Origin: Intestinibacillus massiliensis | GTDB taxonomy: Bacteria; Bacillota; Clostridia; Oscillospirales; Butyricicoccaceae | Direction: 5' to 3' | DNA: 64,000 nucleotides | NCBI GenBank assembly: GCA_029267335.1 | Contig: JAJUJC010000001.1 | Span: 620,001 to 684,000, forward strand | Shown: positions 1 through 64,000 of the stretch, one piece after another | How the letters are laid out: each line of letters opens with the position of its first letter | Position numbering within the stretch: the first letter of the stretch is position 1 | Notes under the pieces: model-generated | Database searches by the model: none | What the model was told of the DNA's origin: nothing | Seen by the model: the letters and a program-made list of their open reading frames with translations, nothing else | Made by a program: the position numbers and the translations under genes

Positions 1-402
1 GTCGCCCACGCGCAGGAGCAGCTCGCGGATGCGAATATCATCCGGTCCGACATGTGCAAGCGGCGAGATCACGCCGTGCAGCACATGGTACAGCCCGTTG
101 TACTCGCGCGTGCGCTCGAACGCGACCACATCCTTGGGATCGGTCACAACGCAGATCTGTGTGCGGTCGCGCGCCAGATTGGAGCAGATCGGGCAGATCT
201 CCTGATCCGTCAGGTTCTGACACACCTTACAAGTGAAAATGGTGTGTTTTGCGTCCACGATCGCCTGTGCAAAGCCTTCCGCTTCTTCCTTGGGCTGGGA
301 CAGGATGTGAAACGCGAGCCGCTGCGCGGTCTTTTGCCCGATGCCCGGCAGCTTGGCAAACTCCTCGATGAGGCGCTCGACGGGCGGTGCAAAAAACTTC
401 AT
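1..402 (-). CDS. recR: Recombination mediator protein RecR, cut by the left window edge
   Basis: RecR acts with RecF and RecO to load RecA at gaps during recombinational repair. Translation from the ATG at 402 gives an N-terminal helix-hairpin-helix region (LPGIGQKTAQRLAFH), then a zinc-finger pair CxxC...CxxC (CKVCQNL and ICPICSN), then the start of the Toprim domain (CVVTDPKDVVAFE). About 134 codons are present and the C-terminal third lies outside the window. It sits directly after the ybaB-type gene with a 3-base gap, in the order dnaX-ybaB-recR that is conserved in Firmicutes and many other bacteria. Confidence 0.93.
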   Translation of the reverse strand, partial: MKFFAPPVERLIEEFAKLPGIGQKTAQRLAFHILSQPKEEAEGFAQAIVDAKHTIFTCKVCQNLTDQEICPICSNLARDRTQICVVTDPKDVVAFERTREYNGLYHVLHGVISPLAHVGPDDIRIRELLLRVGD

Positions 403-405
403 GGT

Positions 406-750
406 TTAGAACATCCCCGGCAGGGACGCGTTGCCCGTCACCTTGCGCATCTCTTCCTCGGACGCCTGGCCTGCCGCGCGCAGCGCTTCGTTGACTGCGG
501 CAAGCAGCGTGTCCTGCAACATCTCGACGTCGTCCGGATCGACGATCTCGGGCTTGATCTCGATCGCCTTGATCGTGTTCGTACCCTGCATCGTGACTGT
601 GATCATGCCGCCGCCTGCGGTGATCTTGGTCTCCTTGTTTGCGATCTCCTCCTGCGCCTTCATCATGTCCTGCTGCATTTTCTGCGCCTGACGGATCATC
701 GCCTGCATGTTCATACCGCCGCCCATGCCGCCAAATTTGCCCTTTGCCAT
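406..750 (-). CDS. ybaB: YbaB/EbfC-family nucleoid-associated protein
   Basis: A 114-residue protein of the YbaB/EbfC family, small dimeric DNA-binding proteins of the nucleoid. Visible are a Gly/Met-rich start, a long amphipathic helix rich in Gln, Lys and Glu (about residues 15-40), the beta segment TAGGGMITVTMQG, and the C-terminal helix containing DPDDVEMLQDTLLAAVNEAL. The length is typical of the family. It lies 12 bases after dnaX and 3 bases before recR, so the three genes are almost certainly one transcription unit. The exact cellular role of the family is still debated. Confidence 0.93.
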   Translation of the reverse strand: MAKGKFGGMGGGMNMQAMIRQAQKMQQDMMKAQEEIANKETKITAGGGMITVTMQGTNTIKAIEIKPEIVDPDDVEMLQDTLLAAVNEALRAAGQASEEEMRKVTGNASLPGMF

Positions 751-762
751 TGTGTTGTCCTC

Positions 763-2397
763 CTATTTCAGTTCCGTAATTTCAATATTGCGTTCTTTCG
801 CATTGCGCAAAACCGCATCGAGTGCATCGTTTTGCGGGGTCTCCTGTTCTTCCGCCGCTTCCTTGACCTTGACGACGCAAGGCTGTCCAAGCAGCGCGGA
901 CGCCTCACGCGCAATCGCCTCCTTGGTGGGGGGCGCGCCTGCGAGCATCGCGGTCACCGCATCATCCGCAAGGATACGCAGCGTCGTGCCGTCCAGTATC
1001 GCGCGCGCAGACAGCTTGAGGTTCACATGCGCGGCGTTGCCGATCTTACCCGTGAGTGCGCTGAGCAGCTTGGGCCAGAGCGGCCACTCCTCTACCTGCG
1101 CGGGCGCGGTTTTCTTCGTCGGCTTTGCCGCCTGCGGCGCGGGCGCGTCCTCGTCCCACGGGGGCGCGTCCCTGTCTTCCGGCGGGGGCGGACGGTCATC
1201 GTCCGGCTCACTCTGCGCGGTAGGCGCTGTGGCAGGCGCGGCAACCATCGGCACACCGTGCTTGAGCTTCTCCTCAAGCGCTTCCACGCGTCCGCCCAGA
1301 CTGTCGTAGTCGTCCGCGCCGAGCGTGCACAACCGAATGACGCACAACTCTGCTTCGACACGGCGGTTTGCCGCGCTCTTCATGCGCGACAGGCTTTCCT
1401 GAATGATACGGGAATACGCGATGAGGGTCGACGCGGCACAGCCGTCGCATAGTGTTCGCACGGTCTTGACCTCATATGCGGGCGACAGCATTGCGGAAAC
1501 ATCGTCGCGTGCGGTCTTGACCAGCAGCATATCCCGAATCAGCCCGAGCAGCTGATCGAGCACCGCTGCCAGATCGCGTCCCGAAACATAGCACTCCCCG
1601 ATGATCTCGACTGCCGCTTCCAGTGCGCCGCGTCGGATGCTGTCCATCAGCTGGGCGGTACGCTCGCCGCCGAGGATGCCGACCGACTGCGTGATCGTGC
1701 TTTCATCGACCGTGCCGCCGCCGGACGCGGTGCGGTCAAGCATGGAGAGCGCATCGCGCATCGCGCCGTCGGATAACCGCGCGATCAGCTTCGCACCGCC
1801 CTCGGTCAGTGTGATGCCCTCTTCCGCCGCGATATAGAGCAGCCGCTGTGCGATGTCCTCCGGTGTGATCCGGCGAAAATCAAAGCGCTGACAGCGCGAC
1901 AGGATGGTCGCGGGGACTTTGTGGATCTCGGTCGTCGCGAGTATGAAAAGTACATGCGGGGGCGGTTCTTCGAGTGTCTTGAGCAGCGCGTTGAACGCGC
2001 CCTGCGACAGCATGTGCACCTCGTCGATGATGTACACGCGTTTTTTGACGACGGCGGGGGTATAGCGGCTTTCGTCGCGGATGTCGCGGATGTTATCCAC
2101 ACCGTTGTTGGATGCCGCGTCGATCTCGAGCACATCGAGCACCGAACCGTCTAGGATGCCGCGGCAGGATGCACACTCGTTGCAGGGGTCGCCGTTGGCG
2201 GGATGCTCGCAGTTGACGGCGCGCGCGAGGATCTTTGCGCAGGTGGTCTTGCCGGTGCCGCGCGTGCCCGTGAACAGATAGGCGTGGGACAGGCGACCGG
2301 ATGCGAGCTGACTGCGCAGCGTGTCGGTAATGTGCTTTTGCCCGATGACGTCCGCGAAGCGCAGCGGACGCCACTTGCGATAGAGTGCCTGATACAA
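763..2397 (-). CDS. dnaX: DNA polymerase III subunit gamma/tau
   Basis: Clamp-loader ATPase of the replicative polymerase. I place the start at the TTG at 2397: it is preceded at good spacing by GAAAGGAG, and the protein then begins LYQALYRKWRPLRFADVIGQ as in the family. The open frame runs further upstream, but that stretch is the SRP RNA gene. Visible motifs are Walker A (GTRGTGKTT), a zinc module with Cys residues (CEHPANGDPCNECASC), the DExx-type Walker B (IIDEVHMLS) and sensor SRC (LSRCQRFDFR). The C-terminal third has a Pro/Asp/Glu-rich linker and a tau-like tail, giving 544 residues. No separate promoter is apparent between the SRP RNA terminator and this start. Confidence 0.95.
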   Translation of the reverse strand: MYQALYRKWRPLRFADVIGQKHITDTLRSQLASGRLSHAYLFTGTRGTGKTTCAKILARAVNCEHPANGDPCNECASCRGILDGSVLDVLEIDAASNNGVDNIRDIRDESRYTPAVVKKRVYIIDEVHMLSQGAFNALLKTLEEPPPHVLFILATTEIHKVPATILSRCQRFDFRRITPEDIAQRLLYIAAEEGITLTEGGAKLIARLSDGAMRDALSMLDRTASGGGTVDESTITQSVGILGGERTAQLMDSIRRGALEAAVEIIGECYVSGRDLAAVLDQLLGLIRDMLLVKTARDDVSAMLSPAYEVKTVRTLCDGCAASTLIAYSRIIQESLSRMKSAANRRVEAELCVIRLCTLGADDYDSLGGRVEALEEKLKHGVPMVAAPATAPTAQSEPDDDRPPPPEDRDAPPWDEDAPAPQAAKPTKKTAPAQVEEWPLWPKLLSALTGKIGNAAHVNLKLSARAILDGTTLRILADDAVTAMLAGAPPTKEAIAREASALLGQPCVVKVKEAAEEQETPQNDALDAVLRNAKERNIEITELK

Positions 2398-2422
2398 GAC
2401 GTTCCACTCCTTTCGAGGGCGC

Positions 2423-2460
2423 AAAAAGTAAAAGGTGGGCAGATGTTCAATCTGCCCACC
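2423..2460 (-). terminator. Rho-independent terminator of the SRP RNA gene
   Basis: On the minus strand a 10-bp perfect stem (GGTGGGCAGA pairing with TCTGCCCACC) with a 7-base loop is followed by TTTTACTTTTT. It lies 19 bases after the SRP RNA 3' end and only about 25 bases before the dnaX start codon, so dnaX transcription probably relies on read-through. Confidence 0.85.
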
Positions 2461-2478
2461 TGCATGGTACAAGGTTTG

Positions 2479-2793
2479 CTGTAAAGCAGCGCCTGATAAG
2501 ACCGCACACCGGCGGTTCGAATCAGGTGCTATGGACGCATTTCCGGCTGTACCGCTCAAAACCGGCAGTTCTGCGGCACACGATGGTTTCTGCTTAATGC
2601 TGCTCGGTTCCCCGCCTGACATGATTCGCAGTCCTCCGTTGCGCAGTACCGATCTCTCATCGCTGCACATATGGCTGCTTTTCCACAACGCCCACCCTTA
2701 CCGCCGGGATTCCTCCCTGCTATAGCGGATTGCAGGTACAAGGCACCGCTGCCACCCCGAGTAGTGCGGCCTTATCAGGCGCTGCTTCACAGC
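2479..2793 (-). ncRNA. ffs: Signal recognition particle RNA, large type with Alu domain
   Basis: The RNA component of the signal recognition particle, partner of Ffh (encoded near 35 kb in this window). The two ends are almost perfectly complementary (GCTGTGAAGCAGCGCCTGAT at the 5' end, its complement with one mismatch at the 3' end), forming the long helix 5. Near the 5' end is the Alu-type segment GGTGCCTTGTACC...GGGAGGAAT. The centre carries the domain IV signature ATGTCAGG-CGGGGAAC-CGAGCAGC, the Ffh-binding hairpin. About 315 nt is somewhat longer than the B. subtilis RNA. The position upstream of dnaX matches B. subtilis (scr-dnaX). Ends are inferred from the pairing and may be off by a few bases. 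Confidence 0.93.
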
Positions 2794-2799
2794 TTATTT

Positions 2800-2828
2800 A
2801 GTGTATCATACTTTTAACGTTATTTCAA
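2800..2828 (-). promoter_or_regulatory. Sigma-A promoter of the SRP RNA gene
   Basis: Minus-strand TTGAAA (2823-2828), a 17-bp spacer and TACACT (2800-2805). Predicted initiation about 7 bases downstream coincides with the first base of the SRP RNA terminal helix, which supports both calls. Confidence 0.7.
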
Positions 2829-2837
2829 TCCTATTTT

Positions 2838-5354
2838 TTATCCCTCTGGGTCCGCGGTTTCCGGGTCGGTGGAAGGCGTTGTGCCGGTATGTCCGCCGTT
2901 TTCCGTCGTACCGCCGCCCTCGGTCGTGGGTGGTGTCGTTGTTCCGCCCTCGGTCGTGCCGCCGGGCTTTGTGGTCGTGCCACCAGTCGTGCCGCCAGTG
3001 GTGCCGCCACCCGTTGCCCCGCCTGTCGTACCGTCTGTCGTGTCACCGGGCTGCGCCGTTGTGCCGCTGCCCGACCCGGTCGTTCCTGTGCCGTTCGGCG
3101 TAGTACCCGGCCTTGCCGCGTTGATCGCTGCCTTGATGTCCTCCAGTTTAACGACCGTACCGTCTGCCAGTGTGACTGTCACGCCGTCCGGATTGAGCAC
3201 CGCGCCCATTGGGAGACCGGTCTCGGGGTCGATCGCGCTCACGTCGATCGGCTTGGTCTCCTCGACCTTGGTGTGGCCCGGGCACAAATCCTGCGGCGCA
3301 TCGCCCTTGAAGAACCAACCGGTCGCGGTCTCGCAGGTGTCGGTCGGTTTGAGTCCTGTGATGGTACAGTATTCCGCGCGGTTGAAGCCGTCACCCGGCT
3401 TGGGGAACGACTTGTCCGGCAAACCCTCATGGATACGGGTCATGACCTTTTTCCACAGATTGGTCGCCGGATTGGAACGCAGTCCGCTGAGTTTGTAATT
3501 ATCGTCATATCCGACCCAACATGCACCCACATAATACGGGGTGTAGCCGCAGAACCAGCGGTCGCGGTTTGCGGTCGTCGTACCGGTCTTACCCGCGGTG
3601 TCCATGCCGGAAATTTTTGCGGACGATGCCGTACCACCCGGCTGCGTAACGCCTTGCAGCGTAATGTTCATATAATAGGTGGTTTTTTCGTTTTCAAACG
3701 CATGGATCGTCTCAGGCTTCTCGTTGGACAATACCGTGTTCCCCTTGGAGTCCTTTGCGACCGTATAGGTGTAGGGCTTCACAAAATCGCCGTTGTTGAT
3801 GAAAATATCGTAAGCGCCTGCCATCTCGCGCACGGTCACGCCATCGGTCAGACCGCCTAGACCGAGCTGCGCCAGGCCGACATCACCAACCACTCTGCCA
3901 TCAGAGGTCGTGCGGCTCGCAACGAGCGAATCTCCCATGCCGAGCTTTTCGGTCAGGAACTTAAAGGACACCTCCGGTGTCAGCTTTGCAAGCGTCTTGA
4001 CCGCGATTGTATTGACCGAACGCGCGACCGCAGTTTTCAGCAGGATCGGCCCCGAGTATTCGCCGTTGTCATTGCGCGGCCACGGCTTACCATCGAGTTC
4101 CTGATACGGTTCGTCCTCCATACCGGTATAGGGCGTGATGATACCTGCATCCATTGCCGGTCCATAGACTGCGATAGGCTTAATGGACGAACCCGGCTGC
4201 CGCTTGGACTGCGTGGCACGGTTCAGCACGCGGCTGCCGGTCTTTTCGCCGCGGCCGCCGACGATGCCGGCAACTTGTCCGCCCGGACGCAGAATGACCA
4301 TCGCGCTGTCCGGTGTTTTGCCGTTGTGCGTAATGCTCGGGAAATTGGAATCCTCTGCGTAAACCTCCTCCATGGTCTGCTGTACCTTGGGGTCGATCGT
4401 CGCGTAGATCTGCAAGCCGCCGGTCAGCACCATCTGCTCTGCAAGCTGACGGGAATAGCCCTTGCGCTCCTGCAAATCCGAGATCAGGTCGGTAATGACC
4501 GCGTCTGTGAAGTAAGAATAGGGTTTTTCGTCGGTCTCATCGCCCGGACGCTGATAATTAAGCGTCTGCGACTTTGCGGTATCGTATTCGCTCTGCGTAA
4601 TCAGCCCCTGCTGGAGCATTTGCGTCAGAATGATCTCCTGACGCGCCTTGGTGTTTTCCGGGTGACGGAAAGGGTTAAGTTTTGTGGGCGCATTCGTGAT
4701 GCCCGCGATTGCGGCGCATTCTGCCAGAGAAAGCTGAGACACATCCTTGTTGAAATAGGTGCGCGCCGCCGCCTGCACGCCATATGCATTGTTGCCGAAC
4801 GGCACCAGATTCATATACATTTCCAGAATCCGATCCTTATTGCCGTCCACCTGTTTTTCCAGTGCGAGCGCGCGGAAAATCTCATTGATTTTACGCCGTA
4901 CCGAGTAATCCTTTTCGTCGGTCAGGTTCTTGATGAGCTGCTGCGTGATTGTCGAGCCGCCGTATTGGCTGCCGCCGCTCACCCAGCTCAGTGTCGCGCC
5001 GAAAGTACGCTTCCAGTCGACGCCGTGGTGCGAATAAAAGCGCTGATCCTCGATGGCGATGAACGCATCGCCCATGTATTTGGGGATGTCCTGCAAATCC
5101 GCCCAGATGCGGTTTTGTTCGCCGTGCAGCTTCTCGTATTCCGTGTAGCCGCCGTTTCCGTCGGGGGCATAGATGACGCTGGTCAGGTTCAGGCTGACCG
5201 AGTCGAGATCGAGCGCCTCAATGGAGGGGTTGATATAACTATGGACGTACCATGCAAATGCCAGACCGCAGATTGCCGTCGTCATCACAAACACCAGCAG
5301 CAGTGAGACGAGGAATGTGCGCACACGGTGCGTCTTGTTTTTGCGTTTAGACAA
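2838..5354 (-). CDS. ponA: Class A penicillin-binding protein (PBP1A-type transglycosylase/transpeptidase)
   Basis: Bifunctional cell-wall synthase that polymerises and crosslinks peptidoglycan on the outer face of the membrane. Residues about 12-37 form a signal anchor. The GT51 glycosyltransferase domain shows the catalytic EDQRFYSHHG (Glu102), GGSTITQQL near 133 and RKINEIFRALALE near 154. The transpeptidase has SxxK (Ser389 in QPGSSIKP), SVN (446-448) and KTG (589-591). After about residue 745 the protein ends in a Gly/Thr/Pro low-complexity tail of about 90 residues with TTGG-like repeats, a feature common at the C-termini of clostridial PBP1 proteins. 838 residues. Start ATG at 5354 is preceded by AAAGGAGG. 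Confidence 0.95.
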   Translation of the reverse strand: MSKRKNKTHRVRTFLVSLLLVFVMTTAICGLAFAWYVHSYINPSIEALDLDSVSLNLTSVIYAPDGNGGYTEYEKLHGEQNRIWADLQDIPKYMGDAFIAIEDQRFYSHHGVDWKRTFGATLSWVSGGSQYGGSTITQQLIKNLTDEKDYSVRRKINEIFRALALEKQVDGNKDRILEMYMNLVPFGNNAYGVQAAARTYFNKDVSQLSLAECAAIAGITNAPTKLNPFRHPENTKARQEIILTQMLQQGLITQSEYDTAKSQTLNYQRPGDETDEKPYSYFTDAVITDLISDLQERKGYSRQLAEQMVLTGGLQIYATIDPKVQQTMEEVYAEDSNFPSITHNGKTPDSAMVILRPGGQVAGIVGGRGEKTGSRVLNRATQSKRQPGSSIKPIAVYGPAMDAGIITPYTGMEDEPYQELDGKPWPRNDNGEYSGPILLKTAVARSVNTIAVKTLAKLTPEVSFKFLTEKLGMGDSLVASRTTSDGRVVGDVGLAQLGLGGLTDGVTVREMAGAYDIFINNGDFVKPYTYTVAKDSKGNTVLSNEKPETIHAFENEKTTYYMNITLQGVTQPGGTASSAKISGMDTAGKTGTTTANRDRWFCGYTPYYVGACWVGYDDNYKLSGLRSNPATNLWKKVMTRIHEGLPDKSFPKPGDGFNRAEYCTITGLKPTDTCETATGWFFKGDAPQDLCPGHTKVEETKPIDVSAIDPETGLPMGAVLNPDGVTVTLADGTVVKLEDIKAAINAARPGTTPNGTGTTGSGSGTTAQPGDTTDGTTGGATGGGTTGGTTGGTTTKPGGTTEGGTTTPPTTEGGGTTENGGHTGTTPSTDPETADPEG
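2880..3075. repeat. Low-complexity Gly/Thr/Pro coding repeat in the PBP tail
   Basis: Short, imperfect tandem units of the type GGC-ACC-ACC encode a TGGTTGG-like tail of the penicillin-binding protein. Units are not identical and vary in length, so copy number is likely to vary between strains. Confidence 0.6.
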
Positions 5355-5583
5355 TGAAAAGCCTCCTTTAATCCACCGGCGGCTTCGTATCTGCCGGCGG
5401 TTCTTGGGACGATAGGATGTGCGTCGCGTCGTGCGTGCAGCACGCCGGACATGTTCTCTAGCATTTTTCCATTATAGCAACAGTCGCCCAAAAAATCTAT
5501 AACAAAATAGAAATCGTCATGTATATTTCATATTTGATTGGGAAAACTGATCGTAAATCCGTTTTTCAGACAGGAGGTTCGTT

Positions 5584-5937
5584 ATGACGCCGATCGCATC
5601 CTATCCCGGCTTCGCCGCCGCCCGACGCACGCGCAGAATCATCGCCGTAGCGGTCACGATTTTTCTCATCGCTTGCATGGTATTTGCGCGCGCCGCACTG
5701 CCCGCACGGCTGCTGTCATCCGCTGCCGTTTCTCCCGCCGCCCCCGCCGCAGGCTATGTCGCAGGGGTACTTGACAATCGTTTGGCGATCTATATTGCCG
5801 GTCAGGAAAAGCCTGCGCTCGTCACGGACATCGACATTCGCACGCTGCCAAACGCCGATCAAGCCGCGCTACGCGCCGGTCTGCCGGTCGCTTCCGACGA
5901 AGCGCTCGCGCATCTGCTCGAAGATTACGGCAGTTGA
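5584..5937 (+). CDS. Small membrane-anchored protein with a BofC C-terminal-like domain
   Basis: A 117-residue protein with a basic N-terminus, one membrane segment (about residues 20-40) and a short extracytoplasmic domain ending in DQAALRAGLPVASDEALAHLLEDYGS. That tail, with the preceding AGVLDNRLAIYIAG...VTDIDIRTLP, resembles the C-terminal domain of BofC, the forespore factor that restrains the SpoIVB protease; similar short proteins are widespread in Clostridia. The start at 5584 has AGGAGG 5 bases upstream. It is transcribed divergently from the PBP gene and ends at a perfect palindromic terminator. The family assignment is from remembered sequence pattern, so function is uncertain. Confidence 0.7.
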   Translation: MTPIASYPGFAAARRTRRIIAVAVTIFLIACMVFARAALPARLLSSAAVSPAAPAAGYVAGVLDNRLAIYIAGQEKPALVTDIDIRTLPNADQAALRAGLPVASDEALAHLLEDYGS

Positions 5938-5970
5938 AAGTATTGTATGCGGAAAGTGCGAGAACCATAC

Positions 5971-6009
5971 AAAAAAGAGTCCTTCGGCATGCCGAAGGAC
6001 TCTTTTTTT
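5971..6009. terminator. Bidirectional terminator, 28-bp perfect palindrome
   Basis: A perfect palindrome (5976-6003, arms AGAGTCCTTCGGCA) is flanked by A6 on the left and T7 on the right, so it can stop transcription of the BofC-like gene on the plus strand and of the stalk-domain gene on the minus strand. Confidence 0.88.
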
Positions 6010-6020
6010 GCCACAATTCG

Positions 6021-7850
6021 TTAAAGCAGCGTGTCGATATCAATGACCAATGCATTTGCCGGAGGTGCAAACGTCACCGCCTGCGTCTCCTCGGTCACAC
6101 GGGAGGTCAGCTTCAGCTTGAACTCTCCCTGATTCTTTGCATGCACCGTGAGATCCATCGTCGCCTGTCGGTCTTCGATGGTGAAGGAACCGGTTGTGTG
6201 CAGAACCTTCCCATCGTCGAGCGTCTGCTGCATCTGGACTGTGCCCGTCACCTTCCCCTGCTCGGTCACGCGCAGCCCAAATGCAAAGGACTGTGCGTCA
6301 ATGCCGCTCAGCAGCTCACGCACCCCGGCGTCTCCCTTCTGATCGTTCAACTTTGCGGAGTCAATCGTGAGCACGGAGACGCCGTTCTCCTTTGTGAAAC
6401 AGGAGTCACCGAGCACCGCACGCAGTTCATCTGCCTGCTGTAGGGTACGGGCATAAAAATCAATGTCAGGCTCGATCATGCCATGAGACGCGCCCATATA
6501 CAGCGCTTCGCCGACCGAGGACACCGGACTTTCGAGCAGATTATTCACCAGTTCCTCCGAACCGAACAGATCCTTGAACCCGATCTTGTTAAAGCGATAC
6601 CACGCGCTTTGCGACAGCGCAGATACGCCATTCGGCATGGGCAACTGATCCTTCATGCTCATCAGCAGCGAGACCAGCTGGGGAGAGCGTACATACAACG
6701 TATCTTCATCGTAATTGAAGATCATTTGCACCTGCAAATCGCCCAGTGCTGCCGCGCTCTTTTCCATCATGTCGATGGTCTGTTCATCCATTTCCAGTAC
6801 TTCCTTCTGCTGACTCAGCAGGGAGAAAAGACCGCTCAGGTTCATTTTCAGCTCGGCATTGTAATTGATGCCGTGGTTTACGATCGAAATGGAAGCATCC
6901 ACCGGATAGGTCTTGTTGCCGTCGAGCGTATCGAATGCGGTCCACGAGCCAGACAGTGCCGTCATCGTGCGGTAGGTCTTGTCCGCCGACATCGGCTTCT
7001 GCGCGCTCAGGACACGCCCCAGCGTTGCAAAATCCTGATTGAGCTGGCCAATAAGCGCCGCGCGGTCGATGATGACTGCGGTCTCATAGTTCGCATCCCA
7101 GTAAACGTCATAGCCCAGTGCCTGTGCAAAAGCACGCACCGGAATGTATGCCGTACCGTCCTTTTCATAGACCGCAGCAGCAAGCTGTACCACGCGGGAA
7201 GTGCCGTCTGTTTCGTCGGTCATCGTCTGACCGCCGATCGGGAAAGACAGCGTGCGTCCGTCCTTTCGTATGGTGATGGTCTGTCCTTTTGCGGCGTAGT
7301 CGATCACAGCACCCATTGCCTGTGCGGTCGCGCGCACCGGCGCATAGATCGCTTCGTTGGCATAGCCCGGCTGTGCCCCCTGATAGGCGATTGCCTTGCC
7401 GTTGAGCTGCACATTGACCGCGCCGCAGCGCAGACCCATTGCCTTGCACTTGCGTGCATGCTCCTCTGCGGAAAGCTGATCGGTCCAACGCTGCTGCGCT
7501 AGGCTCCACGCCACATCTGCCTCAGAGGTCTCGCCCATCGCATCTTCATATTCCGCGCGCGAATTAAATCCCCAATCGCTCCAGAAATCGCCGCCCTTCT
7601 GTACAAAGTACAACTCTTCCGCAAAATAATCCGCCAGTTTCTGATACTCTGTGACAGTCAATGCCTGTGCATCATCAGCCTGCCAATTATAATCTGCACG
7701 CAAATAAACGTATTCCTCGCAGAATTCCTGCTGAGAAGAATATCCGAGCTGCTGCCACATCGGCGGCTTAGTATCCGCTGCAAAAGCAGTGAAGGTCATG
7801 CTCCAAACCATAGTAAGTGCCAGGAGCATACTGAGAAGGTGTTTTTTCAT
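6021..7850 (-). CDS. Secreted protein with a copper-amine-oxidase N-terminal (stalk) domain
   Basis: Secreted or surface protein of unknown function, 609 residues. Residues 1-24 form a signal peptide ending AFA-AD. After an acidic helical region, residues about 145-265 match two stalk-domain repeats, the beta units first seen in copper amine oxidases: VNVQLNGKAIAYQG...APVRATAQAMGAVIDYA and AAAVYEKDGTAYIPVRAFAQALGYDVYWD. The remaining 340 residues look like a beta-rich domain with repeated long strands (for example WYRFNKIGFKDLFG, LTVHAKNQGEFKLKL) and no recognisable catalytic motif. There is no oxidase domain, so enzymatic activity should not be assumed. Such stalk proteins are often wall-associated in Clostridia. 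Confidence 0.82.
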   Translation of the reverse strand: MKKHLLSMLLALTMVWSMTFTAFAADTKPPMWQQLGYSSQQEFCEEYVYLRADYNWQADDAQALTVTEYQKLADYFAEELYFVQKGGDFWSDWGFNSRAEYEDAMGETSEADVAWSLAQQRWTDQLSAEEHARKCKAMGLRCGAVNVQLNGKAIAYQGAQPGYANEAIYAPVRATAQAMGAVIDYAAKGQTITIRKDGRTLSFPIGGQTMTDETDGTSRVVQLAAAVYEKDGTAYIPVRAFAQALGYDVYWDANYETAVIIDRAALIGQLNQDFATLGRVLSAQKPMSADKTYRTMTALSGSWTAFDTLDGNKTYPVDASISIVNHGINYNAELKMNLSGLFSLLSQQKEVLEMDEQTIDMMEKSAAALGDLQVQMIFNYDEDTLYVRSPQLVSLLMSMKDQLPMPNGVSALSQSAWYRFNKIGFKDLFGSEELVNNLLESPVSSVGEALYMGASHGMIEPDIDFYARTLQQADELRAVLGDSCFTKENGVSVLTIDSAKLNDQKGDAGVRELLSGIDAQSFAFGLRVTEQGKVTGTVQMQQTLDDGKVLHTTGSFTIEDRQATMDLTVHAKNQGEFKLKLTSRVTEETQAVTFAPPANALVIDIDTLL

Positions 7851-7904
7851 GTTGGTCTCCCTTTCCTGTCTGATCGCATTCTGCGAATGTTATATCCCGA
7901 TTTA

Positions 7905-7932
7905 ATTATAACATACCGGTCCTCAAACACAA
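7905..7932 (-). promoter_or_regulatory. Probable sigma-A promoter of the stalk-domain gene
   Basis: Minus-strand TTGTGT (7927-7932), 16-bp spacer, TATAAT (7905-7910), about 55 bases upstream of the start codon. Confidence 0.55.
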
Positions 7933-8037
7933 GCCTCGCCCGTCCTAATTCTTACTTTTGCCGCACATCTTGGATGTCTATCCTGTCCAAATGCCGCATA
8001 AAATAAAGTAAAACCGATCAGAGAGGGTGTGTTTTCC

Positions 8038-8910
8038 TTGTTTTTTTCCAAGCATCGCGGCGTAATCGCCGCAGCCGCGGTCTGTATGCTAGGCGTGCTG
8101 GGTACGTTGCAAATCCTATCCTCGCATCGCCAGGCGGCGCAAACACTTGCAGAAGCGGTGCCGGCGGTGACCGACAACTGGGGGCTGTCCTTCCAGACCA
8201 AAGGAGTCGCACCGGTCGGCAACGCATCGCAGAGCGATCTCGCACAATATGGCGCGTATTATCTGGGAGATACCTCCAAGAAAGTGCTGTATTTAACCTT
8301 TGACGCGGGTTACGAAAACGGCAACACACCCGCGATTCTCGACGCACTCAAAAAGCATCATGCGCCCGCAGCGTTCTTCGTGGTAGGCAACTTCATCGAG
8401 ACCGCGCCCGAACTTGTCAAGCGCATGGTTTCCGAGGGACATATCGTGGGCAATCACACCTTCCATCATCCCGATATGTCCAAGATCTCCGACGTTGCGG
8501 CATTCCAAAAGGAACTGAACGACCTTGCCGATCTCTACAAGAGCACGACCGGCCAGGAGCTGCCCAAATTTTATCGCCCGCCGCAGGGCAAATTCAGCGA
8601 GGAAAATCTCAAACAGGCAAAAGCACTCGGCTACACAACAGTGTTCTGGAGCCTTGCCTATGTCGATTGGTACACCGATAATCAGCCGACTGCGGAACAG
8701 GCGTTTGCCAAGCTGCTGCCGCGCATCCACGACGGTGCGATCGTGCTGCTGCACTCGACCTCAAGCACCAATGCGGCGATCCTAGACGAACTTCTGACCA
8801 AGTGGGAGGGCATGGGCTATACCTTCGCGCCGCTCACCGAGCTGCCGGGGCTGCAAGCCGCTCCTGCGCGGCAGCAGCCGCTGCCCGAAAACAGTGCCTC
8901 TGAAGAATAA
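8038..8910 (+). CDS. pdaA: PdaA-type polysaccharide (peptidoglycan) deacetylase
   Basis: NodB-fold metal-dependent deacetylase closest to PdaA, which deacetylates N-acetylmuramic acid on the way to muramic delta-lactam in spore cortex; that role is known for the family and inferred here. There is an N-terminal membrane segment, then motif 1 (LTFDAGYENGNTPAIL), the metal-binding HxxxH-type motif (GNHTFHHPDMSK), RPPQGKFSEENL, and the C-terminal HDGAIVLLHS. I prefer the TTG at 8038 because GAGAGGG lies 10 bases upstream; a GTG at 8029 is in frame but would sit almost on the ribosome-binding site. About 290 residues. It ends at a bidirectional terminator. Confidence 0.9.
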   Translation: MFFSKHRGVIAAAAVCMLGVLGTLQILSSHRQAAQTLAEAVPAVTDNWGLSFQTKGVAPVGNASQSDLAQYGAYYLGDTSKKVLYLTFDAGYENGNTPAILDALKKHHAPAAFFVVGNFIETAPELVKRMVSEGHIVGNHTFHHPDMSKISDVAAFQKELNDLADLYKSTTGQELPKFYRPPQGKFSEENLKQAKALGYTTVFWSLAYVDWYTDNQPTAEQAFAKLLPRIHDGAIVLLHSTSSTNAAILDELLTKWEGMGYTFAPLTELPGLQAAPARQQPLPENSASEE

Positions 8911-8945
8911 AAAAACGTCCGTGGACGCGTTCCACGGACGTTTTT
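8911..8945. terminator. Bidirectional terminator between pdaA and aroF
   Basis: Arms of 15 bases (AAAAACGTCCGTGGA and its complement) around a 5-base loop, with A- and T-runs on the outer sides, between convergent genes. Confidence 0.87.
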
Positions 8946-8955
8946 CTCGGTTTTC

Positions 8956-9978
8956 TTACTCCTTGACCTGCAATTCCTTTTCCTCAAACGCGACACGACG
9001 GCGGATCTCGCGCATCACGGTATCGAACTGCGGAATATCGAGCGACTGCGCCCCGTCAGACAGTGCATGCGCGGGGTCGTTGTGCACCTCGATCATCAGG
9101 CCGTCTGCACCTGCGGCGATTGCGGCGCGGCTGAGCGGGTCGATCATATCGCGGCGACCGGCAGCGTGGCTCGGATCGACGATGATCGGGAGATGCGACA
9201 GTGTTTTTGCGAGCGGCACAGCGGAAATATCAAGATTGTTGCGGATCATGGTCTCGAATGTGCGGATGCCGCGTTCGCACAAAATGACGTTCTCGTTGCC
9301 GTATGCGCAGATGTACTCTGCGGACATCAGGAACTCCTCCATCGTCGAGGACAGACCGCGCTTGAGCAGGATGGGCTTGTCCGATTTGCCAAGCTCCTTG
9401 AGCAGCGTGAAGTTCTGCATATTGCGCGCGCCGACCTGAATGATATCGACATCGCCGAACAGGTCAAGCTGGGTCTCGCTCATGACCTCGGTCACGATCG
9501 GCAGACCGGTCGCGCGTTTTGCCTCGAGCAGCAGACGCAGACCCTCGGCCTCCAGTCCCTGGAAGGAGTACGGCGAGGTACGCGGCTTGAACGCGCCGCC
9601 GCGCAGGAAGCTCGCGCCCGCCTTCTTGACCGCTTCTGCGACCATAATGATCTGTTCCTCGCTCTCGACCGAGCAGGGGCCGGACATGACATTGAAGTAG
9701 CCTGCGCCGATCTTGTTGCCCGCCACTTCGATGACGGTATCCTTGGGATGCATTTTACGGTTGACTTTTTTAAACGGCTCAGACACACGCTGCACGCGTG
9801 CAACCACATCATAAGCCGCAATGTCGTCGACATCAATGCGGGTCGTGTCGCCGATCAGACCGACGAGCGTCGTATTTTCGCCCTCGGAATAATTAAGCTG
9901 AAGCCCCATTTCTTTCAGGTGACGCAGGAGAACGTCGACCTGCTGCTTATCTGCTTGCGGCTTTAAAATGACGATCAT
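8956..9978 (-). CDS. aroF: 3-deoxy-7-phosphoheptulonate synthase (DAHP synthase, type I beta)
   Basis: First enzyme of the shikimate pathway, condensing phosphoenolpyruvate and erythrose 4-phosphate in the cytosol. 340 residues. Residues 1-70 form the ferredoxin-like regulatory domain (MIVILKPQADKQQVD) of the AroF/Thermotoga class; the TIM barrel follows with GPCSVESEEQ, LRGGAFKPRTSPYSFQG, the PEP-site VGARNMQN and KRGLSSTMEEF, and the metal/substrate motif DPSHAAGRRD near 273. It stands alone, with mgsA upstream behind a terminator and pdaA convergent. No leader peptide or T-box was seen. Confidence 0.95.
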   Translation of the reverse strand: MIVILKPQADKQQVDVLLRHLKEMGLQLNYSEGENTTLVGLIGDTTRIDVDDIAAYDVVARVQRVSEPFKKVNRKMHPKDTVIEVAGNKIGAGYFNVMSGPCSVESEEQIIMVAEAVKKAGASFLRGGAFKPRTSPYSFQGLEAEGLRLLLEAKRATGLPIVTEVMSETQLDLFGDVDIIQVGARNMQNFTLLKELGKSDKPILLKRGLSSTMEEFLMSAEYICAYGNENVILCERGIRTFETMIRNNLDISAVPLAKTLSHLPIIVDPSHAAGRRDMIDPLSRAAIAAGADGLMIEVHNDPAHALSDGAQSLDIPQFDTVMREIRRRVAFEEKELQVKE

Positions 9979-10007
9979 GGTATTCTTCTTTCCTTTCTCA
10001 TTGTATC

Positions 10008-10050
10008 AAAAAAGCGGAGAACGCGTTTGCCCGCGTTCCCCGCCGTTTTT
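10008..10050. terminator. Terminator after mgsA
   Basis: Arms GCGGAGAACGCG (10014-10025) and CGCGTTCCCCGC (10032-10043) with one mismatch and a 6-base loop, flanked by A6 and T5. It follows mgsA on the minus strand and separates it from aroF. Confidence 0.8.
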
Positions 10051-10057
10051 CGGTGCG

Positions 10058-10537
10058 TTACTTTTTCATGGTTTCGACACGTCCGAGGACGTTCTGTGTA
10101 AAGTTCATAACCTGATGGGTATATTCATCATCCATGAAGGGTGAGGACAACAGAAAATCCGCCGAGGACTGGTTGAACGCGCAGGGGATGTCATAGACTG
10201 CGGCAATGCGCATGATCGCCTTGACATCAGGATCGTGCGGCTGCGCTGCGAGCGGATCCCAGAAGAAAATCATGCAGTCGATCGTGTTTTCCACGATGCG
10301 TGCACCAATTTGGAGATCGCCGCCGAGCGGGCCGCTGTTGAAAGCGCGCACAGGCAGGTTGGTCGCGTCCGCGATCAGACGCGCAGTCGTGCCCGTACCG
10401 CACAAAAAGTGCTTGCCGAGCACATCCGCGTGCTTCTTGCACCACGCGATCATATCTTTCTTTTTATTGTCATGCGCGACCAGTGCGATATGCTTCTGAC
10501 GCGGCAGGGTCAAATCCATGTAGGCATTTTCTTGCAT
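10058..10537 (-). CDS. mgsA: Methylglyoxal synthase
   Basis: Converts dihydroxyacetone phosphate to methylglyoxal and phosphate, an overflow route when phosphate is short. 159 residues with the family landmarks IALVAHDNKKKDMI, CGTGTTARLI (phosphate-binding), NSGPLGGDLQIG, the catalytic-region FFWDPLAAQPHDPDVKA and CAFNQSSADFLLSS. The ATG at 10537 has GGAGAACGAC just upstream; an in-frame ATG seven codons in (MDLTLPRQ) is possible but lacks a better site. This is relevant to the island at the right, whose aldolase step releases the same DHAP. Confidence 0.94.
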   Translation of the reverse strand: MQENAYMDLTLPRQKHIALVAHDNKKKDMIAWCKKHADVLGKHFLCGTGTTARLIADATNLPVRAFNSGPLGGDLQIGARIVENTIDCMIFFWDPLAAQPHDPDVKAIMRIAAVYDIPCAFNQSSADFLLSSPFMDDEYTHQVMNFTQNVLGRVETMKK

Positions 10538-10623
10538 GGTGTCGTTCTCCTTTACTCTGCTAACAGATTACATTATAGCATAAAATCCGCATTTGGGAAT
10601 AGCTTTTCAAAAATTTTATGTTT

Positions 10624-11292
10624 TTACGCAGTTTGTGCATAGGCTGCACGTACGCGCTCGATAAATTCGTCCCAACGTTTGTTTTCGATCAGCCGCGCGG
10701 GACAGATCTTTCCGGAAAAATCCTGATGTTTTTTGACGTCATCCACTGTCAAGCCGTACTCATGCAGCAGTTTCGCAACAAGTTGCACACCGTTTTCCAG
10801 TGTTTTTTCGTAGTTTCCGTCCTCGTTGACGCACAACTCGATGCCGATACCGTTGCGGTTGCCGCCATCCTGCTTCATATGATCGCTCGCATGATACGCC
10901 GCCTCATCGTCGGGCAAATTGTGATAAATTTCATGGTCATCGACCGTATAATGCCACGAAAGCTCCTGTGTATTTGCCTGACTGAGCAAAAAATCGTTGT
11001 GCGCCTTGGCGTCCGCGCCCGCTTTGAAATTATCCGTTTCGTGGATAACGATGTACTTGATGGTACGATGCAGACCCGGACGCGAGGACGAACCCTTGGG
11101 CAGGTAACTCTGAACGACCGGAATGTCTCCGATATAGCTGATATTGGCGTCCGCCTGCCGCGCGCGTAAAAAAATCCATCCGAGCACGGCGAAAGCGGCG
11201 ATCGCAACTGCGACCGCCGCAAACACCCTGCGGGGCTTTTTCGGGCTTCGTTTGGCACATCTTTTCTTCGGTGTCACACTGATGATACGCAT
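10624..11292 (-). CDS. N-acetylmuramoyl-L-alanine amidase, membrane-anchored (amidase_2/PGRP fold)
   Basis: Zinc amidase that cleaves the muramoyl-alanine bond of peptidoglycan. 222 residues: a very basic start, one membrane segment (about 23-42), and an amidase_2 domain with the zinc and catalytic motifs YIVIHETDN (His), LSWHYTVDDHEIYHNLPDDEAAYHA, GGNRNGIGIELCVNEDG and the terminal KKHQDFSGKICPARLI (His and Cys of the HxxxxxKxCP box). The uncleaved N-terminal segment suggests it acts at the outer membrane face rather than being released. It could also serve in sporulation, as for CwlA/CwlH-like enzymes, but nothing in the context shows this. Confidence 0.92.
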   Translation of the reverse strand: MRIISVTPKKRCAKRSPKKPRRVFAAVAVAIAAFAVLGWIFLRARQADANISYIGDIPVVQSYLPKGSSSRPGLHRTIKYIVIHETDNFKAGADAKAHNDFLLSQANTQELSWHYTVDDHEIYHNLPDDEAAYHASDHMKQDGGNRNGIGIELCVNEDGNYEKTLENGVQLVAKLLHEYGLTVDDVKKHQDFSGKICPARLIENKRWDEFIERVRAAYAQTA

Positions 11293-11335
11293 AGTATGCC
11301 GCTCGCTCCCCTTTTATCGTGATTCGTTGTTCTTT

Positions 11336-11364
11336 ATTGTACGCTTTTTTTGTGAGAAAAGCAA
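11336..11364 (-). promoter_or_regulatory. Sigma-A promoter of the amidase gene
   Basis: Minus-strand TTGCTT (11359-11364), a 17-bp spacer and TACAAT (11336-11341), about 44 bases upstream of the start codon. It lies directly after the stop codon of the histidine kinase gene, so the amidase has its own transcription start. Confidence 0.65.
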
Positions 11365-11374
11365 ACCTTTACGG

Positions 11375-13603
11375 TTACTTTTGCGCAGGCGGTTCGTGCT
11401 CCGCCGGTCGCCAGAGCGGCATGGACAGCGTTGCCTTGAACAGATCGCCGTCGATCTCAATGGAAAACAGGCCATGCTGCAGCTGTGCAAGGCTGATCGC
11501 GATGGACAGCCCCAAACCGCTGCCCTCACTCGAGCGCGACTCATCGCCGCGTTTAAAGCGCTCCATCAGCTCTTCGGCAGGGATATTCAGTTCATAGGCA
11601 GAGATGTTTTTCATCGTCAGCATCGCCATACCGTGTCCGGTCGTAAGGTCGAGATACACCCGACTGCCCGGCATGGCATATTTGATGACATTTGACATCA
11701 TATTTTCAAAGATGCGCCAGACAAGCCGCCCGTCTGCGGTCACACAGACCGGTTTTTCCGGCGTACTCATGCGCACCTCAAGCTGCGCTTCATGCAGCTT
11801 ATCATCAAACTCGCCCAAACCCTGCCGTACCAGCGCCTGAAAATCGACCTGTTCCAATTCGACGGTCATTGCACCGCTCGTTGCCTTCGCCGCCTCAAAC
11901 AGATCGGTCGTGAGCACGCGCAGCCGCGCGGTCTTGCGTTCGATGATATCCGCATACTCCCGCAGCGCTGCATCATCGGGCTGCGGCTTTGCGAGTTCGT
12001 TTTTGAGCAGATCGACATAGGTCACGATCGAGGTGAGCGGCGTCTTGATGTCGTGGCTCACGTTTGAAATAAGCTCGGTCTTGAGCCGCTCCGACTTGAC
12101 CTCCGCAGAGATCGCCGCGTCCAGTCCCTCGCGCAGCGTATTGATGTCCTCTGCGAGCGCGCCCAGATCGCCGCCCTTGACGTCGATCGTCGTGCCCAGA
12201 TCGCCGCTGCGCACAGCACGGACACCTGCCTGCAAGCGCTGAAAGCGCGATACGGTGCGATAGACCGCAAACAAAAGCAAGGCAATGATGAACGGCACGG
12301 TCACCCACGGCAGGCACAAAAGCGGCACGGCGATTGCGAGCAGCATACCGCGCAGCATCAGGCTGCCGCCCTCCCACACGGCGCGTCCGGTGTGCGCGCA
12401 CCATTGCAGCAGCCGAATACACAGCCGCCCGACTGCAAAGCTGCGGAAAAAGCGATGCGCCTTGAGCGAACGCACGAGGCTGAGCACGGTCGGAATCGCG
12501 AGCGCAAGGATGCCGCACGTCCCGCCGATCATGACCGGCAGCAGGTTGAGCGGGTTGCTCGTGCCCATGGAAAGCATATCGGTGAGCGCTGCCGCGCCGC
12601 ATGTCAGACCGATCAAAATCGCAACGTGCAGCTCGGAATACATGCGGTCGAGCAGATACAGCCGCACCGAGGTCTCGTCCGGCAGACGTCCGCTCACCAG
12701 GCACAGATACACAAACAGGATCAGTGCCAAAATCAGGCTGAACACCATAATGGCGACGCAGATCGTCGTGGTACGGTGATCGTTCATCCACGCCTGCTCA
12801 CGCTGTGCCAAATACGAGGGGCGGATACCGACGAGAAGTTCATCGCCCGCGCCCGGCATATTCGCACTGCTGCCCGATGCATGCACGCTGTACCATCCCT
12901 TAGAGGCACCGTCGCGATACTGTATCATCGCATTTTCTACAAAATCATATTTCTGGTACAGCGGCATCTGCTGAATTTCTTCTGTTTTTGCATTTTGCAG
13001 TGTCGTATTCGTGTCCTTGCGATACGCGTAAAAGGCAAACTGCCCGTCGAGCGAGCCCAGATAGCTGCGCACGCGCGCATAGTTGCGCAGCTGCTCCGCA
13101 ATGACATTTGCACGTTCCACCTGGGCGAGCTGTGGGTTTTCCGCGAGATATTTGACGAATAGCCGATCGTCAAACACGCTCCAGTCCGGATGCGCCTTGA
13201 CGATCTCAAGGTTGTACGCGTCGACGGAGGGCAGCGCGTCCGGATCCTGCGGATCGAGCGACGGATTTTGCTCCCGCCAGTTTTCCTGATAGCGCTGATA
13301 TGCGTCACTTGCGTACAGCGTTGCGTAAACGGTTTGCTCGTCCGCCGCGCCGCCCTTGCGGACATTCGCCTCGCTGCCGTAGTCATACAGCATCACCACC
13401 AGATTGCTCACAACACGCTCAAATTCACTGCTGCATGTCGTGCTGTCGGCATAGCTTTTACTTTCAAAGGCGGCAGGATCGCCCACGCGGCTCATCATGG
13501 TGAGGGCGGCGGCAACAAAGCCCGCGGACAGCGCAAGGATCAGCAGATACGCGATAAATTTGCAATACCACCGGCGGCTAAATTTTTTCAATCTTGTAAC
13601 CAA
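11375..13603 (-). CDS. Polytopic sensor histidine kinase
   Basis: 742-residue membrane kinase paired with the response regulator directly upstream (coding regions overlap by 26 bases). It has an N-terminal membrane segment (about 14-36), a roughly 230-residue extracytoplasmic region, then several further hydrophobic segments between about 275 and 460, a HAMP-like stretch (RAVRSGDLGTTIDVKGGDLG), the H-box SNVSHDIKTPLTSIV with His517 as phosphorylation site, and the ATP-binding N box (IFENMMSNVIKYA) and G box (GDESRSSEGSGLGLSIA). The extra membrane segments resemble kinases of the VanS/BceS-like clostridial group that sense wall or envelope stress, but the signal cannot be read from sequence. 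Confidence 0.92.
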   Translation of the reverse strand: MVTRLKKFSRRWYCKFIAYLLILALSAGFVAAALTMMSRVGDPAAFESKSYADSTTCSSEFERVVSNLVVMLYDYGSEANVRKGGAADEQTVYATLYASDAYQRYQENWREQNPSLDPQDPDALPSVDAYNLEIVKAHPDWSVFDDRLFVKYLAENPQLAQVERANVIAEQLRNYARVRSYLGSLDGQFAFYAYRKDTNTTLQNAKTEEIQQMPLYQKYDFVENAMIQYRDGASKGWYSVHASGSSANMPGAGDELLVGIRPSYLAQREQAWMNDHRTTTICVAIMVFSLILALILFVYLCLVSGRLPDETSVRLYLLDRMYSELHVAILIGLTCGAAALTDMLSMGTSNPLNLLPVMIGGTCGILALAIPTVLSLVRSLKAHRFFRSFAVGRLCIRLLQWCAHTGRAVWEGGSLMLRGMLLAIAVPLLCLPWVTVPFIIALLLFAVYRTVSRFQRLQAGVRAVRSGDLGTTIDVKGGDLGALAEDINTLREGLDAAISAEVKSERLKTELISNVSHDIKTPLTSIVTYVDLLKNELAKPQPDDAALREYADIIERKTARLRVLTTDLFEAAKATSGAMTVELEQVDFQALVRQGLGEFDDKLHEAQLEVRMSTPEKPVCVTADGRLVWRIFENMMSNVIKYAMPGSRVYLDLTTGHGMAMLTMKNISAYELNIPAEELMERFKRGDESRSSEGSGLGLSIAISLAQLQHGLFSIEIDGDLFKATLSMPLWRPAEHEPPAQK

Positions 13604-14267
13604 CGCCCCATACCACCTTCAAATATTTTGGTTCCTTTGGATTGATCTCGATCTTCTCGCGGATGCGGCGCACATGCACGGCGACCGTATTTTCCGGATT
13701 GTAGGCAGGCTCGTTCCACACCTGCTCGTAGATCTGCTCGATCGAATAAACGCGTCCTGCATTTTGCGTTAAAAAGCTCAAAATGCCGTATTCGACCGGG
13801 GTCAGGCGTACCGGCTCGCCATCGATCGTTACGGTTTTTGCCTCATCGTCGACCGCCAGACCGCCTGTCTGGTACACATTGCCGCGGGTCTCCAGACTGC
13901 CGAGCATCGTGTAGCGGCGCAGTTGTGATTTGACGCGCGCCATCAGCTCCATCGGGTTGAACGGCTTTGTGATGTAGTCGTCAGCGCCCGCGGTCAGACC
14001 GCCTATCTTGTCATAATCCTCGCTCTTTGCCGACAACATGATGATCGGGATGTTACGTTTTTCGCGCAGCGCCATCGTCGCGCGCATACCATCCATGCGC
14101 GGCATCATGACATCCATGATAATGAGGTGAATATCCTGTTTTTCCACTGTTTCCAGTGCTTCAATGCCGTCCGCCGCTTTATAAACGCCATAGCCGTCCG
14201 CTTTCAGGTATATTTCGATCGCATCCGCGATGGATTTTTCGTCGTCACAAACCAGAATAGAATACAT
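13578..14267 (-). CDS. OmpR/PhoB-family response regulator
   Basis: 229-residue DNA-binding regulator. The receiver has the acidic pair CDDEKS (8-9), phospho-acceptor Asp52 (IIMDVMMPRMDG), conserved LSAKSEDYDK and the Lys of ITKPFNP. The C-terminal winged helix contains TPVEYGILSFLTQNAGRVYS and VAVHVRRIREKIE typical of the family. It is translated just before the histidine kinase, with overlapping coding ends, so they form one two-component system. A TATACT -10-like box lies about 20 bases upstream of the start, but I could not find a convincing -35 box. Confidence 0.94.
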   Translation of the reverse strand: MYSILVCDDEKSIADAIEIYLKADGYGVYKAADGIEALETVEKQDIHLIIMDVMMPRMDGMRATMALREKRNIPIIMLSAKSEDYDKIGGLTAGADDYITKPFNPMELMARVKSQLRRYTMLGSLETRGNVYQTGGLAVDDEAKTVTIDGEPVRLTPVEYGILSFLTQNAGRVYSIEQIYEQVWNEPAYNPENTVAVHVRRIREKIEINPKEPKYLKVVWGVGYKIEKI

Positions 14268-14374
14268 CGTTTTCTGCCCCCTTTTTGCTTAGTATATCAC
14301 AAGCACTGTATTTATCCTAGTGCGCAAACTTTACGAACCGGCATGCATTTTCCTTAATTCTTTCTTAATATATC

Positions 14375-14416
14375 AAAAAGCAGCCCTCCGCTGTACGCAG
14401 AGGACTGCTTTTTTTA
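14375..14416. terminator. Terminator at the end of the arginine operon
   Basis: A hairpin with about 14 paired bases (AAGCAGCCCTCCGC with GCAGAGGACTGCTT) and A5/T7 flanks lies 11 bases after the argF stop codon on the minus strand. Confidence 0.85.
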
Positions 14417-14426
14417 TTCTGTGATT

Positions 14427-15341
14427 TTACGCTTCTTTGCTGCCCATCAGCGTGACAAGGACCGCCTTCTGTGCGTGCAGACGGTTCTCGGCTTCCTCGA
14501 AAATTTCATCGGCATGCTCTTCGAACACCTTGGTCGTGATCTCCTGCTCGCGATACGCAGGCAGGCAGTGCTGCACCATGCAGCCCGGCTTTGCCGCCGC
14601 GAGCAGCTCGTCATTGATCTGGTAGCCCTGAAACGCCTTCTTGCGGATCTCTTTTTCGTCCTCCTGACCCATGGATGCCCATGTGTCGGTAATGACGATG
14701 TCCGCGTTTGCGGCGGCTTCCATCGGGTCGGCAGACAGGAAGAAATTCGGGTTCGGCTGTGCGAAGTCGAGCACCTGCTGCGCGGGACGGTAGCCCTCCG
14801 GCGTTGCGATCGACACCTGCATGCCGACCTTCAGGCCGCCGACGATGAGCGAATTTGCCATGTTGTTGCCGTCGCCGATATAGCACATGCGCAGTCCGTC
14901 AAACGACGCAAATTTCTCTCGAATGGTCATGAGGTCTGCAAGCACCTGACAGGGGTGGCAGAAGTCGGTCAGCCCGTTGACGATCGGAATGGTACCGTAC
15001 TGTGCCAGATCCTCGACCTCACTCTGCGCGAAGGTGCGGATCATGATGCCATCGAGATAGCGCGACAGCACGCGTGCGGTATCCTGCACCGGCTCGCCGC
15101 GTCCGATTTGCAGGTCGCGATTGGATAGGAACATCGCCTGTCCGCCCAGTTGATACATGCCGGTCTCGAACGAAACGCGGGTGCGCGTCGAGGATTTCTG
15201 GAAGATCAGACCGAGGCTCTTACCCTCCAGGTGACGGTGCGGAATATTATGCTTTTTTTCGTATTTGAGCTGATCTGCAAGGTCAAGGATGCCGATAATA
15301 TCCTCGGTTGAGCAGTCAAGCAGCTTGAGCAAATGCTTCAT
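14427..15341 (-). CDS. argF: Ornithine carbamoyltransferase
   Basis: Transfers the carbamoyl group to ornithine to give citrulline, the sixth step of arginine synthesis. 304 residues with the carbamoyl-phosphate signature SSTRTRVSFE (about 49-58), the motif HPCQ (in TDFCHPCQVLADL), the ornithine-site DTWASMGQE and the C-terminal HCLPAYRE. It is the last gene of the operon: its start codon abuts the argD stop codon. Because argininosuccinate synthase and lyase are in the same cluster, the anabolic role is much more likely than an arginine-deiminase role. Confidence 0.95.
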   Translation of the reverse strand: MKHLLKLLDCSTEDIIGILDLADQLKYEKKHNIPHRHLEGKSLGLIFQKSSTRTRVSFETGMYQLGGQAMFLSNRDLQIGRGEPVQDTARVLSRYLDGIMIRTFAQSEVEDLAQYGTIPIVNGLTDFCHPCQVLADLMTIREKFASFDGLRMCYIGDGNNMANSLIVGGLKVGMQVSIATPEGYRPAQQVLDFAQPNPNFFLSADPMEAAANADIVITDTWASMGQEDEKEIRKKAFQGYQINDELLAAAKPGCMVQHCLPAYREQEITTKVFEEHADEIFEEAENRLHAQKAVLVTLMGSKEA

Positions 15342-16520
15342 TTAAAACACCTCTTTCATGATGGTCAGCGCTTCGTCCATCTCTTCGTAGCTGATCGTCA
15401 GCGGCGGCAGCAGACGTACCGCGTTCTTGCCCGCGGTCAGCGCGATCACGCCCTTTTCGAGCAGTGCGCTTGCAAACTGCGCGTGTTTGCCCTCTTCAAC
15501 GATGATGCCGAGCATGAGTCCGCGTCCGCGCACCCCCTGAATACTGTCCGCGCCCAGCGCGAGAATATGCTGCTTGAGATATTCGCCCTTGGCGCGCACC
15601 TCCGCAAGAAAGTCGTCGTTCGCTACGATCGACAGCACCGCATTCGCGCTTGCGCACACGAGCGGTGTGCCGCCGAAGGTCGTTGCGTGCGTGCCCGGGG
15701 TCAGCACATCGCAGCACGACTGTGCCGCCATGACCGCGCCGATCGGTACGCCGCCACCCAGTCCCTTCGCCATCGTGACCACGTCGGGATGGATGCCGTA
15801 CTGCTCAAAGCAGAACAGGCTACCCGTGCGGCCAACACCAGTCTGCACTTCGTCGATCAGGAGCAGCAGATCACGCTCGCGGCACAGCGCTTCGACCGCG
15901 CACACAAACTCCTCATCGAGCGGCAGCACGCCGCCCTCGCCCTGAATCAGCTCCATCATGACCGCGCAGGTCGTGTCGTCGATCTCGCTCTCTACACTTG
16001 CAAAGTCGTTCGCATGCGCATACGAAAAGCCCTCGGTGAACGGGAAGAAATAGTTGTGGAATTTGTCCTGACCGGTTGCGGTCAGCGTGGTGACCGTGCG
16101 TCCGTGGAAGGAATTCCACAGCGTCACAATCTTGTTGCGTCCTGCGCCGTATTTGTCAAAGGAATACTTGCGTGCGAGCTTGATCGCGCCCTCGTTCGCC
16201 TCCGCACCCGAATTGGCAAAGAACACCTTGCCCATGCCGGTCTTGGTGACGAGCGTCTTGGCGGTCTGGATCATGGGTGCGGTCGTGAAGAGGTTGGAAG
16301 TGTGCATGAGTTTGTGTGCCTGCTCGGTGATGGCGTTCACGACCGCCGGATTGTCATAGCCGACCGAGCACACGCCGATGCCGCTGGACAGGTCGATGTA
16401 CTTCTTGCCCGCAACATCCCACAGCGTCGCGCCCGCACCGTGGTCGAGCGCAACCGGAAAACGCCCGTAGGTGTTCATTACATAGCGGTTTTCGTCGTCC
16501 TTGAGTTGCTGATATGTCAT
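15342..16520 (-). CDS. argD: Acetylornithine aminotransferase
   Basis: PLP-dependent class III aminotransferase forming N-acetylornithine. I place the start at the ATG at 16520 (MTYQQLKDDENRYVMNTYGR) because GAAGGG lies 6 bases upstream; the frame continues to a TTG at 16544 that lacks such a site. Visible are GSGIGVCSVGY, FANSGAEANEGAIKLAR, the PLP-phosphate NSFHGRT, LLLIDEVQTGVGRTG (Asp of the PLP site) and the Schiff-base lysine in VVTMAKGLGGGVPIGA. About 392 residues. Gaps to its neighbours are 33 bases (argB) and 0 bases (argF). Confidence 0.95.
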   Translation of the reverse strand: MTYQQLKDDENRYVMNTYGRFPVALDHGAGATLWDVAGKKYIDLSSGIGVCSVGYDNPAVVNAITEQAHKLMHTSNLFTTAPMIQTAKTLVTKTGMGKVFFANSGAEANEGAIKLARKYSFDKYGAGRNKIVTLWNSFHGRTVTTLTATGQDKFHNYFFPFTEGFSYAHANDFASVESEIDDTTCAVMMELIQGEGGVLPLDEEFVCAVEALCRERDLLLLIDEVQTGVGRTGSLFCFEQYGIHPDVVTMAKGLGGGVPIGAVMAAQSCCDVLTPGTHATTFGGTPLVCASANAVLSIVANDDFLAEVRAKGEYLKQHILALGADSIQGVRGRGLMLGIIVEEGKHAQFASALLEKGVIALTAGKNAVRLLPPLTISYEEMDEALTIMKEVF

Positions 16521-16553
16521 GGTTTTCCCTTCGTTTCGTTTCAAAAATTCGCC

Positions 16554-17426
16554 TTAGCCGAACATCGTGCCCACACCGACCTTGCTGAGCAGCTCGATGA
16601 GGATGGAGTGCTTGACGCGGCCGTCCTGGATATTCGCCTGATCGACGCCCGAGCGCACTGCCTCGACGCAGCAGTCCACCTTGGGGATCATACCGCCCTT
16701 GATGACGCCGTCCCGAATCAGACGCGGCACTTCGGACACCTTGAGGTTCTCGATGAGGGTGGAGTCGTCCTTCGGGTCGAGCATCAGCCCGCGCACATCG
16801 GTTAGCAAAATGAGCTTTTTCGCCTTGAGCGCGATCGCGAGTTTGCTCGCGGCGGTATCCGCATTGATGTTGTAGTTGGTTTCGTCGTCCACGCCCTGCG
16901 CAACGGTCGACACGACCGGAATATAACCGCTCTCGAGCACGTCGATCACCGACGCGGGGTTGACGTCGACGATGTCGCCCACATAGCCGTAGTCCGTACC
17001 CTGGCGGTCGGTCAGGCGCTTTGCCTGAAACAGTCCGCCGTCCATGCCGCCCAGACCGATGCCGCGTCCGCCCGCTTTGGCAAGCAGCGTGACAAGGTCT
17101 TTGTTCACCTTGCCGCACAGCACCATCTGCACGATGTCCATCGTCTCGCGATCCGTATAGCGCAAACCGTTGACGAACTTGGGCTCCTTGCCGATTTTAC
17201 TCAGCATGTCGTTAATTTCCGGTCCGCCGCCATGCACAACGACAACGCGGATCCCGACCAAATTGAGCAGCACAAGATCATGAATGACCGCATCCTTGAG
17301 GTCCTCGTTAATCATGGCATTACCGCCGTATTTGACAACGACAGTCTGCCCGTAGTATTTCTGGATATACGGGAGCGCTTCGACCAAAATTCTGGCTTTC
17401 AGCTCCGCATCGAGCTCTGTATTCAT
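16554..17426 (-). CDS. argB: Acetylglutamate kinase
   Basis: Phosphorylates N-acetylglutamate, normally the arginine-inhibited step in organisms that use the cyclic pathway. 290 residues with the amino-acid-kinase motifs VVKYGGNAM (ATP Lys), VVHGGGPEIND, NINADTAASKLA and ILLTDVRGLM. The N-terminal helix (ELKARILVEALPYIQKYYG) seen in arginine-sensitive hexameric enzymes is present, which fits feedback control; that is an inference from the family. It lies 14 bases after argJ. Confidence 0.95.
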   Translation of the reverse strand: MNTELDAELKARILVEALPYIQKYYGQTVVVKYGGNAMINEDLKDAVIHDLVLLNLVGIRVVVVHGGGPEINDMLSKIGKEPKFVNGLRYTDRETMDIVQMVLCGKVNKDLVTLLAKAGGRGIGLGGMDGGLFQAKRLTDRQGTDYGYVGDIVDVNPASVIDVLESGYIPVVSTVAQGVDDETNYNINADTAASKLAIALKAKKLILLTDVRGLMLDPKDDSTLIENLKVSEVPRLIRDGVIKGGMIPKVDCCVEAVRSGVDQANIQDGRVKHSILIELLSKVGVGTMFG

Positions 17427-17440
17427 GTATATTCGTCCTT

Positions 17441-18649
17441 TTACGTTCTATAATCGCCGTTGATACGCACATAATCATAGGTCAGGTCGCAGCCCCACGC
17501 GGTCGCGGCGGCGTCGCCCTCGGCAACATCGATCGCAATCGTGACCTCGCTCTCCGACAGGATGGTCTTAGCGAGTTCCTCGTCAAAGTCGATACCCGCG
17601 CCCTTGTCGCATACCGTAATCGTGCCCGCGCCGCTCTCAAACGCGACCGTGACATATTCCGGACGGAACGGCGCCTTGGAGTAGCCCATCGCGCACAGCA
17701 CGCGGCCCCAGTTGGCGTCCGCACCGAACATCGCCGCCTTGACCAGACTGGACGCGCACACCGCCTTTGCAAGACGCTCCGCGGTCTCCTCGGTGCGCGC
17801 ATGCGCGACCGTGCAGGTGATGAGCTTGGTCGCACCCTCGCCGTCCGCCGCAATCATGCGCGCAAGACGGGTCATGACCTCGGTCAGCGCACGGTGGAAC
17901 ACGTCATAGTTCTCATCCTGCCAGTCGATAAGCGGATTGCCCGCCTTGCCGTTTGCAAGCACGACACAGGTGTCGTTCGTCGAAGTATCGCCGTCGACCG
18001 AAATACGGTTGAACGTCTTGCGCACGACGTTTTGCAGCGCATCTGCGAGCAGATCGTCCGAGATCGCGCAGTCGGTCGTGATAAAGCACAGCATCGTGCC
18101 CATGTTCGGGTGGATCATGCCGCTGCCCTTGCAGATGCCGCCCAGCCGGCAGGTCTTGCCGCCGATCGTGAACTCGACCGCGACGCTCTTTGCACAGGTG
18201 TCGGTGGTCATGATCGCGTGTGCCGCCTTGTCCGAGCCGTCCGCTGCCAACTCGATTGTGGGCAGGTTTTGCTCGATGCACTCGATGTTCAGACGCTGCC
18301 CTATCACGCCCGTCGAGGCGACGACCACATCGTTCTCGTCGATGCCCAGACGCTTCGCTGCTGCCGCCGCCATACGCCGCGCGTTGACGATGCCGTCGGG
18401 CGCGCACGCATTGGCATTGCCTGCGTTTGCGATGATCGCGCGCGCCACACCGTTTTCCAGATGCTCCATCGTGATATAGATCGGCGCCGCCTTGACGCGA
18501 TTCATCGTGTACACCGCTGCCGCTGCGCACTCACATTCGCTGACAATGAGCGCGGTGTCGTCGGTCGGTCGGCTGTCCTTGATGCCGCAGCGCAGGCTGC
18601 CCGCGGTAAAACCGGATGCGGCACACACGCCGCCGGAAATGATCTTCAT
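17441..18649 (-). CDS. argJ: Bifunctional ornithine acetyltransferase / N-acetylglutamate synthase
   Basis: Moves the acetyl group from acetylornithine to glutamate, recycling it and making the pathway cyclic. I choose the ATG at 18649 (MKIISGGVCAASGF), which leaves GAAAGGA 11 bases upstream; an ATG at 18661 would overlap that site. The self-cleavage region is KGSGMIHPNMGTML with the nucleophilic Thr at about residue 185, and NDTCVVLANG follows. About 402 residues, normal length. With no argA or argE in the cluster, ArgJ presumably covers both acetyl steps. Confidence 0.95.
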   Translation of the reverse strand: MKIISGGVCAASGFTAGSLRCGIKDSRPTDDTALIVSECECAAAAVYTMNRVKAAPIYITMEHLENGVARAIIANAGNANACAPDGIVNARRMAAAAAKRLGIDENDVVVASTGVIGQRLNIECIEQNLPTIELAADGSDKAAHAIMTTDTCAKSVAVEFTIGGKTCRLGGICKGSGMIHPNMGTMLCFITTDCAISDDLLADALQNVVRKTFNRISVDGDTSTNDTCVVLANGKAGNPLIDWQDENYDVFHRALTEVMTRLARMIAADGEGATKLITCTVAHARTEETAERLAKAVCASSLVKAAMFGADANWGRVLCAMGYSKAPFRPEYVTVAFESGAGTITVCDKGAGIDFDEELAKTILSESEVTIAIDVAEGDAAATAWGCDLTYDYVRINGDYRT

Positions 18650-18670
18650 AATAGGCTCCATCCTTTCGGA

Positions 18671-19591
18671 TTATACAGTCAGTCCGGTGGTTTCTTCCAG
18701 ACCGAGCATGATGTTCATATTCTGTACCGCCGCGCCCGACGCCCCCTTGCCGAGATTGTCAAACAGTGCGGTGACAATGGTCTGCGTGCTGTGCCCGGTG
18801 ACGATCAGACGCAGGCTGTCGTGGCCCGCGAGAGTATCGGCATATATGACCGGTTGGTCGCCGCCGAGCGGCGCGACAGTGACCAGTGTCTGACCCGCAT
18901 AGTGCTGTGCGAGCGTATCGTGGACATGCGCCGCGTTGCAGTCCGGCAGCATGACGGTCGTTGCCATGCCCTTGTAAAAGTCGCCCAGAATGGGCACAAA
19001 TACCGGCGCGGCGGTTAAGCCGCACACATGCTGCATTTCAGGCAGATGCTTGTGCTGCAAATTGAGACCGTAAATGCGGTGGGAATCGTGGCGCGGGTCG
19101 CGATCTGCCGCCTCGTATTCCGCGATGAGTTTTTTGCCGCCGCCCGAGTAGCCGGTCAGTGACGAGCAGGTCAGCGCGCGATCGGCGGATACGATGCCGT
19201 GCGCAACGAGCGGATACACGCTCGAAATAAAACCGCTTGCATGGCAGCCGGGGTTTGCCACACGCGCCGCATGTGCGATCGCCGTGCGATGCGCGTCTGA
19301 CAGCTCCGCGAAGCCGTATGCCCAGCCCGCCGCCGTGCGGTGCGCGGTCGAAGCGTCGATGACGCGGGTGCGGTCGTTTTCGATGAGGGCGACCGCCTGC
19401 CGCGCCGCATCGTCGGGCAGACACAAAAAGACGATGTCCGCGGCGTTGAGCAGCGCTTTGCGCGCGTCGATGTCCTTGCGTTTGTCCTCATCGATGAGCA
19501 GCAGATCGATGTCGTCCCGCCCGCCGAGCCGCTCATAAATTTGCAGCCCGGTCGTGCCTTCTTTGCCATCTATATAGATCTTCGGTTTCAT
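18671..19591 (-). CDS. argC: N-acetyl-gamma-glutamyl-phosphate reductase, short (type 2) form
   Basis: NADPH-dependent reduction of acetylglutamyl phosphate to the semialdehyde. 306 residues, the shorter type 2 family rather than the roughly 345-residue type 1. The N-terminus KIYIDGKEGTTGLQIYERL carries the nucleotide site, the catalytic Cys is in ANPGCHASGF, and SLTGYSGGGKKLI and the substrate-site NLQHKHLPEM follow. The start codon overlaps the argH stop by 4 bases (ATGA), showing translational coupling. Confidence 0.93.
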   Translation of the reverse strand: MKPKIYIDGKEGTTGLQIYERLGGRDDIDLLLIDEDKRKDIDARKALLNAADIVFLCLPDDAARQAVALIENDRTRVIDASTAHRTAAGWAYGFAELSDAHRTAIAHAARVANPGCHASGFISSVYPLVAHGIVSADRALTCSSLTGYSGGGKKLIAEYEAADRDPRHDSHRIYGLNLQHKHLPEMQHVCGLTAAPVFVPILGDFYKGMATTVMLPDCNAAHVHDTLAQHYAGQTLVTVAPLGGDQPVIYADTLAGHDSLRLIVTGHSTQTIVTALFDNLGKGASGAAVQNMNIMLGLEETTGLTV

Positions 19592-20988
19592 GCGTGCGCT
19601 TCCTGTTCCCGTACCTCCGCGACGAAGCGCTCGATCTTATCGATCTGACGTGTGACCTCTTCCGGTGCGGGGCCGCCGATGACCTTGCGTTCGCCCACGC
19701 AGGTGCGCAGGTCGAGTGCGTCGTATACGTCGTCTCCAAAGGATTTGGAGATTGCGGCGAAGTCCTTGAGTGTCAGCGTCTCGAGCGTTTCCTCGGACTT
19801 GATGCACTGGTTGACCAGACGGCCGACCGTCTTATATGCATCGCGGAAGGGCATGCCCTTCTTGGTCAGATAATCCGCGCAGTCGGTCGCGTTGATGAAG
19901 CCGCCGGACGCTGCGCGCCGCATGTTGTCCCGGCGCAGCGTCATGGTCGCAAACATCGGCGTAAATACCTCAAGGCATTGCTTGACGGTGTCGATCGCGC
20001 CGAATACCGCTTCCTTGTCTTCCTGCATATCCTTGTTATAGGCGAGCGGCAGGCCCTTGAGCACGGTCAGCATGGTGGTCAGGCTGCCGTAGACACGGCC
20101 GGTCTTGCCGCGGATGAGTTCGCAGACGTCGGGGTTCTTTTTCTGTGGCATGATGGACGAGCCGGTCGAGTACGCGTCGTCAAGCTCGACGAACTTAAAT
20201 TCCCACGAGCACCACGAGATGATCTCTTCGGACAGGCGGGACAGGTGCATCATCAGAATGGACAGGTCAGAGCACAGCTCGACGCAGTAATCGCGGTCGG
20301 ATACGCCATCAATGGAGTTATCGGTCACGCGTGCAAAACCGAGCTGGTCGCACACAAACTGGCGGTCGATCGGATAAGTGGTCGACGCGAGCGCGCCCGA
20401 GCCGAGCGGCATTTCATCCATGCGCTCAAGGCAGTCCTGCAAGCGGGTCACATCGCGCTTGAGCATGTTGGCATACGCCATCATATAGTGTGCAAAGGTC
20501 GTGGGCTGCGCACGCTGCAAATGCGTGTAACCCGGCATGACCGCATCGAGATTTTCGCGGCTCTTCTTCATCAGCGCGTCGAGGAAGCCGCAGATCAGGT
20601 CGATGATCTCACGGATCTCCTTTTTGCAGTACATGCGCATGTCAAGCGCGACCTGATCGTTACGGCTGCGCGCGGTATGCAGACGTTTGCCCGCATCGCC
20701 GATGCGCTCGGTCAGAAGCTGCTCGATATTCATGTGGATGTCTTCGTACTCGAGCGAAAACTGTACCTTGCCCTCGTCAATGTCCGCCAGAATGCCTTTG
20801 AGTCCTTCGACGATCTTATCCGCCTCGTGCTGCTCGATGATGCCCTGTTTGCCCAACATCGTGGCGTGCGCGATCGAACCTGTGATGTCCTCCTGGTACA
20901 GGCGGCAGTCAAACAGGATCGAGGAGTTAAAATCGTTTACCACGAGGTCAGTCTCCTTTTGAAACCGACCCGCCCATAATTTAGCCAT
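19588..20988 (-). CDS. argH: Argininosuccinate lyase
   Basis: Final step, splitting argininosuccinate to arginine and fumarate. 466 residues with the fumarase/aspartase-superfamily signature GSSIMPQKKNPD (residues about 280-291), the N-terminal LWAGRFQKETD, TARSRNDQVALD and HLQRAQPTTFAHY (catalytic His region). It lies downstream of argG with an 88-base gap that holds a strong hairpin, and overlaps argC by 4 bases. Confidence 0.95.
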   Translation of the reverse strand: MAKLWAGRFQKETDLVVNDFNSSILFDCRLYQEDITGSIAHATMLGKQGIIEQHEADKIVEGLKGILADIDEGKVQFSLEYEDIHMNIEQLLTERIGDAGKRLHTARSRNDQVALDMRMYCKKEIREIIDLICGFLDALMKKSRENLDAVMPGYTHLQRAQPTTFAHYMMAYANMLKRDVTRLQDCLERMDEMPLGSGALASTTYPIDRQFVCDQLGFARVTDNSIDGVSDRDYCVELCSDLSILMMHLSRLSEEIISWCSWEFKFVELDDAYSTGSSIMPQKKNPDVCELIRGKTGRVYGSLTTMLTVLKGLPLAYNKDMQEDKEAVFGAIDTVKQCLEVFTPMFATMTLRRDNMRRAASGGFINATDCADYLTKKGMPFRDAYKTVGRLVNQCIKSEETLETLTLKDFAAISKSFGDDVYDALDLRTCVGERKVIGGPAPEEVTRQIDKIERFVAEVREQEAHA

Positions 20989-21019
20989 ATGCTGTCCTCG
21001 CTTTTACAATCAAAAAATC

Positions 21020-21072
21020 GACAGTGGAGAACAAGGGGGGCGGCGTTTTTCCCGTCCCCCGTTCTCCACATT
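21020..21072 (-). terminator. Hairpin between argG and argH, possible partial terminator
   Basis: Arms GTGGAGAAC and GTTCTCCAC with further G/C pairing inside, followed on the minus strand by TGTCGATTTTTTG. The U-run is 5 bases away from the stem, which suggests partial termination or mRNA processing that would lower argHCJBDF relative to argG. Confidence 0.55.
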
Positions 21073-21076
21073 TGTT

Positions 21077-22330
21077 TTAGTCTACGGTCGGGAAGCCCGC
21101 TCCGGTCTTTTCCGTGAGCGCCTTGTCCGCCATTGCACGCACCTTGAGCGGCAGACCGAACAGGTTGATGAAGCCCGCGGAATCCGCCTGATCGTATGCG
21201 TCGTCCTCGTTGAAGGTCGCCATATCCTCGGAGTACAGGCTGTACGGCGAGGTCACCGATGCCGGCAGGATGTTGCCCTTATACAGCTTGAGCTTGACGT
21301 CGCCCGTCACGGTCTCCTGCGTGGAGTCGACGAACGCGCTGAGCGCCTTGCGCAGCGGGGTATACCACTGACCGTTGTAAACAAGCTCACCGAACTTGAG
21401 ACCGACCTGCGTCTTGTAGTGCGCGGTCTCGCGGTCGAGCGTAATCTCCTCGAGCTTTGCATGTGCGGCGTACAGGATCGAGCCGCCCGGGGTCTCATAC
21501 ACACCGCGGCTCTTCATACCGACGAGACGGTTTTCCACGATGTCGAGGATGCCAACGCCGTTTGCGCCGCCAAGCTGGTTAAGCTTTTCGATGAGGGCGA
21601 CAGAGTCCATCTCTTCGCCGTCGACTGCGGTCGGGATGCCCTTTTCAAAGTGGATCGTCACATAGGTGGGCGTGTCGGGTGCCTGCTCGGGCGATACGCC
21701 CAGTTCGAGGAAGCCTGGACGGTTGAGCGGCGCTTCGTTCGACGGCAGTTCGAGATCAAGTCCCTCATGCGACAGATGCCACAGGTTCTTGTCCTTGGAA
21801 TAGTTGGTCTCCTTGGTGATCTTAAGCGGGATATTGTGCTTCTCCGCGTACTCGATCTCCTTTTCGCGCGAGTTGAGTTCCCAGAAACGCCACGGCGCGA
21901 TGATGTGCATATCGGGCGCAAATGCCTTAATCGCAAGCTCGAAACGCACCTGATCGTTGCCCTTGCCCGTGCAGCCGTGGCAGATCGCGTCTGCGCCTTC
22001 CTGAAGCGCGATCTCAACGATACGCTTTGCAATGATCGGACGCGCGAAGGACGTGCCGAGCAGATACTGCTCATAGGTCGCGCCGGCCTTGACCGTGGGC
22101 AGGATGTAATCATCGACAAATTCCTTCGTCAGATCTTCGATATACAGTTTGGATGCGCCAGTCTTGAGTGCCTTTTCCTCCAGACCGTCGAGCTCAGTGC
22201 CCTGACCGACATTGCCCGAGACCGCAACGACCTCGCAGCCGTCATAGTGCTCCTTGAGCCACGGGATGAGGACCGAGGTATCCAGACCACCAGAATATGC
22301 TAAAACGACTTTTTTGATCTTTTTATCCAT
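21077..22330 (-). CDS. argG: Argininosuccinate synthase
   Basis: Joins citrulline and aspartate with ATP. I place the start at the ATG at 22330 ([20 protein letters not shown]) behind AAGGGGC; an open frame extends 23 codons upstream across the promoter and is not coding. The PP-loop [42 protein letters not shown] (aspartate/citrulline site) and SHEGLDLE are all intact in 417 residues, slightly longer than average. It is the first gene of the arginine operon and has its own promoter. Confidence 0.95.
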
Positions 22331-22370
22331 GATTGATTTGCCCCTTTTCATTTTTTCATCATTTGCCATT

Positions 22371-22399
22371 ATTATAATACCACCCACACCGGATTGCAA
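22371..22399 (-). promoter_or_regulatory. Sigma-A promoter of the arginine operon (argG)
   Basis: Minus-strand TTGCAA (22394-22399), 17-bp spacer, TATAAT (22371-22376), about 41 bases upstream of the argG start. Confidence 0.75.
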
Positions 22400-22425
22400 G
22401 AATTATTTTTAAAAAATCGTTATAA

Positions 22426-22458
22426 TGTATATTTATACGGATACTGCATTTTTATGTC
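22426..22458. promoter_or_regulatory. Candidate tandem ARG boxes (ArgR/AhrC operator)
   Basis: TGTATATTTATACG (22426-22439) fits the core ARG-box pattern TGNATWWWWATNCA except for the last base. A second, weaker copy, TGCATTTTTATGTC (22445-22458), starts 19 bp later, close to the two-box spacing used by the ArgR hexamer. Both lie just upstream of the argG -35 box, where a repressor could act; the regulator gene itself is not in the window. Confidence 0.5.
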
Positions 22459-22489
22459 ATGATAAAGCGCGAAAAACCTTTGATTTTTC

Positions 22490-22518
22490 TTGATATTTCA
22501 CGGGAAAAGTACTATCAT
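22490..22518 (+). promoter_or_regulatory. Sigma-A promoter of pncB
   Basis: TTGATA (22490-22495), a 17-bp spacer and TATCAT (22513-22518), about 77 bases upstream of the pncB start, divergent from the argG promoter. Confidence 0.6.
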
Positions 22519-22595
22519 AAACTTTGTACAGGTTTAAAATCCTGCCAGTTTGGCGGTTTCCATGCAAATCGCTATCAATAAAAGGAGTTTTTCCC

Positions 22596-24041
22596 ATGAC
22601 AGAGAAGAATCTGACCATGTTGACGGACTTTTATGAGTTCACCATGGCAAACGGCTATCTGGAAAAGGGCATCGGCGACCGCACCGCATATTTTGATATG
22701 TTTTTCCGCCGCGTGCCGGATGACGGCGGTTATGCGGTCATGGCGGGTACGCAGCAGCTACTCGAGTACTTTGCAAACCTACATTTCACAGCCGAGGATA
22801 TTGAATATCTGCGTGCGCGTGACTGCTTCTCCGATGCATTCCTCGCATATTTAAAAGACTTCAAATTCGCGTGCGACGTGTGGGCAGTGCCCGAGGGCAC
22901 ACCGATCTTCCCCGGCGAGCCGATCGTGACCGTCGCGGGACCGATGATCCAGGCGCAGTTCGTGGAGACCATGGTGCTGCTGACCGTCAACCATCAGACC
23001 CTGATCGCGACTAAGGCGAGCCGTATTGCGCGCGCCGCACAGGGGCGCACCGTACTCGAGTTCGGCTCGCGCCGTGCGCAGGGCTACGACAGCGCGGTCT
23101 ATGGTGCGCGCGCCGCATACATCGGCGGATGTCACGGCACAGCATGCGTGATGGCGGATCGCGATTTCTCCATTCCTGCGGGCGGCACGATGGCGCATGC
23201 TTGGGTGCAGATGTTTGACAGCGAGTTTGAGGCGTTCAAAGCCTATGCGGAAATTTATCCCGATAACTGCATCTTTTTGGTCGATACCTATAATGTATTA
23301 AAATCCGGTGTGCCCAATGCAATCCGCGTCGCAAACGAAGTGCTCGCGCCTATGGGTATCCGTCCGCGCGGCATCCGTCTGGATTCGGGCGACATCGCGT
23401 ATCTGTCAATCAAGGCGCGCGAAATGCTCGACGCAGCAGGCTATCCGGACATGCAGATCATGGCATCCAACTCACTTGACGAATATCTGGTGCGTGATCT
23501 GCTCGTACAGGGTGCGAAGGTAGATTCCTTCGGCATCGGCGAACGGCTCATCACCTCAAAATCCGAGCCGGTGTTCGGCGGCGTGTACAAGCTTGCAGCG
23601 GTCGAGGGCGCAGACGGCAACCTCATCCCCAAGATCAAGGTATCCGAAAACGTCGAAAAGATCACCACCCCCCACTTTAAAAAGGTCTGGCGTTTGTTCG
23701 ACAAAGAGACCGGCAAGGCGCTCGGTGACGTGCTGTGCGTGTATGACGAGGTGCTCGATGAGAGCCGCCCTTACACGCTGTTCGATCCCATTCACACCTG
23801 GAAGAAAAAGACCGTCACGAACTATACGGCAAAGCCGCTGCTCGTGCAGTTGTTTAACAAGGGGCAGCAGGTCTATGAAAGCCCGGACATCGAGCAGATC
23901 CGCGCGTATTGTGCGCAGCAGATGGAAACACTGTGGACGCAGATCACGCGTTTTGAGAACCCGCAGACCTATTATGTCGACCTGTCCGCCAAGCTCTGGG
24001 AGGTCAAAAATCATCTTTTGGAGCACTGCGGCGCACTGTAA
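22596..24041 (+). CDS. pncB: Nicotinate phosphoribosyltransferase
   Basis: Converts nicotinate and PRPP to nicotinate mononucleotide in NAD salvage. I place the start at 22596 (MTEKNLTMLTDFYEFTMANG) with AAAGGAG 8 bases upstream; the frame extends 24 codons further without support. Landmarks are FRRVPDDGGYAVMAGTQ, LLTVNHQTLIATKA, the active-site FGSRRAQGYDSAVYGARAA, GTMAHAWVQMF and IRLDSGDIAYLS. 481 residues. It stands alone with its own promoter and terminator. Confidence 0.94.
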   Translation: MTEKNLTMLTDFYEFTMANGYLEKGIGDRTAYFDMFFRRVPDDGGYAVMAGTQQLLEYFANLHFTAEDIEYLRARDCFSDAFLAYLKDFKFACDVWAVPEGTPIFPGEPIVTVAGPMIQAQFVETMVLLTVNHQTLIATKASRIARAAQGRTVLEFGSRRAQGYDSAVYGARAAYIGGCHGTACVMADRDFSIPAGGTMAHAWVQMFDSEFEAFKAYAEIYPDNCIFLVDTYNVLKSGVPNAIRVANEVLAPMGIRPRGIRLDSGDIAYLSIKAREMLDAAGYPDMQIMASNSLDEYLVRDLLVQGAKVDSFGIGERLITSKSEPVFGGVYKLAAVEGADGNLIPKIKVSENVEKITTPHFKKVWRLFDKETGKALGDVLCVYDEVLDESRPYTLFDPIHTWKKKTVTNYTAKPLLVQLFNKGQQVYESPDIEQIRAYCAQQMETLWTQITRFENPQTYYVDLSAKLWEVKNHLLEHCGAL

Positions 24042-24044
24042 CAC

Positions 24045-24084
24045 AAAAAAGACCTCTCGGAATGATTTCCGAGAGGTCTTTTCT
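24045..24084. terminator. Bidirectional terminator after pncB
   Basis: Sixteen-base arms (AAAAGACCTCTCGGAA and its complement) with a TGAT loop between the convergent pncB and export-protein genes. Confidence 0.88.
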
Positions 24085-24094
24085 TCTTTACAGC

Positions 24095-24586
24095 TTAAAA
24101 CATGCCCGCGAACAGCACCGTACCCTGTGACAGCAACGTCATAATGACGCCCGCCGCACCGACGCCGCCTGCGATCGACAGAAACGCTTTTCCGACCGGC
24201 ATTTTGAGCAGCGATGCGATCGCCGCGCCAGACCATGCGCCGGTGCCTGGCAGCGGTACAGCGACGAACAGCAGCAGCCCGATGCGCGCATATTTCGTCA
24301 CCTGCTCTTTTTTGCCTTCCAGCTTTTCGCGGTATGCGCGCGCGAAGCCCGCGAACGCACGCAGGGTGCACAGCCAGTCGAGCAACTTTTCTGCAAACAG
24401 CAGTACAAATGGGATCGGCACCAGATTGCCCGCGATGGAAATGAGAAGTGTCTGCATCCACGGCATGCCCGCAGCAGTGCCGAGCGGCACTGCGCCGCGC
24501 AGCTCCACGAGCGGCACCATGGAGATAAAAAAGACCGCTGCCTCGCGTCCAGCACCGAGCAGCCAATCAAATAAAGCGTTAAACAA
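24095..24586 (-). CDS. Small multidrug-export family membrane protein
   Basis: About 163 residues with four or so hydrophobic helices, matching the conserved family often labelled small multidrug export protein (COG2426). Characteristic are the N-terminal MVPLVELRGAVPLGTAAGMP, IAGNLVPIPFVLLF, and RIGLLLFVAVPLPGTGAWSG. The likely start is the TTG at 24586, preceded by GGGAGAAGGG; the open frame runs further upstream to 24673 without a site. The transport activity is not well established for the family, so the label should be read loosely. Confidence 0.8.
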   Translation of the reverse strand: MFNALFDWLLGAGREAAVFFISMVPLVELRGAVPLGTAAGMPWMQTLLISIAGNLVPIPFVLLFAEKLLDWLCTLRAFAGFARAYREKLEGKKEQVTKYARIGLLLFVAVPLPGTGAWSGAAIASLLKMPVGKAFLSIAGGVGAAGVIMTLLSQGTVLFAGMF

Positions 24587-24703
24587 TGTCCCTTCTCCCT
24601 TCACATGCAAAGATGTGCTATTGTTGATAGTACCGTAAACCACTTGTAAAGTCAAGCACGCACTTGTGAACACCGCGTAAATTTTAGGGTTTTGTGTGAT
24701 AGC

Positions 24704-24732
24704 TTGTGTTTTGAGCGCAAATCGTCTACAAT
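24704..24732 (+). promoter_or_regulatory. Probable sigma-A promoter of the HAD phosphatase gene
   Basis: TTGTGT (24704-24709), 17-bp spacer, TACAAT (24727-24732), 36 bases upstream of the start codon. Confidence 0.6.
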
Positions 24733-24768
24733 AAAGTAGAATAAAAAATATATTTGAAGGAGCTTTTT

Positions 24769-25587
24769 ATGCATTCGATTTCTCTCATCGCGACCGACCT
24801 CGATGGCACGCTGCTCTACGACCGCGGACAGATTACCCCGCGTGACCGCGCGATATTGACCCGTGTGCGCGAAGCAGGCATCCCGCTCGTATTCGCCACC
24901 GGTCGTGACCTGCGGCTCATCCTGCCCGTGCTCGACCGTCTGGAACTGTGGGATGAGGTACGCTACATCATCCATACAGGCGGCAGCGGACTGTATGATG
25001 TCAAAACGCGCACCGACCGCTGTCTCGCGGAGCTGTCCCCCGAAACGCTGCGCGATATTTATGAAAAGTATGCTTCCCTGCCGCTGTCGTTCCTACTCAC
25101 ACAGGACGACATGATGCATACCAACCGCATGACCGATATTTTGCGTCACGAATCCGGTCTGCTCGACTGCCCCATCGTCGAAGAACCGGATTTCTCCGCC
25201 ATTTTGACCCGTCCGAACGGTAAACTTGTCACCTGCGGCGAAATCGAGGATCTTGAGTCCTCTCTGCCGATGCTGACCGCGGATACCGATCCGCGCTATC
25301 AGTTCCACCGCAGCCACGACAACTACATCGACTGCTATGTGCGAGGCATCGGCAAGGGCACTGCGCTGACCACGCTGTGCGAAATGCTGTCCATTCCGGT
25401 ATCCGAGACCCTTGCGATCGGTGACAACCTGAACGATCTGCAAATCCTCGAGACCGCGGGATATTCCGCATGCCCGGGCGACGGTCACCCCGGTATTTTT
25501 TCCGTCGTCGACTACATCGCCTGCCCCGCGCTAGAGGGTGCGGTCGCAGAGGTGTGCGAGCACTTTTTATTCGGCGCGCAAGATTAA
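24769..25587 (+). CDS. HAD-superfamily Cof-type sugar-phosphate phosphatase
   Basis: Cytosolic phosphatase of the Cof/YidA class with a C2 cap. The start at 24769 (MHSISLIATDLDGTLL) has GAAGGAG 8 bases upstream. Motif I is DLDGT (nucleophile Asp and acid/base Asp), motif II FATGRD, motif III the Lys of GIGKGTAL, and motif IV GDNLNDLQIL. 272 residues. Substrates in this class range from sugar phosphates to flavin or pyridoxal phosphate and cannot be predicted here. Confidence 0.9.
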   Translation: MHSISLIATDLDGTLLYDRGQITPRDRAILTRVREAGIPLVFATGRDLRLILPVLDRLELWDEVRYIIHTGGSGLYDVKTRTDRCLAELSPETLRDIYEKYASLPLSFLLTQDDMMHTNRMTDILRHESGLLDCPIVEEPDFSAILTRPNGKLVTCGEIEDLESSLPMLTADTDPRYQFHRSHDNYIDCYVRGIGKGTALTTLCEMLSIPVSETLAIGDNLNDLQILETAGYSACPGDGHPGIFSVVDYIACPALEGAVAEVCEHFLFGAQD

Positions 25588-25609
25588 CCCTCTTATTTCG
25601 CACGTTATT

Positions 25610-25658
25610 GCCGAAAAAGCGCGATTTCTACAAGAAATTCGCGCTTTTTTCGGCTTTT
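25610..25658 (+). terminator. Terminator after the HAD gene
   Basis: A long near-perfect hairpin (GCCGAAAAAGCGCGATTTC against GAAATTCGCGCTTTTTTCGGC, loop TACAA) followed by TTTT. Confidence 0.75.
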
Positions 25659-25664
25659 GCAGCG

Positions 25665-25693
25665 TTGCTTTCACCCCTCGCACGCGGTATACT
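25665..25693 (+). promoter_or_regulatory. Sigma-A promoter of the padR-type operon
   Basis: TTGCTT (25665-25670), 17-bp spacer and TATACT (25688-25693), directly after the HAD terminator and 39 bases before the padR-type start codon. Confidence 0.65.
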
Positions 25694-25732
25694 AATAGCA
25701 GGTCTGTATCTCGCGCCAAAGGAGGAACGCCC

Positions 25733-26074
25733 ATGACACAGGAAGTTCATTTCCCCGGCAGCACGATCTTGCTTGTGCTCGCGCTGCTCGAAAACGGTGA
25801 TAAATACGGCTATCAGATGATCCACGAACTGGAAGCGCGTTCGGACAAGACCTTTGCCCTGCGCGAAGGCATGCTTTATCCCATTTTGCACCGTTTGGAG
25901 CGTCAGGGCGACATCCGCGCCTATGAGCAGACCGCGGACACCGGTCACCGCCGGCGCTACTATCAGCTCACCCGTCAAGGCATTCGCGCGCTAAACCGCA
26001 AACGCCGCGAATGGAACCTGTTCTGCAAGAAATTCGGCAAGGTGGCAGGAGGTGAAGCGTGTGACCGATTGTGA
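25733..26074 (+). CDS. PadR-family transcriptional regulator
   Basis: 113-residue winged-helix repressor. Starting at the ATG at 25733 behind AAAGGAGG, it shows the PadR core: STILLVLALLENGDKYGYQMIHELE, FALREGMLYPILHRLERQGDIRAYEQ, and the wing GHRRRYYQLTRQGIRALNRKRREWNLF. The gene overlaps the next one by 14 bases. PadR genes coupled to a small membrane protein with the same architecture as below are common in Firmicutes, where the pair often controls membrane or envelope functions; the target here is unknown. Confidence 0.92.
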   Translation: MTQEVHFPGSTILLVLALLENGDKYGYQMIHELEARSDKTFALREGMLYPILHRLERQGDIRAYEQTADTGHRRRYYQLTRQGIRALNRKRREWNLFCKKFGKVAGGEACDRL

Positions 26075-26378
26075 GCATTTCCTCGATACCGTGTGCGCCC
26101 AGATTCACTGGCGCAGTCGCAGTCTGCGCGTACGGCGCGAGCTTGCCGCACATCTGGAGGATCACATCGCTTATCTGGTAGGCGAGCGCGGGCTGTCCTA
26201 TGACGAAGCGGAACAGGAGGCCATTGTTTCCATGGGCGATCCGGTCGCGTTGGGGCAGGCACTCGGGCAGGAACACTGTCCGTGGCGTTATTGCCTGATC
26301 GCATGCATCACCCTCGCCGTGTGGGGCGCGATCCTCTTGCTCCTATACACCCTGCTGCACCGTGCAGGAATGCTATAA
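26061..26378 (+). CDS. Small membrane protein with a PadR-associated N-terminal domain
   Basis: 105-residue protein starting at the GTG at 26061, which has AGGAGG 8 bases upstream (an in-frame GTG at 26052 would overlap that site). The first 70 residues are a helical, charged domain (FLDTVCAQIHWRSRSLRVRR, LAAHLEDHIAYLVGERGLSYDEAEQEAIVSMGDPVALGQALG) like the permease-prefix/HAAS domain found after PadR genes; one membrane helix ends the protein. Usually the domain is fused to longer membrane regions, so this is a minimal version. It overlaps the regulator by 14 bases and is presumably its partner. Confidence 0.82.
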   Translation: MTDCEHFLDTVCAQIHWRSRSLRVRRELAAHLEDHIAYLVGERGLSYDEAEQEAIVSMGDPVALGQALGQEHCPWRYCLIACITLAVWGAILLLLYTLLHRAGML

Positions 26379-26384
26379 CGATAG

Positions 26385-26410
26385 AAAAAGCGCCCAAACG
26401 GGCGCTTTTT
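26385..26410. terminator. Bidirectional terminator between the PadR operon and obgE
   Basis: Perfect 11-base arms AAAAAGCGCCC and GGGCGCTTTTT with an AAAC loop, two bases before the obgE stop codon on the opposite strand. Confidence 0.87.
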
Positions 26411-26412
26411 CT

Positions 26413-27687
26413 TTACGGCACATATTCAAACCAGAAGTCGTCGATGACGATGGTATCGCCTTCCTTGACGCCGAGTGCCTCGAGCTTTTCGTAGACACCT
26501 GCCTCCTGCAAGCGACGGTCGAGGTACATGCGGGATTCGTACTCGTCGACATTGATGCCGCTCATCAGGCGCTCTGCCCATACGCCCTCGATAGCGAAGG
26601 TATCGTCCTCCACCTTTTCGATGGTCATATCCGCCTCGGTGACTTCGATCTCCTGCGGGACGTACTCCGGCTCGTACACGATCACAGGCGGCAGCGTTTG
26701 CAGCGTATCCCATGTCTTACGGATCAGCTCACGCACGCCCTGCTGTGTCGCTGCGGACAGTTCCAGGAAATCATAGCCCTTTTCCTCTGCATAAGCGCGC
26801 AGGCGGTCGAGCATCGTGCGGTCGTCACCGAGCAGGTCGGTCTTGTTCGCAACCACAATCTGCGGGCGCTCCGCGAGGAATGTGCTGTAACCCGCAAGTT
26901 CTGCGTTGATCGTTTCGATATCCTCGATGGGGTCGCGCCCCTCGCTGCCCGAAGCGTCTACCAGATGCAGCAGCAGACGGCAGCGGTCGATATGGCGCAG
27001 GAAATCGTGTCCCAGACCCGCGCCCTCCGCCGCGCCTTCGATGATGCCGGGAATATCCGCCATGACGAAGGACTGCTCGTCCGCGACGCGCACGACGCCC
27101 AGATTGGGCACGAGCGTCGTGAAGTGATAGTTTGCGATCTTAGGGCGCGCCGCCGACACGACCGACAGGAGCGTCGACTTGCCGACATTCGGGAAGCCCA
27201 CCAGACCGACGTCCGCGAGCAGCTTGAGCTCGAGCGTCACGTCGATCTGCACGCCGGGCAGACCGGGCTTGGCAAAGCGCGGCGCCTGACGGGTCGGCGT
27301 TGCGAAATGGCTGTTGCCCCAACCGCCATTGCCGCCCTTTGCCGCGATAAACGGCTCGTCATCCGACATATCGTGGATGACCTGTCCGGTCTTTTGGTCG
27401 CGAATGATCGTGCCGCGCGGCACACGAATGACGAGATCGGTACCGTCCTTGCCCTTCATACGCTTGCCGCCGCCCGGCTCGCCATTCGTCGCGACATATT
27501 TGCGCTTGTAGCGGAAGTCGAGCAGCGTGGACAGATTATCGTCGACCCGAAAAATGATGCTGCCGCCGCGACCGCCGTCGCCGCCGTCCGGGCCGCCTGC
27601 GGCAACGTATTTCTCGCGGTGGAAACCCACCTTGCCGTCGCCGCCACGGCCGGCGATCAAACGGATTTTTGCTACGTCAATAAACAT
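26413..27687 (-). CDS. obgE: Obg-family GTPase
   Basis: GTPase that binds the large ribosomal subunit and affects ribosome assembly and stress or sporulation decisions. 424 residues: the glycine-rich Obg fold (RLIAGRGGDGKVGFHREKYV, GGDGGRGGSIIF), the G domain with G1 GFPNVGKST, G2 TTLVPNLG, G3 DIPGIIEGA and G4 NKTD, and a C-terminal OCT domain (about 345-424). The gene follows rpmA, as usual, but an intrinsic terminator lies between them. Confidence 0.95.
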   Translation of the reverse strand: MFIDVAKIRLIAGRGGDGKVGFHREKYVAAGGPDGGDGGRGGSIIFRVDDNLSTLLDFRYKRKYVATNGEPGGGKRMKGKDGTDLVIRVPRGTIIRDQKTGQVIHDMSDDEPFIAAKGGNGGWGNSHFATPTRQAPRFAKPGLPGVQIDVTLELKLLADVGLVGFPNVGKSTLLSVVSAARPKIANYHFTTLVPNLGVVRVADEQSFVMADIPGIIEGAAEGAGLGHDFLRHIDRCRLLLHLVDASGSEGRDPIEDIETINAELAGYSTFLAERPQIVVANKTDLLGDDRTMLDRLRAYAEEKGYDFLELSAATQQGVRELIRKTWDTLQTLPPVIVYEPEYVPQEIEVTEADMTIEKVEDDTFAIEGVWAERLMSGINVDEYESRMYLDRRLQEAGVYEKLEALGVKEGDTIVIDDFWFEYVP

Positions 27688-27721
27688 AAAACTTCCTCCT
27701 TTCCGGGGGAAAACCGCTGAA

Positions 27722-27755
27722 AAGAAAATCTCAGGCCGGTCGGCCTGAGATTTAG
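27722..27755 (-). terminator. Terminator between rpmA and obgE
   Basis: On the minus strand AAATCTCAGGCCG pairs with CGGCCTGAGATTT around a 2-base centre and is followed by TCTTTTC. It ends the rplU-prp-rpmA unit 11 bases after the rpmA stop. Confidence 0.75.
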
Positions 27756-27765
27756 GTCTGCATTC

Positions 27766-28044
27766 TTACTGCGGATATACCGAAACCTTCTTGCGGTCCT
27801 TGCCGACACGCTCGAAGCGGACAACACCGGTCACCTTGGCGAACAGGGTATCGTCAGAGCCGATACCGACGTTCGTGCCCGGATGGATCTTCGTGCCGCG
27901 CTGGCGAACCAAAATGTTGCCTGCCGGAACGAACTGACCGTCCGCACGCTTCACGCCAAGGCGCTGCGCCGCAGAGTCACGACCGTTCTTGGTCGAACCA
28001 ACGCCCTTTTTATGAGCGAAAAACTGTAAGCTAATCTTAAGCAT
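27766..28044 (-). CDS. rpmA: 50S ribosomal protein L27 with cleavable leader
   Basis: 92-residue L27. I place the start at the ATG at 28044, behind GGAGG. The protein begins [24 protein letters not shown]: the LQFFA leader is the Prp cleavage motif known from Staphylococcus and other Firmicutes, and the mature protein starts at His11. The body ([34 protein letters not shown]) is typical; the N-terminus reaches the peptidyl-transferase centre. The gene starts within the last codons of prp (8-base overlap). Confidence 0.95.
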
Positions 28045-28378
28045 CGTATTGCACCTCCGTAACTTTAATGAATTGGCTATACTCCTTTTCGAGTTCTCCA
28101 TAGTGCACACGCAGCGCACGCAGCGCATGCTGTGCTTCTCTGTCCTCGTCGGCCGTCATGCCGTCGGGCAGGGTGATCTGGATGAACGTCGATTCCTGAT
28201 CGACTTTTGTATCGATATCAAGCAGGAGCACATCATCGAGCAGCACATGCACAAGCTGCATGCCGCTCGTGATCGCAGCACAGACGATATCCTCGCCCTC
28301 CTCCGCAAAACCGGCGTGACCGGATGCGCTGACGGACTTGAACTTACCGCGCTGCTTTTTGAAAACGACCTGCGTCAT
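28037..28378 (-). CDS. prp: Ribosomal-processing cysteine protease Prp
   Basis: 113-residue protease that removes the L27 N-terminal leader, an essential step in Firmicutes that carry it. The catalytic pair is visible as [19 protein letters not shown]: His21 and Cys33, 12 residues apart as in Staphylococcus Prp. It sits between rplU (3 bases upstream) and rpmA (8-base overlap), the standard place, and its presence with the LQFFA leader of L27 is self-consistent. Confidence 0.95.
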
Positions 28379-28381
28379 GAC

Positions 28382-28693
28382 TTACGCGTTGATCGCGCTG
28401 ATCGTGACCTTGGTGTAGGGCTGTCTGTGACCCTGACGTTTTCTGTAGCCCTTCTTCGGCTTCATCTTGAAGATGTTGATCTTCTTCTGCTTGCCGGTCT
28501 TGTCGGCAGTGCCGGAAACACTCGCGCCGTCGACATAGGGAGCGCCGACCTTCAGGCCGTCGCCATTGCCGACTGCGAGAACCTTGTCAAACGTGACACT
28601 GGAGCCGTCTTCGACGCCCAGCTTCTCAACGTAGATCACGTCGCCTTCGGAAACTTTGTACTGCTTGCCACCGGTCTCTAAAATCGCATACAT
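28382..28693 (-). CDS. rplU: 50S ribosomal protein L21
   Basis: 103-residue L21 from the ATG at 28693 ([20 protein letters not shown]) behind AGAGGTG; the open frame continues 11 codons upstream through the leader. The C-terminal basic signature [20 protein letters not shown] is intact. First gene of rplU-prp-rpmA, preceded by a structured leader and a consensus promoter. Confidence 0.95.
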
Positions 28694-28785
28694 ACGGTAG
28701 CACCTCTCTTTCTTTTGTAGAGTCACGCTCGTGCGGGCGCTGTCCTTATAGTGGACAGACTAATAAAACCCGCTTAATGCGGCTT
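28694..28785 (-). ncRNA. Structured 5' leader of rplU (probable L21 leader)
   Basis: About 90 nt between the predicted transcription start and the rplU ribosome-binding site. It contains a GCCGCATTAAGCGGG hairpin near the 5' end, a CTGTCC-N6-GGACAG hairpin (28740-28757), and a further G/C-rich pairing. Firmicutes carry an autoregulatory L21 leader at this place; assignment to that family is by position and general shape. Confidence 0.5.
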
Positions 28786-28790
28786 TTCAT

Positions 28791-28819
28791 AGGATACCAT
28801 GCTTTCCGACCGCTGTCAA
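28791..28819 (-). promoter_or_regulatory. Sigma-A promoter of rplU-prp-rpmA
   Basis: Minus-strand consensus TTGACA (28814-28819), 17-bp spacer, TATCCT (28791-28796). Confidence 0.8.
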
Positions 28820-28919
28820 CGATTTTGCGCAAAGTTTTCTGATGATTTTGCGCTGCGCAAATTGCTTTTTTTTGTGATATAATAAGCTTATCCGTTTTTG
28901 AGAAGGGAAATGAGAGCTC

Positions 28920-29780
28920 ATGGAAAGTAAAACCGCGCGACTGCTGACAGACAGCATCTGCTTCCTTTTTGGAAGCCTGCTATTTGCGTGCTCGGTCAAC
29001 ATCTTCACCGCGCCGAACGGCATCGCACCGGGCGGCATCACGGGCGCCGCCACACTGATTCAGGCAATCAGCGGCGCGCCGATCGGCGTAATGTCGATTG
29101 TGCTCAACGTACCGCTGTTTCTCTGGGGAATCAAGGCGCGCAGCGCCAAAGCGATGGTCAAATCTGCGGTTGCGGTCGTGCTCGTGTCGGCAGCCATCGA
29201 CCTGACCGCGCCGCTGCTGCCCGCCTACCGTGGGGACGGTATGCTGGTCGCGATCTTCGGCGGTGTGCTATCGGGCGCGGGACTTGCGCTCATCTTCCTG
29301 CGCGGCGGCACGACCGGCGGCACCGACCTCGCCGCTTCGCTGCTCGCGCGCCGTTTTCCGCATATGCCGGTCGGGCGGCTGCTTATCCTAATCGACATGC
29401 CGATCGTGTTGCTGTCTGCCTTGGTGTTCCACAGCATCGAAAGTCCGATGTATGCGATCATCGTCATTTATCTGACCTCCAAGGTCATTGACGGTGTGCT
29501 GTACGGTGCGGATTCCGGCAAACTGCTCTATATCTTTTCTAAGGAGAACGAGCGCATCAAACGTGAGATTTTGCAACTGCCGCGCGGCGTGACCGAGCTG
29601 TATGCACGCGGCAGCTACACCGGACGGGACTTTGAGGTGCTGCTTGTCGCGGTACGCCGTGCGGAGGTGTACCGGGTGCGGCAGATCATCCTGTCCGCCG
29701 ACCCGAATGCTTTCGTCATTGCCGCGGAAGCGAGCCAGATCGTGGGCGAGGGCTTTACCCCGCTCATTCCCGAGGACTAA
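28920..29780 (+). CDS. YitT-family membrane protein (DUF161 plus DUF2179)
   Basis: 286 residues with five to six membrane helices in the first 190 (including FTAPNGIAPGGITGAATLIQA and the Gly-rich LRGGTTGGTDLAASLLAR) followed by a soluble C-terminal DUF2179 domain (YIFSKENERIKREILQLPRGVTELYARGSYTG split across its strands). The architecture and length match the YitT family, common in Firmicutes and of undetermined function. A TATAAT box lies about 38 bases upstream of the ATG. It ends in a hairpin shared with folD. Confidence 0.9.
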   Translation: MESKTARLLTDSICFLFGSLLFACSVNIFTAPNGIAPGGITGAATLIQAISGAPIGVMSIVLNVPLFLWGIKARSAKAMVKSAVAVVLVSAAIDLTAPLLPAYRGDGMLVAIFGGVLSGAGLALIFLRGGTTGGTDLAASLLARRFPHMPVGRLLILIDMPIVLLSALVFHSIESPMYAIIVIYLTSKVIDGVLYGADSGKLLYIFSKENERIKREILQLPRGVTELYARGSYTGRDFEVLLVAVRRAEVYRVRQIILSADPNAFVIAAEASQIVGEGFTPLIPED

Positions 29781-29784
29781 CAGA

Positions 29785-29828
29785 AACAGCGCGCCATGAC
29801 CCGTTTGCGGTTGCGGCGCGCTGTTTTG
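29785..29828. terminator. Convergent terminator between the YitT gene and folD
   Basis: Arms AACAGCGCGCC (29785-29795) and GGCGCGCTGTT (29815-29825) with a 19-base loop region and T-rich continuation on the plus strand. Confidence 0.65.
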
Positions 29829-29830
29829 CT

Positions 29831-30688
29831 TTATTGGGTGATGCCGTGCTGAAGCTTTGCCGCCTTGAGCGTGTTTTTCATAAGCATCGTAATGGTCATG
29901 GGACCGACGCCGCCGGGCACGGGCGTCATATAACCCGCTTTTTCCATGACGGCAGGATCGACGTCACCGCACACCTTGCCCTCAGCGTTGCGGTTCATGC
30001 CGACGTCGATGACGGTCGCGCCTTCCTTGACCATGTCGGGCGTGACGAAAGCCGCCTTACCGATCGCCGCGACCAGAATATCCGCACGGCGGCAGACCTC
30101 CGCGAGATCCCGTGTGCGGCTGTGGGTGATCGTCACGGTACCGTGACGGTGGAGCAGCAGCATGCTCATAGGCTTGCCCACGATGTTTGAGCGTCCGATA
30201 ACGACGCACTCCTTCCCCTTGGGGTCGATCCCATACTCGTCGAGCAGCTCCATGACGCCCGCGGGCGTGCAGGGCAGAAAATCAAAATCACCGATCATGA
30301 TCTTGCCGACGTTGACCGGATGGAACGCATCGACATCCTTCTTCGGGTCGATCGCCGCGATGACCGCCTCCTCGCTGATATGCGCGGGCACGGGCATCTG
30401 GCACAGGATGCCGGAGACGGCCGGACTTGCGTTGAGCTGCTCGATCAGACCGATGAGCTGCTCCTGCGAGGTCTCCGCGGGCAGCGTGTATTTTTCACTG
30501 TAAAAGCCGCACTCCTCGCACGCCTTTTCCTTATTGCGCACATAGATCTGGCTCGCAGGGTCCTCGCCTACGATGATGACCGCAAGACCGGGCGTTACGC
30601 CGCGCGCCTTGAGCTTTTCGGTCTCCGCGAGGATGCTGCCCCGCACCTTTGCGGACAGCGCCTTGCCGTCCATCTTGATCGCACTCAT
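29831..30688 (-). CDS. folD: Bifunctional methylenetetrahydrofolate dehydrogenase/cyclohydrolase
   Basis: Interconverts 5,10-methylene- and 10-formyl-tetrahydrofolate. The start is the ATG at 30688 (MSAIKMDGKALSAKVRG), with GAGGAGGAG upstream and a 4-base overlap with lgt; the open frame upstream belongs to lgt in another reading frame. Landmarks are the catalytic Tyr-Lys region SQIYVRNKEKACEECG, GILCQMPVPAHI, the second FolD signature PCTPAGVMELL and the nucleotide loop VIGRSNIVGKPMS, then PVPGGVGPMTITMLM. 285 residues. Confidence 0.95.
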   Translation of the reverse strand: MSAIKMDGKALSAKVRGSILAETEKLKARGVTPGLAVIIVGEDPASQIYVRNKEKACEECGFYSEKYTLPAETSQEQLIGLIEQLNASPAVSGILCQMPVPAHISEEAVIAAIDPKKDVDAFHPVNVGKIMIGDFDFLPCTPAGVMELLDEYGIDPKGKECVVIGRSNIVGKPMSMLLLHRHGTVTITHSRTRDLAEVCRRADILVAAIGKAAFVTPDMVKEGATVIDVGMNRNAEGKVCGDVDPAVMEKAGYMTPVPGGVGPMTITMLMKNTLKAAKLQHGITQ

Positions 30689-31593
30689 GTGTGCTCCTCC
30701 TCGTTGTCGTTGTGTGTGGTGGGTGTGGTGGATTCGGGCTGCGGATCGGATGCGGGCGCGACGCTCTCGCCGCGTTCCTGCGGCACTGCTACCTGTACCG
30801 GTACTGCAAGCACAGGATGCGCGCGACGTCCGCGCACGATGAGTGCAAGCGCGATTAGAAAGGTTGCCGCGGCGAGCAGTTGGGACACGCGCAGACCGGT
30901 GCCGCCGATGTAAAGGCTGTCGGTGCGCATGCCCTCGATGAACATGCGCCCGAAGCCGTACCATGTGAGATAGCCCAGAAAAATCTCACCCGAAAAGCGG
31001 CGTTTCTTCGCCCAGAAATGCAGAACGAAAAAGCCGATGAAAGTCCATGCGGATTCATAGAAAAAGGTCGGATGCACACCCTGCGCTCCGTCGATCACCA
31101 TGCGCCACGGCAGATCGGTCGGCCCGCCGTGCGCCTCGGCATTGACAAAATTGCCCCATCTGCCGATGCACTGCCCGATGAGCAGACCGCGCGCAGCGAG
31201 ATCGCCCATATCGGGAATGCTCAGGCGCTTCCACTTGCCGTAAATAATGACGGAAAGCACCGCACCGATGACGCCGCCGTAAATCGCGATGCCGCCGTGC
31301 CAGATCTTAAAGATCTCGCTCAGGTTGTCCTTATAACTGTCCCAGCTGAATGCGACATAATAGATACGCGCGCAGATGATGCCGAGCGGCACGCCGAGCA
31401 GCACTGCATCGAACACGTTATCCTGTGTGAAACCATAGTCCTTCGCGTGACGCGAAAGATACCACGCCGCAAGGATGAAGCCCGCACAGATGATGATGCC
31501 ATACCAATAAATGTCTTTTCCGAACAGATTGAATGCGACGCGATTGAGCGTGAAACGCACGCCCAACCCCGGAAATTCGACTACATGCTCCAT
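30685..31593 (-). CDS. lgt: Prolipoprotein diacylglyceryl transferase
   Basis: Integral membrane enzyme that attaches diacylglycerol to the lipobox cysteine of lipoproteins such as the sugar-binding protein at 46.5 kb. 302 residues with about seven membrane helices, HGGIAIYGGVIGAVL, the Lgt signature GRWGNFVNAEAHGG, and HPTFFYESAW. After residue about 265 there is a 35-residue polar, acidic C-terminal tail (PASDPQPESTTPTTHND) that is not part of the core family and looks disordered. It overlaps folD by 4 bases. Confidence 0.94.
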   Translation of the reverse strand: MEHVVEFPGLGVRFTLNRVAFNLFGKDIYWYGIIICAGFILAAWYLSRHAKDYGFTQDNVFDAVLLGVPLGIICARIYYVAFSWDSYKDNLSEIFKIWHGGIAIYGGVIGAVLSVIIYGKWKRLSIPDMGDLAARGLLIGQCIGRWGNFVNAEAHGGPTDLPWRMVIDGAQGVHPTFFYESAWTFIGFFVLHFWAKKRRFSGEIFLGYLTWYGFGRMFIEGMRTDSLYIGGTGLRVSQLLAAATFLIALALIVRGRRAHPVLAVPVQVAVPQERGESVAPASDPQPESTTPTTHNDNEEEHT

Positions 31594-31611
31594 TGTTGTC
31601 TCTCCTCCCGC

Positions 31612-32880
31612 TTATGACAGCGGCTCGACGACCGAGAGTGTCGCGCGGTCGGGTCGCGCCCAACGCGCCAACATATCCTGCACGTCGCGCGCGGTGAGCT
31701 CCGCAAAGATCGCGGGGAAATTGAGCATTTCTTCGCAGCCGAACGCCGCCTCGACCTGCATGCGTGCGAAGTCGTCCGGCTCGTCGAGCGCGCGTACCAT
31801 CATGCCATAGCGTGCATTGCGCACGCGCTCAAACAGCGCTTCATCCACACCGTGCAGCGCAAGCGCCGCCGCCTCATCGAGCACCGCGTCGCGCACCGCG
31901 CCGGGATCGCGGCTCTCGCCGCCGAACACCGCGCATGCCGCCTGCGGAAACAGATTGTATTCCACGTCGAAGCTCGCGTTGATGAGCCGCTCCTCATACA
32001 GCCGCGCATACAGCGGCGAGGTTTTGCCGCACAGCACCGTGGTCGCGATGTCACCCAGAATACCGCGACGCATCCGGCTTTCCTTTTCCGCGAGCGGCTC
32101 GTCCTTGATGCCGAGCATGAAAGTCGGCAGGGACACCGCCATGCGGCGCGATACCTCATTGCGCGCGATCGCAGGGCGGCGGCTGCCGTAGTGCCGCTGT
32201 CCAATCTTCTCACTCTTCGCGGGGGAGAACTTCGACGCCATCGCGCAGATGGTTTCGAAATCCGCATTGCCGACCACGGCGAGCACCATATTGGACGGGC
32301 TGTAAAACGCACGATGGCAGGTAAACAGGGTCTCCTTGGTGATCTTGGCGATGCTCTCGACGCTGCCCGCGATCGAGCGGCGCACCGGATGCTCGCGGTA
32401 CAGCCCCTCGAACATGCCGACCATCGCCTGCCAGCCCGGCGTGTCGTCCATCATACCGATTTCCTGCCCGATGATACCCTTTTCCTTTTCGACGTTCTCG
32501 TCGGTAAAATAGGGTGTATACACAAAGCGCAGCAGAATCTCGAGATTTTCCTCAAACCGATCGGTGCAGGAAAAATGATAGGCGGTCATGACATGGCTTG
32601 TGAAGGCGTTCGGAGACGCGCCGGTTGCCGCAAATTTTTGCAGTGCGTTGCCGTCCTCATCCTCGAACATCTTGTGCTCGAGAAAATGCGCGACACCGGT
32701 CGGCGTGTCGTAGCGCTTGCCGTCGAGCGTGAAGCTCTCATCGACCGAACCAAAATTGGTCGCGAGCATGGCAAAGGTCTTGGAAAATCCGGGCTTCGGA
32801 TAGTAATAAATGCGCAGTCCATTCGGGAGCGTTGCGGAAAACTGGGTCTCTCCGAGCGCCATAAAACGTTTTTCGGTCAT
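31612..32880 (-). CDS. yfmH: M16-family peptidase, YfmH type
   Basis: 422-residue pitrilysin-family protein with an intact zinc motif HFLEH in TGVAHFLEHKMFE (about 64-68) and the downstream acidic region NVEKEKGIIGQEIGMMDD that supplies the third ligand. In B. subtilis the paralogous pair YfmF/YfmH is linked to 5-aminopentanol modification of elongation factor P. The companion gene upstream overlaps by 4 bases and lacks the zinc motif, so the two probably form the usual active/inactive heterodimer. Confidence 0.9.
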   Translation of the reverse strand: MTEKRFMALGETQFSATLPNGLRIYYYPKPGFSKTFAMLATNFGSVDESFTLDGKRYDTPTGVAHFLEHKMFEDEDGNALQKFAATGASPNAFTSHVMTAYHFSCTDRFEENLEILLRFVYTPYFTDENVEKEKGIIGQEIGMMDDTPGWQAMVGMFEGLYREHPVRRSIAGSVESIAKITKETLFTCHRAFYSPSNMVLAVVGNADFETICAMASKFSPAKSEKIGQRHYGSRRPAIARNEVSRRMAVSLPTFMLGIKDEPLAEKESRMRRGILGDIATTVLCGKTSPLYARLYEERLINASFDVEYNLFPQAACAVFGGESRDPGAVRDAVLDEAAALALHGVDEALFERVRNARYGMMVRALDEPDDFARMQVEAAFGCEEMLNFPAIFAELTARDVQDMLARWARPDRATLSVVEPLS

Positions 32881-34154
32881 GCGCCCACCCCCTTTAAGAA
32901 ATAAATCGTATCGAGCTTGATCTTGCCCGCGACTGCGAGCATTTCCGCGCGTGTGACGCGCTCGATGCGCGCCATGAGCGCATCCACATCCCAGTCCAGT
33001 CCCTCGACCGCCTGCCCCAGCCAGAACTGTTGCAGCGACACTGGGCTGTCCTGCATGGAGCGCAGCGCGCTGTGCACGGTGCGCCGTGCGGTCTCGACCT
33101 CTTCGTCGGTCAAGCCGCCGCTTTGCAGGTCGGCAAGCTGACGCAGGATCTCGTCGCGCGCGACCTCAAAGTTTTCGTTCTCGATACCCGAGGTGACGGA
33201 TAAAATTCCCTTCTGCCGCTCGAGCGTCGACGATGCATAGTAGCACAGCGACCGCTTTTCGCGCACATTGAGGAACAGGCGCGAGCTGGTCGAACCGCCA
33301 AACGCGTTATTGAGCAGCATCAGTGCGGGATAGTCCTCGTCCGCACCGGTCACGCCCGTACGGAAGCCGAGCGATAGCTTGCCCTGCCGCACGTTCATCT
33401 CTTCGACTACGGTGCGCACCGCGCCCGCGGGCTGCGCACGCACTTCGGTGCGCGGCATGGCATACGTCCCTTGGGAACGGGCGGTGAGTGCGCGGGAGAA
33501 CGCGTCTTCGACCGTATCCGGTGGCATGGAGCCGCAGTAGAACAGCTCGATGCATGCGCCCTCGAGCGCGTGACGATAAGCGGCGTACAATGCTTTCGGG
33601 GTAAGCGCACGCGCGCCCGGGGCCGTGCCGTATTCGCTCAGACCAAATGCCTCGCCCTCGCACATGACCTCGTGCAGCCGGCGCAGCGCGTAGGAACGCG
33701 GGTCGTTTTTGAGTGCTTCGATGCGGTCGGCAAGGTTTTCTTTTTCGCTCGCGACATACTCCGGCGCGAATGCACCATCCTTAATATAAGGTGTCTGCCA
33801 GAACGACGCGAGCAGGTCGACCGCGCGCGCGGTCAGTCCGGTATCGTTCGCGGCGTACTTTTCGTCGATGACGTCCGCAAGAAAGCCCAGAATCAGGCTT
33901 TCGCCGCGCTTGCGCACGATCGGTTCGATGCGCGCGCCGTATAATTCGTCGAGCGCGGTACCAAGCTGCTGCATATCGGGATAAGCCGCCGTACCGCGGC
34001 GCAGCACGCGCGGCAGCGCGGCACGCGCCGAGGCTTCTTCCCCGCCGAGCGGCAGCACAAGGCATGCACTCATCACGGAGGTCTTGAAGCGCGCACTCGG
34101 CACAATGGTCAGCTGCACGCCGTCGCCCAGCGTTTTGCGTATCATTTGTTGCAT
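32877..34154 (-). CDS. yfmF: M16-family protein without zinc motif, YfmF type
   Basis: 425 residues of M16 fold with no HxxEH at the expected place (the stretch LGGEEASARAALPRVLRRGT replaces it), but with the R/Y-type C-domain segment NAFGGSTSSRLFLNVREKRSLCYYASS used for substrate binding in the partner subunits. It pairs with yfmH (4-base overlap). First gene of yfmF-yfmH-lgt-folD. Confidence 0.9.
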   Translation of the reverse strand: MQQMIRKTLGDGVQLTIVPSARFKTSVMSACLVLPLGGEEASARAALPRVLRRGTAAYPDMQQLGTALDELYGARIEPIVRKRGESLILGFLADVIDEKYAANDTGLTARAVDLLASFWQTPYIKDGAFAPEYVASEKENLADRIEALKNDPRSYALRRLHEVMCEGEAFGLSEYGTAPGARALTPKALYAAYRHALEGACIELFYCGSMPPDTVEDAFSRALTARSQGTYAMPRTEVRAQPAGAVRTVVEEMNVRQGKLSLGFRTGVTGADEDYPALMLLNNAFGGSTSSRLFLNVREKRSLCYYASSTLERQKGILSVTSGIENENFEVARDEILRQLADLQSGGLTDEEVETARRTVHSALRSMQDSPVSLQQFWLGQAVEGLDWDVDALMARIERVTRAEMLAVAGKIKLDTIYFLKGVGA

Positions 34155-34190
34155 ATGCTTTCCTCTTTTCGGAAAAATAATCTAGTTTAG

Positions 34191-34219
34191 AGTATACCCG
34201 TTTTCCCCTCTAAAGTCCA
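34191..34219 (-). promoter_or_regulatory. Probable promoter of yfmF-yfmH-lgt-folD
   Basis: Minus-strand TGGACT (34214-34219), 17-bp spacer and TATACT (34191-34196), 37 bases upstream of the yfmF start. Confidence 0.5.
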
Positions 34220-34266
34220 GTATGCAGGTTGTAAACAATTTTTATCAGAGATACGAAAAAAATCTC

Positions 34267-34295
34267 TTGACAAAAAAACGGTTATCCTGTAATAT
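34267..34295 (+). promoter_or_regulatory. Sigma-A promoter of ylxM-ffh
   Basis: Perfect -35 TTGACA (34267-34272), 17-bp spacer, TAATAT (34290-34295) followed by AATTAA; 53 bases before the ylxM start. Confidence 0.8.
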
Positions 34296-34347
34296 AATTA
34301 ACGTTGTAGTTGTAAAGGCATTCCGCTTTACATCAGGAGGTGGGCGC

Positions 34348-34713
34348 ATGAAAAACAAACCCTTCGAGATGTGCCTGCTGTTCGATTTTTACGGCGACAT
34401 CCTGACAGAGAAACAGCACGAGCTGTTCGATCTCTACTATAATGAGGATCTTTCCCTCGCGGAGATCTCCGAGCATGTCGGCATCACCCGACAGGGCGTG
34501 CGTGACAGCATCGTCCGCGCGGAGCACACGCTGCGGGACATGGAGCACAAGCTCGGTCTGGTCGCGCGCTACGGCAACATCGAAGCGCGTCTGGAAGAGC
34601 TGACAAGCGACCTGCGCGAGATCCACCTCATCAACTGTAACAAATACCGCAATCAGGACATCGCCCGTCTGGTCAGCCACATGGGTGCGTGTCTCGAATC
34701 CATTTCAGGCTGA
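34348..34713 (+). CDS. ylxM: YlxM-family DNA-binding protein
   Basis: 121-residue helix-turn-helix protein of the YlxM/UPF0122 family, encoded next to ffh in Firmicutes and thought to modulate the SRP pathway. The start is the ATG at 34348 behind AGGAGG. Its helix-turn-helix resembles sigma factor region 4 (LTEKQHELFDLYYNEDLSLA, EISEHVGITRQGVRDSIVRAE). The gene ends 23 bases before ffh. Confidence 0.93.
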   Translation: MKNKPFEMCLLFDFYGDILTEKQHELFDLYYNEDLSLAEISEHVGITRQGVRDSIVRAEHTLRDMEHKLGLVARYGNIEARLEELTSDLREIHLINCNKYRNQDIARLVSHMGACLESISG

Positions 34714-34736
34714 GCGCCGCATCGACGGAGGGCACT

Positions 34737-36095
34737 ATGGCATTTGAAGGTCTTACCGAGAAAATTTCATCCGCCTTTAAAAAGCTGCGCAGCCGCGGCC
34801 GTTTGACAGAAGCCGACGTCAAGGAGGCCATGCGGGAGATCCGTATGGCGCTGCTCGAAGCGGACGTCAACTACAAGGTCGCGAAGGACTTCATCAAGAC
34901 CGTCACCGAAAAGGCGACGGACGCGGAGATCCTGGAAAGCCTGTCCCCTGCACAGCAGGTCATCAAGATCGTCAACGAAGAGTTGACCGCGCTGCTCGGC
35001 GGCGCAAACACCCGTATCACCATTGCCCCCCAGCCCCCGACGATCGTCATGATGGTCGGCTTGCAGGGCGCGGGCAAAACCACGAACTGTGCCAAGCTCG
35101 CCGCGCTTTTGCGTAAGCAGCAGCAGCGCCGTCCTTTGCTCGTCGCGTGTGACGTTTACCGTCCCGCAGCGATCGAACAGCTCAAGGTCGTCGGCGCACA
35201 GCTCGATATCCCGGTCTTTGAGCAGGGTCAGGGGGATCCGGTCGAGATCGCAAAGGCAGGCGTCGATCATGCACGCAAAAACGCGTATGATCTGGTCTTT
35301 CTGGACACCGCCGGTCGTCTGCACATCGACGAAGCGCTCATGGATGAGCTCAAAAACATCAAGGCAACCGTCAAGCCCACCGAAATCATGCTGGTTGTCG
35401 ACGCGATGACCGGTCAGGACGCGGTAAATGTCGCGCAGACCTTTGACGACGCGCTCGGCATCGACGGCGTGCTCATGAGCAAGATGGACGGCGACGCCCG
35501 CGGCGGCGCAGCCCTCTCGGTCAAGGCCGTCACCGGAAAGCCCATCAAGTTCGCGGGCACCGGCGAAAAGCTTGACAATATTGAACCCTTCCATCCCGAC
35601 CGCATGGCTTCCCGTATCCTCGGCATGGGCGATGTCCTGACGCTGATCGAAAAGGCGCAGCAGGCATTCGACGTCAAGCAGAGCGATGACATGGAGAAGA
35701 AACTGCGCTCCGGCAAGCTGACGCTGACCGATTTTTACGAGCAGCTCAAGCAGATGAAAAATATGGGCAGCATGGAGGAAATGCTCGCAATGCTCCCCGG
35801 CGTCGACACCAAAGCCCTCGCGGGCGCGCAGGTCGACGGCAAAGCGCTCTCGCACACCGAAGCGATCATCCTCTCGATGACGCCCAAGGAACGCGACGAC
35901 CCCCGCATCATCAACTTTTCGCGCAAAAAGCGCATCGCAGCGGGCTGCGGACTCAAGATCGAAGAGGTCAACCGTCTGCTCAAGCAGTTTGAAATGATGC
36001 AGAAAATGACCAAGCAGGTCGCGGGCTTACAGCGCCGCGCCAAGGGCAAAAAGAAAAAGGGCTTTGGTCTGGGCGGTCTCAAGCTTCCCTTTTAA
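34737..36095 (+). CDS. ffh: Signal recognition particle GTPase Ffh
   Basis: Binds signal peptides and the SRP RNA, delivering ribosomes to FtsY. I place the start at 34737 ([20 protein letters not shown]) behind GGAGGG. N domain 1-90; G domain with [35 protein letters not shown] and [15 protein letters not shown] domain from about 300 with [36 protein letters not shown] (RNA-binding helix-turn-helix) and a methionine-rich [11 protein letters not shown]. 452 residues. Its RNA partner is encoded at 2.5 kb. Confidence 0.96.
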
Positions 36096-36154
36096 CCGTA
36101 TTCGTTTGTAATATCATTTTACAATACACAGACTCATTTAAAGGAGGTGAAACC

Positions 36155-36394
36155 ATGGTAAAGATCAGACTTCGCAGACTGGGCGCCAAGAAGGCTCCTT
36201 TCTATCGTATCGTCGTCGCTGATTCCCGTTACCCGCGTGACGGCCGTTTCATCGAGGAAATCGGTACCTACAATCCCCTGACGAACCCCGCTGACATCAA
36301 GATCGACAGCGAGCGTGCACAGCAGTGGATCAAGAACGGCGCACAGCCGACCGACACTGTCCGCGACATCCTGAAGAAGGCCGGCGCGCTGTAA
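36155..36394 (+). CDS. rpsP: 30S ribosomal protein S16
   Basis: 79 residues with the S16 signature [20 protein letters not shown] and [20 protein letters not shown], start behind AAAGGAGGTG. It lies between ffh and khpA, in the conserved Firmicute order. Confidence 0.96.
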
Positions 36395-36409
36395 GGGGAG
36401 GTTGTACGA

Positions 36410-36640
36410 ATGAAAGAGCTGTTGACTTATATCGTGAAAAATCTGGTCACCGAACCGGATGCGATTGCGATTACTGAGACCTCTGAGGGCGACAACATTA
36501 CCTTTGAGCTGCGGGTCGCGCAGGCGGACATGGGCCGCGTGATCGGTCGTCATGGCCGTATTGCCAAGGAAATCAGAACCCTCATGAAGGCCGCAGGCAG
36601 CCGCGAAAACAAAAAGGTCACGGTCGAAATCTGTGACTGA
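36410..36640 (+). CDS. khpA: KH-domain RNA-binding protein KhpA
   Basis: 76 residues, one KH domain with the GxxG loop IGRHGRIAKEIRTLM. KhpA works with KhpB in RNA binding and, in streptococci, in control of cell division. It starts 15 bases after rpsP and is followed by an intrinsic terminator. Confidence 0.94.
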   Translation: MKELLTYIVKNLVTEPDAIAITETSEGDNITFELRVAQADMGRVIGRHGRIAKEIRTLMKAAGSRENKKVTVEICD

Positions 36641-36682
36641 ACCCTGCTCCCCGAGCTGTTTGGCTTCGGCGCAGTTACACGC

Positions 36683-36711
36683 AAAAGACCTGTGTTAAAC
36701 AGGTCTTTTTT
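36683..36711 (+). terminator. Terminator between khpA and rimM
   Basis: Arms AAAAGACCTGT and ACAGGTCTTTT with a 5-base loop, followed by TT. It separates ylxM-ffh-rpsP-khpA from rimM-trmD. Confidence 0.8.
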
Positions 36712-36747
36712 CCATATATTTTGATTTACAAGCACGGAGGAATCCCC

Positions 36748-37254
36748 ATGCAAAAACAATTTCTCGAGGCCGGGCAGATCGTCAATACCCATGGCGTCAA
36801 CGGCGAGATCAAGGTGCAGTCCTGGTGTGACAGCCCCGAAGTGCTGACCGACTTCGATACGCTTTACTGGGCGGACGGCACGCCGGTGCACGTCGAGCGC
36901 GCCTATGTGCATAAAAATTGCGTCGTCATGCGCATTGAGGGCGTGAACACGATGGAGCAGGCGGACGCGCTGCGGCAGAAGGTGCTCTATCTGTCGCGCG
37001 AGGATGTCGATCTGCCTGAAGATCTGGTGTTCATTCAGGATATTCTGTCCTTCGAGGTCTACGACGAACGCACGGAACGCGTCATCGGTCGCATTCGCGA
37101 TGTGGTGACCACCAACCCCGCGCACGATCTGTATGAGATCGTCACCGAGGACAACCGCACGCTTTATGTGCCCGCGATCAAGCCCTTTCTCCAACGCATC
37201 GACATGGAGGCAGGCCGCGTCATCATCCGCTCCATTGAAGGTCTGATCGAATGA
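36748..37254 (+). CDS. rimM: Ribosome maturation factor RimM
   Basis: 168 residues from the ATG at 36748 (MQKQFLEAGQIVNTHGVNGE) behind CGGAGG; nine codons of open frame upstream are not used. The N-domain has GQIVNTHGVNGEIKVQ; the PRC-barrel domain follows (LSREDVDLPEDLVFIQDIL, YVPAIKPFLQRIDMEAGRVI). Assists 30S head assembly. It overlaps trmD by 4 bases. Confidence 0.95.
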   Translation: MQKQFLEAGQIVNTHGVNGEIKVQSWCDSPEVLTDFDTLYWADGTPVHVERAYVHKNCVVMRIEGVNTMEQADALRQKVLYLSREDVDLPEDLVFIQDILSFEVYDERTERVIGRIRDVVTTNPAHDLYEIVTEDNRTLYVPAIKPFLQRIDMEAGRVIIRSIEGLIE

Positions 37255-37988
37255 TGCAGATCGACATTATGACCCTGTTCCCCGAAATGATCCGCGCAGT
37301 CATGGGACAGAGCATCATCGGACGCGCGCAGGACAAGGGATTGGTGCGCGTGCGCGCGGTCAACATCCGGGACTGGGCGGATGACAAGCATCACAAGGCA
37401 GATGACTCGCCCTACGGCGGCGGTCGCGGTCAGGTCATGCTTGCCGAGCCGCTGTTCCGCTGCCACGATGCCTTGACGCGCGGTGAGCATGTGCACACCG
37501 TGCTGCTGTCTGCACAGGGCAAGGCGTTCCATCAGGACGCTGCACGCAGGCTGCTCGACAAGGGGCGGTTCATTTTGGTCTGCGGACACTACGAGGGGAT
37601 CGACCAGCGTTTTATCGACGCGTGCGTGGACGAGGAGATCTCGATTGGTGATTTTGTGCTGACAGGCGGGGAAATTCCCGCAATGGCGGTCGCCGACGCG
37701 GTCTGCCGCATGGTGCCCGGTGTGCTGCCTGACGAGCAGGCATTCACCGACGAGAGCCACTGGGACGGTCTGCTTGAGCATCCGCAGTACACCCGTCCCG
37801 AGGTCTGGCGCGGCCGCGCGGTGCCCGAGGTGCTGCTGTCCGGTCATCACGCAAACATTGTACGTTGGCGACGCAAGATGAGCCTGCTGCGCACCAAGAC
37901 CGATCGCCCCGATTTATTCGCCCGTTTTGTCCCGCGCGACAAGCAGGACAAAAAGCTGCTCGACGAAATTAAAAACAGCGATCGCTGA
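37251..37988 (+). CDS. trmD: tRNA (guanine-37-N1)-methyltransferase
   Basis: 245 residues, SAM-dependent SPOUT enzyme that methylates G37 of tRNAs. Motifs: IDIMTLFPEMI, DDSPYGGGRGQVML, the knot segments LVCGHYEGIDQRFI and EISIGDFVLTGGEIPAM, and WDGLLEHPQYTRPEVWRG. The rplS gene that usually follows trmD is absent here; the unit ends in a terminator. Confidence 0.95.
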   Translation: MMQIDIMTLFPEMIRAVMGQSIIGRAQDKGLVRVRAVNIRDWADDKHHKADDSPYGGGRGQVMLAEPLFRCHDALTRGEHVHTVLLSAQGKAFHQDAARRLLDKGRFILVCGHYEGIDQRFIDACVDEEISIGDFVLTGGEIPAMAVADAVCRMVPGVLPDEQAFTDESHWDGLLEHPQYTRPEVWRGRAVPEVLLSGHHANIVRWRRKMSLLRTKTDRPDLFARFVPRDKQDKKLLDEIKNSDR

Positions 37989-37994
37989 CCTCTT

Positions 37995-38022
37995 ACGCTC
38001 CGCCTGCGCGGGGCGTTTTTTT
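37995..38022 (+). terminator. Terminator after trmD
   Basis: A short G/C hairpin (CGCTCCG against CGGGGCG-type pairing, with one wobble/mismatch) followed by T7, seven bases after the trmD stop. Confidence 0.75.
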
Positions 38023-38129
38023 AATGTGCATAACAAGTTGCTTTCCGGAATAGGTTGGCAACACAGACAAGCTTGCCCGCGCAAACCGAAATGTTTTCTG
38101 TGAATTGGGCTCATTTTGTAAAATTATAA

Positions 38130-38158
38130 TTTACAGACGCGTTTTTATTCGGTAAAAT
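38130..38158 (+). promoter_or_regulatory. Probable promoter of the PfkB kinase gene
   Basis: TTTACA (38130-38135), a 17-bp spacer and TAAAAT (38153-38158), 34 bases before the start codon. A TATAAT at about 38124 is a possible second -10. Confidence 0.55.
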
Positions 38159-38192
38159 AGAAGAGAAGAAATTTTGCAGGAGGTCTCGCATC

Positions 38193-39149
38193 ATGGTCAT
38201 TACCATCACCCTCAACCCCGCGATGGACCGTACATTGCGTATTGATAATCCGCTCCAGCCGAACACTCTGAACCGCGCCGTTTCGAGTATCGTCGAACCG
38301 GGCGGCAAAGGTATCACCGTTTCGCGTGCGATTAAGGCGATCGGCGGCGCGAGCATCGCGTTGGGATTCTCCGCCGGCTCTAACGGCCGCGCGCTCAAGG
38401 ATGCCCTGACCTCTATGGATATTCACCATGATTTCGTCGATGTACCGGGGCAGACCCGCGTCAATATCCAGATCATTGCACCGGGCGGTCAGCACACCGA
38501 GATCAACGAACCCGGCTACAAGATCTCGGACGGCGATTTCCTGCGTTTTCTCGAACGGGTCGAGAACCATCTGGACGACGGCAACATTTTCGTGCTGTCT
38601 GGTTCCACCCCACCCCATTTCTCTCTCAAAAATTACGGCAAGATCTGCAAGACGATCAAAAAGGCGGGCTGCAAGCTGATCGTGGACGCAAGCGGTGAAG
38701 AGCTGCTCGAAGCGCTCAAGTACAAGCCTGATGTCGTCAAGCCAAACATATTCGAACTGGCAGAGGTTGTGGGAGATCAGCCGTCGATCGACCCGGAAAC
38801 CGTTGCGGTCAGCGCGCGCAAGCTGCTCGATATGGGCGCACAGGTCGTTTGTGTATCTATGGGACGCGAAGGCGCGGTCGTCGTGTCGCAGGAGAACCGT
38901 CAGGGACTGTTTGCGAACACCAACCCCAAAGTCATCGAGGAGGGTGCGGTCGGCACCGGCGACTCCATGGTCGCCGCGTTTGCCAACGGCATGCGCCAGA
39001 ACATCGACCTTGAGGAGATCACCAAATTTGCCGTCGCAGCGGGTCGTGCGTGCGCGCGTCTGCCCGGCACGGAAATGGCAACGCTCAAGCAGGTCTATCA
39101 GGTCTATGAGACTGTGCAGCTCTTTACGCTCGACCCGATCAAGAAATAA
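38193..39149 (+). CDS. PfkB-family hexose kinase, 1-phosphofructokinase type
   Basis: 318 residues. The N-terminus MVITITLNPAMDRTLRID and the box EPGGKGITVSRAIKAIGG are those of the FruK/LacC/PfkB branch; the ATP-site signature is GAVGTGDSMVAAFANGM near 255. The natural substrate may be fructose 1-phosphate or tagatose 6-phosphate. No PTS gene lies next to it, so the usual fruRKA context is missing. It has its own promoter and terminator and borders the fucose island without clear functional connection. Confidence 0.85.
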   Translation: MVITITLNPAMDRTLRIDNPLQPNTLNRAVSSIVEPGGKGITVSRAIKAIGGASIALGFSAGSNGRALKDALTSMDIHHDFVDVPGQTRVNIQIIAPGGQHTEINEPGYKISDGDFLRFLERVENHLDDGNIFVLSGSTPPHFSLKNYGKICKTIKKAGCKLIVDASGEELLEALKYKPDVVKPNIFELAEVVGDQPSIDPETVAVSARKLLDMGAQVVCVSMGREGAVVVSQENRQGLFANTNPKVIEEGAVGTGDSMVAAFANGMRQNIDLEEITKFAVAAGRACARLPGTEMATLKQVYQVYETVQLFTLDPIKK

Positions 39150-39165
39150 ACTACATATCGAGATT

Positions 39166-39205
39166 CAAAAAACCGTCGTGATGTTGCCATCACGACGGTT
39201 TTTCT
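39166..39205. terminator. Bidirectional terminator between pfkB and the sugar-sensor operon
   Basis: Perfect 16-base arms AAAAACCGTCGTGATG and complement with a TTGC loop. The right arm overlaps the last codons of the minus-strand sugar-binding gene. Confidence 0.87.
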
Positions 39206-40200
39206 TCGTTTTGGGTGAAGGGAATGATGAGCTGCTGATAGCTCGCCTTATTGAGATCGCTCTTGTGCACAATCACACTGTCCGTATAGTTGACTGCCGG
39301 AATCGTTTGCCGACCTAGCAGCTGCACCGCGCTCACCACGCTCAAATACCCCATGCTGAACGGATTCTGTACGACGCAGGACTGGATCGTACCGTCCTCG
39401 AGGTATTGGATCTGCCGCACCGAGCTGTCGCCTACAATGAGTGCGATCTTGCCCGCCTGTCCCATCTCCTGCAATGCCGCTGCCGCGCCGAGCGCGCTGC
39501 TTTCGTTGAGCGCCACCAGACATTTGATCTCCGGATGGTTCTGCACCATGTAGATCGTGCGCTCGCGCGCAAGCTCCTCGCGCCCCTCGCAGTACGCAAA
39601 CGCAGTCATACGCGTATCGCTGTCGGGCGTCGCACCAAGCAGCCCACGCAGCCGCTCGGTTGCGGTGCTCGCGCCTGCCATGTGTGAGATCACGCCAAAT
39701 GCTGCCTTGTCTCCGATGCGCTCTTGTAAAAGCTGCGCCAGCTTGCGCCCCATTTCCACGTTGTCCGTGCCGATGAACGCCTTGCGTCCGTCATAGTCCA
39801 CATCACTGTCGAGCGTCAGCAGTAAGATCCCTGCATCCGTTGCTTTTTTGCACACCGGCACAAGCCGTTCATAATCACATGCCGCCAAAATGATCGCGTC
39901 GGGCTTGCGGGCAATGGTTGCTTCCATGATGCCGATCTGCACATCGATGTCGCTCTCATAATACGGCGCTTCGATCGTGCACTGCACGCCGTACTCGCGC
40001 TGTGCGGTCTGGATACCCTGTGCGACCGCGCTCCAAAATGCAGGAGGGCGATTATACGCTTTCAGGATGACTGCAATGTCGTAGTTGCGCTGACGGGGCA
40101 TATCGTCTGCTTTCGAGCGCTCATTGAGCCAGAACACACTGAACACCAAGATGCATAGCATGACGCACGCCAACAGGACCCGATAATGCTGTTTGCTCAT
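39190..40200 (-). CDS. Membrane-anchored sugar-binding protein of a three-component sensor
   Basis: 336-residue periplasmic-binding-protein-type-1 fold (ribose-binding class). I place the start at the ATG at 40200 behind GGGAGG. Residues 7-25 are a hydrophobic segment (YRVLLACVMLCILVFSVFWL) with no clear lipobox or cleavage site, so it is probably an anchor. The body has IAVILKAYNRPPAFWSAVAQ, YYESDIDVQIGIMEATIARK and FIGTDNVEMGRKLAQLL. It overlaps the kinase gene by 4 bases, and is separate from the binding protein of the importer at 46.5 kb. The arrangement is like the XylFII-LytS xylose sensor, so it probably perceives the sugar for the kinase; that is inference. Confidence 0.85.
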   Translation of the reverse strand: MSKQHYRVLLACVMLCILVFSVFWLNERSKADDMPRQRNYDIAVILKAYNRPPAFWSAVAQGIQTAQREYGVQCTIEAPYYESDIDVQIGIMEATIARKPDAIILAACDYERLVPVCKKATDAGILLLTLDSDVDYDGRKAFIGTDNVEMGRKLAQLLQERIGDKAAFGVISHMAGASTATERLRGLLGATPDSDTRMTAFAYCEGREELARERTIYMVQNHPEIKCLVALNESSALGAAAALQEMGQAGKIALIVGDSSVRQIQYLEDGTIQSCVVQNPFSMGYLSVVSAVQLLGRQTIPAVNYTDSVIVHKSDLNKASYQQLIIPFTQNEEKPS

Positions 40201-42020
40201 GGTTTTTCCTCCCTGTGTATGGGCAGCGTGATCTCGACGCGTGTTCCCTCTCCCGGCGCGCTGAAATAGCACAGACCGTATGCTTCCCCATAGCAAAGCT
40301 GTATGCGGTGGTTGACATTGGTCACGCCGATGCCGCGTTCCCCGTTCTCGCGCGGGTCAAAGATGGTCTCAAGCTGCGCGGCGGTCATGCCGACGCCGTC
40401 GTCGCACACCGTCAGGACGAGACGCTCTCCCTGCGTCGCGCCGCTGATCGTGATCGTCCCTGCCGTCTCGCTGAGTTTGACCCCGTGATACAGCGCGTTT
40501 TCCACGATCGGCTGTAAAATCAGTTTGGGCACCGTGCATGTGAGCAGCTCTCGCGGCACGTCAATGGCATAACTGAGCTGTTCGCCGTACCGCATTTGCT
40601 GGATTGTCAGATAGCTGCGAATGTTCTCCAGTTCATTGGCGAGCGACACATAATTTTCGCCCTTGCTGATGCTCGTGCGGAACAGCTTTGCAAGCGCGGC
40701 GGTGACCTCTGTGACCTCCTCGGTCTTGCCGCTCGCGGACATCCAAATGATGGTGTCGAGGGTATTATACAGAAAATGCGGATTGATCTGCGCTTGCAGT
40801 GCGTTGATCTCGCTTTTGCGTTTGGCTTCCTCGTTCGCGAGCGCGCCGTCGCGCAGTTCGCGCATGCGGGAGATCATGGTGTTGAACGTTTTGCCGATCT
40901 GGCCGATCTCATTGTTCGTCGCGGTGCTCGCGCGCACCTCCCAATCCCCTTCCTCGACCTCGTGCATAGTCTCCTCCAGTTCTTGCAAAGGCCGCGTGAT
41001 CGTCGTGGAAATGAGCAGCGCTGCCAGGGTGGCGGCAAGCAAGCAGACCGCGGTGAGCGTGAAGTAAAAATTGACCACCGCTGTCCGATCGCTGATGAGT
41101 TCGCTCGCGTTGATGACGCCCACGGCGGTCCATCCGGTCAGCTCGGACTCGCTCTTCGTATAAATTTTATTTTCTTCCGTGCGCAGATAGCTGTCGCGCA
41201 TCAAAAGAATATCTTTGAGCGGGTCGACCTTGATGCCCGAATAGATGAGTTGCTGGTGTGGGTGATAAATGATATTCTGGTTGCGGTCAATGATGTAGAT
41301 ATATCCGTTTTTGCCAAGCTGCGCGGTCTCGCAAATGCTCTCGATCGCAAGGAAATTCAGGTCGATGACCATCACGCCCGTGACCTCTCCGGTCACACGG
41401 TCGATCACCGCGCGCGAAATCGAAATGACCCAAGTATACTCGTCCTTCACCAGATTCTGCACATGCGAGGGCGAAACCACGATTTCCTCCTTGAGTGAGA
41501 GCGGCTTGAGAAACCAGTCGGTCAAATTGTATTCGGAATACGGGTTGACCTGCTTGCGCGTATCGCTGAGCAGCACATCGCGATACTTGGAAATGACCGC
41601 GATATTTGTGATCTCACTGCGCGTGCCCGCCATCAAGTCAAGCTGCTGCGCTGCACGGGCACGCAGCGTTTCGATGCCGCCGCGCGCCTGCTCGGGCACA
41701 CCGAAGCCGCGATACCGGTTGTACTCCGCCATGAGATCCTGCACATCGGGATTGCTGCAAATGATAGAGGACATGCTCTTGACATTATCCATATAAGAAT
41801 CAATGCTCCCGTTGACCTCCGCGAGCAGGCTTTCGGTATAATGAATGGAGATTTTTTCGTAATCGCGGATCGCATAGTTATAAGACAGCACGGAAACCAG
41901 CAATACGACCACCGAAATGAGCAGCATGAAACACAGCACCATACTGGTACGGATGCTGTAAAAGCGATGATGGAGTTTTTTTCGTGCGCGCTCGCGCTGC
42001 ATCATTCGGCTTCCTCTCAC
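40197..42020 (-). CDS. YesM-type sensor histidine kinase
   Basis: 607 residues. Two membrane helices (about 25-48 and 310-335) flank a roughly 265-residue extracytoplasmic sensor of Cache type (RSEITNIAVISKYRDVLLSD, NGYIYIIDRNQNIIYHPHQQ). A HAMP domain follows (STTITRPLQELEETMHEVEE), then the His_kinase box QINPHFLYNTLDTIIWMSAS with His about 415, and the ATPase domain (QPIVENALYHGV, TVCDDGVGMTAAQLE). An internal ATG at 42005 (MMQRERARKK) is an equally possible start. It overlaps both the sugar-binding gene and the regulator by 4 bases. Confidence 0.92.
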   Translation of the reverse strand: MRGSRMMQRERARKKLHHRFYSIRTSMVLCFMLLISVVVLLVSVLSYNYAIRDYEKISIHYTESLLAEVNGSIDSYMDNVKSMSSIICSNPDVQDLMAEYNRYRGFGVPEQARGGIETLRARAAQQLDLMAGTRSEITNIAVISKYRDVLLSDTRKQVNPYSEYNLTDWFLKPLSLKEEIVVSPSHVQNLVKDEYTWVISISRAVIDRVTGEVTGVMVIDLNFLAIESICETAQLGKNGYIYIIDRNQNIIYHPHQQLIYSGIKVDPLKDILLMRDSYLRTEENKIYTKSESELTGWTAVGVINASELISDRTAVVNFYFTLTAVCLLAATLAALLISTTITRPLQELEETMHEVEEGDWEVRASTATNNEIGQIGKTFNTMISRMRELRDGALANEEAKRKSEINALQAQINPHFLYNTLDTIIWMSASGKTEEVTEVTAALAKLFRTSISKGENYVSLANELENIRSYLTIQQMRYGEQLSYAIDVPRELLTCTVPKLILQPIVENALYHGVKLSETAGTITISGATQGERLVLTVCDDGVGMTAAQLETIFDPRENGERGIGVTNVNHRIQLCYGEAYGLCYFSAPGEGTRVEITLPIHREEKP

Positions 42021-43624
42021 GATGATCTGATCTCCTCCGGCGCTGCCGTGCGGCGTGACTGTGCGCGGTACTGCGAAGGCGTCATACCGGTCATGCGCTT
42101 AAAGGTCACGGAGAAGTAGTGCGGGTCGGCAAACCCGACTGCCTGTGCGATCTCTGCCGCACGTTTCTCCGTCAGTGTCAGCATCTGCCTCGCCTTTGCC
42201 ATGCGTACCTGCGTGACATATTCCACAAAGGTGCAGCCCGTCACCGTCTTAAATAGCGTGGAAAAATAGCTGATGCTGATGGCAAACTCCTCACGGATGG
42301 TATTGAGCGACAGATCCTCGTCGCCGTAATGCTCGCGAATATAGGTTTCGACCTTGCGCACACGCGCGACGGAATCGTCCTCTGACAGACGAGCGACCGC
42401 GTCGAATGCCGTTTCCACAAGCTGCAACAGTAATCTACAAAGCTGCGGCAAATTGCTGACCGCATAAAAGCCGCTGTCCTCCCAAAACTGCTCGATGCGG
42501 TACACTTCCTCTTTGGACAGGCAATCTGTAAGGCAGTCGAGCACATGCAGCGCAAAATGTTGGCTGTGCTGTAGGCAGTCCTGATAAGAGGACTTCTGCT
42601 TTTCGAGCAGACTGCAAAGCTGCGCTACCGCAGCGCGCGCATCCTCTGCCCTGCCCGCTTTGACCGCTTGTGTCAGCGCACGCTCCGGTGCGCGAAAATC
42701 CGCCGGAGCGCTGGGCGGCTGCCCGATCTCGCACAGACGAATGCATGCAAGCGCGCCGCAGTAAAAACGATAATCGAGTGCACGCGTCGCCTGCCGGTAA
42801 GCGTCATGCAGTTGCTCGAGCGACTGCGCAGGCAGCGAGACCCCGCAGGTAGCCCCGTGATTGAGCGGGATGCACGCGGCGGCAAGGCGCTCGGCAAGGT
42901 GTTCCGCGCGCGTATATAAGGTCTGTGAATCCGACCCGCGCAGCAGCACATAGCATGCGGTCTGGATTGGAGTGCACAGCAGACAATTCTCTTCCTGTCC
43001 GACCAGCTCGGTCAGGATATTCGTCATGCCGTAGCGCAGCAGCTCATTTTCCCGTCCCTCCTCCGGCGTTGCGGGTCGGCGCAGATCGAGGTCGGCGGCA
43101 AGTACGAGGAAGGGGCCCTGCGCGGGCAGCTTGTGCACGCGCACATGGTCGTCGATCGTCGCGGCGCTCAGACTGGTCGTGAGCAGGCGTGTCCAAAAAC
43201 GCTCGCGGCTGTGCGCATCGAGTTCGTCGAGTTCCTTCACGCGCCGCTCGTCGAGTTCCTCGCGCAGCCGCGCGGCAAGCTGCCGCAGGCTTTTCGGCGT
43301 GATCGGTTTGAGGACATAATCAAATACCTTGAGCCGCAGTGCTTTATGCGCATACTGAAAATCGTCGTATCCGGTCAGCATGACGACCAGCGTCCCCGGC
43401 AGATGCTGCGCGACATATTTCGCGAGTTCCAGACCGTCGACAAACGGCATGCAGATGTCCGTAATGACGACATTCGGTGCAAAGCCTTCCTCGATACGCG
43501 CGATTGCGCTTCTCCCGTCTGCACACGCGACCGGCGTCTGAAACCCCAGTTCTTCCCATTGCAGTGTCTCGGTCATGGCGCGCAGCACCTCGGGCTGATC
43601 CTCGACCAGCATGAGTTTGTACAT
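42017..43624 (-). CDS. YesN-type response regulator with AraC DNA-binding domain
   Basis: 535 residues. Receiver: LMLVEDQPEV, phospho-acceptor Asp56 (VVITDICMPFVDG), MLTGYDDFQYA, LKPITPKSL. A long helical middle (about 125-420) links to an AraC-type double helix-turn-helix at the C-terminus (SISYFSTLFKTVTGCTFVEY, AQAVGFADPHYFSVTFKRMTGMTPSQYR). First gene of the minus-strand sensor operon, divergent from the importer, whose upstream region carries a 12-bp direct repeat that may be its binding site. Confidence 0.93.
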   Translation of the reverse strand: MYKLMLVEDQPEVLRAMTETLQWEELGFQTPVACADGRSAIARIEEGFAPNVVITDICMPFVDGLELAKYVAQHLPGTLVVMLTGYDDFQYAHKALRLKVFDYVLKPITPKSLRQLAARLREELDERRVKELDELDAHSRERFWTRLLTTSLSAATIDDHVRVHKLPAQGPFLVLAADLDLRRPATPEEGRENELLRYGMTNILTELVGQEENCLLCTPIQTACYVLLRGSDSQTLYTRAEHLAERLAAACIPLNHGATCGVSLPAQSLEQLHDAYRQATRALDYRFYCGALACIRLCEIGQPPSAPADFRAPERALTQAVKAGRAEDARAAVAQLCSLLEKQKSSYQDCLQHSQHFALHVLDCLTDCLSKEEVYRIEQFWEDSGFYAVSNLPQLCRLLLQLVETAFDAVARLSEDDSVARVRKVETYIREHYGDEDLSLNTIREEFAISISYFSTLFKTVTGCTFVEYVTQVRMAKARQMLTLTEKRAAEIAQAVGFADPHYFSVTFKRMTGMTPSQYRAQSRRTAAPEEIRSS

Positions 43625-43671
43625 GGTTTTTTCGCCTCCCTGTCGTCCCCGAAGCGGGTGTGTTTTTGTTC

Positions 43672-43700
43672 ATTATACCATGTATGCTTTGCGCTTTGAT
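43672..43700 (-). promoter_or_regulatory. Possible promoter of the sensor operon
   Basis: Minus-strand TATAAT (43672-43677) about 48 bases upstream of the regulator start, with only a poor -35 (ATCAAA at 43695-43700, 17-bp spacing). The weak -35 would suit an activator-dependent or weak promoter. Confidence 0.4.
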
Positions 43701-43764
43701 AGGGCAATTCGCTCAAAATGCCATCCTGGTTTTGTGGTTTTACACTAAAACAGCCTTGCTTGTT

Positions 43765-43807
43765 GTGGATTTTTGAAGATTGTGTCGATGAGAAAGTGGA
43801 TTTTTGA
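43765..43807 (+). promoter_or_regulatory. 12-bp direct repeat, candidate operator of the YesN-type regulator
   Basis: GTGGATTTTTGA occurs at 43765-43776 and again at 43796-43807, identical and exactly 31 bp apart (about three helical turns), between the divergent regulator and importer genes. Direct repeats in this geometry are typical of AraC-family sites. Confidence 0.55.
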
Positions 43808-43852
43808 CCTTTTCCAGGAAGATATTCTATCGAAAAAATTTTTCCGCCGCGG

Positions 43853-43858
43853 TATACT
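43853..43858 (+). promoter_or_regulatory. Probable -10 box of the sugar-importer operon
   Basis: TATACT in GCGGTATACTGAC, 79 bases before the start codon, with no recognisable -35 hexamer at 16-18 bp. The lack of -35 plus the repeats upstream suggests activation by the divergently encoded regulator. Confidence 0.5.
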
Positions 43859-43936
43859 GACAACAACAAAACAAAGCGTTGGCGGCGGGCATGCGGTTCG
43901 TCGACCTCTCTCCCATCAAAAGACAGAGGTGATTTT

Positions 43937-52212: not shown

Positions 52213-53601
52213 ATGGCAATCAGCGAAGCACTCGTGCAGGACATCGTCAGTCAGATCGTGCGCGAGATGAGCGGCGCGCCCGCCTCCTCCGGTCAAAACG
52301 GTATTTTTGCGGACATGAACGAAGCGATCGAGGCTGCAAAGCAGTCGAGCGCGATCGTGCGCCGCATGAGCATGGAGCAGCGCGAGAAAATCGTCGCAAA
52401 TATCCGCCGCAAGACCCGTGAAAACGCCGAAACACTTGCGCGCATGGGCGTGGAAGAAACCAAGATGGGCAATGTGCCCCATAAGATTCTCAAGCACAAG
52501 CTGCTCGCGGACAAAACCCCGGGTACCGAAGATATTATTACCACCGCATGGTCGGGCGACAAGGGCTTGACCCTCATCGAGATGGGCCCGTTCGGTGTCA
52601 TCGGTGCGATCGCACCGTGCACGAACCCGAGCGAAACCATTCTCTGCAACTCCATCGGCATGATCGCCGCGGGCAACACCGTTGTATTTTGCCCCCATCC
52701 CGCCGCGGTCAAGACCTCGCAGTTCGCCATCGCACTGGTCAATCAGGCTTCCGTGGAAGCCGGCGGCCCCGACAATGTCGCGGTCAGTGTGACCAAGCCG
52801 ACGATGGACGCGAGCGCCATCATGATGAAGCACCCCGACATCCCGCTCATCGCCGCGACCGGCGGCCCGGGTGTCGTCACCGCCGTTCTCTCGAGCGGCA
52901 AGCGAGGGATCGGCGCGGGCGCGGGCAATCCGCCTGCACTGGTCGACGAGACCGCCGACCTGCGCAAAGCGGCAAAGGACATCGTCGATGGCTGCACCTT
53001 TGACAACAACCTGCCGTGTATCGCGGAAAAAGAGGTCGTCGCCGTTGAGAGCATTCTGGAAGAGCTGATGTACTACATGGAGCGCGAGCAGGGCTGCTAT
53101 GTGATTGACGAAGCGCAGCAGCGCGCGCTGACCGACGTGGTGCTCAGCAAGGGCGAGCTCAACCGCAAGTGCGTCGGCCGCGACGCAAAAACACTGCTCG
53201 GCATGATCGGTGTGGACGCCCCCGAGGGCACGCGCTGCATCATTTTCAAGGGGGAAAAGGAGCATCCGCTCATCGCGACCGAGCTAATGATGCCCATTTT
53301 GGGCGTTGTTCCCGCGGCGGACTTTGAGGTTGCGGTCGACATTGCGGTATGGCTCGAGCACGGCAATCGCCACTCGGCACACATCCACTCGAAAAACGTC
53401 GACCACATCACGTTCTACGCCAAGGCGATCGACACCGCGATCCTGGTCAAGAACGCGCCGTCCTATGCCGCACTCGGCTTCGGCGGCGAGGGCTTCTGCA
53501 CCTTTACCATCGCAAGCCGCACGGGCGAGGGGCTGACCAGCGCGAGCACGTTTACCAAGCGTCGCCGCTGCGTCATGTCCGAGAGCCTGTGCATTCGATA
53601 A
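52213..53601 (+). CDS. pduP: CoA-acylating propionaldehyde dehydrogenase (PduP/EutE type)
   Basis: Oxidises propionaldehyde to propionyl-CoA with NAD. 462 residues. Residues 2-20 (AISEALVQDIVSQIVREMS) form an amphipathic targeting helix followed by a Gly/Ala/Ser linker; the dehydrogenase fold follows with GPFGVIGAIAPCTNPSETI, GGPGVVTAVLSSGKR, the catalytic Cys269 in FDNNLPCIAEK, and LGFGGEGFCTFTIAS. It lies 12 bases after the aldolase and 13 before the alcohol dehydrogenase. Confidence 0.94.
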   Translation: MAISEALVQDIVSQIVREMSGAPASSGQNGIFADMNEAIEAAKQSSAIVRRMSMEQREKIVANIRRKTRENAETLARMGVEETKMGNVPHKILKHKLLADKTPGTEDIITTAWSGDKGLTLIEMGPFGVIGAIAPCTNPSETILCNSIGMIAAGNTVVFCPHPAAVKTSQFAIALVNQASVEAGGPDNVAVSVTKPTMDASAIMMKHPDIPLIAATGGPGVVTAVLSSGKRGIGAGAGNPPALVDETADLRKAAKDIVDGCTFDNNLPCIAEKEVVAVESILEELMYYMEREQGCYVIDEAQQRALTDVVLSKGELNRKCVGRDAKTLLGMIGVDAPEGTRCIIFKGEKEHPLIATELMMPILGVVPAADFEVAVDIAVWLEHGNRHSAHIHSKNVDHITFYAKAIDTAILVKNAPSYAALGFGGEGFCTFTIASRTGEGLTSASTFTKRRRCVMSESLCIR

Positions 53602-53614
53602 GGAGAGGATCCGG

Positions 53615-54811
53615 ATGGACATGAATCAAAATAACATCGAAGCGATCGTCCGGCAGGTGCTCGCAGGGATGTCCGGCGCGCCGTCAGCGCCGTCCTCCAA
53701 TGGTGAGCTGCCCAAGACCGCACGCGTCGCAATGCTGACCGAAAAGGAACATTACGAAATCAAGGAGTTTCCCCTCCCCTCCATCGGGGATGACGAGATT
53801 CTCGTAAAGGTCGAGGGCTGCGGCATCTGCGGTACAGACGCACACGAATTCAAGCGCGACCCCTTCGGTCTGATCCCGGTCGTTCTCGGGCACGAGGGCA
53901 CAGGCAAGATCGTCAAAATGGGCAAAAACGTCAAATTCGACAGCGCGGGCAAAGCGCTCGCTCTGGGCGATAAGGTCGTCACCTGCATGATCTTCAAGGA
54001 CAATCCGGAAATCACAATGTTCGACCTCAACAAGCAGAACGTCGGCGGCGCGGATGTCTACGGTCTGCTCCCGGATGACGACATTCATTTCAACGGCTGG
54101 TTCGCGGATTATTTGGTCATTCGCGGCGGTTCCACGGTCTTTAACGTCAGCGATCTCGATCTTTATTCGCGCATCCTCATCGAGCCGTGCGCGGTGCTCA
54201 TCCACGCGGTCGAACGCGCGAAAACCACCGGCATCCTGCGTTTTAACAGCCGCGTCGCAGTACAGGGCTGCGGCCCGATCGGTCTGATCTGCATCGCGAT
54301 CCTGCGCACGATGGGCATCATGCACATCACCGCGATCGACGGCAATCAGCAGCGGCTTGATTTTGCCCGCGAACTGGGTGCGACCGAAACCGTCAACTTC
54401 ACCGAGCACACCGGCATCGAGGCGCTGACAAACGCCGTCGAGCGCAGTTTCGGCGGACACGGCGCGGATTTCGCATTCCAGTGCACCGGCTCGCCCGCGG
54501 CACATGCGAATATCTACAAGTTCATCCGCAACGGCGGCGGTCTGTGCGAGCTGGGCTTCTTCATCAACGGCGGCAACGCAACAATTAACCCCCACTTCGA
54601 CCTGTGCTCCAAGGAGATCACGCTCGTCGGCTCGTGGGTCTACACCCTGCGTGATTACGCAACCACCTTTGATTTCCTGCGCAGCGCGAAGCGGATCGGT
54701 CTGCCGATGGAAAAGCTCATCACCGATACCTTCCGCCTGGAGGACATCAACGAGGCGCATCGCACCAATCTCGCGATGACCGGTCTCAAAATCGCAATCA
54801 TCAACCAGTGA
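53615..54811 (+). CDS. Zinc-dependent (MDR) alcohol dehydrogenase with targeting peptide
   Basis: Probably reduces propionaldehyde to 1-propanol, or lactaldehyde to 1,2-propanediol, and so recycles NAD in the compartment. 398 residues. Residues 1-25 (NNIEAIVRQVLAGMSGAP) are an extra amphipathic helix plus linker. The catalytic zinc site is GCGICGTDAHE (Cys72) with GHEGTG (His93, Glu94); the Rossmann loop is VQGCGPIGL. The four-cysteine structural-zinc lobe of many members is missing (the region after GDKVVTC has no Cys cluster). Other compartments use an iron-type PduQ instead, so a medium-chain enzyme here is noteworthy though known from related loci. Confidence 0.88.
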   Translation: MDMNQNNIEAIVRQVLAGMSGAPSAPSSNGELPKTARVAMLTEKEHYEIKEFPLPSIGDDEILVKVEGCGICGTDAHEFKRDPFGLIPVVLGHEGTGKIVKMGKNVKFDSAGKALALGDKVVTCMIFKDNPEITMFDLNKQNVGGADVYGLLPDDDIHFNGWFADYLVIRGGSTVFNVSDLDLYSRILIEPCAVLIHAVERAKTTGILRFNSRVAVQGCGPIGLICIAILRTMGIMHITAIDGNQQRLDFARELGATETVNFTEHTGIEALTNAVERSFGGHGADFAFQCTGSPAAHANIYKFIRNGGGLCELGFFINGGNATINPHFDLCSKEITLVGSWVYTLRDYATTFDFLRSAKRIGLPMEKLITDTFRLEDINEAHRTNLAMTGLKIAIINQ

Positions 54812-54843
54812 TCGCTCCGGCGATCTGAGAGGAGTTCATACGC

Positions 54844-55158
54844 ATGCGCGAAGCGGTCGGTATCCTGGAGGTCTACGGTCTGGTCTGTGCGTTTTTAGCG
54901 GCGGACGCGGGCTGTAAAGCAGCGAACGTGCGGCTTGAGAACTTTGACAAGAACAAGCCCGCAAACGCAGATTCGCTCCCCATTCCCCTTCTCGTCACGA
55001 TCAAGTTCCGCGGCGGCGTCGCGGACGTCGAAATGGCGATGGCAGCGGCGGAAGAGGTCGCGGCGCGTGTTTCCGGCATTGTACAACAGCACATCATTCC
55101 GAACCCCACCGCAGATACCGAAAAAATGCTGCATCTGAGCGCCTTCGACAAAAGCTGA
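54844..55158 (+). CDS. BMC-H shell protein, variant with an extended loop
   Basis: 104-residue single-BMC-domain shell protein: MREAVGILEVYGLVCAFLAADAG, a strand/loop segment NFDKNKPANADSLPIPL longer than usual, then VTIKFRGGVADVEMAMAAAE and HIIPNPT. The insertion lies where the pore-loop region of canonical hexamers is, so the pore is probably altered. First of the shell genes, 32 bases after the alcohol dehydrogenase. Confidence 0.9.
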   Translation: MREAVGILEVYGLVCAFLAADAGCKAANVRLENFDKNKPANADSLPIPLLVTIKFRGGVADVEMAMAAAEEVAARVSGIVQQHIIPNPTADTEKMLHLSAFDKS

Positions 55159-55196
55159 GCGCGTCAGATCACACACGATAATTGGAGGAACGCAAT

Positions 55197-55472
55197 ATGG
55201 CACAGGAAGCTCTGGGTATGATCGAGACGCGCGGTCTGACCGCCGCAATCGAAGCCGCCGACGCAATGACGAAGGCAGCCGAGGTCACGCTGATCGGCAC
55301 GGAAAAGATCGGCAGCGGCCTCGTCACCGTCATGGTGCGCGGCGATGTCGGCGCAGTCAAGGCAGCCGTTGAGGCAGGCGAAGCCGCCGCAAGCAAGCTG
55401 GGCGAGATGGTCGCAACACATGTCATCCCCCGCCCGCACGCCGACGCGGAAAAGATCCTGCCTACGATTTAA
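55197..55472 (+). CDS. BMC-H shell protein, PduA/EutM type (copy 1)
   Basis: 91-residue canonical hexamer-forming shell protein ([20 protein letters not shown], pore segment [34 protein letters not shown]). GGAGGAACGCAAT precedes the ATG at 55197. It is about 80% identical to the BMC-H encoded at 55901, with residues 30-56 identical, pointing to duplication. The pore loop with its small residues (IGSG) is of the type that lets small polar metabolites through. Confidence 0.95.
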
Positions 55473-55493
55473 CAGAAACCGAGGGAACGACAC

Positions 55494-55778
55494 ATGGGAA
55501 TGGCTTACGGCTTTGTGGAAATTACGGGGGTCGTCGCCGCGACCGACGCGCTCGATCTCATGTGCAAGACCGCTGATGTCGAGCTTGCCACTTGGGAACG
55601 CAAACTAGGCGGCCGGCTCGTGACACTCGTCATTCAGGGCGATGTCTCCGCCGTGACGCAGGCCGTCGAGGCCGTCAAGCAGCAGGCGATCAAAAAGCCC
55701 GCCGCCACCGGCATCCTTGCAAGCCCCCACGAGGAGATCGTGCGTCTGGTGCGCAAGAGCGCGAGCCGCTTTATGTAG
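55494..55778 (+). CDS. BMC-H shell protein, divergent type
   Basis: 94-residue BMC domain: [80 protein letters not shown]. It lacks the pore motif of the two PduA-like copies (ERKLGGR instead of EKIGSG). Lies between those copies. Confidence 0.9.
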
Positions 55779-55900
55779 GAAAGGCAGGAACACTCGTCAT
55801 GGCACAGAAACCGACACCACCGGTGGAGCTAGCGCCCGCCGAAACGATTATTGCACCGCCGAGCGCGGCGCCCACCACAACTGTCAAGGAGGAAAAAAAG

Positions 55901-56179
55901 ATGACGCAGGAAGCACTGGGTATGGTAGAAACAAGAGGTCTCGTCGCAGCGATCGAGGCGGCGGACGCAATGTGCAAGGCAGCGAATGTTACGCTGATCG
56001 GCACGGAGAAGATCGGCAGCGGTCTTGTCACGGTCATGGTTCGCGGCGACGTCGGCGCGGTCAAGGCATCCGTTGAGGCAGGCTCCGCAAGCGCGGGCCG
56101 TCTGGGCGAGCTGATCGCGATCCATGTCATCCCGCGCCCGCATTCCGATGTCGAGCGCATTTTGCCGAAGCTCAAGTAA
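55901..56179 (+). CDS. BMC-H shell protein, PduA/EutM type (copy 2), with optional N-terminal extension
   Basis: 92 residues from the ATG at 55901, which has a strong AAGGAGG 8 bases upstream and gives [20 protein letters not shown], aligned with copy 1. The same frame is open upstream to an ATG at 55799, itself preceded by AGGA at 9 bases spacing, adding 34 residues that are Pro/Ala/Thr-rich ([19 protein letters not shown]). This upstream stretch fills an otherwise unusual 122-base gap. Two isoforms are therefore possible. The pore region is identical to copy 1. A terminator follows the stop codon. Confidence 0.93.
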
Positions 56180-56192
56180 CAAAGCACGACAG

Positions 56193-56226
56193 GACCCTGT
56201 CCGCGCGGGCGGGCAGGGTCTTTTTT
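56193..56226 (+). terminator. Intrinsic terminator inside the microcompartment operon
   Basis: GACCCTGTCC pairs with GGGCAGGGTC around an 8-base loop (one mismatch in the stem) and is followed by T6. It lies 13 bases after the second PduA-like gene and 77 bases before pduL, with no evident promoter after it, so downstream genes must rely on read-through or an unseen start. Confidence 0.78.
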
Positions 56227-56302
56227 CTTCCAAACGCGCATTGCGATGCAGTGATGCGCATGAAAAACGCCGCTTCACCGCGGCAGGAAAGCAGGTGCCG
56301 TC

Positions 56303-56962
56303 ATGGACACAAAACAAATCGAGCGCATTACGCAGCTTGTGGTCGCAGCTTTGTGCGAGGCTCCCGAGGATAGAGAGGATCGCACGAAACGCCCCGAGGG
56401 CATTCCTGTGGGCGTTTCCGCCCGCCATGTACATCTGACACAGGAGCAGGTCGAGCTGCTCTTCGGCAAGGGACACCATCTTACCCCGAAAAAAGAGCTC
56501 ATGGGCGGACAGTTCGCCTGTGAGGAGACCGTCACGCTCATCAGCGCCAAAATGAAGGTGCTCGAAAAGGTGCGTGTGCTCGGCCCGACCCGCAAATTTG
56601 CGCAGATCGAGCTTGCCGCGACCGACGCAATGAAGCTCGGCGTCAAGGCGCCCCTGCGCGACAGCGGCGATGTGGCAGGCAGCGGCCCGCTCACGTTGCT
56701 CGGCCCGGCGGGTACGCTCACGCTGCGCGAGGGCACGATCATCGCGGGACGCCACATCCACATGTCCCCCGCCGACGCAGCACGCTTCGGTGTGACCGAC
56801 GGACAGGTCGTGTCCGTCCGCTTCCCCGGCGAGCGCGCCGGACTGTTCGGACAGGTCAAGATCCGCGTGGACGACAGCTTCACGCTTGAAATGCACATTG
56901 ATACGGACGAGGCAAACGCCGCCTGTATCAAAACCGGAACACGCGTCGAACTGGTCAAATAG
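56303..56962 (+). CDS. pduL: Phosphate propanoyltransferase PduL with targeting peptide
   Basis: Converts propionyl-CoA and phosphate to propionyl-phosphate, releasing CoA inside the shell. 219 residues. Residues 2-20 (DTKQIERITQLVVAALCEA) are a targeting helix. Each PTAC domain carries its metal histidines: GVSARHVHLT (His42, His44), GHHLTPKKEL (His58/59), and GRHIHMS (His151, His153). 77 bases of sequence without visible promoter separate it from the internal terminator. No propionate kinase gene was found in the window. Confidence 0.94.
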   Translation: MDTKQIERITQLVVAALCEAPEDREDRTKRPEGIPVGVSARHVHLTQEQVELLFGKGHHLTPKKELMGGQFACEETVTLISAKMKVLEKVRVLGPTRKFAQIELAATDAMKLGVKAPLRDSGDVAGSGPLTLLGPAGTLTLREGTIIAGRHIHMSPADAARFGVTDGQVVSVRFPGERAGLFGQVKIRVDDSFTLEMHIDTDEANAACIKTGTRVELVK

Positions 56963-56995
56963 ACCGCTTCGCACACACAGAAACAGGAGGCTGCG

Positions 56996-57265
56996 ATGAT
57001 CGTAGGCAAGGTAGTTGGGCATGTGGTCTCCACACGCAAAAATGAACATCTGATCGGCTGCAAGTTCATGATCGTCGAGCCGACTGCGGATATGGGCTGT
57101 ACATTCGCTCGCGTCATTGCGGTAGACAATGTCGGCGCGGGCGTGGGCGAGCATGTGCTCGTCGCACTGGGCAGTGCGGCGCGCATCGGCGTCGATCGCA
57201 GCGACGCACCGATCGACGCGGCGATCGTCGGCATCGTCGACGAGGGCTGCAACCGCTTTGGCTGA
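56996..57265 (+). CDS. BMC-P pentameric vertex protein (EutN/CcmL type)
   Basis: 89 residues, EutN/CcmL fold: MIVGKVVGHVVSTRKNEHLI, IVEPTADMG, AVDNVGAGVGEHVLVALGSA and the tail DAAIVGIVDEGCNRFG. These pentamers close the 12 corners of the shell, so only about 60 copies per compartment are needed, in contrast to thousands of hexamer subunits. Confidence 0.94.
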   Translation: MIVGKVVGHVVSTRKNEHLIGCKFMIVEPTADMGCTFARVIAVDNVGAGVGEHVLVALGSAARIGVDRSDAPIDAAIVGIVDEGCNRFG

Positions 57266-57284
57266 CTTCGGGGAGTGACACTCT

Positions 57285-58610
57285 ATGGATCTTACAACAT
57301 TACGCGAGCTGCTGCGCGTCAGCGGCGTCGTCGGCGCAGGCGGCGCGGGCTTCCCAAGCTACGGCAAGCTGAGCGAGCAGGCGGATACCGTGCTGCTCAA
57401 CTGCGCCGAGTGCGAGCCACTTCTCACGCTGCACCGTCAGCTTCTCGAGCGGCACGCGCCCGAAATTCTGGCCGCACTCGAAACCGTGACCGCGGCAATG
57501 GGCGCGCAGCGTGCCATCGTGTGCGTCAAGGCAGAATATCACGGTACAGTCGACGCGGTGCGCACCTGTCTGGATGCGCACCCCCACCTGTCGCTGCACA
57601 CACTGGACAGCGTCTACCCCACCGGTGACGAGGTCATCTTGATTTATGAAGCTACCGGCCGTGTCCTGCGTCCGGGCGGTCTGCCGCTCGAAGCGGGCGT
57701 GGTCGTTTTTAATGTCGAGACCATGTTTAACATCCACCGTGCCATGCAGGGCCATCCCGTCACGGACAAACTGGTCACGGTGACGGGTGCGGTGCACGCA
57801 CCGGTCACGCTGCGCGCGCCGCTCGGCACGCCGCTCGGGGAGCTTGTTGCGCGTGCGGGCGGCGCGACCGTGCCGGATGCCGCCTATCTCGTCGGCGGGC
57901 CGATGATGGGGGCGCTCGGCAGTCCCGCACAGCCGGTCACGAAAACGACCAACGCCGTGCTCGTGCTGCCGCCCGACCATACACTGGTGCTGGGTCGCTC
58001 CGCCGCGCTGCCCCTACAGCTAAAGCGCGCTGCTTCTGCGTGCTGTCAGTGCGAAAGCTGCACCGATCTGTGCACGCGCCACGCACTCGGACACCCCATT
58101 GAGCCGCATCTGTTCATGCGCGCGGCAGCAAACGGAGACTTCCGTGATACGCAGGTTTTCCTAAACACGCTGTATTGCAGCGGCTGCGGGGTATGCGAGC
58201 AATATGCCTGTCCGCAGAGCCTGTCACCGCGCACGCTGATCGGCGCGTACAAAGCGGGGCTGCGCAAGGCGGGCGTCAAACTCTCGCCGGACTGCGTCGC
58301 CGCGCCGGTCTCGCCGCTGCGCGCATGGCGCACCGTACCCGAGGCACGGCTTGCCGCGCGGCTCGGACTCACAGCATACGAGCACGCCGCGCCGCTCGTG
58401 GAAACGCCGCTCGCTACGGCGCGCGTACATCTGCCGCTGTCGCAGCACATCGGCGCGCCCGCCGTCCCCGTCGTGCAGACGGGCGACCATGTCGAGGTCG
58501 GCACACTGCTCGCCCGCCCCGCAGACGGACTGAGCACCGCACTGCACGCGTCCATTGCAGGCACTATGCTCGACTGCAACAACAAATACATTGTGCTTGC
58601 GCAGCAATAA
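57285..58610 (+). CDS. PduS-type electron-transfer flavoprotein (RnfC-like)
   Basis: 441 residues; the family passes electrons from NADH or flavin through iron-sulfur centres, and in PDU compartments is linked to redox balance. N-terminal GVVGAGGAGFPSYGK is the nucleotide/FMN site; SLBB domain in the middle; two 4Fe-4S sets at Cys253-256-259-263 (CQCESCTDLC) and Cys298-301-304-309 (CSGCGVCEQYACP). In the cobalamin-dependent pathway PduS helps reactivate B12; no B12 enzyme is here, so its role must be different, perhaps electron exchange across BMC-T. Confidence 0.92.
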   Translation: MDLTTLRELLRVSGVVGAGGAGFPSYGKLSEQADTVLLNCAECEPLLTLHRQLLERHAPEILAALETVTAAMGAQRAIVCVKAEYHGTVDAVRTCLDAHPHLSLHTLDSVYPTGDEVILIYEATGRVLRPGGLPLEAGVVVFNVETMFNIHRAMQGHPVTDKLVTVTGAVHAPVTLRAPLGTPLGELVARAGGATVPDAAYLVGGPMMGALGSPAQPVTKTTNAVLVLPPDHTLVLGRSAALPLQLKRAASACCQCESCTDLCTRHALGHPIEPHLFMRAAANGDFRDTQVFLNTLYCSGCGVCEQYACPQSLSPRTLIGAYKAGLRKAGVKLSPDCVAAPVSPLRAWRTVPEARLAARLGLTAYEHAAPLVETPLATARVHLPLSQHIGAPAVPVVQTGDHVEVGTLLARPADGLSTALHASIAGTMLDCNNKYIVLAQQ

Positions 58611-58637
58611 CGCGCCGAGGGAAGGATGATATTGACA

Positions 58638-59186
58638 ATGCGCAACGCATTAGGTATGATAGAGTTCAAGACAGTGGCATCCGGTGTGACAATGCTCGAT
58701 CACATGCTCAAGACCGCCGCGGTCGAGGTCATTGAAGCGCAGACCGTGTGCCCCGGTAAATACATCGCGCTGCTGCGCGGCGATCTGAGCGCGGTCAACG
58801 CCGCGATCGACGCAGTTGTGCGCGCAGGCAGCGATCGTCTGATCGGCACGTTCGTGCTCGGCAATCCCCATGAAGATATTTTTCCCGCGCTGTATGGCTC
58901 GACCAAGGTCGGTCGGGTGCAGGCGCTCGGCATCCTCGAAACCTACGACGCGGTGTCGATCATCGAGGCTGCCGATCTTGCCGCAAAAACCGCGACCGTA
59001 CAGCTCATCGAGCTGCGCGTCGCCAAGGGCATGTGCGGCAAATCCTATCTCACGCTGACAGGCGATGTCGCAGCGGTAGAGGCCGCGATCGATCACGCAC
59101 GGCGCTTTGTCAGCGAAAAGGGCATGTACCTCGATTCGAGTGTCATCGCCCAGCCCGATGCGCAGGTGTGCGCGCGCATCCTGTAA
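58638..59186 (+). CDS. BMC-T tandem-domain shell protein, PduT type
   Basis: Two BMC domains in one chain (trimeric pseudohexamer), about 182 residues from the ATG at 58638; an in-frame ATG at 58626 is possible but closer to the GAAGG site. Domain 1: MRNALGMIEFKTVASGVTML; domain 2: VQALGILETYDAVSIIEAAD. A Cys sits in each pore-region: QTVCPGKYIALLRG in domain 1 and AKGMCGKSYLTLTG in domain 2. PduT of Citrobacter holds a 4Fe-4S cluster at the pore by the domain-2 Cys, and PduS is adjacent here, so an electron relay is plausible; the second Cys appears shifted by two residues relative to the remembered PduT sequence. Confidence 0.92.
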   Translation: MRNALGMIEFKTVASGVTMLDHMLKTAAVEVIEAQTVCPGKYIALLRGDLSAVNAAIDAVVRAGSDRLIGTFVLGNPHEDIFPALYGSTKVGRVQALGILETYDAVSIIEAADLAAKTATVQLIELRVAKGMCGKSYLTLTGDVAAVEAAIDHARRFVSEKGMYLDSSVIAQPDAQVCARIL

Positions 59187-59211
59187 ATTCACACGAAAGA
59201 AGGGATCAACC

Positions 59212-59973
59212 TTGCTGGCACAAGAACGAAGAAACCTGATTCTGGAGCGCCTGATCGAGGAAAAAAGCGTCGTCGTTTCCGAGCTGAGTCAACGCTTCAG
59301 CGTTTCCGAGGAAACCATTCGGCGCGATCTTGACAAACTGGAGCGGGACGGTCTGGCTGTGAAAAGCTACGGCGGCGCAGTCATCAATGAGAATGTCAGC
59401 ATCGACATGCCCTTCAGCATCCGTAAAAAGCGCAACATCGCAGGCAAGCAGCGCATTGCCGAGCTCGCCGCGCGTCTCGTGGAAAACGGCGACCATCTCA
59501 TGCTCGACGCGAGCAGCACGGCGGTGTTCATCGCGCGCGCACTCAAGGACAAGCAAAACCTGACGATCATCACGAACTCGATCGAAATTCTGGTCGAACT
59601 GTCCGACATGCCGGGCTGGAAGGTGCTCGTGCCGGGCGGCTGCCTGATGGAGGGCTATCTCGCCCTGATCGGCCCCGCCGTGACCGAGAGCCTGCTCCAG
59701 TACCATGTGGAAAAGACCTTTATTTCCTGTAAGGGCGTCAGTCTGGAGGAAGGCACGACCGATAGCAATGCGGATTTTGCACACGCTAAGCGCGCGATGC
59801 TGCGCTGTGCCAAGGAGCGCTATCTCGCGGTCGACAGCAGCAAGCTCGGACGGCTCGCCTTTGCAAACATCTGCGCGCTCGAGGATCTCGACGGCGTGAT
59901 CACCGACGAGCAGCCGCCCGCAGAATGGCTCGATTATTTCACGCAGCACGGAATCCGCTGCTATTATCCCTGA
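59212..59973 (+). CDS. DeoR-family transcriptional repressor
   Basis: 253 residues from the TTG at 59212 (LAQERRNLILERLIEEKSV), which has GAAGGG 7 bases upstream; the open frame runs upstream into the BMC-T gene. N-terminal helix-turn-helix VVSELSQRFSVSEETIRRDL, then a sugar-phosphate-sensing DeoRC domain (MLDASSTAVFIARAL, ITNSIEILVELSD, DSSKLGRLAFA). Likely effector is a phosphorylated intermediate such as fuculose 1-phosphate. Last gene of the shell operon, so it would repress its own operon. Confidence 0.92.
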   Translation: MLAQERRNLILERLIEEKSVVVSELSQRFSVSEETIRRDLDKLERDGLAVKSYGGAVINENVSIDMPFSIRKKRNIAGKQRIAELAARLVENGDHLMLDASSTAVFIARALKDKQNLTIITNSIEILVELSDMPGWKVLVPGGCLMEGYLALIGPAVTESLLQYHVEKTFISCKGVSLEEGTTDSNADFAHAKRAMLRCAKERYLAVDSSKLGRLAFANICALEDLDGVITDEQPPAEWLDYFTQHGIRCYYP

Positions 59974-60025
59974 TGATTTGCATCCCTTGCGGAGCGGCAC
60001 CGATGGTGTGGCTCCGTTTTTGCAT

Positions 60026-60072
60026 AACAAACACCTCCGGATGCGTGACTGCATCCGGAGGTGTTTGTTTGT
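60026..60072 (+). terminator. Terminator of the microcompartment operon
   Basis: Perfect 19-base arms (AACAAACACCTCCGGATGC and complement) with a GTGACT loop, 52 bases after the DeoR-type stop codon. The T-run is weak (TTTG), but the symmetrical stem is strong and can also serve the convergent fucI transcript. Confidence 0.72.
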
Positions 60073-60089
60073 CGGCGTATGCCATTTCG

Positions 60090-60128
60090 AGGGTGCGCGG
60101 CGGTTCTGGAAAAACCACTGCGCACCCT
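60090..60128. repeat. Inverted repeat downstream of fucI
   Basis: AGGGTGCGC (60090-60098) and GCGCACCCT (60120-60128), 21 bases apart, with additional GGTT...AACC pairing inside. No U-run follows; may be a weak terminator or processing site for the fucI transcript. The rest of the 206-base gap holds nothing else I recognise. Confidence 0.4.
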
Positions 60129-60179
60129 TGAGCTTTGGGAGGTGTGTTTATAAAAAGAAGCGCAGAGAGAAAAGTAAAA

Positions 60180-61970
60180 TTAACGATAAAGCGGACCGTA
60201 CTGCTTGCATGCAGCGTAGTCAGCCGCCTGCTTGTCTTCCGTGCCGAAAGCAGCCCATGCATGCGGGCGATAGACCTGTTCCTCCGGTACATTGTGCATC
60301 GTGATCGGGATGCGCAGCATCGAAGCGGTCGTAATGAGATCCGCACCGACGTGACCGTATACCGTGACACCGTGGTTTGCGCCCCAGTTCGCCATGACGC
60401 TGTAGACGTCGGTGAACGCGCCGTGACCGGTCAGACGCGGGCAGAACCAAGTGGTCGGCCAGGTGCGGTCGGTACGCTTGTCGATCGTGCTGTGGATGTC
60501 GTCCGGCAGGTTTGCCGTCCAACCCTCTGCAAGCTGCAGCACGGGGCCGATGCCGTCGATGATGTTGAAGCGCAGCATCGTGACAGGCATCTCCGCCTGG
60601 CAGCGGAAGTGGCTCGAGAAGCCGCCGCCGCGGAAGTATTCGTAGTTTGCACGGCACCAGTCGGTGGCGTCGACGCACGCCTGACGGTCGGCATCGGTCA
60701 TCTCCCAGAACGGCTTCATGCAGCCCTCGCCCTGCTCGTTCTTGCTCGCGCCGCTGCCGTCAAGTGCGGTAGCACCCGAGTTGATAAGGTGGATAAAGCC
60801 GTTTTCCGCCACGCCCGTGGGCTTGTAACCGGTGACGCGCTCGCACGCCTCGGGACTCCAGTAGGTGCGTACATCGTGGAAGCAGGGTGCGCTGCCCGTG
60901 ACGAGCGTGCCAAGCAGCATTGCGATGCCGTTGCAGGTATCGTTCTCGGTCGCGAATGCGGTCGGCGCCTTTGCACCGTTCCAGTCAAAGGTGGACGCGA
61001 GGATGGCTTCGGTAAAGTCCGCGTTCGGCAGCCAGTCGGTCCACTGACGCTGTCCCTGGAAGCCGCCTGCGATCGCATTACGCCCGAGTGCTTCCTCGTG
61101 CCAGCCCAGCTCTGCAAGGCGCGGATTTCCGTACAGGATGTCGCGCATGACAAGAGTCATTTTGACGATGAACTCCCAATCCTGCTCAGGCGGGATGTGC
61201 TTGGATTTGGTGATGATCTCGGGCAACTCCTTGCCTGCGTTGCAGTCAAAGCCCTCGCGGCAGTTGGTCTTGACCCACGCCAGAGCCTTTTCATACTCTG
61301 CGGGATCGTAAATGCCGAGCGTTGTGCGGCGCAGGATTTCGACCTCGTCGACCCACTCCGCGCGCAGTCCAAGATACTGCTGCAGTACCTGTGCATCGCA
61401 GTAGCTGCCCGCAATGCCCATGGAGACTGCGCCGATGTTGACAAATGCCTTATTGCGCATCCAGCCGATCGCGACCGCGCCGCGTGCAAAGCGCACGATC
61501 TTTTCGCGCACGTCGTCCGGAATCGAGGTGTCGTTTGCTTCCTGTACGTCATGGCCGTAGATCGCAAACGCGGGCAGACCGCGCTGTGCGTGCGCTGCGA
61601 GCACCGCCGCCAGATACACCGCGCCGGGACGCTCGGTGCCGTTGAAGCCCCAGACCGCCTTGATGGTCTTGGGGTCCATGTCGAAGGTCTCCGTGCCGTA
61701 GCACCAACAGGGCGTGACGGACAGCGTCGCGACGACATTCTCTGTGGAGAACTGCTCTGCGACCAGTGCCGCTTCCGCGCCGCCGCCGATCGTCGTGCAG
61801 CCGATGACGCACTGCACGGGCGTACCGTCCGGATATTTGAGGGTTTCGCAAATCAGGGCTGCGGCACTGTGCGCCATCGCCATGGTCTGGTCTTCAAGAT
61901 TTTCACGCACGCCGCCCCAGCGACCATCGATGACGGGTCGGATACCGATTTTCGGGTACATCATAGTCAT
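60180..61970 (-). CDS. fucI: L-fucose isomerase
   Basis: Converts L-fucose to L-fuculose (and D-arabinose to D-ribulose). 596 residues, normal for the family. Landmarks: KIGIRPVIDGRWGGVREN, GCTTIGGGAEAALVAEQFS, NNGTER-like WGFNGTERPGAVYLAA, DILYGNPRLAELGWHEEALG, ATENDTCNGIAMLLG (metal Glu region), and WFCPRLTGHGAFTDVYSVMA. Last gene of the minus-strand fucU-kinase-fucI operon, 33 bases after the kinase. There is no rhamnose isomerase in the window. Confidence 0.95.
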   Translation of the reverse strand: MTMMYPKIGIRPVIDGRWGGVRENLEDQTMAMAHSAAALICETLKYPDGTPVQCVIGCTTIGGGAEAALVAEQFSTENVVATLSVTPCWCYGTETFDMDPKTIKAVWGFNGTERPGAVYLAAVLAAHAQRGLPAFAIYGHDVQEANDTSIPDDVREKIVRFARGAVAIGWMRNKAFVNIGAVSMGIAGSYCDAQVLQQYLGLRAEWVDEVEILRRTTLGIYDPAEYEKALAWVKTNCREGFDCNAGKELPEIITKSKHIPPEQDWEFIVKMTLVMRDILYGNPRLAELGWHEEALGRNAIAGGFQGQRQWTDWLPNADFTEAILASTFDWNGAKAPTAFATENDTCNGIAMLLGTLVTGSAPCFHDVRTYWSPEACERVTGYKPTGVAENGFIHLINSGATALDGSGASKNEQGEGCMKPFWEMTDADRQACVDATDWCRANYEYFRGGGFSSHFRCQAEMPVTMLRFNIIDGIGPVLQLAEGWTANLPDDIHSTIDKRTDRTWPTTWFCPRLTGHGAFTDVYSVMANWGANHGVTVYGHVGADLITTASMLRIPITMHNVPEEQVYRPHAWAAFGTEDKQAADYAACKQYGPLYR

Positions 61971-62003
61971 TCTCTCCTTTGTATTGTTGATTTTATCGAA
62001 AAT

Positions 62004-63431
62004 TCACAGCAATGTCTGATAAAATGCATACGCGCGATCCCATTCTTCGATGTGCGCGGGCTGATAGGTCTTGACCGCTTCGGTGCGTTCGATGAGCGCA
62101 CGTCCCGCGCCAATATCCGGCAGCGCGCCGAGTGCGACAAGCTGTATCACGATGTTGCCGAGCGCGGTTGCTTCGACCGGACCCGCGACCACCGGAATGC
62201 CGCAGCAATCCGCAGTCATATGGCACAGCAGCGAAGCCTGTGCCCCGCCGCCAACGATGTGCAGCGCGGAAAATTGCTTTCCGGTCATTTCGCGCAGCTG
62301 CTCAAGCGCGTAGCGGTACTTGAGCGCGAGGCTTTCGTAAATGCAGCGGCTGATCTCCCCGACCGTCTGTGGCTCATACTGTCCCGTGCGGCGGCAATAT
62401 GCCTGTACGCGCGCAGGCATGTCGCCGGTCGGGGTAAATTCCGCAGCGTCGGGGTCAATGAAGCAGCGTAGCGCGGGGGCTTCTTCTGCCTGTGCGGCGA
62501 TCTCCCCGAAGGAGTACATCAGACCGTGACGCTGCCACACGCGGCGGCTTTCCTGAATCAGCCACAGACCGATGATGTTTTTTAAGTAGTTGACCTTGCC
62601 GTTTGCGCCAAGCTCATTGGACAGATTGCGCGCGCAGCTGCGCTCGGTCAGGATGGGTGCGTCAAGCTCCGTACCGAGCAAGCTCCAGGTGCCGCAGGAC
62701 AGGAACGCAACGTCGTCCGACTGGGTCGGTACGGCAGCGACGGCACACTGGGTGTCATGTCCCGCGACGGCAATGATCTTTGCGCCGTTTGCAAGCGTTC
62801 CGGTCACAGTGCCGCTCGGCACGGTGGGACGCAGGATGTGCGTGGGAAGTTGCAAACGATCGAGCAGCGCAGTGTGCCACTCACCGGTGTGCGGATCGAG
62901 CATCTGGCTGGTCGAGGCAATGCTGCGTTCGCAGACTGCTTCGCCGCCAAGCATGTAGCTGAACAAATCGGGCATGAACAGCAGCGTGTGCGCACGCTCG
63001 AGCAGATCACGCTGCTTTTCGCGCATCGCCATGAGCTGAAACAGCGTGTTGATTGCCATGACCTGATTGCCGGTCTGTGCATAAAGCTCCTGCACCGCAA
63101 GCGTTTCGCGCACACGGGCAAGCATGCCCTCCGTGCGTGTATCGCGATAGTGCACCGGGCTTTGCAGCAGCATGCCCTGACGGTCGAGCAGACCGAAATC
63201 CACGCCCCATGTGTCAAAACCGATGCTGTCGAACTGCCCTGCTTTGGAAATTCCGGTTTTGACCTCGGCAATCAGTGTTTCAAAATCCCAGAACAGCGTG
63301 CCGTCACGCTCAACCGGGATATTTTCAAAGCGGTAGACCTCCTTGTAGGAAAGGTCGTCGCCTGTGTAGGTCGCAAGGATCGCGCGTCCGCTCGACGCGC
63401 CGAAATCAAACGCTAAGACACGCGTATTCAT
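62004..63431 (-). CDS. FGGY carbohydrate kinase, rhamnulokinase-like, probable L-fuculokinase
   Basis: 475 residues. The N-terminus FDFGASSGRAILATY and GFDTWGVDFGLLDRQG match the RhaB/FucK group; ATP-site motifs include GHDTQCAVAAVP and LSCGTWSLLGTE, and the C-terminal HIVGGGAQASLLCHMTAD. By sequence pattern it looks more like rhamnulokinase than E. coli FucK, yet it sits between fucU and fucI. It may phosphorylate both L-fuculose and L-rhamnulose. It overlaps fucU by 4 bases. Confidence 0.88.
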   Translation of the reverse strand: MNTRVLAFDFGASSGRAILATYTGDDLSYKEVYRFENIPVERDGTLFWDFETLIAEVKTGISKAGQFDSIGFDTWGVDFGLLDRQGMLLQSPVHYRDTRTEGMLARVRETLAVQELYAQTGNQVMAINTLFQLMAMREKQRDLLERAHTLLFMPDLFSYMLGGEAVCERSIASTSQMLDPHTGEWHTALLDRLQLPTHILRPTVPSGTVTGTLANGAKIIAVAGHDTQCAVAAVPTQSDDVAFLSCGTWSLLGTELDAPILTERSCARNLSNELGANGKVNYLKNIIGLWLIQESRRVWQRHGLMYSFGEIAAQAEEAPALRCFIDPDAAEFTPTGDMPARVQAYCRRTGQYEPQTVGEISRCIYESLALKYRYALEQLREMTGKQFSALHIVGGGAQASLLCHMTADCCGIPVVAGPVEATALGNIVIQLVALGALPDIGAGRALIERTEAVKTYQPAHIEEWDRAYAFYQTLL

Positions 63432-63862
63432 TGCACCACGCCCTTCTTGAGCAGGATGTTCGCATAGATCGCGGTTTCGCCCGTCGCAATGATCGCATAC
63501 GCCTTTTTCGCACGCTCATAGAACGCGAAACGCTCGATCATCTCAATGTCACAGTGTTCGGGTTCGTGCTTGTGCAGCAGCGCGCTGTACTCGTGCCAGA
63601 TCGCCGGCACGACCGGATCGCCGGGCACGACCTCCATCAGCCCGACCGGCTTTGCGCTGTACTGATCGAGCGGAAGCAGCGTCAGGATCGCGTCGAGCAG
63701 CTCGGGAACACCGTGCCCGTCCGCCCGCAGCACAATGGCATCGCGGCCGACACTTTCGGCGGGAAAGTTACCATCACCGATGATGAGTTCGTCGCCATGC
63801 CCCATTTCCATGAGGACTTTGAGAAGCGCGGGGGAAAGGATGGACGGAATCTGTTTCAGCAT
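63428..63862 (-). CDS. fucU: L-fucose mutarotase (FucU/RbsD family)
   Basis: Interconverts alpha and beta anomers of fucose so that the isomerase is supplied. 144 residues from the ATG at 63862 (MLKQIPSILSPALLKVLMEM) behind AAAGGAG; the open frame upstream crosses the promoter region. Family motifs: MGHGDELIIGDGNFPAES, LRADGHGVPELLDAIL, and YERAKKAYAIIATGE. First gene of the fucU-kinase-fucI operon. Confidence 0.93.
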   Translation of the reverse strand: MLKQIPSILSPALLKVLMEMGHGDELIIGDGNFPAESVGRDAIVLRADGHGVPELLDAILTLLPLDQYSAKPVGLMEVVPGDPVVPAIWHEYSALLHKHEPEHCDIEMIERFAFYERAKKAYAIIATGETAIYANILLKKGVVQ

Positions 63863-63908
63863 AGCGCACACTCCTTTATCACACAAATCTTTGCTTGTTC
63901 TTTCTTTG

Positions 63909-63947
63909 ATTATACCGTTGCACAGTGCATTGCGCTTGTGGTATAAT
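63909..63947. promoter_or_regulatory. Overlapping divergent promoters at the right end
   Basis: Plus strand: TTGCAC (63918-63923), 18-bp spacer, TATAAT (63942-63947), leading to the partial gene at 63985. Minus strand: TATAAT (63909-63914), with no good -35, leading to fucU. The two share the same 39 bases, so one bound regulator could switch both. Confidence 0.55.
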
Positions 63948-63984
63948 CGTAAAAAGTGGTACAATATTCACTTTTGGAGGGCAC

Positions 63985-64000
63985 ATGAACTACCTTGCTT
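63985..64000 (+). CDS. Start of a divergent gene, cut by the right window edge
   Basis: ATG at 63985 with TTGGAGGG 5 bases upstream and a promoter in front; only MNYLA can be read. Position, divergent from the fucU operon, would suit a regulator of the fucose genes, but five residues are not enough to identify it. Confidence 0.5.

Follow-up and report, generated by a model that had tools for sequence, protein, structure and literature searches.

Positions 39190–64000 of the window, the 64,000-nucleotide stretch of Intestinibacillus massiliensis DNA that we analysed, contain a complete microcompartment locus of the GRM5 type ("fucosome") together with a sensor, an ABC importer and the genes fucU, a sugar kinase and fucI. 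Judged by its genes, it very probably represents a complete regulon for L-fucose with a GRM5 microcompartment at its core, a type that is already known and to which the locus belongs by its gene content. The original prediction of a route from deoxyhexose to propionate and propanol through a glycyl-radical compartment, known from Clostridium phytofermentans and not new as a concept, was right, and all gene classes that it named were present, among them six genes for shell proteins, four of the BMC-H type and one each of BMC-P and BMC-T. There was no tRNA gene in the window to mark an island edge.

Fucose genes and likely substrate

Three genes encode L-fucose isomerase FucI (60180–61970, − strand), an FGGY kinase that is a predicted L-fuculokinase (62004–63431, −) and L-fucose mutarotase FucU (63428–63964, −). 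FucI and FucU both scored above their NCBIfam cut-offs. The kinase was rhamnulokinase-like by profile, at 460.9 bits for rhamnulokinase (below the cut-off of 527.95) and 127.1 bits for fuculokinase. In the genome, which is given as 100% complete, the RhaA profile (PF06134) had no match, and neither had PF01120, PF14498 and PF17389, which we take to represent GH29, GH95 and GH78, respectively. These absences imply that the substrate is likely free L-fucose, not rhamnose, and the lack of GH29 and GH95 matches suggests that the organism scavenges fucose released by others. Hence, where either fucose or rhamnose had been proposed, the deoxyhexose stands and is narrowed to L-fucose by the absence of RhaA and the scores of FucI and FucU.

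An island that serves both sugars, with rhamnose entering via genes elsewhere in the genome, would resemble C. phytofermentans, whose GRM5 cores serve L-fucose and L-rhamnose according to the relevant parts of PMC3557285, and would fit the rhamnulokinase-like profile of the kinase. The absence of RhaA and GH78 matches and the position of fucI and fucU inside the island argue against this dual use, which we consider improbable. Besides L-fucose, the island may also serve the use of D-arabinose, since L-fucose isomerases act on this sugar as well (a reference title in PMC3557285).

Sensor, importer and regulators

Adjacent to each other lie the genes for a substrate-binding protein (Peripla_BP_4; 39190–40200, −), a histidine kinase with dCache_1, HAMP and His_kinase domains (40197–42020, −), presumably of the LytS/YesM type, and a response regulator with receiver, GGDEF_2 and AraC HTH domains (42017–43624, −), which we take to be of the YesN type. 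This is the make-up of a three-component sensor. The substrate-binding protein has an N-terminal hydrophobic anchor and, by eye, no clear lipobox; its best profile was the rhamnose RhaS family, with a score of 103.2 that is far below the cut-off of 342.25. The importer consists of an RbsA-like sugar ABC transporter ATPase (43937–45445, +), a permease (45460–46422, +) and a transport substrate-binding protein (46496–47623, +) with 25% identity to that of the sensor. In arrangement, with a second substrate-binding protein next to both an ABC importer and a two-component system, the sensor can be likened to CuaD-CuaSR of Ruminiclostridium cellulolyticum, where the sugar is cellobiose (PMC10384115).

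Since the flanks of the 80 loci compared below end about 10 kb from the glycyl radical enzyme (GRE) gene, linkage of fucI to the microcompartment was followed in a smaller set, eight out of 32 named genomes that were searched for fucI. Sensor, ABC and fuc genes occurred together in L169, with a microcompartment locus, and in L171, on a stretch without a microcompartment gene, and this grouping ties the sensor to fucose as its probable ligand. In two of the eight (L171 and L174) the stretch had none of the sampled 60-mers in common with the microcompartment locus.

Two further regulators were found: a DeoR-family protein (59212–59973, start approximate, +), which was missing from the gene list of the original prediction, and an AraC/cupin regulator of which the window holds the first bases (63985–64000, +) and which runs on to about 64833 (L011:986-1834; start by eye). 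An open reading frame opposite the DeoR gene (59206–60054, −) was considered as an unknown protein and rejected as a shadow of that gene; it had no Pfam or NCBIfam match.

Enzymes and shell of the microcompartment

The GRE (47872–50397, start near 47872, +; 841 aa) is a predicted B12-independent 1,2-propanediol dehydratase. Its best PDB match was the diol dehydratase 5i2a, presumably from R. inulinivorans, with 836 residues aligned without gaps at 1342 bits, compared with 1000 bits for the glycerol dehydratase 1r8w. An internal insertion of about 53 residues (49645–49803, +) is common to 5i2a and absent from 1r8w, whose alignment breaks between residues 653 and 707. GRM5 enzymes are expected to have such an insertion, of about 60 aa, in a 1,2-propanediol-dehydratase-type GRE without an N-terminal extension, and this is what we found. 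The insertion is predicted to be an internal encapsulation peptide, following the role described in the section of PMC6325248 on this enzyme. The N-terminus of a longer, 903-aa reading frame was rejected as an encapsulation peptide; it is a spurious stretch, and homology begins near residue 66. The activase (50422–51213, +; 263 aa, 7 Cys) had no match to a ferredoxin-insert domain, in line with the GRM5 activase, which is without a ferredoxin-like insert.

The GRM5 type also includes a class II aldolase (PF00596), described below, and a zinc MDR dehydrogenase (PF00107/PF08240), which was present at 53615–54811 (+) as a putative lactaldehyde reductase or propanol dehydrogenase. The CoA-acylating propionaldehyde dehydrogenase (52213–53601, +) has an N-terminal extension that reads as amphipathic, and its best PDB match (770 bits) was 4c3s, which we take to be a C. 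phytofermentans protein. The shell genes comprise a BMC-H protein with a conserved DKNKPANAD replacing the usual pore motif (54844–55158, +), three further BMC-H proteins (55197–55472, EutM-like; 55494–55778; 55901–56179, EutM-like; all +), a BMC-P vertex protein (56996–57265, +) and a PduT-like BMC-T protein (58626–59186, +), which would assemble with one another. None of the four BMC-H proteins carries the GxCPQN/H pore motif of GrpU, a protein that GRM5 loci lack. The phosphate propanoyltransferase PduL (56303–56962, +) and a PduS-like NADH/FMN/2x[4Fe-4S] oxidoreductase (57285–58610, +), also missing from the earlier gene list, complete the set. PduS and PduT both scored below their NCBIfam cut-offs, and the four PduS domains passed those of Pfam. 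Each of the two domains of the GRM5-type PduT has a pore-loop cysteine at the equivalent position (here C42 and C137), giving six per trimer instead of three. PduS and PduT were reported in all 57 GRM5 loci of PMC6325248.

Conservation of the locus

We compared the locus with 80 named loci of relatives, retrieved by their GRE. The aldolase was found in 65 of them, all 13 genes from GRE to PduT in 38, and these genes in the order of the window in 34. At least 8.9 kb to the right of the GRE was covered in 64 of the 80 loci, and only 34 of those 64 had the 13-gene order. These numbers imply that the association of the genes is beyond chance. The locus is nearly alone in its own family, since a similar GRE was found in only one of 59 other relatives searched, at 54% identity.

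The conserved order bears on a pathway like that of the PVM microcompartment, proposed for aldolase compartments in part of PMC6620236, in which lactaldehyde would be converted to propanediol and lactate and the dehydratase would be a coupled extra, not a core step. The PVM aldolase pathway has no propanediol dehydratase, whereas here GRE and activase stand in one operon with the aldolase and shell genes, as in 34/80 loci, and C. phytofermentans makes propanol and propionate (PMC6325248, where it treats this species); we therefore regard such a pathway as very improbable. A dormant or decayed island would agree with the rarity of the GRE among the 59 relatives, but is hardly credible, as all island genes are open, the catalytic motifs of the GRE are retained and the gene order is common to other loci.

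With these readings set aside, the L-fucose GRM5 compartment can be compared with its known counterparts. The fucosome of Roseburia inulinivorans is of the same type. According to the corresponding part of PMC3557285, the C. phytofermentans locus (Cphy_1174-1187) has the same GRE, activase, aldolase, aldehyde dehydrogenase, zinc dehydrogenase, BMC-H set, PduL, BMC-P, PduS, PduT and DeoR, whereas import, sensor and fucU/kinase/fucI genes, which adjoin the operon here, are at separate loci there. A further difference is that no rhamnose isomerase (RhaA) was found in the present genome. Completeness and sensor linkage had been stressed as what makes this copy useful. However, Eubacterium plexicaudatum ASF492 (L059/L169) has the microcompartment operon, DeoR, the three-gene sensor, ABC importer, kinase, fucI and fucU in one stretch, so that neither feature is unique. 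In the two islands the sensor, transporter and fuc genes are ordered and oriented differently, and the sensor substrate-binding proteins are only 32% identical.

A cysteine patch in the aldolase tail

One unexpected detail of the locus, conserved and unexplained at the sequence level, is a cysteine cluster in the putative C-terminal encapsulation tail of the class II fuculose-phosphate aldolase (FPA; 51391–52200, +; PF00596, 170.5 bits). The Cys/His patch C224-x7-C232-H-x-C235-x2-C238 (52060–52104, +) is followed by a helix of residues 253–266 (52147–52188, +), the likely encapsulation peptide. The C-x7-CHxC-x2-C patch was full in 88/95 close tail-bearing homologues, and six more had at least three cysteines. 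In the AlphaFold model, residues 227–249 had pLDDT < 50, so the patch is predicted to be disordered, and blocks of the tail helix had 84–89. This does not favour a stable zinc knuckle, although the models are metal-free monomers and still compatible with one.

The patch was lost in one homologue, L048, whose PduS also lacks the glycine-rich nucleotide-binding motif; this co-loss is a single event noticed after the fact. Among GRM5 loci, the four with incomplete patches (L048, L067, L069 and L076) were those whose PduS was least identical to that of the window. We then used mean pairwise identity and a regression with GRE, aldolase and LR divergence as predictors, in which the PduS residuals of these four ranked 1, 5, 25 and 10 of 53, respectively. 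Only L048 stands out after this correction, so a general pairing of incomplete patches with diverged PduS was rejected and the link kept for L048 alone. Specificity of the patch for GRE compartments was also rejected, because similar cysteine tails occur in aldolases beside B12 diol dehydratase: among seven such aldolases, four had CxxC-x7-C, two (L127, L128) at least three cysteines at other spacings, and one (L135) CxxC only.

The patch may have a metal, Fe-S or redox role. A tentative and rather doubtful possibility is that the FPA tail is more than a targeting peptide, its C-x7/9-CHxC-x2/3-C patch binding an Fe-S cluster or forming a thiol relay at the inner face of the shell that works with PduS and PduT.

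Proposed pathway

The fluxes that we infer from these genes would start with the anchored substrate-binding protein, which would report external L-fucose to the histidine kinase and AraC-type response regulator and thereby switch on import; the DeoR and AraC regulators would act intracellularly. In the cytosol, FucU, FucI and the rhamnulokinase-family kinase would yield L-fuculose-1-phosphate. Inside the shell, the aldolase would split it into DHAP and L-lactaldehyde, the zinc dehydrogenase would reduce lactaldehyde to 1,2-propanediol, and the GRE would dehydrate this to propionaldehyde. The acylating dehydrogenase would then form propionyl-CoA, PduL propionyl-phosphate, and acetate kinase propionate. 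NAD would be recycled inside the shell by lactaldehyde reduction and propionaldehyde oxidation, and excess reductant could exit as propanol. For C. phytofermentans, induction on fucose and rhamnose with formation of propanol and propionate is described in the pertinent sections of PMC3557285 and PMC6325248.

Microcompartment chemistries in the genome

A genome search for rhaA and ackA-type kinases, as the original prediction had suggested, gave no RhaA and a single acetate kinase, which lies some 20 kb to the left of the window. At a distance of about 300 kb there is a B12-dependent ethanolamine compartment with cobalamin genes next to it. The description "B12-free" therefore fits the GRE and its compartment, not the organism; likewise, the reported lack of cobalamin genes and propionate kinase holds for the island, not for the genome. 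The claimed absence of a B12 diol dehydratase extends genome-wide, as its large subunit (PF02286) had no match. PDU microcompartments, which have this enzyme, share with the present locus PduL, PduS, PduT and the chemistry after 1,2-propanediol.

The route by which electrons get to the glycyl-radical activase within these shells is raised as an open question in PMC6325248, and the aldolase-tail patch offers a concrete handle on it. If the proposed role is true, the patch would be another internal electron carrier for GRM5, whose activase alone is without a ferredoxin-like insert. One small genome holds both B12-dependent and B12-independent compartment chemistries, and the locus would be a tidy, self-contained fucose-to-propionate module in a lineage where such modules are rare.

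Gene content of the island

The window (G000:C1:620001-684000) belongs to a genome of 2.2 Mb, that of Intestinibacillus massiliensis. The island opens on the minus strand with genes for a sensor substrate-binding protein (SBP), a histidine kinase and a response regulator (39190-43624), followed on the plus strand by an ABC ATPase, a permease and a binding protein (43937-47623). The plus-strand row at 47872-59973 encodes, from left to right, a glycyl radical enzyme (GRE; gene start at ~47872), its activase, a class II fuculose-phosphate aldolase (FPA), an acylating aldehyde dehydrogenase (AldDH), a zinc dehydrogenase (LR), four BMC-H proteins (H1-H4), PduL, BMC-P, PduS, PduT and a DeoR regulator. 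The genes fucI, kinase and fucU, in that order, lie at 60180-63964 on the minus strand, and an AraC/cupin regulator begins at the window's edge, right of fucU. Profile PF00936 gave six matches across five island proteins, and BMC-P is the sixth shell protein. The gene list of the original prediction was borne out; PduS, DeoR and AraC have to be added to it.

To the left of the island are ffh, trmD and a PfkB-type kinase gene; the genes past the AraC/cupin regulator look like rlmH and murA, judged from their first residues. Two minus-strand ORFs of 139 and 214 aa at 36134-37194, between ffh and trmD, had no Pfam or NCBIfam match. The BMC-H protein at 54844-55158 carries a segment DKNKPANAD and a longer loop where the pore lies, both of which are retained in the 25 orthologues compared, one of them cut short.

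Microcompartment type and substrate

Against diol dehydratase 5i2a, the GRE gave a gap-free alignment of 836 residues (1342 bits), compared with 1000 bits for glycerol dehydratase 1r8w and about 500-610 bits for choline lyases. Both the GCVEPQ segment and the glycyl loop RVAGYSA are present, and the enzyme has an internal insertion missing from 1r8w. The AldDH matched 4c3s at 770 bits. According to PMC6325248, microcompartments of type GRM5 are marked by an aldolase, a zinc dehydrogenase, PduS/PduT (in 57/57) and the absence of GrpU, and among GRMs only their activases are missing the ferredoxin-like insert; the island has all of these marks. DeoR, PduS and zinc dehydrogenase are also noted within GRM5 in PMC4207490. 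According to PMC3557285, the BMC locus of C. phytofermentans has the same genes as the island, including the DeoR regulator; this organism has CUT2 ABC importers, and on fucose and rhamnose its BMC genes were upregulated 15-87 fold and the regulator about twofold. The system of the island is of an already known kind.

The original prediction left rhaA and ackA-type kinases to a genome search. In this genome (estimated completeness 100%), profile searches gave no match for RhaA, nor for PF01120, PF14498 and PF17389, and a single acetate kinase gene was found at C1:598696. There is one class II aldolase. The island kinase is nearer to rhamnulokinases by profile, and was therefore named from its gene context. 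From this gene content, we infer that the organism would scavenge free L-fucose.

A second, B12-dependent compartment is encoded in the same genome. The locus at about C1:323-340k encodes EutA, EutB and EutC as well as BMC proteins and an iron alcohol dehydrogenase; a PdtaS-type kinase accompanies an ANTAR regulator, and a further protein carries a cobalamin adenosyltransferase domain. Its PduT, PduS, BMC-P and PduL share 39-48% identity with their island counterparts. This ethanolamine microcompartment (EUT) locus adjoins a cluster for cobalamin synthesis and cobalt transport (G000:C1:311000-341000), with CbiM, CbiD and CbiJ next to the EUT genes. Lack of cobalamin genes therefore does not explain the B12-independent dehydratase. 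Genomes combining EUT and GRM loci are already known, according to PMC8217296.

Distribution among relatives

A contig scan with the GRE was used to compare the best 80 of 578 relatives (more exist), many of which are Lachnospiraceae by record title, with a top GRE identity of 75%. Within these best 80, FPA was present at ≥50% identity in 65 loci and PduT in 44, with DeoR after PduT in 23 of the 44. All 13 genes from GRE through PduT were present in 38/80 loci, and in the same order in 34/80; in the remaining four full sets (L067, L076, L078, L094), DeoR precedes GRE and activase. Of the 64 loci that extend at least 8.9 kb to the right of GRE, 30 did not show the complete row. The island genes end at the activase in, for example, L045, L046 and L084, and at the shell genes in L017, L031 and L032. 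Some of the 80 loci, not all among the 64, have no AldDH between FPA and LR (L081, L082, L083, L087, L089, L090, L092). AldDH at 56-58% identity was seen further along in four of these GRM5-like loci (L082, L083, L090, L092).

Near the window's own lineage, the GRE occurred in its own genome and in 1 of 59 relatives (E up to 1e-150), the latter at 54% identity. This rarity suggests gain by transfer.

Kinase and regulator relatives of the sensor were found within the locus stretch in 3 of the best 80 loci (L015, L063, L073). Stretches next to fucI or BMC genes were fetched from eight genomes. In Eubacterium plexicaudatum ASF492 (L169), BMC genes, DeoR, regulator-kinase-SBP, ABC genes, kinase, fucI and fucU all lie together, so completeness does not distinguish this copy: at least one named strain is equally complete. 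L167, L168, L170 and L173 have fucI plus a weakly matching AraC-type stretch near BMC genes, L174 has fucI alone, and no fucI was found within the stretch fetched for L172. For L171, the stretch holds the sensor-ABC-kinase-fucI set but no BMC gene; hence, the sensor set also occurs with fucose genes apart from microcompartments.

Cysteines of PduT and PduS

The pore loop of the first PduT domain contains a cysteine (VCPGKY; codon 58749-58751), and domain 2 has a second one at the matching position (GMCGKSY; codon 59034-59036). The second cysteine is kept in 33 of 35 PduT proteins at ≥50% identity, with serine in L163 and L164; six further rows were BMC-H matches and were left out of this count. 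The position is glycine or alanine in six more distant true PduT proteins, including the EUT PduT of this genome, and glycine in three solved chains, 3pac, 3n79 and 3nwg. A cysteine lies three residues downstream in 3pac, 3n79 and the five distant loci other than the EUT one. In PduS, eight cysteines of the Fe-S domain are kept in 46/46.

A cysteine patch in the aldolase tail

Between its catalytic domain and C-terminal helix, the FPA reads HPADLCQNKGGDNCHNCGSCG. This Cys/His patch (C224-x7-C232-H-x-C235-x2-C238; 52060-52104) lies at the base of the encapsulation tail and was seen in aldolases of L015-L166. The pattern, drawn up after the tails had been viewed, matches 62 of the 66 aldolases compared, namely the window's own and those of 65 loci. 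In their alignment, the tail cysteines are kept in 65/66, 65/66, 64/66 and 60/66 and the histidine in 64/66, and the linker columns around residues 240-252 are variable and gapped. Four catalytic-domain cysteines are equally conserved, so that conservation of the patch alone is no proof of a special role.

The only locus whose aldolase has no tail cysteine, L048 (JARIEI010000037.1), is also the only exception among 51 PduS proteins, EUT PduS included, in lacking the glycine-rich nucleotide-binding motif (GxGGxGFP, kept in 50/51). Its PduS is the most divergent of 53 and its aldolase catalytic domain the most divergent of 66. Its GRE, AldDH, LR, H1, H3, H4, PduL and BMC-P rank near or above the middle, and its activase somewhat below (rank 23 of 78); its PduT is cut at the contig end. 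This double loss is a single event found post hoc and could be a chance coincidence, at about 1 in 50 if losses are random.

A wider set of 133 distinct aldolases was divided at 66% identity, counting those of at least 248 aa as tail-bearing. Of the 95 tail-bearing aldolases at ≥66% identity, 88 have the full motif, six have three or more cysteines and one has none; L067 (cut by the alignment start) and L165 (a frame with stops) belong to this identity class but fall under the length limit. Below 66% identity, three or more cysteines occur in 14 of 20 tail-bearing aldolases, often as CxxC-x5-7-C (in L135 the third sits in the helix), and in none of 16 shorter ones. One of these 16, L145, is cut by a contig end with its first two cysteines visible, and 15 are truly tail-less.

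None of 36 solved class II matches shows the FPA tail, as none goes beyond query residue 215. An AlphaFold model from a 74-sequence alignment had a mean pLDDT of 89.6, with residues 227-249 below 50 and the helix 253-266 within blocks of 84-89. Full-text literature searches, covering few subscription papers and not the 2015 GRM survey, did not turn up the patch, which may already be in print.

A B12 diol dehydratase was present in 7 of 21 genomes checked, adjoining the aldolase in all seven by position. Related patches were observed in most aldolases of these B12-type neighbours. The patch, in varying form, thus goes with encapsulated aldolases whichever of the two dehydratases accompanies them. 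The locus itself is of modest interest, and the cysteine patch is the part of the island that deserves most attention.
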